The notes under the pieces were generated by a model that worked only from the letters and a program-made list of their open reading frames with translations, had not been told where the DNA came from and made no database searches. Of a stretch of DNA of 33,105 nucleotides, positions 1-33,105 are shown piece after piece; the first letter of the stretch is position 1, and every line of letters starts with the position of its first letter. A program made the position numbers and the translations under genes. Origin of the DNA: Bacteroidota bacterium (lineage in GTDB: Bacteria > Bacteroidota > Bacteroidia > Chitinophagales > Saprospiraceae); contig CAUJEY010000252.1 in NCBI GenBank assembly GCA_963169325.1, positions 1 to 33,105 on the forward strand, in the 5' to 3' direction.

Positions 1-1
1 G

Positions 2-1705
2 TTTACCACGGAGTACCGCTATGGCGCCTGGAACAGTCCCGGCTCGCTCTACCGGCCCTTGTCGCTGCTTATTTTTTCCCTGCAATGGCAATTGTCGCCC
101 GACAACCCGGCCGTCGGGCACATTATGAATGCCGTGGTATACGGCCTCAGCGGTTGGGTGCTCTGGATTACCTGGCGGCGTATTCTGGCCGGCTATCCAC
201 CCATATTGCCCGCGTTGGCCGTTTTGTTTTTTATGGCGCATCCGGTGCATACGGAAGTAGTGGCTAACATTAAAAGCCTGGATGAGATACTGGCGCTGTT
301 GTTCAGTACCATTTCCTTGTACTGTATCTGGCGATACTTTGAACAAAACCGGACCCCCTGGCTGGTTTGGGGGGTGGTTTCGTACACCCTGGGGTTGTTT
401 TCAAAAGAAAGTTCAATCACCTTTCTGGCGGTGCTTCCGCTCTGCATCTGGTTTTTTACCGATAAAAAATTGGGGGAAATCCTGCGGGTATCCGCGTGGT
501 TTCTGTTGCCGGCAGTAATCTTTTTGTTTATCCGGCACCGGGTGCTCGGCGCTCAACCCTACCCGGAAGTATATTCGGAACTGGATAATTTTATTGTCGG
601 TGCGAAAAGCACTTCCACCCGCCTTGCTTCGGCGTTTATGATGTGCGGTCTTTACCTCAAAACGCTCGTTTTTCCGCATCCGCTCATCAGCGACCTGGGT
701 TATCCACAAATGAAAACGGTCTCTTTTGCCGATTGGCGCGCACTAGGGGGCTTTGTGCTCTATGCCGGCATGTTTATATGGGCGCTGCTGAACCTGGGCA
801 AAAAACATATCCTGGCATTTGCCATTCTGTTTTACCTCGTTTCTTTTTCCTTGTTCAGTAATGTGCTGATGCTCATCGGTACTTCCTATGGCGAGCGGGT
901 GTTGTACACGCCGTCTTTCGGTTTTGTGCTGGCCCTCGCCTGGCTAATTACCCGCTTATCCGGGACACGGCTGGAGGAAAATGTTCCGATGGCACAGCAG
1001 GTTACCAATCCCGGCGGTAAAGGCGCCCTGGTGTGGGGCATAGCGGGCATTATTTTATTGGCTTACTCCGTACAAACCGTGCTGCGCAACCCGGTATGGT
1101 ACACTAGTTATAATCTCTATAAAGCCGATATTCCGAATTCACCGAATTGTGCCAAGTTGAATTACCACCTCGGTATCGAAACGATAAAGGAAGGTATGGT
1201 GGAGGAAACCGGGCAGGTGACGGATACGGTGTGGGTAAACAAGGCCATTGATTTTTATTCTAAAGCCATCGAATTGTACCCGCAATACCACGATGCTTAT
1301 GGCAGTCGCGGCCTGGCTTATTTCCGCCTGCAAAAGTATGATCAGGCCTTCGAGGACTACCAAAAGGCGCTGAAACACCGCCCCAACGACGACAAGGTGT
1401 TATCCAACCTGGGCTTTATTTATTTCCTGCGCAACCAGTTGGATTCCGCCGAAACCGTGTACCGCAAGTCGGTGGCCATCAATCCGCGTTTTATCGACGC
1501 CCGACGAAACCTCGGCGCCGTACTGGCGATGAAAAAACAATTTCCGCAAGCCATCGAACAATGGCAACAAGGACTTATTTACGAACCGGAAAATGCTACC
1601 CTGCTCCAATATATCGGCTCCGCCTATAAAGATATGGGGCAACCGGAAAAAGCACAGCCCTGGCTGGAGCGGGCCGCGGCGGCTCAACAGAAGGGTAAGA
1701 AGTAG
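2..1705 (+). CDS. TMTC-like membrane protein with C-terminal TPRs (5' end outside window)
   Basis: The reading frame is open to the window edge, so the true start lies upstream. The first half is a multi-pass hydrophobic region with a YRPL motif near the beginning and an HPVHTEVVANIKS segment. Both resemble the conserved motifs of TMTC/GT-C type protein O-mannosyltransferase-like membrane proteins. The last 170 or so residues form at least four tetratricopeptide repeats, for example around AIDFYSKAIELYPQYHDAY and the units after it. By analogy with this family it may transfer sugars from a lipid carrier at the membrane, with the TPRs binding a partner, but catalytic activity is inferred. It converges on the alkyltransferase gene with only 7 bases between the two stop codons. 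These contain part of a TTTTTT/AAAAAA palindrome at 1709-1720. Confidence 0.8.
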   Translation, partial: FTTEYRYGAWNSPGSLYRPLSLLIFSLQWQLSPDNPAVGHIMNAVVYGLSGWVLWITWRRILAGYPPILPALAVLFFMAHPVHTEVVANIKSLDEILALLFSTISLYCIWRYFEQNRTPWLVWGVVSYTLGLFSKESSITFLAVLPLCIWFFTDKKLGEILRVSAWFLLPAVIFLFIRHRVLGAQPYPEVYSELDNFIVGAKSTSTRLASAFMMCGLYLKTLVFPHPLISDLGYPQMKTVSFADWRALGGFVLYAGMFIWALLNLGKKHILAFAILFYLVSFSLFSNVLMLIGTSYGERVLYTPSFGFVLALAWLITRLSGTRLEENVPMAQQVTNPGGKGALVWGIAGIILLAYSVQTVLRNPVWYTSYNLYKADIPNSPNCAKLNYHLGIETIKEGMVEETGQVTDTVWVNKAIDFYSKAIELYPQYHDAYGSRGLAYFRLQKYDQAFEDYQKALKHRPNDDKVLSNLGFIYFLRNQLDSAETVYRKSVAINPRFIDARRNLGAVLAMKKQFPQAIEQWQQGLIYEPENATLLQYIGSAYKDMGQPEKAQPWLERAAAAQQKGKK

Positions 1706-1712
1706 TGATTTT

Positions 1713-2207
1713 TTAAAAAAGCGAGCCCTGTTCTGCGTAGCGCACCGGATTTTCGTGGCGCAGCAGCGCAAGTTTCGTATCCAGTCCGTAAAAATAGCCG
1801 CGCAATTCGCCGGCTTTCCCGATCACGCGGTGACAAGGCACTACGATAGCCACGGGATTGCTGCGATTGGCCAGCCCAACGGCCCGAACGGCTTTCGGGT
1901 GTCCGATACGCGCGGCGATATCGGAATAAGCCGCCGTTTCTCCGTACGGGATATTTAATAAAGCCTTCCAAACCAACTGGTGAAATTCCGAAGCGCCGCT
2001 CCAGTCGAGTTTCACGTCGAATATTTGCCGGGCGCCGGCAAAATATTCTTCCAACTCACGCCGGCACACCGATACCGGATGGTCGTCGGGCAAATCGACG
2101 CTTGCTTCCCCGGGTTGATCGCAACGGTTTACCGTGCGCACGCCGAACGCGCTGCCGGTGATTTCAAACCAGCCAATCGGAGTGGAGCAGTAGGATTTGA
2201 CTAACAT
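1713..2207 (-). CDS. ogt: Methylated-DNA--protein-cysteine S-methyltransferase (O6-alkylguanine repair)
   Basis: This 164-residue suicide repair enzyme moves alkyl groups from O6-alkylguanine in DNA to its own cysteine. The acceptor motif PCHRVIG is present with Cys125 and His126. Upstream are the helix-turn-helix DNA-binding segment (IPYGETAAYSDIA) and the RAVGLANRSNP segment with the arginine finger. After the active site comes the usual G-x-L-x-GY-x-x-GLDTK segment. I chose the ATG at 2205-2207 (MLVKSYCSTPIGWF) because it matches where the family begins. A longer frame reaching 2255 would translate the tandem repeat array and add a KLKTQN tail-like peptide, which looks artefactual. The gene lies downstream of the ABC exporter on the same strand, separated by the heptamer array. 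A shared transcript is possible. Confidence 0.93.
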   Translation of the reverse strand: MLVKSYCSTPIGWFEITGSAFGVRTVNRCDQPGEASVDLPDDHPVSVCRRELEEYFAGARQIFDVKLDWSGASEFHQLVWKALLNIPYGETAAYSDIAARIGHPKAVRAVGLANRSNPVAIVVPCHRVIGKAGELRGYFYGLDTKLALLRHENPVRYAEQGSLF

Positions 2208-2211
2208 TATA

Positions 2212-2297
2212 AAGTTTTGAGTTTTGAGTTTCGGGTTTTGAGTTATGCCGAGCAAGATAACTCAAAACTCAAAACTCAAAACTCAAAACTCAAAACT
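2212..2297. repeat. Inverted heptamer array (ttttgag / ctcaaaa)
   Basis: The left arm at 2215-2242 has four ttttgag units, one of them degenerate (tttcggg). An 18-base spacer follows, then the right arm at 2261-2295 with five perfect ctcaaaa units. The two arms are reverse complements, so transcripts of either strand could fold into a stem of roughly 30 bp. The array starts one base after the stop codon of the ABC exporter (reading the minus strand) and ends a few bases before the alkyltransferase start. Confidence 0.95.
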
Positions 2298-2298
2298 A

Positions 2299-4119
2299 CT
2301 ATCTCACCACTTCGCCTGCCGATTGTTTTTCAAACAATTCCGCATAATAGCCGCCGGCGGCGATCAGTGATTCATGGGTGCCTGCTTCGGATATTCCATG
2401 ATCGTGCAGCACGATTATTTTATCAAACTGCAACATACCGTAGATCCGGTGGGTGATGATAATGGCCGTTTTATCGGCCAATGCCTGATCGAGATAACCC
2501 AGAATCTGGCTTTCCGTATTGGTATCCACCGCGGAAAGACAGTCGTCGAGCAGCACAATATCCGGTTTTTTGGCAAATGCGCGGGCAATACTGATCCGCT
2601 GTTTCTGGCCGCCCGAAAGGGTGACGCCGCGTTCGCCCACCAGGGTTTCATACCCTTTCGGCAGGCCCATGATGTCGTCGTGCACAGCCGCACTTTTAGC
2701 AAAAAATTCCGCTTCTTCCTGGCTGATCCCGTCTTTGCCAAAGGCGATATTGCCCCAAACGGTGTCGGAGAAAAGAAACATGTCCTGGGGTACGTAGCCG
2801 ATATGCCGGCGCAGTTGGTACAGGTCGTGTTCCCGCAAGTCGACGCCATCCAGCAGGATGCGGCCTTCGGTCACGTCGTACATGCGAACGAGCAGGTCGG
2901 CAATGGTTGTTTTGCCACTTCCTGTGCGGCCGATGATGGCTAATTTTTCCCCGGGCAACACCTCGAAAGAGACTTTTTCGAGGGCCTTGATGCCGGTATC
3001 AGGATACACGAAGGTGACATTATCAAAAACGATATGACCCTTTAGGCGCCCCTCTCCGATGGGTGCCGCCGGCGACACAATTTGGGGTTGTGTACTTAAA
3101 AATTCATTGATCCTTTTTTGCGAAGCGGCCGCCTGTTGGGTCAGCGAGGCGATCCAGCCGATGGCCGTTACGGGCCAGGTGAGCATATTGATGTAAATGA
3201 CAAATTCGGCGATATTACCGGCCGTGATATTGCCTTTCACCGCCTGTAACCCGCCCACATACACGGTAATAATGGTGCTGGCGCCCACCATGAGCAGCAT
3301 CAGGGGGTAAAAAAAGGCGTCTACCCGAATGAGACTCAGCGATTTTTGGCGAAACTCCTCGCTTTGTACGGCAAAATGCCGGCCCATGGCTTCTTCCTGT
3401 GCGTAACTTTTCACCACCCGAATGCCGCTGTACACTTCCTGGGCGGTGCTGGTGAGCACGGCAAGTTGCTGCTGAATTTTTTCGCTCCGGCGGTTTATCA
3501 TGGTGCTGACCCAGTAGATCGATATGCTCAGAAACGGCAGGGGCAGCAGCGACCAAAGTGTAAGCGTTACGTTGACCCGCAACATCGACGAGATGGTGAG
3601 CACGAACAAAAACGTGAGGTCCAGCCCGTACAGAATCGTCGGGCCAAGAAACATCCGCACTTTGGACACGTCCTCGGAAATACGCGACATGAGGTCGCCC
3701 GTGCTGTTGCGTTTGAAAAAGGCCAGGTCGAGTTTTTCGTAGTGCGCGAAAAGTTCTTTACGCATATCGTACTCGATCAGGCGGCTCATCACGATGATGG
3801 TCTGGCGCATGAAAAACATGAACAGCCCCATGGCCAGGGCCAGGGCGATGACGCCTGCGCCGAACCAGGCGATTTGTGTTCCGAGTTCGCGGTACGCTTC
3901 CGGGTGTGCGGCAATGCCACCTGTTTCCTGGTAATGTTTTACCTGTCGGATCACAGTGTCGAGCGCATCGCGGATCACTTTGGGCTGCCATACGCGAAAC
4001 CAGTTGGCCAGCCCGACAAACACGATACCCATTAAAAACCGCCAGCGGTATTTCCAGAAAAATTTATTCAGATAGGCGAGATGACGCATGTTTTCCTTGA
4101 TTGTTGCCTGCCAGGCCAT
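2299..4119 (-). CDS. ABC exporter half-transporter (fused permease and ATPase), MdlA/YheI-like
   Basis: This 606-residue type IV ABC exporter has an N-terminal six-helix transmembrane domain (about 20-330) and a C-terminal nucleotide-binding domain. Walker A is GRTGSGKTT (397-405), the signature is LSGGQ (501-505), Walker B is IVLLDD (521-526), and the switch histidine is in ITHRI. The residue that is normally the catalytic glutamate after Walker B is Asp526. This is the pattern of the degenerate half in heterodimeric exporters such as MdlA or BmrC/YheI, so a partner with a canonical site may be encoded elsewhere. None is in this window. The substrate is unknown; multidrug or lipid export is the family default. 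The gene is divergent from fbp and has a plausible promoter upstream. Confidence 0.93.
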   Translation of the reverse strand: MAWQATIKENMRHLAYLNKFFWKYRWRFLMGIVFVGLANWFRVWQPKVIRDALDTVIRQVKHYQETGGIAAHPEAYRELGTQIAWFGAGVIALALAMGLFMFFMRQTIIVMSRLIEYDMRKELFAHYEKLDLAFFKRNSTGDLMSRISEDVSKVRMFLGPTILYGLDLTFLFVLTISSMLRVNVTLTLWSLLPLPFLSISIYWVSTMINRRSEKIQQQLAVLTSTAQEVYSGIRVVKSYAQEEAMGRHFAVQSEEFRQKSLSLIRVDAFFYPLMLLMVGASTIITVYVGGLQAVKGNITAGNIAEFVIYINMLTWPVTAIGWIASLTQQAAASQKRINEFLSTQPQIVSPAAPIGEGRLKGHIVFDNVTFVYPDTGIKALEKVSFEVLPGEKLAIIGRTGSGKTTIADLLVRMYDVTEGRILLDGVDLREHDLYQLRRHIGYVPQDMFLFSDTVWGNIAFGKDGISQEEAEFFAKSAAVHDDIMGLPKGYETLVGERGVTLSGGQKQRISIARAFAKKPDIVLLDDCLSAVDTNTESQILGYLDQALADKTAIIITHRIYGMLQFDKIIVLHDHGISEAGTHESLIAAGGYYAELFEKQSAGEVVR

Positions 4120-4159
4120 GTCTAACCGACAAGCCCGGAGCGGGGAAAGAATCGGTTAA

Positions 4160-4215
4160 CAACACCGGTCGGAAAGTGTTGCAAAGTTAAGGAAAGTATT
4201 GGCGGTGGCGCGCAA
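4160..4215 (-). promoter_or_regulatory. Candidate promoter of the ABC exporter with an overlapping palindrome
   Basis: On the minus strand TAACTTTG (4182-4189) matches the Bacteroidota -7 box TANNTTTG. A TTG at 4213-4215 lies 23 nt upstream as a weak -33 element. Directly downstream of the -7 box is an inverted repeat, CAACAC (4160-4165) and GTGTTG (4176-4181), placed near the expected start of transcription. A second inverted repeat, TAACCGA (4123-4129) and TCGGTTA (4152-4158), lies in the predicted leader. Confidence 0.5.
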
Positions 4216-4277
4216 CTCCTTTTCGATACCGCCGAACGGCACGCTGATATGTGGCGTTCATTCTGTCGGGATTTATG

Positions 4278-4285
4278 TAATTTTG
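4278..4285 (+). promoter_or_regulatory. Candidate -7 box upstream of fbp
   Basis: TAATTTTG fits TANNTTTG exactly and lies 106 bases before the chosen fbp ATG. I see no convincing TTTG or TTG at the usual 17-23 nt spacing, so this is a partial match only. Confidence 0.35.
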
Positions 4286-4391
4286 TGCCGCGGCCAAAGC
4301 CGTATTTGCCAGAACCACTTTTGCCGCTTTTTCTCCGTTGCGAAAGCCGGGTGAAAAAGCGGATTTAACCTGTTACTCCACCACACACAAC

Positions 4392-5465
4392 ATGGCAACT
4401 TCTGCAAAAAAAACGCCTGAAAACGGCATCGCCGTTCCTTTTGCCCTGCCCGGCGGCAATCGTATCGTCACGCTTGACGAGTTTATCATCCGTTCGGAAA
4501 AGGATTTTGATTACGCCACCGGCGAACTGACCGGTTTGCTGCGCGATATCGGCGTGGCCGCCAAAATCATCAACCGCGAAGTAAACAAAGCCGGGTTGGT
4601 CAATATCATCGGCGTGGCCGACGGCTCGTCGGACAATGCTTCCGGCGACAAGCAGCAAAAACTGGACGTTTATGCCAACGAAAAACTCATCGAGTGCCTG
4701 AAAAACAGCGGCGAGTGTTGCGCCATAGCATCTGAAGAAAACGACGATATTATTCAGGTGCCGCCGGTCAATTCAAAAAAGAGCCATTATGTCGTCATGT
4801 TCGACCCCCTCGACGGTTCTTCCAACATCGACGTCAATATTTCCGTGGGCACTATTTTTGCCATATACCGCCGGAAAAGCGACCCGACCGGCCCGGCTAC
4901 CGTGGATGATTTTCTGCAAGCGGGTAGCAAGCAGGTGGCCGCCGGCTATGTGCTTTACGGTACTTCCACTATTCTGGTGTACACCACCGGCCGCGGGGTG
5001 AACGGCTTCACGCTCGATCCCAGCATCGGCGAATTTTGCCTCAGCCACCGCAACATGCGTATGCCGGAAGACGGCCAGTTTTACTCCGTCAACCAGGGCT
5101 ATTATTCCAAATTTGACCTGGAAATGCGCCGGTATATCGACAATTGCAGCGACGAGAACTATAGCCTGCGCTATATCGGTTCCATGGTGAGCGACATTCA
5201 CCGTATCCTGATTCAGGGCGGCATTTTCCTGTACCCCAGCACCCGAAAATACCCCAAAGGCAAACTGCGTTTGTTGTACGAATGTAACCCGCTGTCTATG
5301 ATTGTGGAACAAGCCGGCGGCAAATCCATGAACACACAACTCAAACGTATCCTCGACGTCGACCCGAAAGAATTGCACCAGCGCAGTACCATTGCCATCG
5401 GTTCGCCCAATATGGTGGATGAACTCAAGGCGTTTATCGAACGGTATTCGGCGTTGCCATTGTAG
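4392..5465 (+). CDS. fbp: Fructose-1,6-bisphosphatase, class I
   Basis: This 357-residue enzyme hydrolyses fructose 1,6-bisphosphate to fructose 6-phosphate in gluconeogenesis, in the cytoplasm with Mg2+. The signature metal and phosphate motif DPLDGSSNID lies at 138-147. The upstream acidic ASEEND segment (about 113-118) and the C-terminal YECNPLSMIVEQAGG segment are also class I hallmarks. The ATG at 4392 is preferred over a TTG at 4338 because the latter adds 18 residues unlike the family. The resulting length is close to the usual 330-350. The gene is divergent from the ABC exporter and followed by the long inverted decamer array, beginning 6 bases after its stop. Confidence 0.96.
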   Translation: MATSAKKTPENGIAVPFALPGGNRIVTLDEFIIRSEKDFDYATGELTGLLRDIGVAAKIINREVNKAGLVNIIGVADGSSDNASGDKQQKLDVYANEKLIECLKNSGECCAIASEENDDIIQVPPVNSKKSHYVVMFDPLDGSSNIDVNISVGTIFAIYRRKSDPTGPATVDDFLQAGSKQVAAGYVLYGTSTILVYTTGRGVNGFTLDPSIGEFCLSHRNMRMPEDGQFYSVNQGYYSKFDLEMRRYIDNCSDENYSLRYIGSMVSDIHRILIQGGIFLYPSTRKYPKGKLRLLYECNPLSMIVEQAGGKSMNTQLKRILDVDPKELHQRSTIAIGSPNMVDELKAFIERYSALPL

Positions 5466-5470
5466 AGAAT

Positions 5471-5642
5471 CGTCATTGGGCGTCATTGGGGGTCATTGAA
5501 CGTCATTAATCGTCATTGGGGGTCATTAATCGTCATTGGGGATCATTAATGACGATAATGCCCCCCAATGACGAACAATGACGAACAATGACGAACAATG
5601 ACGAACAATGACGAACAATGACGAACAATGACGAACAATGAC
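5471..5642. repeat. Inverted decamer array (cgtcattgNN / caatgacgaa)
   Basis: Eight decamers of the form cgtcattgNN run from 5471 to 5550. A short central part follows, then seven acgaacaatg decamers at 5571-5640. The right half is the same unit in reverse orientation. Each unit can pair over 8 bp with 2-nt internal mismatches, giving a very long imperfect hairpin. The array begins 6 bases after the fbp stop and ends about 20 bases before the next start codon. Confidence 0.97.
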
Positions 5643-5662
5643 CTAAATTTAACGAAACACCC

Positions 5663-6421
5663 ATGATTCGCGCAGAAAATATCATCAAAGATTTTGGCGA
5701 CCAGCAAGTGCTGAAAGGTATCTCCTTTACCTATGAAGCGGGCAAAACAAACCTGATCATCGGTCGAAGCGGCTCCGGCAAAACGGTGCTGATGAAAATT
5801 CTGGTCGGCCTTTTTCAACCGACCACGGGCAAAGTATGGTATGACGACGTGGATTTCACTGCGCTGAATAAACAGGAACTGCGCCCGATCCGCATGCAGG
5901 TCGGTATGTTGTTTCAAGGCTCCGCGTTGTTCGACTCGCTTACCGTGGAACAAAATATCCGCTTCCCGCTGGATATGTTTACACATCAAACGCCCAAAGA
6001 AAAACTGGACCGGGTCAATTATTGTCTCGAACGGGTAAACCTGGCGGGAAACAACAAAAAATTCCCCTCCGAACTGTCCGGGGGTATGCAAAAGCGCGTG
6101 GGTATTGCCCGCGCCATCGTGCTCAACCCCAAATACCTGTTTTGCGACGAACCCAACTCGGGCCTCGACCCCAAAACAGCCCTGGTGATCGACGAACTGA
6201 TCCGCAGCATCACCATCGAAAACAACATCACGACCATCATCAACACGCACGATATGAACTCGGTGATGGAAATTGGCGACAATATTTGTTTCCTGTACGA
6301 TGGCCGGCTCGAATGGAGCGGCACCAATGACGATGTTTTGCAAAGCGACAATGAAAACCTGCAATCCTTCATATTTGCGTCGCCGTTTTTGCAACGACTG
6401 CGGGAAAAAGCGTTGCGGTAG
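5663..6421 (+). CDS. MlaF-like ABC transporter ATPase
   Basis: This 252-residue ATPase subunit lacks transmembrane segments. Walker A is GRSGSGKT (34-41), the Q-loop region is MLFQGSALFDSL, the signature is LSGGM (138-142), and Walker B with its glutamate is YLFCDEP (158-164), followed by NSGLDP. The FQGSALFDSLTV segment and the overall length are typical of the MlaF/Ttg2A branch that drives retrograde phospholipid transport between the membranes. The usual partners, an MlaE permease and an MlaD MCE-domain protein, are not next to it. fbp is upstream and the FG-GAP lipoprotein is 42 bases downstream. The substrate assignment is therefore by family only. Confidence 0.85.
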   Translation: MIRAENIIKDFGDQQVLKGISFTYEAGKTNLIIGRSGSGKTVLMKILVGLFQPTTGKVWYDDVDFTALNKQELRPIRMQVGMLFQGSALFDSLTVEQNIRFPLDMFTHQTPKEKLDRVNYCLERVNLAGNNKKFPSELSGGMQKRVGIARAIVLNPKYLFCDEPNSGLDPKTALVIDELIRSITIENNITTIINTHDMNSVMEIGDNICFLYDGRLEWSGTNDDVLQSDNENLQSFIFASPFLQRLREKALR

Positions 6422-6463
6422 GCGTTTTATCTTTTCACAAAAGAATACTCGCTCATACCTGTT

Positions 6464-9400
6464 ATGCACATTTCCTCCGATTCGTCTTTGCGCCAGGTAA
6501 ATGGCTTGCATAACATCAGACCAATTTCCACCCTGGCTGTCGTTGCCATAATGCTCTTTTCCTCCGCCTGCCGGCAAACGCACACAGACACTCTTTTCAC
6601 TTCCCTGCCGCCCGCCGAAACCGGCGTTACGTTTGAAAACCAGCTCCCGGAACAAACTGCCGAAGGCGGCATGAATATTATTCAGTACCTGTATTACTAC
6701 AATGGCGGCGGGGTTGCGGCAGGCGATGTAAATAATGACGGCCTTCCCGATCTCTATTTTACCTCCAATACGGAAAAAAACCGGCTCTACCTGAACAAAG
6801 GCGGGTTTAAATTTGAAGATGTCACCGAAAAGGCCGGCGTCGGCGGCTCCGGCAGTTGGAAAACCGGCGTCGCCATGGCCGATGTGAATGCCGACGGCTG
6901 GCTGGATATTTATGTTTGCCAGGTAGGCAATTACAAATCCTTCCGCGGCAAAAACCAACTTTTTATCAACAACCGCGACGGTACCTTCACCGACCGGGCC
7001 GCCGAATACGGCCTCGACCTTTCCGCCTTTTGCACCCAGGCCGCTTTTTTTGATTACGATCGCGACGGCGACCTCGACTGTTTTGTGCTGTGCCACAGCG
7101 TACACAGTCCGGAGTCGTATAAAGACACGAGTATTTCCCGGCAGTATGATGTGATGGCCAGCGACCGGTTGTTTCGGAATGAGGCCGGATCTCACTTCAC
7201 CGACATCACCCCCCAATCCGGCCTGCGCGACGGCAAATCCGGCTACGGGCTCGGCCTGGCCATCGGCGATGTGAACGGCGACGGGTATCCCGATATTTAC
7301 GTCGCGAACGATTTTCACGAAAATGATTTTCTATATTATAATATGGAAGGTCGGTATTTTAAAGAAGGTATTTCACAAAGCACCGGCCACACCTCCAACT
7401 TCTCCATGGGGTGCGATATGGCCGATTTCAACAACGACGGCCTGCCGGATATCGTCACACTGGACATGAAACCGGAAGATGAAATCACGCTCAAAGCCAG
7501 TCAACCGGCCGACCAATACCCAGTGTACCAATTCAAACATTCGTATGGGTATCACTGGCAATTCCCCCGAAACTGCTTGCAACTCAACCGGGGAACGGTG
7601 GACGGTGGACGGGGGACGGGGGACGGGGGACGGGAGACGGTGGACGGTAGACGGGAGACGGGAGACGGCAGACGGTGGACGGGAGACGGTGGACGGCCCG
7701 CCGATTTCAGCGAGATTGGACAATTGGCCGGCATTGCCACCACGGATTGGAGCTGGAGCGCCCTGTTCGCCGATTTCGACCTCGATGGCTGGAAGGACCT
7801 TTACATCACCAATGGCATTCCGCACCGACCCAACGATATGGACTACCTCCAGTTTATTTCGTCTGCCGGGGTGCAGCGGCAGGCCGGCGACCTGGATATG
7901 GTGCGCAAAATTCCGTCCGGCAGTGCGGCCAATTATTGTTTTCGCAATAAATCCGACCTCACATTTGAAAATGTTTCAGCCCAATGGGGGCTGGCGCTGG
8001 AAGGCTTTTCGAATGGCGCCGCGTATGCCGACCTGGACAACGACGGCGACCTGGATCTGGTGACCAATAACCTGAACCAGCCGGCATCGGTATATAAAAA
8101 CAACGCAAAAGGCCGTAATTTTTTAAAAATCAAACCCGAAGGTTTGGGACTAAACCCCTTTGCCATCGGCGCGTCGGTTGTCGTGGAATGTGCCGGCGGC
8201 CTCCGGCAAACGCAGTATCTGCAACCGGTCCGGGGGTTTCAATCGTCCGTAGAGCCGGTGCTGATTTTCGGATTGGATACCTTCACGTCCGTGTCGTCTA
8301 TCCATATCCGCTGGCCGGATGGCACATCGCAGCACATGGCTGGCCCGGTAGCGACCAACCAAACGCTCCGCATCCGGCAAGAGCCCGGGAAAGACGACCC
8401 GCCCGCACCCGCGGGGGAAACCGTGTTTGCGCCCTTCCGGGACTTGCTTCCCACGCACCGCCAGAATCCGCCTGACGACATTATCCGGGAAAAACTGCTG
8501 CCCTGGTCGCTGGGTACACAGGGCCCAAAACTGGCCGTGGGCGACATAAACCGCGACGGACTCGACGATTTTTATTTGCCGGGGCCGTCGGGCGGCCAAT
8601 TGGTTGTGCAAACCAATGCGGGATTTTCTGTCCCGAAAACGTTGGTAAAGTCTCCACATACCCGGCTGGAAACCTGCGCCGTTTTTTTTGACGCCAACGG
8701 CGACGGCGCGCTGGACCTGTATGTCGGTACCGGCGGAAACCAACTGCCTGGTACTGATCCCGGCCTGACCGATTTTTTATGGATAAACGACGGACGGGGA
8801 AATTTTGAAGACCGTTCGTCTGACCGGCTGCCGAAAATGTTGGAAAATACGGCCTGCGTGCGCGCCGCGGACTTTGATGGCGACGGCGACCTCGATTTGT
8901 TTGCCGGCGGCCGTTCCGTGTCGGGGGCTTATGGCGTAGCGCCGAATTCGTTTCTGTTGGAAAATGACGGCAAAGGATATTTTACCGATATAACGGAAAA
9001 AATTGCCGGGCTTGGTCGGATAGGCATGGTGACGGATGCGCAATGGGCTGACCTCGATGGCGACCAGCGACCCGATCTCATCGTTTGCGGCGAGTGGATG
9101 CCGCTGACGGTTTTTTATAATACCGGCTCTGGCTTTGAAAAAAGAGATATCCCGCAATCGTCGGGGCTGTGGAACAGTATTGCCGTGGCCGACGTGGACG
9201 GCGATGGCGACCCTGACCTCGTTGCCGGCAATTTCGGCCGGAACGCTATTCTGCGCGCTTCGTCCAAAGAACCTTTGGGGCTTTGGGTAAAAGACCTCGA
9301 TCAAAACGGCTTCATCGACCCCATCATGACTTATTACCGCGAGGGGGAAAACCGTGTTTTTGCCGATAAAGACTGGCTGGCCGGCCAATTGCCGGTGGTG

Positions 9401-9904
9401 AAAAAAGGCTTCGTGCAATACCGGAAATATGCGGAAAGCACATTCGACGAGGTGTTCCCGGCGGCTATTTGGGCGGGTGCGATATACCGAACGGCGGAGG
9501 TACTGGAATCCTGTTGGGTGGAAAACCGTGGAAAGGCCGGTTGGGCATTGCAACCATTGCCGGCGGAAGCCCAGTTCAGCCCCGTATTTGCGATCTTGCC
9601 CGGCGATTTTGACGGCGATGGTCGCCTGGATATTCTGTTGGGCGGCAATTTGTACGAAGTGCAGCCCGCCGTTGGTCGCCAGGATGCCAGTTATGGGACA
9701 TACCTGCGCGGCGACGGAAAAGGTGGTTTTATCCCCCGGACGCCGGCCCAATCCGGCTTCCGGCTGCCAGGCGCCGCGCGCGATTTGAAAGTCATCCGGC
9801 GGGCCGGCGGGCGCAGCTCGGTACTTGCCGGCGTAAATGACGGTCCGGTCCAATGCTTCGACCTTCCACTAAAACACCCAAACACTAAAACACCCAAACA
9901 CTAA
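6464..9904 (+). CDS. FG-GAP/VCBS-repeat lipoprotein with ASPIC/UnbV domain
   Basis: The 1146-residue exported protein has a hydrophobic stretch (about 21-35) ending in SSAC with Cys36, a relaxed lipobox, so it is probably an outer-membrane lipoprotein. The body contains about 14 calcium-binding-type FG-GAP/VCBS motifs such as GDVNNDGLPDLY, ADVNADGWLDIY, DYDRDGDLDCF and DFDGDGDLDLF. They are arranged as two propeller-like sets around an ASPIC/UnbV-type segment (IHIRWPDGTSQ). Such proteins are thought to bind glycans or other surface ligands, but the exact role is unknown. Residues about 377-411 are an in-frame insert encoded by 14 heptamers (7595-7692), falling in the loop before FSEIGQLAG. 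The last residues (KHPNTKTPKH) and the stop codon are encoded by an octamer array. Confidence 0.93.
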   Translation: MHISSDSSLRQVNGLHNIRPISTLAVVAIMLFSSACRQTHTDTLFTSLPPAETGVTFENQLPEQTAEGGMNIIQYLYYYNGGGVAAGDVNNDGLPDLYFTSNTEKNRLYLNKGGFKFEDVTEKAGVGGSGSWKTGVAMADVNADGWLDIYVCQVGNYKSFRGKNQLFINNRDGTFTDRAAEYGLDLSAFCTQAAFFDYDRDGDLDCFVLCHSVHSPESYKDTSISRQYDVMASDRLFRNEAGSHFTDITPQSGLRDGKSGYGLGLAIGDVNGDGYPDIYVANDFHENDFLYYNMEGRYFKEGISQSTGHTSNFSMGCDMADFNNDGLPDIVTLDMKPEDEITLKASQPADQYPVYQFKHSYGYHWQFPRNCLQLNRGTVDGGRGTGDGGRETVDGRRETGDGRRWTGDGGRPADFSEIGQLAGIATTDWSWSALFADFDLDGWKDLYITNGIPHRPNDMDYLQFISSAGVQRQAGDLDMVRKIPSGSAANYCFRNKSDLTFENVSAQWGLALEGFSNGAAYADLDNDGDLDLVTNNLNQPASVYKNNAKGRNFLKIKPEGLGLNPFAIGASVVVECAGGLRQTQYLQPVRGFQSSVEPVLIFGLDTFTSVSSIHIRWPDGTSQHMAGPVATNQTLRIRQEPGKDDPPAPAGETVFAPFRDLLPTHRQNPPDDIIREKLLPWSLGTQGPKLAVGDINRDGLDDFYLPGPSGGQLVVQTNAGFSVPKTLVKSPHTRLETCAVFFDANGDGALDLYVGTGGNQLPGTDPGLTDFLWINDGRGNFEDRSSDRLPKMLENTACVRAADFDGDGDLDLFAGGRSVSGAYGVAPNSFLLENDGKGYFTDITEKIAGLGRIGMVTDAQWADLDGDQRPDLIVCGEWMPLTVFYNTGSGFEKRDIPQSSGLWNSIAVADVDGDGDPDLVAGNFGRNAILRASSKEPLGLWVKDLDQNGFIDPIMTYYREGENRVFADKDWLAGQLPVVKKGFVQYRKYAESTFDEVFPAAIWAGAIYRTAEVLESCWVENRGKAGWALQPLPAEAQFSPVFAILPGDFDGDGRLDILLGGNLYEVQPAVGRQDASYGTYLRGDGKGGFIPRTPAQSGFRLPGAARDLKVIRRAGGRSSVLAGVNDGPVQCFDLPLKHPNTKTPKH
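7595..7696. repeat. Intragenic heptamer array (acggtgg family), 14 units
   Basis: Fourteen contiguous heptamers run from 7595 to 7692, with variants acggtgg, acggggg, acgggag, acggtag and acggcag. A partial acgg follows. In the reading frame of the surrounding gene three heptamers make a seven-residue peptide repeat (TVDGGRG, TGDGGRE, TVDGRRE, TGDGRRW, TGDGGR). The unit length is not a multiple of three, so gain or loss of one unit shifts the frame. Confidence 0.97.
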
Positions 9905-9933
9905 AACACCCAAACACCCAAACACTAAAACAC
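9867..9933. repeat. Octamer array (cactaaaa / cacccaaa) at a gene end
   Basis: Eight octamers run from 9867 to 9930 in the order cactaaaa, cacccaaa, cactaaaa, cacccaaa, cactaaaa, cacccaaa, cacccaaa, cactaaaa, then cac. The first units encode the last residues of the FG-GAP protein. Its TAA stop (9902-9904) lies within the fifth unit. The array ends 8 bases before the start codon of the next gene. No inverted arm is visible. Confidence 0.96.
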
Positions 9934-9941
9934 ATTTGGCA

Positions 9942-11549
9942 ATGCCGCTCAAATCGATCGAACGCCTCATTTTCTTCCTGTTGCTGGCACTTCACCTGGC
10001 GCCACTGTGGTCAGTCCGGTATTTTCTCACCATCGACGGGCCCTGTCATTTGTACAATGCGAAGGTGTTGGCCGATTTTTCAGCGAGCGCCGATCTGCGC
10101 GATTTTTATGAGTCTTGGGTGTACCTCAACCTGCGTTTCGAACCGAACTGGTTCAGCCATTTTTTTATGAAATTGGGCTTTGCGGCGGGGATTCCGGCTT
10201 TTTTAAATGAAAAACTGCTGCAAACGTTTTACGTCCTATCCTTTGCGCTCGGGTTGCGTTTCGCAATTAAAAAGTTGGCGCCAAAGGGGGTGTTTCTGAG
10301 TTCGCTGGGGTTGTTGTTCGCCTACCACCACGTCTTTCAAATGGGGTTCTATAACTACTCCCTTAGTCTGGCCGGGATGTTCTGGGCCTTTGGCTATTGG
10401 CTGCGGTGCCGGGATGCCTGGACGACGGGGCGGCAAATCGGACTCGCTGCGCTTTTTCTGGCTTTGTTCTTTTGCCACCCGGTCGGCTTGCTCTTTTCCT
10501 TTTTACTGATCGGCAGCGTAATGTTGGCACAGGGGTATCGCGCGGGAGCATGGGCGGAACGGTTGCAGTATTTTCGGCAACAGGCTGTTGTGCTTGCCCT
10601 GACAGCCTTGCCAACGGTAGTGCTTTTCGGCGAATATTTATTTGCCAAAGGCTTGTCGTTTCGAAAATCGGGCGATTCCGGCACACAAATGTGGTCGGAA
10701 CTGGCGCGGTTGACTTCCCTGTGTACCATGATGGAAGTGGAGCGCAACTGGACGGTGGGCGTAGCCCTGTTGTTTCTTGCGCTGGTGGTTGCCGCTTTTT
10801 GGACTAAAACCCGGTCGCGCAGCTGGGGATGGACCGACATCTTATTGGGCGCCTTCCTCGTATCCCTGTTTATTTATTTCAAACAACCCGGCAGTTTTGC
10901 CGGCGCCGGCATCATGCCAATCCGCCTGCAGATGTTGCCATATTTGGTGCTGCTGCTGTGGCTGGCTACCCTGGATTTTCCCAAATGGATACAAGCCGGT
11001 ACAATGGCGGGTGTAGTGGCATTTTCTGCGCTTTTTTGGAGCATTCGTTTGCCGGCCCACTGGCGGGCCTCCGAAGCCGTGGCCGAATACGCCAGTTGCG
11101 CCGCGGCCATTCCCGATAAAGTATCCGTGCTTCCGCTGAGTTTCGATCACAACGGCCAACTATCCGATGGCCGGACGGTATCAACGGCCATGTGGCTATT
11201 CGTGCATGCCGCGGGTTATATCGGCGCAGAAAAAAGTATAGTCCTGCTGGATAACTACGAAGCGCATACCCACAATTTTCCGCTGTTCTGGCGCGAGCAA
11301 CGCGACCCTTATGTGTTTTTGCCCAAAGACGACGTCGGCTTCGAAGGCCAGCCGCCGCGGGCTGAATTCCTGAATTACAAGGCCAAAACAAACAACGCCA
11401 ATGTGGATTATGTGGTGACCTGGTGTTTGGATAAAAAGTTTAAGGACGATTTGTACACGAAGGAAATTAAGGAGCAGCTGGAGCGGGGGTATGAGTTAGT
11501 GTTTTCATCGGAGCATGATTTGGGCAGGGTGTACCGTAAGAGCCGCTAA
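9942..11549 (+). CDS. Multi-pass membrane protein, possible GT-C glycosyltransferase
   Basis: I do not recognise a named family with certainty. The 535-residue protein has about 10-12 hydrophobic segments, the first at residues 7-29, followed by an extracytoplasmic loop with TIDGPCHLYNA (Asp32, His36). An acidic residue in the loop after the first helix is typical of GT-C polytopic glycosyltransferases, which use lipid-linked sugars. The C-terminal 150 residues are largely soluble and would lie outside or inside the membrane depending on helix count. The ATG at 9942 is preferred over a TTG two codons earlier. The preceding FG-GAP gene ends 37 bases upstream, and most of that gap is octamer repeat, so the two genes are probably cotranscribed. 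Confidence 0.75.
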   Translation: MPLKSIERLIFFLLLALHLAPLWSVRYFLTIDGPCHLYNAKVLADFSASADLRDFYESWVYLNLRFEPNWFSHFFMKLGFAAGIPAFLNEKLLQTFYVLSFALGLRFAIKKLAPKGVFLSSLGLLFAYHHVFQMGFYNYSLSLAGMFWAFGYWLRCRDAWTTGRQIGLAALFLALFFCHPVGLLFSFLLIGSVMLAQGYRAGAWAERLQYFRQQAVVLALTALPTVVLFGEYLFAKGLSFRKSGDSGTQMWSELARLTSLCTMMEVERNWTVGVALLFLALVVAAFWTKTRSRSWGWTDILLGAFLVSLFIYFKQPGSFAGAGIMPIRLQMLPYLVLLLWLATLDFPKWIQAGTMAGVVAFSALFWSIRLPAHWRASEAVAEYASCAAAIPDKVSVLPLSFDHNGQLSDGRTVSTAMWLFVHAAGYIGAEKSIVLLDNYEAHTHNFPLFWREQRDPYVFLPKDDVGFEGQPPRAEFLNYKAKTNNANVDYVVTWCLDKKFKDDLYTKEIKEQLERGYELVFSSEHDLGRVYRKSR

Positions 11550-11568
11550 AATTATTCTCTACAAATTG

Positions 11569-11599
11569 TTTGAATAATCAAGTGTCTTTTGTACTTTTG
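11569..11599 (+). promoter_or_regulatory. Promoter of the toxin-antitoxin pair
   Basis: TTTG (11569-11572), exactly 19 nt, then TACTTTTG (11592-11599) reproduces the Bacteroidota consensus TTTG-N19-TANNTTTG. The antitoxin ATG is 15 bases downstream, so the leader would be very short. Confidence 0.75.
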
Positions 11600-11614
11600 A
11601 GCAAATTTTCCGCT

Positions 11615-11863
11615 ATGCAACAAGCAGAATTATATCAATCTGTTTTGCGTCAGTTGAGCCTACTCCCTGTCGAATACCTTAAACTCGTCGAGCAATTCGT
11701 TTCCGGGTTGAACCAGCGTACCCAAGATAAAAAGAAAAACCGACAAGCGATTCTGGCATTGGCAGGTTCTTGGAGTGATCTTTCAGAAGAGGATTTTGAA
11801 GAAATTCTTACGATCTCAAAACAGACCGGCGCTTCGCTTTTTTCCCGTGAAATTGACTTATGA
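11615..11863 (+). CDS. Putative antitoxin (VapB position)
   Basis: This small 82-residue protein begins MQQAELYQSVLRQLSLLP, is predicted mostly helical, and ends with a segment (SDLSEEDFEEILTISKQTG) that could wrap a toxin. No DNA-binding fold is obvious from sequence alone, so the assignment rests on position: its TGA overlaps the ATG of the PIN-domain gene (ATGA). The ATG at 11615 is chosen because an upstream in-frame TTG at 11570 lies inside the promoter. If it acts like VapB it neutralises the toxin and represses its own promoter. Translational coupling to the toxin is seen directly; the function is inferred. Confidence 0.75.
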   Translation: MQQAELYQSVLRQLSLLPVEYLKLVEQFVSGLNQRTQDKKKNRQAILALAGSWSDLSEEDFEEILTISKQTGASLFSREIDL

Positions 11864-12264
11864 ACCAAGCATTGCTCGATTCCGATACACTTTCCTTTTA
11901 CTTCAAGGGTAACCCAAAAGTGATTCAAAAAATAGACGGATATTTAGCGGCTTACGGGTTCGTGCATATTAGCGTCATCACTTTTTACGAAATCCTGAAT
12001 GGATTGTTATTTAAAGACGCCCGTGCCCAACTCCAACGTTTCCAGCAATTTGTGCAATTAAATCAAATACTTCCGGTGAATGTTGTTGTGGCTGAAGTCG
12101 CGGCGAAGATTTATGCTGATTTGCGAAGAAACAATCAAATGATTGGACATAACGATGTGCTTATCGGTGCAACTGCTATTGAAAACGATTTGACGCTAAT
12201 AACCAATAACATCAATCATTTTTCCCGTATTCCGGGATTATCTCTCGATAATTGGGCAATTTAA
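11860..12264 (+). CDS. vapC: PIN-domain ribonuclease toxin (VapC-like)
   Basis: This 134-residue PIN-domain protein carries the expected acidic residues: Asp7 in LLDSDTL, Glu44 in TFYEILNGL and Asp99 in HNDVLIGATA. The late motif LITNNINHFSRI resembles the TNN-x-x-HF-x-RI end of many VapC toxins. VapC enzymes are Mg2+-dependent RNases that usually cut tRNA or rRNA, held inactive by the cognate antitoxin. The start codon overlaps the antitoxin stop by 4 bases. Downstream it converges on the amidohydrolase gene with a gap of 17 bases. All catalytic positions look intact, so the pair is probably functional. Confidence 0.88.
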   Translation: MNQALLDSDTLSFYFKGNPKVIQKIDGYLAAYGFVHISVITFYEILNGLLFKDARAQLQRFQQFVQLNQILPVNVVVAEVAAKIYADLRRNNQMIGHNDVLIGATAIENDLTLITNNINHFSRIPGLSLDNWAI

Positions 12265-12281
12265 GGTTCCGTATTTGCTCG

Positions 12282-13472
12282 TCAGCTAATACCCAATTCC
12301 TTCACCGCCAGCCACGCCATCAATCCCATTCCCGTTTCCAATGCCGATTCATCCACATCGAAAGTATTGGTGTGAACGGGTGAGGTAATGCCGCGTGCGG
12401 GGTTGCCGGTGCCGAGGCGATAAAAGCAGGCCGGCATTTCCTGGGAATAAAATGCGAAGTCTTCGGAGGTCATACGCATGGGCAGGTCCACGACCTTGTC
12501 GGCGCCGAGCAATTCGACGGCCCATTGTTTCGCGCGGAGGGTCAGCGCCTCATTGTTGAAGAGCACCGGATAACCTTTCAGGATGTTGAAATCGCAGGCG
12601 CCGCCCATACTTTTAGCCATGGTTTCGGCGATACGTTTCATCCGTTTGTGTGCCTCGACGCGCCATTTTTCATTCATCGTTCGAAAAGTGCCTTCCAGTT
12701 TCACCTCATTGGGAATGATGTTGGTGGCGCCGCCGGTAGAGTTGATTTTACCGAAGGTCAGCACCGATGGAATGCCCGGATCGCAGTAGCGGCTCACGAG
12801 TTGTTGCAGAGACACGATCATTTGTGCCGTAATAACCACCGGGTCGATACAATCGTGCGGCATGGCGCCGTGTCCGCCGCGACCTTTTACAGTCACGAAA
12901 ATTTCATCGGCTGAAGCCATGTATATGCCGGGCCGGAAACCGGCCATGCCGGCGTGCAGCGGCGGATGTACGTGCTGACCGAAAATACTTACCGGGCGCG
13001 GACGCTGCAAAACGCCCTCCCGGATCATAATACTGGCGCCACCGGGCAGTTTTTCCTCGCCTGGCTGAAAAATACATTTCACTGTGCCTTCAAAGTGCTT
13101 GCGCAGTTCGTGCAATATACGGGCGGCGCCGAGCAGCGACGCCGTATGCACATCGTGGCCGCAAGCGTGCATAACGCCTTCATTTTGTGATTTGTAGGGC
13201 ACCTCATTGGCTTCCCGGATAGGCAGTGCGTCCATATCGCCGCGCAACGCAATGACCCGTTTATTCGGATTTTTGCCGCGGATAAGGGCCACCACACCGT
13301 TGCCGGCCATACCGAGTTTGTGCTGCACCCCCCATTCCGCCAGCCGCGCGGCCACATATTTACCCGTTTCCACTTCCTGGAAGGAGAGCTCGGGGTGCGC
13401 GTGCAGGTGCCGGCGGTGGGCGACGACATCGGGGTGGAATTGGCGGGCCAATGACAGGATATCTTCTTTCAT
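12282..13472 (-). CDS. M20-family amidohydrolase (hippurate / N-acyl amino acid hydrolase type)
   Basis: This 396-residue cytoplasmic metallohydrolase belongs to the M20D branch (AbgB, IAA-amino acid hydrolase, hippurate hydrolase, N-acetyl-diaminopimelate deacetylase). Visible metal-site motifs are HACGHDVHT (Cys104, His106), PGEE (Glu139-Glu140), GQHVHP (around 166-170) and a late PVHTNTF histidine. The N-terminal HRRHLHAHPELSFQEV is also characteristic. The ATG at 13470-13472 (MKEDILSLARQFHP) is chosen over a longer frame reaching 13529, which would extend over the promoter. The exact acyl substrate cannot be told from sequence. It is divergent from the cyclase-like gene. Confidence 0.93.
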   Translation of the reverse strand: MKEDILSLARQFHPDVVAHRRHLHAHPELSFQEVETGKYVAARLAEWGVQHKLGMAGNGVVALIRGKNPNKRVIALRGDMDALPIREANEVPYKSQNEGVMHACGHDVHTASLLGAARILHELRKHFEGTVKCIFQPGEEKLPGGASIMIREGVLQRPRPVSIFGQHVHPPLHAGMAGFRPGIYMASADEIFVTVKGRGGHGAMPHDCIDPVVITAQMIVSLQQLVSRYCDPGIPSVLTFGKINSTGGATNIIPNEVKLEGTFRTMNEKWRVEAHKRMKRIAETMAKSMGGACDFNILKGYPVLFNNEALTLRAKQWAVELLGADKVVDLPMRMTSEDFAFYSQEMPACFYRLGTGNPARGITSPVHTNTFDVDESALETGMGLMAWLAVKELGIS

Positions 13473-13526
13473 ATTTTCAAAGCGGCGGGGTAGGAAAAGT
13501 ACGCCCAAAACAAATGATCCGCTGAG

Positions 13527-13555
13527 CAAATGTACTTTGATTTGTAAAGATCAAA
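13527..13555 (-). promoter_or_regulatory. Promoter of the M20 amidohydrolase
   Basis: On the minus strand TTTG (13552-13555), 17 nt, then TACATTTG (13527-13534) fits the Bacteroidota pattern. It overlaps the candidate promoter of the divergent cyclase-like gene. Confidence 0.55.
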
Positions 13556-13576
13556 CAGGCCGATCGTTTAGTTTTG
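13541..13576 (+). promoter_or_regulatory. Promoter of the cyclase-like gene
   Basis: TTTG (13541-13544), 24 nt, then TAGTTTTG (13569-13576). The -7 box is perfect and the spacing slightly long. The -33 elements of this promoter and the divergent one interleave, so the two may interfere. Confidence 0.45.
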
Positions 13577-13624
13577 CGCACATAGCCGTACCTTGCACTC
13601 CATTCTAAACCGCCACATCAAGTT

Positions 13625-16600
13625 TTGAAACACTTCCTGTCGCATTTTATCCAGGAAAACTATCGCCACGGCCTGTTGGAAGGTAGTTTGCGCGCCTGTA
13701 CCATGTTTGTGGACCTCAGCGGCTTTACCCGCATGACCGAAAAACTGATGCAGAAAGGTGCAGCCGGGGCAGAGGAAATGTCGACGGTGCTCAACCAGAT
13801 ATTTCAACCCACCGTAACCCTGGTGTACGAGCAGGGTGGGTTCATTCCCTATTTCGCGGGTGACAGTTTTACCGCCATTTTTCCGGCGCCTCCTGCGGCC
13901 AAGAAAGAAGGCGAAGGGCCGGAATCGTCGTTTGGCGGCGGCCGGGTGGAGGCGATACTCATGACCGCACAAGCGACCCTGCGGCGCTTCCAGCACGAGC
14001 AGGAAGCCGAGTCATTGTTAGCCGAACACCAGATCGGCATCAAGATCGGCTTATCGGAAGGCGAAGTGGAGTGGGGCATCGTCGGCAATCGCCGCAAAGG
14101 GTATTATTTCCGGGGCGCTCCCATCGACAGTTGTTCGCAGGCACAGGCCTTGGCCGGTAGCCTGGAAGTGGTGTGCGACGATCATTTTCTGACCATTTTG
14201 CCGCCGGATATCGTTAAAGCCATCTCATTGGGTAGTGGGTTTCACCGCTTGCACATCAATACCACGGCACTTTCGACAGCGGAAGCCGGAGAGAAAAATA
14301 AACGACTCCTGAAAATAAAACTGCCGCCACCGGATGTGAAGATTACCGAAGATTTTCTGCCTGCGGAAGCCCTGCTGGAGAATAATGCCGGTGAATTCCG
14401 CAATGTGGTCAGCGTTTTTTTATCGTTTACCGGGGTGGATACGCACGAATCGCTCGACCATTTCGCGTCTATCGTGCTCGACCAAAGCCTCAACTTCGGC
14501 GGGTATTTTAAAGAAATTGATTTTGGCGACAAAGGCGGGCTGATGTTTTGCCTTTTCGGCGCCCCGGTATCGTTCGAAAATAACACCGAACGCGCCCTGG
14601 AATTCATCGCCGCCATACAGGAGGAATTGAAACACCTCGAAACGCTCACCGGCGCCCGCTATCGCATCGGCATTTCCTCGGGTCAGGCATTTACGGGCGT
14701 CATCGGCAGTGCCGAACGTTGCCAGTATGCCGCCGTGGGCGCTCGCGTCAACCTGGCGGCCCGGCTCATGGCCAAAGCCGAGTGGGGCGAAGTGGTGGCC
14801 GATGAAAACGTGCAGCACAACCGCAATTTCAAATTTGTTTTTCGCGGAGAAGAAGAATACAAGGGTTTTGAGCAAAAAATACCGACCTATCAGCTAAGCG
14901 GGCGTAACCTCGGCGGACGCTCTTCGTTCAGCGGAGAATATTATGGCCGGAAAATGGAATTGCAGACCCTGCAAGATTTTGCCGCGCCGCTTCGCGAGGG
15001 CCGGTTTGCGGGCGTAGCTTTTATTTTTGGCGAAGCCGGTATCGGCAAAAGCCGCCTGAGTTACGAGTTCAGGCGCTCCATGCGCGATACGATGGCGCTG
15101 AGCTGGTTCAACTGCCAAAGCGACCAGATTCTGCGCAAGCCGTTCAACCCCTTTATTTATTTTCTAAAAAACTATTTTGAACAAAGTCCGGAAAACAACG
15201 CCGACCGGAACCGCGAACTGTTCGAGTCGAACTTTCTCGAGCTGATGTACGACCTGACGGAAAGTAAACACGCCGAGGCGGATACGATCCGTCGGGAAAT
15301 CGCCCGTACCCAAAGCGTGCTGGCGGCGTCGGTGGGGATACAATATCCGGGTTCTTTGTGGGAGCAGCTGGACGCGCGCGGGCGTTACCAAAACGCCCTT
15401 TCGGCGATGGCTAACCTGTTTGTGGCTGAATCCATCCTGCAACCCATCCTTATTGAACTGGAAGACACGCACTGGTACGACGATATGTCGCGCGAGTTTC
15501 TGGCGCAGTTTATTCGCCGGGCACAGGGATATCCGCTGTTACTGCTCGCTACCAGTCGCTATGAAGACGACGGCAGCAAAATTTTTATTTTCCGCCAAAA
15601 TGTATTGCAGGAACTCCGGGTTCCGTTCACCGAAATTGATTTGAACTTTCTGCAACCCGACGATCTGCGCGCCTTTGCCGTGGCGCGCTTAGGCGGCCCT
15701 TTGCACCCCGACCTGTTCGAACTGCTCCAGCGTATGACCCAGGGTAACCCTTTTTACCTGGAACAAATGGCCGACTACTTCCAGGAAGCCAATATGTTGA
15801 AAACCCAAGGTGGGCTGCTGCAATTGAAAAACCAGGAAATTCAGGTATCCGACTCCGTCAAACAAATTATGATGGCGCGTATCGACCGGCTCAGTGGCCT
15901 GGTGAAAGAAACCGTAAAAGCGGCGGCCGTCATCGGGCGCGAGTTCGAGCTACCGGTCTTATCCGCCGTGATGGCCCGGCAGGAAGAATTTATGCGGCGC
16001 AACGGCGACATGGAAACGGTGTTGAAGGAACAAATCCAAACCGCCGAAAAATGGCAGATATGGCACGCCATGAACGAGTTGCGTTATATTTTTCGCCACT
16101 CGCTCCTGCGCGAAGCCGCCTACGATATGCAGTTGCGCACCCGCCTGCGCGAACTACATCAGCTCATCGCCGAGGCAATCGAACATCTTTACCCGAACTC
16201 CGAAGAACGGTTCGTCGACCTCGCGTTCCACTATGAACAAGCCGAGGTGGACGCGAAAACCAATAAATACCTGGAAAAAGCCGCGCGTTATGCGCAGCGC
16301 AATTATCTGAATCGCCAGGCGCTTCAGTTTTACACCAAACTGATCGACAACTTGGGCGACAGCGCTAAAAAAAGCAAAAAAGTCGTCAAATTCCAACTGC
16401 GCAAAGGCGCTGTGCACGAACTCATCGGCCAGTGGGAAGAAGCCGAGCAGGAGTATCGCGATGCGCTCAAACGAGCCAAATCGCTCAATGACTGGTACCT
16501 GATCGGGCGCAGCAACCGGCGCCTGGGCCAATTGCTGATGTTGCGCGGAAACTACGCGGAAGGAAAAAAACACCTCGATGTAGCGGTCACCTGTTTCGAG

Positions 16601-17725
16601 TTGGCCAGCGACCAGATTGGCATCGCCAAAACATACGGAAACCTCGGCACTTTCTTTTTCCGGCAAGGCAGCTACGAATCGGCGCAAAGCTGGTTTGCCA
16701 AGGCCATCGAGATCAATCGTTCTATTCAGCGCGACGCCGAAAATGCCACTATCGTGGCCAATCTTGGACTTATTTTTATGAACCAGGGCCATTACGACGA
16801 GGGGATTCGCTGGCTCGAAGAACAAATCGATATTGCCGAACGCGCCGAAGACAAACAAGGCCTGACTACGCTGTACACCAACCTGGGCATCATTTACCTG
16901 GAAAAAAGTAGCCTCGACAGCGCCCTGCTTTGCCTGGAAAAAGGCCTGACCCTGTCGGAAGAACTGGGCAACAAACTCTACATGACCATCTGTATCGGAA
17001 GCATCGGCTCGGTATGGGAAAAGAAAGGCGATTACGCCAAGGCCATGGAAATGTTTGAGCGCGACCTGATCCTTTGCCAGGAACTCGGCGACAAACAGGG
17101 TCTGGCCATTGCCAGCGGACTAATCGGCGACCTCCTGTCCACAATCGGCGATTTTGACAAATCCAGCGAATACCAGGAACAGAATCTCTCGCTCTCCCGC
17201 GAGCTGAATTACAAAAAAGGGATCGCCAAAGCGTTGAACACCCTGGGCGACAACTGGTATTTTAAAGGCAACATGGAACGCTCCATTGCCTACTACAACG
17301 AAGCCATCGAATACGCCCGCGAAATGGGCAACCGGCTGGTGCTGGGCAACTCGCTCATCGAAAAAGGAACCGTTCACCTGGAAGCCGGCGACATGGCCAC
17401 GGCGCGGCAAATGCTAGAAGAAGGCCGCGATATCGCCCTGACGCTCGGCAACGCCGAACTCACCTTCTCCGCCAACGTGTTGCGCGCACAAATCATTCTC
17501 GCAGAAGGCAACCGCGCGGAAGCGCTCCGGCAATTGTCGCAACTGCAAGCCCTCGCCCGCACCGAACGCGAAGAAGCCGCCGTTCACTACGAACTGCGCA
17601 CAGTGGCCGACAACCCGGTGCCGCACCATATCCGCGCGCTGGCATTGTATCGCTCCCTCTACGCTAAAACCCCGCAATATTTGTATAAACTGCGGGTGCT
17701 GGAACTGGAAAAGGAAGAGCAATAA
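13625..17725 (+). CDS. Soluble-adenylyl-cyclase-like protein: two cyclase domains, AAA/STAND-type ATPase, TPRs
   Basis: The 1366-residue cytoplasmic protein has the layout of mammalian sAC. Class III cyclase domain C1 (about 25-190) has metal-site Asp30 in FVDLSGF and Asp80 in FAGDSF. Domain C2 (about 260-395) has the catalytic pair Asn376 and Arg380 in VNLAARL. A P-loop ATPase follows, with Walker A GEAGIGKS (469-476) and a Walker B-like ILIELEDTHW (about 608-617). The rest (about 880-1320) is TPR-rich. C1 lacks the Asn/Arg pair and C2 lacks the first Asp, so one composite site would form between them. The usual adenine-selecting Lys/Thr pair appears as Tyr76/Ala369. The start is TTG, since no ATG or GTG lies in frame between the TAG at 13583 and residue 27, and residues 2-26 match the family. 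Confidence 0.9.
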   Translation: MKHFLSHFIQENYRHGLLEGSLRACTMFVDLSGFTRMTEKLMQKGAAGAEEMSTVLNQIFQPTVTLVYEQGGFIPYFAGDSFTAIFPAPPAAKKEGEGPESSFGGGRVEAILMTAQATLRRFQHEQEAESLLAEHQIGIKIGLSEGEVEWGIVGNRRKGYYFRGAPIDSCSQAQALAGSLEVVCDDHFLTILPPDIVKAISLGSGFHRLHINTTALSTAEAGEKNKRLLKIKLPPPDVKITEDFLPAEALLENNAGEFRNVVSVFLSFTGVDTHESLDHFASIVLDQSLNFGGYFKEIDFGDKGGLMFCLFGAPVSFENNTERALEFIAAIQEELKHLETLTGARYRIGISSGQAFTGVIGSAERCQYAAVGARVNLAARLMAKAEWGEVVADENVQHNRNFKFVFRGEEEYKGFEQKIPTYQLSGRNLGGRSSFSGEYYGRKMELQTLQDFAAPLREGRFAGVAFIFGEAGIGKSRLSYEFRRSMRDTMALSWFNCQSDQILRKPFNPFIYFLKNYFEQSPENNADRNRELFESNFLELMYDLTESKHAEADTIRREIARTQSVLAASVGIQYPGSLWEQLDARGRYQNALSAMANLFVAESILQPILIELEDTHWYDDMSREFLAQFIRRAQGYPLLLLATSRYEDDGSKIFIFRQNVLQELRVPFTEIDLNFLQPDDLRAFAVARLGGPLHPDLFELLQRMTQGNPFYLEQMADYFQEANMLKTQGGLLQLKNQEIQVSDSVKQIMMARIDRLSGLVKETVKAAAVIGREFELPVLSAVMARQEEFMRRNGDMETVLKEQIQTAEKWQIWHAMNELRYIFRHSLLREAAYDMQLRTRLRELHQLIAEAIEHLYPNSEERFVDLAFHYEQAEVDAKTNKYLEKAARYAQRNYLNRQALQFYTKLIDNLGDSAKKSKKVVKFQLRKGAVHELIGQWEEAEQEYRDALKRAKSLNDWYLIGRSNRRLGQLLMLRGNYAEGKKHLDVAVTCFELASDQIGIAKTYGNLGTFFFRQGSYESAQSWFAKAIEINRSIQRDAENATIVANLGLIFMNQGHYDEGIRWLEEQIDIAERAEDKQGLTTLYTNLGIIYLEKSSLDSALLCLEKGLTLSEELGNKLYMTICIGSIGSVWEKKGDYAKAMEMFERDLILCQELGDKQGLAIASGLIGDLLSTIGDFDKSSEYQEQNLSLSRELNYKKGIAKALNTLGDNWYFKGNMERSIAYYNEAIEYAREMGNRLVLGNSLIEKGTVHLEAGDMATARQMLEEGRDIALTLGNAELTFSANVLRAQIILAEGNRAEALRQLSQLQALARTEREEAAVHYELRTVADNPVPHHIRALALYRSLYAKTPQYLYKLRVLELEKEEQ

Positions 17726-17732
17726 GTCTAAT

Positions 17733-18671
17733 TTAGCGCAGCAGCGCTTTGCCTACTTTCCACGCCATCGACCATTCTTTTTGCACCCTGAAATAGGGTT
17801 TTTGCACGGCGCCAAACTGCCGTCGCACCCGCTCGATGGGGCGGATCATACTGCCTGCAAAATCGAACGCCGCCAATCCGAGCGTTTCCTTGGTATAACG
17901 AATAGCCTCCCAGGCCAGCAGAATACCTGCCCCGGAAGCGCGCAAGGCCGGGTCGTCGCCCGCCATGAGATAATAAGCCGATTGTTTATCCCAAACGAGA
18001 TAAGCCACCGAATGCACCGCGCCACTTTTCAAATCGGTGGCCCAGAATATTTCGCGGGCACGGTGGTCTGCCAGTGCCTGGTCCAACCGTTGAAGAAAAT
18101 CGAAGGCGACGGGCGCTTCGAGGCCCTGCCGTTCAAAACTGCTATTATGCACCCGAAAGAACAGGTTCAGGTCGTTTCCGGTATGCACTTTTACCTGTGC
18201 GGCGGCTTTGGGTAGCTTGTTGTTGCGGTAGTCGGGCGACAGGTTTTCGCGCAGTTTTTCCATTTTTGCCAGCGGCAAAACGTAAGAATAACGGGTGGTT
18301 TGCCGGAAACCGCGCCAATAGAACGGCAGCCAGTCGGCGGCCGTGTAGTTAAAATCCTGTTGAAAAGCGGCAAGGCGCGGCAACTGATCGATCAGCTCGT
18401 TGAGCAGGGGGATTTCCCGGCGCGGCGCCCGGTATTCGGGCAACAAAAAGGGGCCCATCATTTTCGCTAATGGGGGCATGGCCACGTAGCGCCAGTGTAA
18501 TTTTTGTTTTAAAAAATAGGGAAGTACGCCGACGACCGCTTTGCCTTTGCGCACGATGGCGGCATCCCAGCTGCCACCGTCGCACACGGCGTCGAGGTAC
18601 CAATCCTGCAGGAACAGCGGCAGGTCGGACGTCGTTTGACAAAAATCGCGGTAAGCATCCTTGTTGGACAT
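17733..18671 (-). CDS. FemAB/GNAT-fold acyltransferase-like protein
   Basis: This 312-residue soluble protein resembles the FemAB/GNAT (Acetyltransf_6) group. It has an N-terminal half with LPLFLQDWYLDAVCDGGSW and a C-terminal GNAT-like half with AYLVWDKQSAYYLMAGDDP, then GILLAWEAIRYTKE and FDFAGSM. Members transfer aminoacyl or acyl groups to cell-wall or polysaccharide precursors, often in surface glycan clusters. The substrate here is unknown. The stop codon is only 7 bases from the stop of the convergent cyclase-like gene. Upstream on the same strand lies the methyltransferase gene, 33 bases away, so they may form a small operon. Confidence 0.8.
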   Translation of the reverse strand: MSNKDAYRDFCQTTSDLPLFLQDWYLDAVCDGGSWDAAIVRKGKAVVGVLPYFLKQKLHWRYVAMPPLAKMMGPFLLPEYRAPRREIPLLNELIDQLPRLAAFQQDFNYTAADWLPFYWRGFRQTTRYSYVLPLAKMEKLRENLSPDYRNNKLPKAAAQVKVHTGNDLNLFFRVHNSSFERQGLEAPVAFDFLQRLDQALADHRAREIFWATDLKSGAVHSVAYLVWDKQSAYYLMAGDDPALRASGAGILLAWEAIRYTKETLGLAAFDFAGSMIRPIERVRRQFGAVQKPYFRVQKEWSMAWKVGKALLR

Positions 18672-18704
18672 TGTATTCGGCGGTCAGGAATTTGTTAGCT
18701 GGGT

Positions 18705-19367
18705 TTAATTTGCTTTTATTTCAAAAATGAACAATCGTTCCCCCCATTTTTTTCTTTCATAGATAACGGAAAGATGGAACCGAAAAAGCCCTGCAAGTTC
18801 TCGTATTTTTTCCAAATCGCAATCTTCCGACAAAATCATCCACGCCCGGCTTTCGGGATGCAGACGGGCCGGTAACTGGCGAAACAGTTTTTCAAAATAT
18901 TCCAGGTTTTCGCCGGCAAAAAAGGCGTATTCGGCCTCGTTTTTAGGTGCAAGTGGGTAATAAGGTGGATTCAGCAGGATATAATCAAAGGTTTGGGGCG
19001 GCAGATCATCAAACAAGTCGCTTTGGCAGGTATCCACAGTCAGACCATTGGCAGTCGCATTACGCCGGACGGTTTCTACAGCCAGCGGATTGACGTCGAG
19101 GGCGGTGGCGACTGCGCCGTTTTGGGCGGCAAACAAGGCCAGGGCCCCGCTGCCTGCGCCCACGTCGAGTACTTTTTTATGCTGAAAATCAACGGATTTC
19201 AAAAAACGAAGAAAAATTCCTGTGCTGAAAAAGATACCCGGGTGGAAAATGCCGGGTGGAACGGTTAACGCTAAATTTCCATGCCGGAATACCCGCTCCC
19301 GGCGGATATACCGCAGCGCCCATATCCGGTAGAACGGTAGCCAAAAGTTTCGAAAAAATTTGCGCAT
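18705..19367 (-). CDS. Class I SAM-dependent methyltransferase with NPPY motif
   Basis: The 220-residue protein has a Rossmann-type methyltransferase core. The SAM-binding motif I is VLDVGAGSGA (Gly70-Ala-Gly-Ser-Gly74), followed by an acidic strand end at ALDVNP. Motif IV is LLNPPYY (Asn133-Pro-Pro-Tyr136). NPPY is typical of enzymes that methylate planar amino groups, such as the HemK/PrmC glutamine and RsmC-like rRNA methyltransferases, and some DNA adenine methyltransferases. The small size and absence of a target-recognition domain favour a protein or rRNA target over DNA restriction-modification. The start codon lies 12 bases from the edge of an inverted decamer array, with the Omp85-like gene upstream. 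Confidence 0.85.
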   Translation of the reverse strand: MRKFFRNFWLPFYRIWALRYIRRERVFRHGNLALTVPPGIFHPGIFFSTGIFLRFLKSVDFQHKKVLDVGAGSGALALFAAQNGAVATALDVNPLAVETVRRNATANGLTVDTCQSDLFDDLPPQTFDYILLNPPYYPLAPKNEAEYAFFAGENLEYFEKLFRQLPARLHPESRAWMILSEDCDLEKIRELAGLFRFHLSVIYERKKWGERLFIFEIKAN

Positions 19368-19379
19368 TTGTGGTTGTTA

Positions 19380-19470
19380 CGTCATTGGGCGTCATTGGGC
19401 GTCATTGGGTGCTGCTAATGACGCATATGACCCAATGACGATCAATGACGATCAATGACGATCAATGACC
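19380..19470. repeat. Inverted decamer array (cgtcattggg / caatgacgat)
   Basis: Three cgtcattggg units (19380-19409) are followed by a 23-base spacer and then three and a half caatgacgat units (19433-19470). The arms are reverse complements over 8 of 10 positions. The same core decamer forms the larger array at 5471-5642, some 14 kb away. This array lies between the stop of the Omp85-like gene and the start of the methyltransferase gene. Confidence 0.96.
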
Positions 19471-19472
19471 AA

Positions 19473-20927
19473 TTAAAACCCCGTATTAATATTCAAATAA
19501 AACCCGCCGCCGCCGGACCCTTTCCAGCTCCACTCCAGTTTTGCTACTTTGTCGTAAAAAGCCACGATATCGATTCCGACGCCGTAGCCATAGAGCCAGC
19601 GGTTGCTGAGCGGATTGCCTGCTCCATAGTACGGATCGTTGGCGTAACCGGTGTCGTTATTGAAGGATAAATACAATTTAAGCGGCATAACGCGGAAGGA
19701 TTTTAAGGGCATCAACTTTCCCATATTGAACGTTCGGTTGAAGACATTGACATGAAACGACGAACGAAATAGCCCATAATCCATGCCGTCCATGACAAAA
19801 AACTCGTAGCCCCGCACGAAGTCGCTGCCATAGCCCAGGGCCTGGTTGTTGTAAAACGGCGGTTTCCGGCGGGGCAGCACCACGCGGCCTTTCACAATCG
19901 TTTCGAGGCTCAGGCGCGAGGTGAAAGAAAAGTATTTTTTCAATTCGCCGTTTGCCCGGAAGAGGTGTAGGTCGTCGTTGGGTAACAAACCGTTTTGCCG
20001 CAATTCCAGGGCAGCCAGCCAGCCGCTCAGGGGGTAGGGGCGGATGTCGCGCTGGTCAACGGTGAACCGGTAAATGAGGCTGAAATGCCGTTGTTCCTTG
20101 CGGCCGTTCAGGAAATAATCCGGATTGACTTCTGTCGCGATGGAGTCGGATACCCGGTTGAGGTGGTATTCGGCAGTCAGGGTATGGGTGGTCAGCAATT
20201 TCGGTCGCCAGCGCAGGCTCGCGTTGGCGTAATAGCGGGTGAGTTGCCAGTTGTTGGGATTTACATAGAACTGCTGTTTGTTTCCGTCGGTGGTGTAGGC
20301 CAGTTCATGGTTGCGGCTAAAACCCGTGGCTACCCGGAAGCCCAGGGTTTGGCGGCGGTTCAGCCAGGGGCGTTCGTACACGATTTCGTAGCGGTTGGAG
20401 TAGCCGAAGTTGAGGTTGAGTTTCAGCACGTCGGCATGGCCGCTAAGGTTCAGGTGTGTGCCGCTGATGCCGTAGTTGACGCGTTTGAGGGAGCGATTGA
20501 ACTCCGACCACCACACGTTGAAATTCCGGTCGGCCAGTTCGAACAAGGGGATGGGATAGAGGTACCACAATTCGATAAACCGGAAGTGCAGGGCAAGCCG
20601 GTTGCCGGGTGGAAGGGTGTCGATGTGCAGTTCGGAAAAAGAAAAAAGCCCGAGATTCATCAACCGGAGCCGGTTGCGTTCCAACGTCGCGCTCAAATCG
20701 GCGACCGGAAGCGAATCGCCTGCCGAAAATTCCAGTTCCCGAAAAATAAGCGAGGTTTTGGTTTTCCGGTTACCCTCGATGGTTATCGTATCGATGAATA
20801 CGTAAGCCGGTAGGGAATCGCTCTGCTGCGCCCATACCGGATAACTCCAACCCGCCGACGCAATTGCCCACAGCAAGAACCTCAACACGTTCCAATGACA
20901 AAAAAAACAACCAGTATTGCGCGTCAT
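19473..20927 (-). CDS. Omp85-superfamily outer-membrane beta-barrel with one POTRA-like domain
   Basis: The 484-residue protein starts with a signal peptide ending near PVWA-QQ. A POTRA-like segment follows (FIDTITIEGNRKTKTSLIF, then LERNRLRLMNLGLFSFSEL). The remainder is a beta-rich barrel with alternating aromatic strands, ending in GFYLNINTGF with a terminal Phe as in outer-membrane proteins. BamA has five POTRAs and TamA three, so this is a short member, more like the surface antigen D15 variants seen in Bacteroidota. A role in outer-membrane protein or lipid handling is inferred only from the fold. The ATG at 20925-20927 is chosen because it gives a well-formed signal peptide; the frame extends to 20972 without adding family sequence. 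Confidence 0.85.
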   Translation of the reverse strand: MTRNTGCFFCHWNVLRFLLWAIASAGWSYPVWAQQSDSLPAYVFIDTITIEGNRKTKTSLIFRELEFSAGDSLPVADLSATLERNRLRLMNLGLFSFSELHIDTLPPGNRLALHFRFIELWYLYPIPLFELADRNFNVWWSEFNRSLKRVNYGISGTHLNLSGHADVLKLNLNFGYSNRYEIVYERPWLNRRQTLGFRVATGFSRNHELAYTTDGNKQQFYVNPNNWQLTRYYANASLRWRPKLLTTHTLTAEYHLNRVSDSIATEVNPDYFLNGRKEQRHFSLIYRFTVDQRDIRPYPLSGWLAALELRQNGLLPNDDLHLFRANGELKKYFSFTSRLSLETIVKGRVVLPRRKPPFYNNQALGYGSDFVRGYEFFVMDGMDYGLFRSSFHVNVFNRTFNMGKLMPLKSFRVMPLKLYLSFNNDTGYANDPYYGAGNPLSNRWLYGYGVGIDIVAFYDKVAKLEWSWKGSGGGGFYLNINTGF

Positions 20928-21015
20928 ATTTCCCCTTTTCGGCGTTCGTTGGGCAAAATAACGCCAAAACAATCAAAAAAATGGGATTGATCGACGCAAT
21001 TGCTTGATTTTGTGC

Positions 21016-21023
21016 TACCTTTG
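21016..21023 (+). promoter_or_regulatory. Candidate -7 box upstream of the coiled-coil/HhH gene
   Basis: TACCTTTG fits TANNTTTG and ends 21 bases before the ATG at 21045. A correctly spaced -33 element is not evident. Confidence 0.4.
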
Positions 21024-21044
21024 GTCAAAATCCTTCGGTAGTTC

Positions 21045-21944
21045 ATGACTGATATTCTTGCAGATCCGGTATTATTTGGACTGCTTTGGGCAATCGCCGT
21101 TTTAGTCGGAGTGCTCATTGGGTGGAATTTACGTGCCGCCTGGCCCGAACGTGAAATGGCGCGCTGGCTGGAACGTACTACGCAGGAACGTAATACGCTG
21201 GCCCGATTGTACACCCAAATCAAACATCATTACGAATTGCGGGAGGCGGACTTGCGCAAAACGGCTATTGAGCTGACTTCCTTGCGCGAACAAGTTAGTG
21301 TTTACGAGTCCGAACGGGCCTTTTTGCTTACTACGGCGCAGGCCAATACCACCCGGATGGAGAAAGCGGAAGCTGCTGTGGCTCAATGGGCCGACCGGCT
21401 CCCGGTACTGGAAGCAGCAGCCCAACGCCTGCAAGCCGAAAACGAAGCGCTGCAAGCCGAACATTCCCGACTGCAAGGCCAACTCAACGCCTGGAAAACC
21501 CTGCACATGGGTTTCTCCAATATGCACCAGGAACTGCGCCGGCTGGAAGAAAAAACCGCCCTGCTGGAACAGGAACGGCGGCAACTTCGGGAGCAACTAT
21601 CCCTGGCGCACAGCGAAATTGAACAACAAAAGCGCGAACTCCTCCGCTACGCCGAACAACTGCGAAACCGCCTCGACACCTACAGCGCTTCCGCCAGCGA
21701 TGGCGACACGGGGCCGACACAAACCCCGGAAAAAGCGGATGATCTGTTTCGGATAAAGGGTATCAGCGACATTAATGCCCTTCGATTGCATGAAATGGGC
21801 ATCTTCTCCTTTGTCCAGATCAGCGAGTGGGAAACGGAAGATGTGGCTGAAATTGCAAAAGCCCTGGGCATTAGTCCCACGAAAATCATTCAGGATGATT
21901 GGGTCGGGCAGGCACAAATGCTGGTGGCCGGGCCGCAGCCGTAG
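21045..21944 (+). CDS. Membrane-anchored coiled-coil protein with C-terminal helix-hairpin-helix domain
   Basis: This 299-residue protein of unknown function has three parts. A single N-terminal transmembrane helix (about 9-29) is followed by a long coiled coil (about 36-215) rich in Glu, Gln, Leu and Arg heptads. At the C-terminus a compact domain (about 232-290) starts with DDLFRIKGISDINALRLHEMG and continues with FVQISEWETEDVAEIAKALGI. The last resembles the helix-hairpin-helix domain found at the ends of several bacterial proteins, usually with a DDLKKIKGIG consensus. Here KGISDIN departs from the GIG hairpin. The layout suggests a tether between membrane and a nucleic acid or protein partner, which is inference. 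Neighbouring genes give no further clue. Confidence 0.85.
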   Translation: MTDILADPVLFGLLWAIAVLVGVLIGWNLRAAWPEREMARWLERTTQERNTLARLYTQIKHHYELREADLRKTAIELTSLREQVSVYESERAFLLTTAQANTTRMEKAEAAVAQWADRLPVLEAAAQRLQAENEALQAEHSRLQGQLNAWKTLHMGFSNMHQELRRLEEKTALLEQERRQLREQLSLAHSEIEQQKRELLRYAEQLRNRLDTYSASASDGDTGPTQTPEKADDLFRIKGISDINALRLHEMGIFSFVQISEWETEDVAEIAKALGISPTKIIQDDWVGQAQMLVAGPQP

Positions 21945-22017
21945 AAACAGGCAACACATCGGGGGGTAACCCTTAAGTTTCAAAAAAGTATTTCACTTTC
22001 AAATCAGGTATTCCGTT

Positions 22018-22899
22018 TCAGGACTGCTTTTTCCTTTTTTTAAAATTAAACCGGCAGCCTAAAGCGCCCATTTTTTCCCAAAACACTAAATTGTGATCTG
22101 CGATCTCAGGCGCGTCGTTTTTGATTAGCACAGAAGGCAAGCTTGCGTAGCCGACTTTTGTTTCAACCTGAATAAAAAACCGCTTCAAAAAAGAGAGCCG
22201 GAGTCCGGATTTTCCGGAGAGCGAATATCCGGCTACATGAAAATCATTGTTCAGGCCGTCGCCAAATACCCGGACATCCGTACGGGTCACGACCCATAGC
22301 GCGCCGGCGCCATTGTACCAATCGAGGTTTAAGCCGATCCATTGCAGGATGGGTTGGCAGTAATCGACCTCGAAAGTACAAAGGTTGAAACCATCGGTAT
22401 GTTCGAAAGTCAGAAAATCGGGTTCCACCCGGATGGTTTCATTCAGGTAGGTCCCGGCATATTTGGTGGAAGCGGCCTCTGTCACAATACCGGATAAACG
22501 CAAGTCCTGGTTTTTATCCATCACGTACTTCATGTGGTCAATCCCAAAAGATAATGACCAGCGGGGTTTGAAATAATAGCCGAATCGCAGATTGTATTGT
22601 GGAATCCAGATCGTAGATGGGTTGAAATAGGTTTTCAGACTGAATTTAGTAGGACGGTCATGCGCCTGTACTTTATACAAGGAAAAATCGTAAACCGGAC
22701 CGGTAAAATGCAGGTTGGTTCTGGAAAAGGATGTCCGGTTATAACCCCAGTAGAGGTAAAATCGATAACTGTCGGCTGCGGCAGATTTTCCCGGGAACCA
22801 ATTGGGTTGGGCATGCAGGGGACAAAGACTTGTCAGCAGGGCTAATATGGGCAACAGTGCTTTTTGTTTGCCAGTGATGATTTGGAGGTATTTGGACAT
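22018..22899 (-). CDS. Exported protein of unknown function, probably outer-membrane beta-barrel-like
   Basis: I do not recognise a family. The 293-residue protein has a clear signal peptide (hydrophobic LLPILALLTSLC, cleavage near LHAQ-PNW). The mature part is rich in aromatic residues and alternating polar/hydrophobic stretches such as YRFYLYWGYN, YNLRFGYYFKPRWSLSFGI and KSGLRLSFLKRFFIQVE, which suggest beta strands of an outer-membrane barrel. The ATG at 22897-22899 starts a proper signal peptide. A longer frame to 22974 would overlap the end of jetD. It follows the Wadjet operon on the same strand, 44 bases after jetD. It also has its own possible -7 box, so I do not treat it as part of that system. 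Confidence 0.75.
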   Translation of the reverse strand: MSKYLQIITGKQKALLPILALLTSLCPLHAQPNWFPGKSAAADSYRFYLYWGYNRTSFSRTNLHFTGPVYDFSLYKVQAHDRPTKFSLKTYFNPSTIWIPQYNLRFGYYFKPRWSLSFGIDHMKYVMDKNQDLRLSGIVTEAASTKYAGTYLNETIRVEPDFLTFEHTDGFNLCTFEVDYCQPILQWIGLNLDWYNGAGALWVVTRTDVRVFGDGLNNDFHVAGYSLSGKSGLRLSFLKRFFIQVETKVGYASLPSVLIKNDAPEIADHNLVFWEKMGALGCRFNFKKRKKQS

Positions 22900-22918
22900 G
22901 GCAGGAGGTATTTTAGAG

Positions 22919-22926
22919 CAAAGGTA
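22919..22926 (-). promoter_or_regulatory. Candidate -7 box between jetD and the exported-protein gene
   Basis: On the minus strand TACCTTTG matches TANNTTTG and ends 19 bases before the start codon at 22899. No -33 element was found at the usual spacing. Confidence 0.35.
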
Positions 22927-22943
22927 TGGTAGGAGAAGAAAAA

Positions 22944-24071
22944 TTAACTGGTCGGCAAGGCCGCTACCAGCCAATCCTGCGGAATTTTCTCCTGTTCCAA
23001 ACGCAGATTATTGTTTTTTAAAAATTCAAACACGCTGTGCTCCTCCTCGGTAAGACGCGGAAGCCGGTTCATTACCATTGGGGCTCCGGTTCCCCAATCG
23101 ACCTGAAACCGGTGCAACGTTTCCCGGTCCATGAGCAACGATTGCGTGTGCGGATAATAGCCGCGCAATTGGTCCAATATCTGAAAACCGTGGGCGTCGA
23201 GGTCGCCCCAGTAGAAAATTTCCGCACTTGCGAGCCAGTCGGTGTTTTTCAAATTACCCACTTGAAACCCGCCGCCCCATATTGCCGCGGCTTCCGGCAC
23301 TTCCGGGAAAGCAAGAAAATTCATTTTATTTTCCAAAATAAACACCCTGCGAGCGGGGAAATGCGCCGCTCGAAATTCGCTGACAGGCAGACTCACATCC
23401 CGAAAACCCGGCAAGGCCGCATCCAGCAGCCGGACGCGCACCAAGGGCTCGTCGTAGCGCAGGCTAAAGCGATGCTCAAAACTGTTCGCGGAAGTATTTA
23501 CCCGTTCTTCCAGCAACACATCTAATAGTTGGCTCAAAACAGCCTTGTGCTGTTCGACAAACTTGGTATGCACAGGCGCCGTCAGTTCGCGCAGGTAATA
23601 GCGGTTGGGTGTCCATTCAGTGGTGAACCAATGACACACAGCCAGCAGGTCGTCCCAGCGTCCGGCGTATTCCACCACGCGCAGGGGGTGCGCTGTAAGC
23701 CAGCCGGCCAATGTTGGGAATTGTTGGGCGATGCTTGTGGCATCCCGTTCAAACTGGTTAAACTCATTCATTTTTTCCAAAAAAAGCAGGTAGTCGGCTT
23801 GTGTTTCAAAGACAAAAGCGCCAGGCAGGTCCTGTATGCCGTGCAACCGGGTCTTGCGCCGTTCGTACCGGATCGTGTAGCCGAACCCGACCCGCTCTTT
23901 GGATGCCGCCACGAGCGGCGCCAATTGGCGGTGCAGCATCGCCAGGTCCGCGTCCGGTTGTTTGTCGGCAGGAATGGTTTTTGGGAAAAAAGCCTCGCCC
24001 GTACAGGTACTCCGCAATACCGCCGGATACAAGTTTGACGCTTTTTTGCGCAGTTCGTCAAGCGTAATCAT
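22944..24071 (-). CDS. jetD: Wadjet subunit JetD (DUF3322/DUF2220, Toprim-type nuclease)
   Basis: This 375-residue protein is the nuclease subunit of Wadjet. It has an N-terminal DUF3322-like part starting MITLDELRKKASNLYP and a C-terminal DUF2220 Toprim-like part. Candidate metal ligands are Glu247 in VFILENKMNF and the DxD of YWGDLDAHGFQIL (Asp290, Asp292), all present. In characterised Wadjet systems JetD cuts closed-circular plasmid DNA after the SMC complex JetABC has extruded it. The ATG at 24069-24071 overlaps the jetC stop as ATGA, which fixes the start. A longer open frame to 24263 lies within jetC and is rejected. It is the last gene of the four-gene operon. Confidence 0.93.
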   Translation of the reverse strand: MITLDELRKKASNLYPAVLRSTCTGEAFFPKTIPADKQPDADLAMLHRQLAPLVAASKERVGFGYTIRYERRKTRLHGIQDLPGAFVFETQADYLLFLEKMNEFNQFERDATSIAQQFPTLAGWLTAHPLRVVEYAGRWDDLLAVCHWFTTEWTPNRYYLRELTAPVHTKFVEQHKAVLSQLLDVLLEERVNTSANSFEHRFSLRYDEPLVRVRLLDAALPGFRDVSLPVSEFRAAHFPARRVFILENKMNFLAFPEVPEAAAIWGGGFQVGNLKNTDWLASAEIFYWGDLDAHGFQILDQLRGYYPHTQSLLMDRETLHRFQVDWGTGAPMVMNRLPRLTEEEHSVFEFLKNNNLRLEQEKIPQDWLVAALPTS

Positions 24072-27000
24072 ATCGAAAGTACGTCTTCGAGCAATGCCGC
24101 GCGTTGCTCCTGCATCTGTCGGACGGTCATCTGGTGTACGACCGAGTTGCGGTTGTTTTTGCGCAGCACAAAATGTACGCTGGAAATGTACGGCTCCACG
24201 ATGGCGACCTCCTCGGCCTTGGCGGGCGATACCACCATGATCTGGAGGTGCAGCTGTGCACACAAGTCCATGAGAAACCGTGCCTTTTCATCGTCCTGCT
24301 TGCTGAACGCCTCGTCCACACAAATAAATCGAAAAGAACGGGTGTTCAGGCCCTCGCTGTGTATGCCGAACTGGTGCGCAATAGCCGACCCAAGGATGGT
24401 GTAGGTCAATTGGGCGCCCTCTCCGCCCGACAGCGAAGCGGTGCCGGTATAACTGCGAAAAACCTGGTCGGGATCGGTCCGGTATCGCTCAACAGCCTTG
24501 AATTTGAGCCAGTTGCGCACGTCCAATACCTCGCGGCGCAAGCGCTCGTCGCTGGTTAGGTCTTCCAGGAGGTTTTGGATTTTGAGGTAGCTTTCTTCCA
24601 GGATTCGCAGGTCCTGGGTACGCTCGTATTCCACTATATTGGGTTGCCAGCCGCGCAGCCGGACCTGAAAATCGCGGATACGCGGTGCATTGTCGTCTTC
24701 GGCGTGCAGGCGAATAAATGTCTGCGGATTGGATTTGAAGTTGATGTCGGCCAGGGCGGCGTTCAGGCGTTCGATACTCTCTACAATAGTGTCTTTTTGT
24801 TTGTCGAGCCAGGCTTTAAAATCGGACATCCGGGTGATCATTTCTTCATTGAGGTAGGTCTTGAAGCGCTGGCGGTGCTCGGCCAGTTCCTGACCTTCTA
24901 TTCGTTCAAGCAGGGTGAGGTATTCACCGGCAAAGTCGGCCCCGTCGGACAGGCGGTGGGTGTCGGCGCGCCAGTCCTCGAAACGGCGTGCGATATTCTC
25001 CGAGGGATTTTTGAATGCGTTCATGCAGCGTTCGAGACGGGTACGGGTGGCACGAGTGGCCTCTTGTAGCTCGCGGTCGCGCAGGGTCAGCCGTTGGCCG
25101 ATGTCGCGCTGCATGTTGCCGAGTTGGTGCAGGTCGGGGTCGGTATCGGGTAGTAGCGCGGCGGCAAATTCGGCTAATTGTATTTCCGGAATCCGGCCTT
25201 CTTCGCGGTCGAGGGTTTCGCGGCAGCGATTGAGCGCAAGGCGTTTTTGTTGGATATCCTGCTCGGTCTTCAGGCGCCCCGCTTCGTGTTTTTTGATTTG
25301 TACATCGCAGGATTCGAGTTGGCGCTTCAGTTCCTCGTGTTGTTTTTTCAGTGTTTTGACGCGGTCGTCGGCTTTTTCCAGGGCATTTATGCGGTCGTTG
25401 TTTTCCTGAATTTCGGTGGCGAAGTGTTGCCAGTCTATTTTTTTGAAACTGTCGAAAAAGAGCAGTTTTTCGAGGTTGGCCGATTCGTTTTGCAGGCGTT
25501 CCTGCTGCTTGTGCAGGGCGACGAGGCGTTGGTTGGCCACACGCTGCGCCGCTTCGGCAGTGTCGAGGGCTTCGCGCAGGGCGGCTATTTTCTCTTTGTT
25601 ATCCCAACCCAGCACATAGTACTGGCGGCCGGTACGCCCGGGGCGGTCGTCTTTTTCATGGCGGTCGGCGTTTTTGACAAGGCCCTGGCCCGTGAGGGCT
25701 TTTTCGCAGCGTTGCAATTCGGCGAGGTCGTCGGTGCAAACGTAGTCGAAACGTTTTTTCAGTTCATACTCAATCCATTCGGCGTAGGGCGATTCGTGGC
25801 GCAATTCTAATTTGTGAAACACGCTTTTTTCGCTCACGGTCAGGAAGCCGCCTAAGGAGCCGCCGGGTCGCCAGCGCTGATAAACGATGCGCCCACGCAG
25901 GTTGTTCCGGTGTGTGTATTGGTTCACCGCCGCGTAATGCGCCTCGGGTACGATCAGCTGCAAGGCGAAAGGGTGCAGCAGTTTTTCGATGGCATTTTCC
26001 CAATGCGCGGCGTCCGGCCGGACGCGCAGGAGTTCGCCGACGAACGGGATTTCCGCTTCCGTGGCGCCGGTGGCGGCTAAGAGTTCGCGCCGGATTTCGG
26101 CCACGCGGCCGGTGATATTGTTTTTTTGATTGCGCAGGGCGGCGAGTTCGGTTTTCAGGTTTTCGACGGCTTTTTCGGCTTCGTTTGCTTCGGCGTGGGC
26201 GGGAGCCTGCCGGTCGCGCAGGGCAGCCAATTCGGTTTCGACGTTGTTTTTCCGCGCAGCGGAGGTTTTTTGTTGTACGCCGAAGGTAGCCGCATCGGGG
26301 TGCTCCGTCATATCGTCCAACTGGGCAACGATGGCATTGTAGCGCCGCATTTCGGCCTCGCGTTCGTCTTGTTGTTCTTTCAGACGGCGATTTTTTTCGC
26401 GCAGTTCGCTAATAGCCTGCCCGGTTTTGTCCTGCCGGATTTGCATATCGAGTGCGCGTTCGTCCTCGCTGCGTGTTGCGCGCTGGTTGTTCAGGTTTTC
26501 GATATTTTCGGTGAGTGTGCGCAGTTCGTCTTCTTTTTCGGCAATATGGTGTTCGAGCAGGGCGCTTTCGCGCCGGGCAAACCATAGCGGCAGGGCGGCC
26601 TGGTGGTTTTCGTTGGTGTGGAGTTCGAGTTTGTGGTTGGTTAGTTCCTCGTAGGCAGCGCGTACGGGGGTAAGCAGGCGGATTTGTTCCACGGCTTTTT
26701 CGATGGCGCGGTAGGCATCGCGGAGTTTGCCGAAATGGGCGCGAAGTTTTTGGAATTCCGCCTCGCCGTCGCCCTCTTCGAGCATTTGGCCGCGCACAAA
26801 CTCGTCGAGGTTGCCGAGCACCTTGAGGCCGATGGTTTGGCTGAACAGGGTGTGGGCTTTTTCAGAACGCATACCGAACTCGGAACGCAGGGCGGAGGCG
26901 TACTCTTTGGGGCCGTCGAAAAACTGCACGAGTTCTTTTGCGCCTGTTTTGCCGTAGCGCTGGCGGATGCGTTTTTTCCAGTCGTCGGAGGGGCTAAAGG

Positions 27001-27481
27001 GCAGAAAATCCTCCGCGATACCGAGTTTTTTATAGGAAAAAACAAAAGCGCGGCGCAGTTCGCTGCCGGCAAACCAACGCACCTGTGCGAGGGTGACCCA
27101 TTTGTCTTCGTTGCGGAAAACGGCGAGCAGCACGGAGCGGGCTTCCTCTTTTTTTGGGCGCAGCCGTTTGGTTTCGCGGGTATTGGTCTCGATATTTTCA
27201 GTTTCGCCGTATTCGCCGAGCACGTAACTTTCCTCGTTGCGTTCGCCTTTGGCGCCGGCGGTCTGGTTGTAAAAACGCATACGCCGTTCGGGTACGAGCA
27301 GGGTGAGCAATCCGTCTACAAGGGTGGTTTTGCCGGAAGCGTTGGCGCCGGTGAGCAGGGAGTTTTGACCGTCCGGCTCGATGCTCCAGATATTCTCGTC
27401 GAAGGTGCCCCAATTGAGCACTTCGTAGCGTTGCAGCCGGTATCCAGCGGCGGCAGGCTGGGTAGTAAAGAGAGAGGTCAT
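24068..27481 (-). CDS. jetC: Wadjet subunit JetC (SMC/MukB-like ATPase)
   Basis: The 1137-residue SMC-type ATPase has Walker A GANASGKTT (45-53) in the N-terminal head and a first coiled-coil arm at about 300-460. A hinge-like globular part at about 475-625 includes EIPFVGELLRVRPDA. A second coiled-coil arm leads to the C-terminal head, with signature LSGGEG (1017-1022) and Walker B FICVDE (Asp1056, Glu1057). JetC is the motor of the JetABC complex that extrudes loops and recognises small circular DNA. The start ATG overlaps the jetB stop by 4 bases and the stop overlaps jetD by 4 bases, indicating tight translational coupling. No truncation or frameshift is seen. Confidence 0.95.
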   Translation of the reverse strand: MTSLFTTQPAAAGYRLQRYEVLNWGTFDENIWSIEPDGQNSLLTGANASGKTTLVDGLLTLLVPERRMRFYNQTAGAKGERNEESYVLGEYGETENIETNTRETKRLRPKKEEARSVLLAVFRNEDKWVTLAQVRWFAGSELRRAFVFSYKKLGIAEDFLPFSPSDDWKKRIRQRYGKTGAKELVQFFDGPKEYASALRSEFGMRSEKAHTLFSQTIGLKVLGNLDEFVRGQMLEEGDGEAEFQKLRAHFGKLRDAYRAIEKAVEQIRLLTPVRAAYEELTNHKLELHTNENHQAALPLWFARRESALLEHHIAEKEDELRTLTENIENLNNQRATRSEDERALDMQIRQDKTGQAISELREKNRRLKEQQDEREAEMRRYNAIVAQLDDMTEHPDAATFGVQQKTSAARKNNVETELAALRDRQAPAHAEANEAEKAVENLKTELAALRNQKNNITGRVAEIRRELLAATGATEAEIPFVGELLRVRPDAAHWENAIEKLLHPFALQLIVPEAHYAAVNQYTHRNNLRGRIVYQRWRPGGSLGGFLTVSEKSVFHKLELRHESPYAEWIEYELKKRFDYVCTDDLAELQRCEKALTGQGLVKNADRHEKDDRPGRTGRQYYVLGWDNKEKIAALREALDTAEAAQRVANQRLVALHKQQERLQNESANLEKLLFFDSFKKIDWQHFATEIQENNDRINALEKADDRVKTLKKQHEELKRQLESCDVQIKKHEAGRLKTEQDIQQKRLALNRCRETLDREEGRIPEIQLAEFAAALLPDTDPDLHQLGNMQRDIGQRLTLRDRELQEATRATRTRLERCMNAFKNPSENIARRFEDWRADTHRLSDGADFAGEYLTLLERIEGQELAEHRQRFKTYLNEEMITRMSDFKAWLDKQKDTIVESIERLNAALADINFKSNPQTFIRLHAEDDNAPRIRDFQVRLRGWQPNIVEYERTQDLRILEESYLKIQNLLEDLTSDERLRREVLDVRNWLKFKAVERYRTDPDQVFRSYTGTASLSGGEGAQLTYTILGSAIAHQFGIHSEGLNTRSFRFICVDEAFSKQDDEKARFLMDLCAQLHLQIMVVSPAKAEEVAIVEPYISSVHFVLRKNNRNSVVHQMTVRQMQEQRAALLEDVLSI

Positions 27482-28065
27482 GGCTTGTCTTGTTCCAGGA
27501 GTTCTTTGAATCGGGCGAGGTCGTCGTTGGTAATGCGGGCTTTCAGGAGGCGGCGAACCTCGTACTGGCTTTCATCGGGGTTGGCCGGGTGCTTTTCTGC
27601 CAATCGAAGAAAGCCCATACGTTCGGTGTCGGTAATATAACGGTCGAGATCGCGGATAAACTTCACTTCGTTGGGCTTTTCCTTAAAAAACAGTTCCAGC
27701 CGTTCGCGGAATGCACGCGGGGTAATGTAGAGGTTTCGGGAGTCGAAGTCGTTGCCGCCCTCGAAGTCGTCGAGCCATTCGCGCAGGAACACACACACGA
27801 GCGTTTGTTCGTAAGTAAGCGGCATTCGGCGGACGAGGCCGATGGTGGCGCCCTTGTCGTCGAGTTCGATTTGCCGGAGGTAGGCATAGCCGTCGCGGGT
27901 GTCCACGACGAGTTCGAGGGCGATTTGTTCAAAATATGCGGACAGTTCGCTTTGGTAGTGCAGGAGCAGTTCCCAAAGGTCTTTTTGATCTTCAAAAAGG
28001 GCGCCTTGCAGCAATTTGGCCGCGGCTTTGGCGTAGGGAGCGATATTGTACTGGCGTGGCAACAT
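27478..28065 (-). CDS. jetB: Wadjet subunit JetB (DUF4194, KITE/MukE-like)
   Basis: This 195-residue protein matches the DUF4194 subunit of Wadjet in size, position and features such as LELVVDTRDGYAYLRQIE, RRMPLTYEQTLVCVFLRE and a winged-helix-like C-terminal part (GFLRLAEK). In the MukBEF comparison it is the KITE protein that bridges the kleisin JetA and the SMC heads. It begins 4 bases after the jetA stop and ends with an ATGA overlap with jetC, so the stoichiometry is probably set by coupled translation. Confidence 0.92.
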   Translation of the reverse strand: MLPRQYNIAPYAKAAAKLLQGALFEDQKDLWELLLHYQSELSAYFEQIALELVVDTRDGYAYLRQIELDDKGATIGLVRRMPLTYEQTLVCVFLREWLDDFEGGNDFDSRNLYITPRAFRERLELFFKEKPNEVKFIRDLDRYITDTERMGFLRLAEKHPANPDESQYEVRRLLKARITNDDLARFKELLEQDKP

Positions 28066-28069
28066 GGTT

Positions 28070-29545
28070 TTATCGGTTGAAGATGAGCCGGGGCATTTCG
28101 AGGTATTTCCCCTGTTCGGGGTCGAATAGTATCAGGTCGGTGGCCGTGTCGGATGCAAAGAACCGTGGGGATTGATGTAGCAGGGAGAAATAGGCCAGCA
28201 CCTCGGCTAATCCGTGCGCAAGCGGGAAGCGGGTTAATACGTCTTGCAGGTTGACGGGCGATTTTTCCTGCAAAACGGCTTCTATATTGGACAAAAGTTT
28301 CTTTTTATCGATGTAATTTCCCGAGGTGATGTTGCCAAGGGCGGCGAGCGCATCGGCGTCGAGGCGGGCCGGGGCGGCTTGGGTGACGAAACGGGTTTCG
28401 ATGTTTCGTTCGCCCAATTTACGTTCGAGCGGCAGGTGGATATCGGGGTCGCCTTCCAGCACGAGATAGTGCTCGCGGGTGGGCGCCTCGTCCACCCGGG
28501 CCAATGCATGTTGGCGAATTGCCGACATCAGGGCGCGGGTCTGACGGCGCTCGTTTTGCTCTTTCGCCACTATTTCGCGACTCAATTTTTCGGCTAAGAG
28601 GTCATTTTTTTCCAACACTTTGCGCCCTGCGCCGTGCAGCATATTTTTCAGCCGGCGCATGCGATGTTGCGCGGGAGCGGCGAGGTTGCGGTCTTCGAGT
28701 ACCTGAAGCGCGGCGCGGGTGAGGCGCTGGAGTTCGTCCTGGCTGCGGTCGTCGAGCATAAATTGCCAGAAGGCGTAAAAACTGCGGCCCTGGTCGGTGC
28801 GGCGCAGTTCGTAGAGCGCGTCGAAGGTTTCGTGCAGGAGCCGCCCTTTCGAGCGGTCGGCCACTTGCATACTTTTGTAAATCTGGCGGGTGATGTCCTT
28901 GAAATTTTCCTCTACCTCTTTGAAGTCGCCGATTAGTTCATTGGACAAGCGGACGAGTTCCTCGAAGCGGGATTTGACCTGGTAGTCTTCGAAGACGACT
29001 AATTGACCATCAGTCTGGATACGCTGAATTTCGGTTTCGATCTGTTGTTTTTGTTTTTCCAATTCAGCCAAACGGGCAGTCTTGTCGGGATTGGCATACT
29101 CAATCAGTTCTTGCAGGCGGCGGAAAATTTCCCGGAACTTGGACTCTGCGCCCACGAATTCCCGGTCGCGCAGCAGTTCAATCATTTGAAAAGCCTTTTC
29201 GGTGTGTTTGGACAAGACGACCACTTGTTCGCGATTTTGGTCGTCCATGAAGGTGCGCAGGTAGCGGTTTTCGATCCAGCGTTCGAGGAGAATTTTAGCG
29301 CGTTCGGCGTGGTCAAAAAAGCGTCCGGTGGCGGTTTCCTCGTCCTGATCCTGGTAGTTGAGGTCTTCTAAAAAATTGGCTAAGCGCTCGATCAGCAACC
29401 GGTAAGGCCGGGCCGGTTCGTTTTCATCTTTGAATTCCTGGTAGCAGAAAGCCAGGATAAGCGGCATGCTGCGGGTGCGCAACAGGGCAAGAGTCACTGA
29501 ACCTGCGGTGAAACGCTGAAGGCTGTCGTAAAGATATTCGTTCAC
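28070..29545 (-). CDS. jetA: Wadjet subunit JetA (DUF3375, kleisin/MukF-like)
   Basis: This 491-residue protein is the DUF3375 subunit that heads Wadjet operons. Its N-terminal part (LALLRTRSMPLILAFCYQEF followed by LIERLANFLEDLNY) matches the winged-helix start of this family. Coiled-coil segments rich in Glu, Gln and Arg follow in the middle (around LAELEKQKQQIETEIQRIQ). It acts as the kleisin that links the JetC heads. The start shown is GTG at 29543-29545 (VNEYLYDSLQRF), where family similarity begins. An ATG at 29600-29602 adds 19 residues and is a real alternative. The open frame continues to 29767 across the start of the divergent sigma-factor gene, which is unlikely to be translated. 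No clear TANNTTTG promoter was found upstream. Confidence 0.92.
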   Translation of the reverse strand: MNEYLYDSLQRFTAGSVTLALLRTRSMPLILAFCYQEFKDENEPARPYRLLIERLANFLEDLNYQDQDEETATGRFFDHAERAKILLERWIENRYLRTFMDDQNREQVVVLSKHTEKAFQMIELLRDREFVGAESKFREIFRRLQELIEYANPDKTARLAELEKQKQQIETEIQRIQTDGQLVVFEDYQVKSRFEELVRLSNELIGDFKEVEENFKDITRQIYKSMQVADRSKGRLLHETFDALYELRRTDQGRSFYAFWQFMLDDRSQDELQRLTRAALQVLEDRNLAAPAQHRMRRLKNMLHGAGRKVLEKNDLLAEKLSREIVAKEQNERRQTRALMSAIRQHALARVDEAPTREHYLVLEGDPDIHLPLERKLGERNIETRFVTQAAPARLDADALAALGNITSGNYIDKKKLLSNIEAVLQEKSPVNLQDVLTRFPLAHGLAEVLAYFSLLHQSPRFFASDTATDLILFDPEQGKYLEMPRLIFNR

Positions 29546-29698
29546 AGGGCGAAGGTAAGGTTTCTGAATGACGGGAGTGGCCCTACTACCGCCAGAAGTC
29601 ATCCGGGAAAAAATCGTCGTATTCTTTACTCGAAAATTTTTTTTTCTTTTTTCCCAACCATTTTCCCCTGTATTGCGATTTAACCGGCAACAAACGAA

Positions 29699-30262
29699 AT
29701 GTGCCGTATGCAATACCATGAACACAGTACCGACGAAGCCCTGCGGGAAGGCTGTATCCAACAGCACCGGCTGGCGCAGGAGTATCTGTACCGGCGCTAT
29801 TTCGGCCGTTTATTGGGTATCGCCATGCGCTACACCGGCAATCGTGATGAAGCCGTAGACGTGCTCAATCAGGCGTTCTTGAAAATTTTCAATAGCCTCC
29901 GGCAATACGAAGACAAAGGTGCTTTTCAGGGCTGGATGGCCAAAATAGTAGTTCACACCGCCATTGATCACTTGCGCCGGCAAATCAGCTACAAAAAGAC
30001 CGTGGATTTTTCCATGGTGGCCGACCAACCTGTGGAAGCGGAAGTAAGTAGCAGCCTGGCCGCCGAAGACCTGTTCCGGCTGGTGCAAAAATTACCGCCG
30101 GCCACCCGAACCGTGTTCAGCCTGTATGTGCTGGACGGGTATAAACACCGGGAAATTGCCGATATACTCGGCATCGACGAAGGCACCTCCAAGTGGCACC
30201 TGTCGATTGCCCGGCAGGAGTTGCAAAAAATGATTCATCCTTCTTATGAACCGAGCCGATAA
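29699..30262 (+). CDS. RNA polymerase sigma factor, ECF type
   Basis: This 187-residue sigma-70 family factor has region 2 at about 27-92 (LYRRYFGRLLGIAMRYTG, then a promoter-melting segment ending DHLRRQ) and region 4 at about 120-180 (LPPATRTVFSLYVLDGY, then a helix-turn-helix HREIADILGIDEGTSKWHL). Regions 1 and 3 are missing, as in ECF factors. A second ATG at 29708 is an alternative start. Its stop codon lies inside the start of the anti-sigma-like gene (17-base overlap). The operon layout is typical of envelope-stress or signal-responsive sigma/anti-sigma pairs in Bacteroidota. It is divergent from the Wadjet operon with roughly 150 bases between the starts. Confidence 0.93.
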   Translation: MCRMQYHEHSTDEALREGCIQQHRLAQEYLYRRYFGRLLGIAMRYTGNRDEAVDVLNQAFLKIFNSLRQYEDKGAFQGWMAKIVVHTAIDHLRRQISYKKTVDFSMVADQPVEAEVSSSLAAEDLFRLVQKLPPATRTVFSLYVLDGYKHREIADILGIDEGTSKWHLSIARQELQKMIHPSYEPSR

Positions 30263-31733
30263 CAATATGGATCCGATGCTGACAAATCAGGAACAAAACA
30301 TGCGGGAAGAAATGCTCCGGCACGAATTCCCCTTCGACCCGAAGGCCTGGGAAGCCATGGAACAATTGCTGGATGAGAAACGCGATCCGTTGCCGCCCGC
30401 TGCGCCTGCCGCATCGCCCACCGAGCAGCAGCCCGGTCCTGGTTCCGGCCGTATTTGGTTGCTGCTGCTTGTAGCGCTTCTCGGTGCTTGCTTGGCATCA
30501 CTGAAACTTACCTATCAAACCCGGCAGGAAGCCGTTTCCGGCAGCGCCGAAGCGCCGAATACCGGTTTAACACCGGAAAACCAGGGCCGCAACATTACGA
30601 ACGCGGCTAATGAATCTTCAACACGCGTGACCACCGATATGCCTGACTATTCCAATCAACGCATTAACGAGCCAACCGGTCAAACTGCTCCAGGCGCTCT
30701 CCCTGGCAGCGGCAATCGCCAACCCATCCAAGCCATTAACCCAACCGCCGGGCAACCAATCAAACAATCAATATATCCATATACAACAATGGTCCCGCCG
30801 GGCGCCGCCAGCTTGCCATCCGAAGGGATGATTGGCCGAGCCCCTGGTTCGGAAACAATTCCACCCGTTCAAAAATTTGCTACCCCTGAAACCCGGGATT
30901 TTCCCGGCATTCTTCCCGATGTCGATCACAGTAACAACACCGGGGCAAATGAATACGCCGGGCCTGAAACAGCACTTGCGCCTGCCCCTTCCGACGGGGC
31001 GCCCGAAAGGCTACCTGTGTTGCCCATGAACCCGCTGGGTATGCCCACCAGGTCGGATTCCATTATCCGCCCTGTACCGTTTGCGCCTGCTGAAACAACG
31101 CGTTGGGAGCGGGGCTGGCTTTTCGGCGCAGGCGTCAATACCGTGGATTACCGGCCGCTACGTCTGCGGGTAGCGCCGCATTTCGGCTATTTCATGCGCC
31201 GGCGGATCACGCCGCGGACTTCCTTACAAGGTGAACTGGCGCTCAAATTTGTGCCCGGATACAACTGGCGCGCCGAGTTCTACGACGTAGTCCCCGGAGG
31301 CTCCTCCCAGGTAATCCTGGAAACCGACCGGTTGTTGTATATCGAACTTCCATTGCTGCTTCAGCGCTCGTGGAGCCCGGGCCATGCATGGCTGCTCGGC
31401 CTTAAACCGGCGCTTACGCTCCCTATATCGCCCTTTGGGTCCTTCTCTTCCGTCAATTCAGGGGCGCCTAACCGCGACTACTCCATGCACGAGGGCTTCC
31501 GTTATATTGATCTGGGTCTGGTGTTGGGCTGGGAATACCGCTTCGGTCGCCGTTGGGCGCTCGACATCCGCTACAACCAGGGACTGTTCGACCTTACTGC
31601 GGATAACTTCTACCACCAGCGCGAAATGCATCTGAACTCCGATTTACAGGTGTCGCTGCGCTATTTCTTTATCAAAAAAATACGAAAACATGAACCTGCC
31701 ACGCTTTTTCCTGCTCCTCCTGCTCGGCGTTAG
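30246..31733 (+). CDS. Anti-sigma-like inner-membrane protein fused to an outer-membrane-type beta-barrel domain
   Basis: The 495-residue protein begins with a cytosolic part containing FPFDPKAWEAMEQLLDEKR, a pattern common in Bacteroidota anti-sigma factors encoded beside ECF genes. A transmembrane helix follows at about 70-88. Next is a Pro/Thr/Ala/Gly-rich linker of about 190 residues, then a C-terminal domain (about 290-485) resembling PorT-type or outer-membrane beta-barrel domains, ending LQVSLRYFF. One chain seems to span from cytosol through the periplasm to the outer membrane. The last 18 residues continue 44 bases into the next gene. A seven-A run at 31674-31680 just before this tail could cause slippage. 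An alternative start is ATG at 30267, four bases after the sigma stop. Confidence 0.8.
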   Translation: MNRADNNMDPMLTNQEQNMREEMLRHEFPFDPKAWEAMEQLLDEKRDPLPPAAPAASPTEQQPGPGSGRIWLLLLVALLGACLASLKLTYQTRQEAVSGSAEAPNTGLTPENQGRNITNAANESSTRVTTDMPDYSNQRINEPTGQTAPGALPGSGNRQPIQAINPTAGQPIKQSIYPYTTMVPPGAASLPSEGMIGRAPGSETIPPVQKFATPETRDFPGILPDVDHSNNTGANEYAGPETALAPAPSDGAPERLPVLPMNPLGMPTRSDSIIRPVPFAPAETTRWERGWLFGAGVNTVDYRPLRLRVAPHFGYFMRRRITPRTSLQGELALKFVPGYNWRAEFYDVVPGGSSQVILETDRLLYIELPLLLQRSWSPGHAWLLGLKPALTLPISPFGSFSSVNSGAPNRDYSMHEGFRYIDLGLVLGWEYRFGRRWALDIRYNQGLFDLTADNFYHQREMHLNSDLQVSLRYFFIKKIRKHEPATLFPAPPARR

Positions 31734-32352
31734 CGGCCTGCAGGCTTGCAAAAAAGAGGGCGATTACCCCGACAGTATTCGTCCAAGCGACTTCTTTGTG
31801 CGCTGTACCCTGGTGGACGACCAGGGCCGGGAACGCCCCTACGAATACCGGGGCGAAGATACGGTCACCCTGTTCCCGGGTGTTGTGTTCGAACTTGGCT
31901 ACCGCAGCAATGCCTATATCCAGGACAGCATTCGCCACATCTGGGGCGGATTGGGCGACGGGCTACTGCCCATGCCGTTTTACCTGCAATTCAGCCGCCC
32001 CGACCGGCTAAGCGACCCTTTCCAATCGCCGGAATGGCGCCCGGAAGATTTCGATAACCTGATCTATCCGGGTAAGGAATTCCGCTACGGCCCGGCCCCC
32101 GGCGAGGCGGTCATCGGTATCGCCGACTACCCCAACGGCGCCTGGTCGCTCAATACCCTCGGGCACGATAACGCCGGCAGTTACCTGCGCGTAGAGGAAG
32201 TATCCGACTACGGCATTCCCGAACTCGGTACGCCCTATTTTGGTAGAAAAGTGCGCTTCCGCTTTGAATGCCGGCTTTCCAACGGCGATAACGGCGACTG
32301 GCTTTTGCGCGATGGCGAAGTCGTGCTGTTTTTCCGGTACTACAAATATTAA
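31690..32352 (+). CDS. Lipoprotein of unknown function
   Basis: This 220-residue protein starts with a signal peptide (MNLPRFFLLLLLGVSG) and the lipobox LQAC, giving an N-terminal Cys20 in the mature form. No family is recognised. The body is beta-rich and acidic (for example RGEDTVTLFPGVVFELGYR) and ends VVLFFRYYKY. It starts within the 3' end of the anti-sigma-like gene and is followed 12 bases later by a second lipoprotein gene. All four genes from the sigma factor on are therefore likely one transcript. A role as a surface or periplasmic partner of the beta-barrel domain is a guess based on position. Confidence 0.88.
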   Translation: MNLPRFFLLLLLGVSGLQACKKEGDYPDSIRPSDFFVRCTLVDDQGRERPYEYRGEDTVTLFPGVVFELGYRSNAYIQDSIRHIWGGLGDGLLPMPFYLQFSRPDRLSDPFQSPEWRPEDFDNLIYPGKEFRYGPAPGEAVIGIADYPNGAWSLNTLGHDNAGSYLRVEEVSDYGIPELGTPYFGRKVRFRFECRLSNGDNGDWLLRDGEVVLFFRYYKY

Positions 32353-32364
32353 AAACCTGCAACC

Positions 32365-32973
32365 ATGAAAAATCTCCGTATTTCCCTGCTTCTGCTCCCC
32401 CTCGGCCTGTGGCTTGGCGCCTGCAACCGCGCTGAAACCTTGGTTAACCAATGCCCGCCCTGCCCCAATAATACCGAGTGTCTGGAAGGCGATTGCGGCT
32501 GCCCGCCCGACAAACACGACATGGGCAGCTGGTGCCTTTCCAAAAACGACAACCTCTTTGTGGCCGCCAGCCTCGACTGTTATTGTTTCGGTGTGGTGGG
32601 GTTGTATCTGTGGAATATTACCCCGGAAACCGGCTCCGGCGGCGGGGTGCAAATACCGGCTTCCTCTTTTTCCATCATGGGGCGCGGCAACAGCATGGGT
32701 TCCAATACCGGCAATTTTGCTTACTACGACCTGCCCGACGGCGATAGCATTGCCATTTATGCCGTGCTCATTCCCGATTCCAATATGCCCGGTATTAGCC
32801 AAAGCTACTGCCGCATCAACAGTGAAATGGCCTGCCGGGCCGATCTTTTTGGAAAATTTAACGGACCCGACACTATTCAGGCACAGGTTGTGTGGCGGCG
32901 CTGCAGCGATAACGACGGCGAATGGCTGAATTACGAAGAGATCAAGCCCTTGACATTTGTGCGGAAACGGTAG
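32365..32973 (+). CDS. Cysteine-rich lipoprotein of unknown function
   Basis: This 202-residue protein has a signal peptide (MKNLRISLLLLPLGLW) and lipobox LGAC (Cys20). Right after it comes a Cys-rich stretch, CPPCPNNTECLEGDCGCP, resembling an EGF-like or similar disulfide knot. Further Cys residues (LDCYCFG, SYCRINSEMAC, RRC) follow in a beta-rich body. It is the fourth gene of the sigma-factor cassette. The TAG stop (32971-32973) is the last three bases of the first heptamer of the tandem array that runs to the window end, so the repeat defines the C-terminus. Confidence 0.88.
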   Translation: MKNLRISLLLLPLGLWLGACNRAETLVNQCPPCPNNTECLEGDCGCPPDKHDMGSWCLSKNDNLFVAASLDCYCFGVVGLYLWNITPETGSGGGVQIPASSFSIMGRGNSMGSNTGNFAYYDLPDGDSIAIYAVLIPDSNMPGISQSYCRINSEMACRADLFGKFNGPDTIQAQVVWRRCSDNDGEWLNYEEIKPLTFVRKR

Positions 32974-33105
32974 ACGGTAGACGGTAGACGGTAGACGGTG
33001 GACGGTGGACGGTGGACGGTAGACGGTAGACGGTGGACGGTGGACGGTGGACGGTGGACGGTGGACGGTGGACGGTGGACGGTGGACGGTGGACGGTGGA
33101 CGGTG
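32967..33105. repeat. Heptamer array (acggtag / acggtgg), continues past window end
   Basis: Nineteen full heptamers and six further bases run from 32967 to the last base. They are nearly all acggtag or acggtgg, and the final stretch is uniform acggtgg. The first unit supplies the stop codon of the preceding lipoprotein gene. The unit is the same family as the intragenic array at 7595-7692. Confidence 0.97.

What the first reader, a model, noticed from the sequence alone, without database searches (positions are those of the whole stretch)
2212..33105. Short-period tandem arrays placed at the 3' ends of genes in same-direction junctions
Seen in sequence: six arrays of 7-, 8- or 10-bp units in 33 kb, at 2212, 5471, 7595, 9867, 19380 and 32967. 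Five begin within 0-6 bases of a stop codon, or contain it. Four of these fill a junction between two genes on the same strand and end 5-21 bases before the next start; the fifth runs out of the window. Of about 11 non-overlapping same-direction junctions, counting the last, five carry an array. None of the four divergent or four convergent junctions does. Unit sequence and length differ between sites, so position and not sequence is the shared property. Inference: they may tune termination or coupling inside operons, or mark a slippage- or element-driven process targeted to gene ends. Short heptamer repeats are known from cyanobacteria (STRR), but I know of no described gene-end rule for this lineage.
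Basis: partly seen in the sequence, partly recalled or inferred. Interest (0 to 1): 0.8.

Follow-up and report, generated by a model that had tools for sequence, protein, structure and literature searches.

The report
Outward-pointing repeat arrays at gene edges
In this bacterium, short 7-10 base repeats fill many of the gaps between genes, sit tight against gene ends and gene starts with their G/T-rich strand pointing away from the gene, and often face each other as hairpins; such a rule was reported for single G-rich repeats in Xanthomonas and Nostoc but here holds for many unrelated repeat units.

Summary
The six arrays are real and non-random. Three are inverted PAIRS (hairpins), one lies inside a gene, and two pairs of sites share a repeat unit. 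In 805 kb of contigs taken by number from the same 8.07 Mb Saprospiraceae-like genome there are 119 arrays. Same-direction junctions are only mildly favoured (50 clusters/315 junctions, against 8/78 convergent and 7/93 divergent). The strong rule is polarity: arrays abutting a gene edge, stop or start, carry the G-rich strand outward (64 of 67), and inverted pairs are G-then-C (17 of 20, none C-then-G). It holds for units without GG (35 of 36), in most relatives tested and in loci of other phyla. Arrays occupy the S10/spc ribosomal-protein operon, where a sister species has a different unit or no array at the same junction, so they turn over fast. Rehm et al. 2015 reported the same position-and-strand rule for one G-rich heptamer family in Xanthomonas and one in Nostoc, linked to G-quadruplexes; these cannot be the general cause here. 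Best reading: slippage and fold-back copying make array hairpins in spacers, and orientation at gene edges is filtered afterwards. The 3'-edge polarity remains unexplained. New variant of a known kind.

The parts
2213..2297 (.). Inverted array pair (AGTTTTG)4.6 ... (AACTCAA)5.6 filling the junction between the MGMT-type gene (start at 2207, minus strand) and the ABC exporter (stop at 2299, minus strand)
   Evidence: TRF; arms 94% complementary; RNA fold -46.3 kcal/mol, z -11.7
5471..5642 (.). Inverted array pair (CGTCATTGGG)7 ... (CAATGACGAA)7.7 between the fructose-1,6-bisphosphatase gene and an ABC ATPase gene (mlaF-like by recall)
   Evidence: TRF; arms; RNA fold -94.3 kcal/mol, z -11.9
7589..7696 (+). 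Heptamer array (ACGGTGG/CGGGGGA family, 15.4 copies) inside the ORF, an in-frame insertion in a loop of variable length
   Evidence: TRF; homologues lack most of these residues
9867..9933 (+). Octamer array (AAACACCC / AAACACTA variants) holding the stop codon of the FG-GAP gene (9902-9904) and ending 8 bases before the ATG at 9942; single, predicted unstructured as RNA
   Evidence: TRF; fold -1.3 kcal/mol, z -0.6
19380..19469 (.). Inverted array pair (CGTCATTGGG)3 ... (CAATGACGAT)3.7 between an Omp85-domain gene (stop at 19473) and a methyltransferase gene (start at 19367), both minus strand
   Evidence: TRF; z -7.7; no array at the orthologous junction of G054
32967..33105 (+). Heptamer array (ACGGTGG/ACGGTAG, 19.9 copies) holding the stop codon 32971-32973 and running off the contig end
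   Evidence: TRF; contig C252 ends here
6464..9904 (+). FG-GAP / ASPIC-UnbV protein gene carrying one array inside and one at its stop
   Evidence: Pfam; translation
5663..6421 (+). ABC transporter ATPase gene downstream of the second array pair
   Evidence: Pfam
4392..5465 (+). Fructose-1,6-bisphosphatase gene upstream of the second array pair
   Evidence: Pfam

Best explanation
The arrays are rapidly turning-over slippage products of untranslated spacers. A unit of 7-10 bases expands by replication slippage, and fold-back (snap-back, quasi-palindrome) copying lays an inverted copy on the other side of the spacer, giving a hairpin of array arms. Units are then re-used at other spacers, which explains the small shared pool. 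Arrays survive mostly outside coding sequence and reach up to the functional border: the stop codon on one side, the bases just before the start codon on the other. Orientation is filtered: before a start, the sense strand must be the G-poor A/C-rich strand that array-free leaders of this genome also show. The G/T-rich arm after a stop follows in pairs because it is the complement of the other arm. SHOWN: arrays, inverted pairing, edge-hugging, polarity, differences between sister species at the same junctions, the unit pool. PARTLY SHOWN: inverted copying. INFERRED: slippage as the engine, fold-back priming, re-use between loci, selection as the orientation filter. NOT EXPLAINED: why arrays at convergent 3' edges and partner-less 3' arrays have the same polarity.
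For: Edge-hugging: 24 of 34 testable clusters vs 5.7 expected. Polarity: 64:3 outward-G in the unbiased sample (3' edges 39:2, 5' edges 25:1, 2 neutral); neighbouring arrays 17 G..C, 2 C..C, 1 G..G, 0 C..G of 20. Array-free 5' leaders already have outward G over C in 224 vs 40 edges, 24 neutral. Same or related unit in both arms of 33 of 35 pairs by eye, no 11-mer shared between any spacers. Of 78 single intergenic clusters, 31 have a degenerate inverted partner across the junction. Arms share the order of variant units in 12 of 38 testable pairs at p<=0.05, pairs from relatives and other taxa included. Different array content at the same S10/spc junctions in G054 and G044. Coding arrays show no strand bias (C 14, G 10, 2 neutral), and the one in the window is an insertion into a variable loop. 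65 heptamer arrays use 20 units against 62.5 expected at random.
Against: Array-free 3' edges are almost unbiased (117:84, 17 neutral), yet 3' arrays are 39:2; in convergent junctions, with no leader to select on, 3' arrays are 16:0 (2 neutral). Supply of stop codons does not rescue this: 16 of 16 3' arrays whose stop codon would lie only in the opposite orientation are still K-outward. Partner-less 3' arrays are K 11, M 2 (few). No gradient of decay along arrays. 26 of 38 pairs show no shared order between arms. Hairpins of the opposite (M..K) polarity exist at array-free junctions, so fold-back is not confined to one strand.
Confidence: 0.45

Rival explanations
1. Functional RNA spacers: the paired arrays form intergenic RNA hairpins that insulate neighbouring genes, block ribosome run-on, are cut by RNase III, or protect the 3' end as REP elements do; unpaired A/C-rich arrays act as unstructured leaders.
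For: Strong predicted folds for the five paired spacers folded (z -7.7 to -11.9); spacers between arms of 44 nt or less in 32 of 35 pairs; hairpins with different units at the same ribosomal junctions in sister species, so structure is kept while sequence changes; position in spacers likely to be transcribed.
Against: Some ribosomal junctions are hairpin-free in the sister (14 bp in G054 at rplW|rplB against 120 bp); relatives of the same genus have almost no arrays in the samples taken (G007 0 in 100 kb, G009 1 in 80 kb); many arrays are single, and the one folded is unstructured; arms are not strictly complementary in the longest window example (80%).
Confidence: 0.27
2. Templated or untemplated 3'-end extension: breaks in spacers are extended at both 3' ends with G/T-rich repeats by a polymerase (telomerase-like reverse transcriptase or end-joining polymerase) and rejoined, giving telomere-like outward G/T strands on both sides.
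For: It predicts the polarity at starts and stops alike, in convergent and divergent junctions, and the same unit in both arms. A bacterial reverse transcriptase, DRT10, makes tandem-repeat DNA with a noncoding RNA (PMC12632851, preprint, abstract seen).
Against: Reverse transcriptase genes (PF00078) do not obviously track arrays: 25 of 41 genomes of the genus have one, the array-poor G007 and G009 have 2 and 5, and G016, with 3 arrays in one 4-kb locus, has none. No gradient along the arrays. No template RNA and no end-joining gene was sought.
Confidence: 0.1
3. Small mobile elements (REP/BIME- or MITE-like) carrying array arms, spread by a transposase.
For: Many dispersed copies of the same units, inverted pairs, presence or absence at orthologous sites.
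Against: No shared spacer 11-mers among 35 pairs and many different units; no target duplication seen by eye at the one site examined.
Confidence: 0.06
4. G-quadruplex (or i-motif) DNA or RNA function, as discussed for the Xanthomonas and Nostoc repeats.
For: Same position and strand rule as PMC4692102; some units here are G-rich, e.g. GGGGGTTT.
Against: The polarity is as strong for consensus units with no GG or CC: 35 of 36 in the unbiased sample, 53 of 56 in all G000 loci.
Confidence: 0.05
5. Assembly artefact.
For: Arrays lie near contig ends (18 of 97 sampled ends within 150 bp).
Against: Similar arrays and polarity in less fragmented relatives (G021, about 50 contigs; G022, about 70) and ACGGTGG arrays in a few isolate genomes, one labelled complete (HdN1), though few of those isolate arrays sit at a gene edge; conserved flanking genes. 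Ends in arrays are what short-read assembly produces at true repeats.
Confidence: 0.02

Closest known systems
GGGAATC (Xanthomonas) and GGGGA(C/T)T (Nostoc) heptamer repeats, Rehm et al. 2015, PMC4692102 (part of the abstract and passages seen; author name recalled)
   Same: Intergenic tandem heptamers, favoured between aligned ORFs; within 50 bp upstream of an ORF on the antisense strand or within 50 bp of the stop on the sense strand, i.e. G-rich strand outward; inverted convergent pairs in Xanthomonas (70 and 75 cases); overlap with stop codons.
   Different: There one G-rich unit family per lineage, discussed as G-quadruplexes, and 90% of repeats between the same ORFs in the two Xanthomonas genomes. 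Here 47 canonical units of 7-12 nt in 805 kb, many without GG, and different units at the same junction in sister species.
TAACTGA repeats of Beggiatoaceae and some Bacteroidetes, MacGregor 2015, PMC4679880 (abstract and sections 3, 7 and 12 seen)
   Same: Heptamer direct repeats just upstream of starts, mostly in one orientation; in F. litoralis one set just downstream of a stop in reverse orientation; long sets in some Bacteroidetes.
   Different: A single unit, mostly 2-6 copies in the main genome; one inverted repeat in 170 sets.
Cyanobacterial STRR (short tandemly repeated repetitive sequences; recalled, no paper read)
   Same: Heptamer arrays, intergenic.
   Different: No test made here.
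Borg tandem repeats, PMC9879509 (abstract and section 2.1.3 seen)
   Same: Fast-evolving, independently arising arrays in intergenic regions and ORFs, with biased composition.
   Different: A-rich, in extrachromosomal elements; no inverted pairing or outward polarity in the part I read.
REP/BIME elements (recalled; PMC3733652 and PMC3116915 seen in search listings only)
   Same: Intergenic hairpins after stops, inverted pairs.
   Different: No conserved core found here, many units.

Membership tests
G-rich heptamer repeats of Rehm et al. 2015 | Tandem arrays mainly intergenic | tested here: met
   11 of 99 clusters fully coding in the unbiased sample, although about 88% of sequence is coding
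G-rich heptamer repeats of Rehm et al. 2015 | G-rich strand on the sense side after stops and on the antisense side before starts | tested here: met
   39:2 and 25:1
G-rich heptamer repeats of Rehm et al. 2015 | G-quadruplex-forming G-rich unit | tested here: not met
   36 of 69 edge arrays in the unbiased sample have consensus units without GG/CC and keep the rule (35:1)
G-rich heptamer repeats of Rehm et al. 2015 | Conserved between the same ORFs in sister species | tested here: inconclusive
   Few junctions compared: rplW|rplB without array in G054, rplB|rpsS and rpsS|rplV with other units, one junction with ACCGTCC-like repeats in both G000 and G044 by eye
TAACTGA repeats | Unit TAACTGA | tested here: not met
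   Not among the 47 canonical units listed
REP/BIME | Conserved palindromic core copied between loci | tested here: not met
   No 11-mer shared among the spacers of 35 pairs
REP/BIME | Associated TnpA-REP transposase | not tested
   Not searched
Telomerase-like / DRT10 product | Reverse transcriptase present where arrays are present | tested here: inconclusive
   PF00078 hits in 25 of 41 genomes; G016 none, G007 2, G009 5; array density of G016 known only from one 4-kb locus
Intrinsic terminators | GC-rich stem followed by a T-run at the array | tested here: inconclusive
   No consensus site inside the four intergenic arrays of window 1-20000 or on the sense strand in the array spacers of L111, but the scan allows loops of 3-8 bases only; the array at 32967 was not scanned

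The most novel reading that the evidence does not exclude
Bacterial chromosomes carry out telomere-like addition: after breaks in spacers, both 3' ends are extended with G/T-rich 7-10-mer repeats drawn from a genomic pool of templates and then rejoined, leaving outward-facing, head-to-head arrays at gene edges in many phyla.
Probability: 0.07. Interest if true: 0.92.

Novelty: new variant of a known kind. Interest (0 to 1): 0.57.

Why it matters
A strand-polarity rule for gene-edge repeats was linked to G-quadruplexes in two lineages. Here it is as strong for units that have no GG, is seen in loci of several phyla, and lies inside the ribosomal-protein operon. That removes the standing explanation as a general one and poses a sharp question: why does a tandem array touching a stop codon almost always carry its G/T-rich strand outward, even between convergent genes? 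The differences between sister species and the near-absence of arrays in samples of some species of the same genus make the question testable by comparison and in culture.

Tried and rejected
Array junctions as rearrangement or HGT borders: an mlaF-type hit (80% or more identity) lies in the same locus as FBPase in 10 of the 23 same-genus loci fetched (some loci are cut by contig ends), in three of them 11, 21 and 23 bp away without an array, so this array pair need not be a border; synteny with a 200-kb stretch of G022 was too low to test the idea widely (18 matches). Stop-codon supply as the cause of 3' polarity: rejected as general (16 of 16 against). G-quadruplex: rejected as general. Terminal growth: no gradient (63 arrays, 0.183 against 0.183 mismatches, p = 0.83). 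Mobile cassette: no shared spacers. Reverse transcriptase as the driver: no clear correlation. Rfam: no hit in the window at gathering scores. tRNA or tmRNA: none. Avoidance of termination as the polarity filter: fails for convergent junctions.

Limits of the counts. Scripts stopped with errors after printing part of their output; one search was redone, one search was not. Gene edges rest on a home-made ORF and codon-score caller, which misplaces some starts (rpsS, for example) and missed the 495-aa ORF at 30246; a second pass adds long ORFs. The first 19 stretches were chosen because most contain known units; they are used only in counts marked 'all'. Of 99 clusters, 11 at contig ends and 12 without a flanking gene were dropped from the junction classes, 11 are coding. 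Of 119 arrays, 30 were not at an edge, 7 touched both edges and 13 were coding, so they are not in the 64:3 count. Edge counts with looser rules: 3'-nearest arrays more than 15 bp from the edge are K 1, M 5 in G000 and K 3, M 9 elsewhere; some of these are anchored to the opposite edge or misassigned.
Full report
WHAT WAS CHECKED. Among the named loci, the best protein matches of the sampled contigs are 91% identical (one protein) to an uncultured Bacteroidetes MAG and 79-87% (three proteins) to a Saprospiraceae MAG. TRF finds the six sites; three are inverted pairs, one lies within a gene, two hold a stop codon. Chance does not give them: 0 arrays in 60 order-1 Markov copies against 9 in the window. 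K below means the G/T-rich strand, M the A/C-rich strand.

BEYOND THE WINDOW. They hold 119 arrays of period 6-12 (65 of period 7, 29 of 8, 17 of 10, 5 of 9, 3 of 12) in 99 clusters. Classes: co-directional 50, convergent 8, divergent 7, coding 11, contig end 11, no flanking gene 12, against 315, 78 and 93 non-overlapping junctions; co versus the rest p = 0.036. Among 34 clusters with at least 60 bp of free spacer, 24 lie within 12 bp of a gene edge against 5.7 expected for uniform placement, at stops (14 vs 3.1) and at starts (10 vs 2.6).

POLARITY. For arrays within 15 bp of one edge and clearly further from the other, the strand pointing away from the gene is the G-richer one in 64 of 67 (39:2 at stops, 25:1 at starts; 2 more neutral), and the G/T-richer one in 67 of 69. 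In all G000 data, including contigs chosen for known units, it is 98:6 with 4 neutral. Neighbouring arrays are G..C in 17 of 20 (unbiased) and 32 of 35 (all), C..G in none. By junction (all data): convergent 3' edges 16:0 with 2 neutral; co-directional single arrays at stops 17:1; divergent starts 9:2. Array-free edges give the baseline: 224:40 at starts but only 117:84 at stops. The polarity at starts is thus largely that of any leader in this genome; at stops it is special to arrays.

NOT G-QUADRUPLEXES, NOT STOP SUPPLY. Consensus units with no GG or CC keep the rule: 35 of 36 (unbiased), 53 of 56 (all). Of 68 arrays at stops, 64 are G/T-outward; 16 of these have a stop codon only in the opposite orientation.

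HAIRPINS. Of 78 single intergenic clusters with both flanks, 31 have a degenerate inverted partner across the spacer (p <= 0.01), 42 do not and 5 leave no room. The three window pairs and two L111 pairs fold as long RNA hairpins (z -7.7 to -11.9), whereas the 9867 array is unstructured. Arms share variant order in 12 of 38 testable pairs, a sign of inverted copying in some. No spacer 11-mer is shared among 35 pairs. Array-free junctions contain other hairpins of mixed or opposite polarity, M 13 and K 5 between convergent genes, several built of CACATAGG-like quasi-repeats. Junctions with arrays give K 27, M 1.

UNIT POOL. 65 heptamer arrays use 20 units against 62.5 expected from the same composition; successive spacers of one operon draw different units from this pool.

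RELATIVES. In the same genus, arrays per sampled sequence are G021 31 in 200 kb, G022 22 in 200 kb, G012 11 in 160 kb, G009 1 in 80 kb, and none in G007 (100 kb), G008 (40 kb) and G005 (20 kb). Polarity in the three array-bearing relatives is 26:5 together: G021 16:1, G022 8:2, but G012 only 2:2, so the rule is not shown there; neighbouring arrays are 5 of 5 G..C. By keto skew, 51 loci outside Bacteroidota (one unclassified) give 27:6 and 55 Bacteroidota loci 55:5. These loci come from fewer genomes than loci and were chosen by one unit.

TURNOVER. L111 holds the S10/spc ribosomal-protein genes (rplD, rplW, rplB, rpsS, rplV, rpsC, rplN, rplF, rpsE and secY named by NCBIfam; operon name recalled), with ten array clusters in its spacers. 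At rplW|rplB the spacer is 120 bp with an AAAACTC hairpin in G000, 14 bp in G054 and 95 bp with a degenerate hairpin in G044. At rplB|rpsS G000 has AAAACTC arms and G054 AAACTTC arms. At rpsS|rplV G000 has AAATCGT arms, while G054 and G044 have an AATGTGGTC-like pattern (units of degenerate arms read by eye). In the window, G054 lacks the array at 19380. The MGMT-ABC exporter order is kept without a TRF array between the two genes in G054, G014, G024 and G047, while G049 and G006 have inverted pairs of 9-10-mers and 8-mers after the same exporter. The direction of change was not established.

IN-GENE ARRAY. Homologues of the FG-GAP protein align on both sides of about residues 377-413 and have a short loop of variable length there, so the 36-codon array is an in-frame insertion. 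Coding arrays show no strand preference (G 10, C 14, 2 neutral).

KNOWN WORK. PMC4692102 (Rehm et al. 2015; part of the abstract and passages seen) reports for Xanthomonas and Nostoc that G-rich heptamers sit within 50 bp upstream of an ORF on the antisense strand or within 50 bp of the stop on the sense strand, favour aligned ORFs, overlap stop codons and, in Xanthomonas, form inverted pairs. That is the same rule. PMC4679880 (MacGregor 2015; abstract and sections 3, 7 and 12) reports TAACTGA heptamers just upstream of starts mostly in one orientation, with one Bacteroidetes set reversed just after a stop. A search for papers holding 'Saprospiraceae', 'tandem repeats' and 'intergenic' returned none, and no paper listed mentions Saprospiraceae. 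The listings (titles and starts of abstracts) showed me no other obvious statement of the rule. As far as these searches go, new here are: the rule without G-quadruplexes, many units in one genome, ribosomal-operon spacers with different units in sister species, and loci in several phyla for one unit.

MECHANISM. I commit to slippage plus fold-back copying in spacers with an orientation filter at gene edges (0.45). The weak point is the 3' polarity, above all between convergent genes. The 3'-end-extension model predicts it best but has no direct support.

Noticed in passing
L083, L086, L096, L110, L112, L125 (convergent junctions): A second class of spacer hairpins built of CACATAGG/CACAGAGG-like quasi-repeats, with the A/C-rich arm first (M..K) and often flanked by A and T runs: terminator-like and opposite in polarity to the arrays (array-free convergent junctions: M 13, K 5).
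   Followed up: partly
window 5466-5662 and L141, L142, L143, L146, L150, L163: In several relatives a gap of several hundred bases with a small ORF (DUF2141-like by recall, not tested; one search failed) lies between FBPase and mlaF; in the window it is missing and the array pair occupies the spacer.
   Followed up: partly
window 6464-9904; FG-GAP/UnbV-type proteins: 45 matching stretches in the window's own genome, against 3-33 in the 15 same-genus relatives searched.
   Followed up: no
window 11570-12264: A small ORF overlapping a PIN-domain gene (Pfam): looks like a toxin-antitoxin pair.
   Followed up: no
L111:10447-10753: Two 12-mer arrays in the C-terminal part of rpsC lengthen ribosomal protein S3 to 345 aa (NCBIfam model of 212 positions).
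   Followed up: no
contig ends of G000 (C39, C40, C66, C96, C165 and the window's own end): Many contigs end in or near arrays (18 of 97 sampled ends within 150 bp), so array number and length are underestimated.
   Followed up: partly
L383 (G049) 3314-3477: Hairpin of GGTTGATGA-type 9-10-mers whose two arms share rare unit variants, by eye the clearest case of one arm copied from the other.
   Followed up: partly
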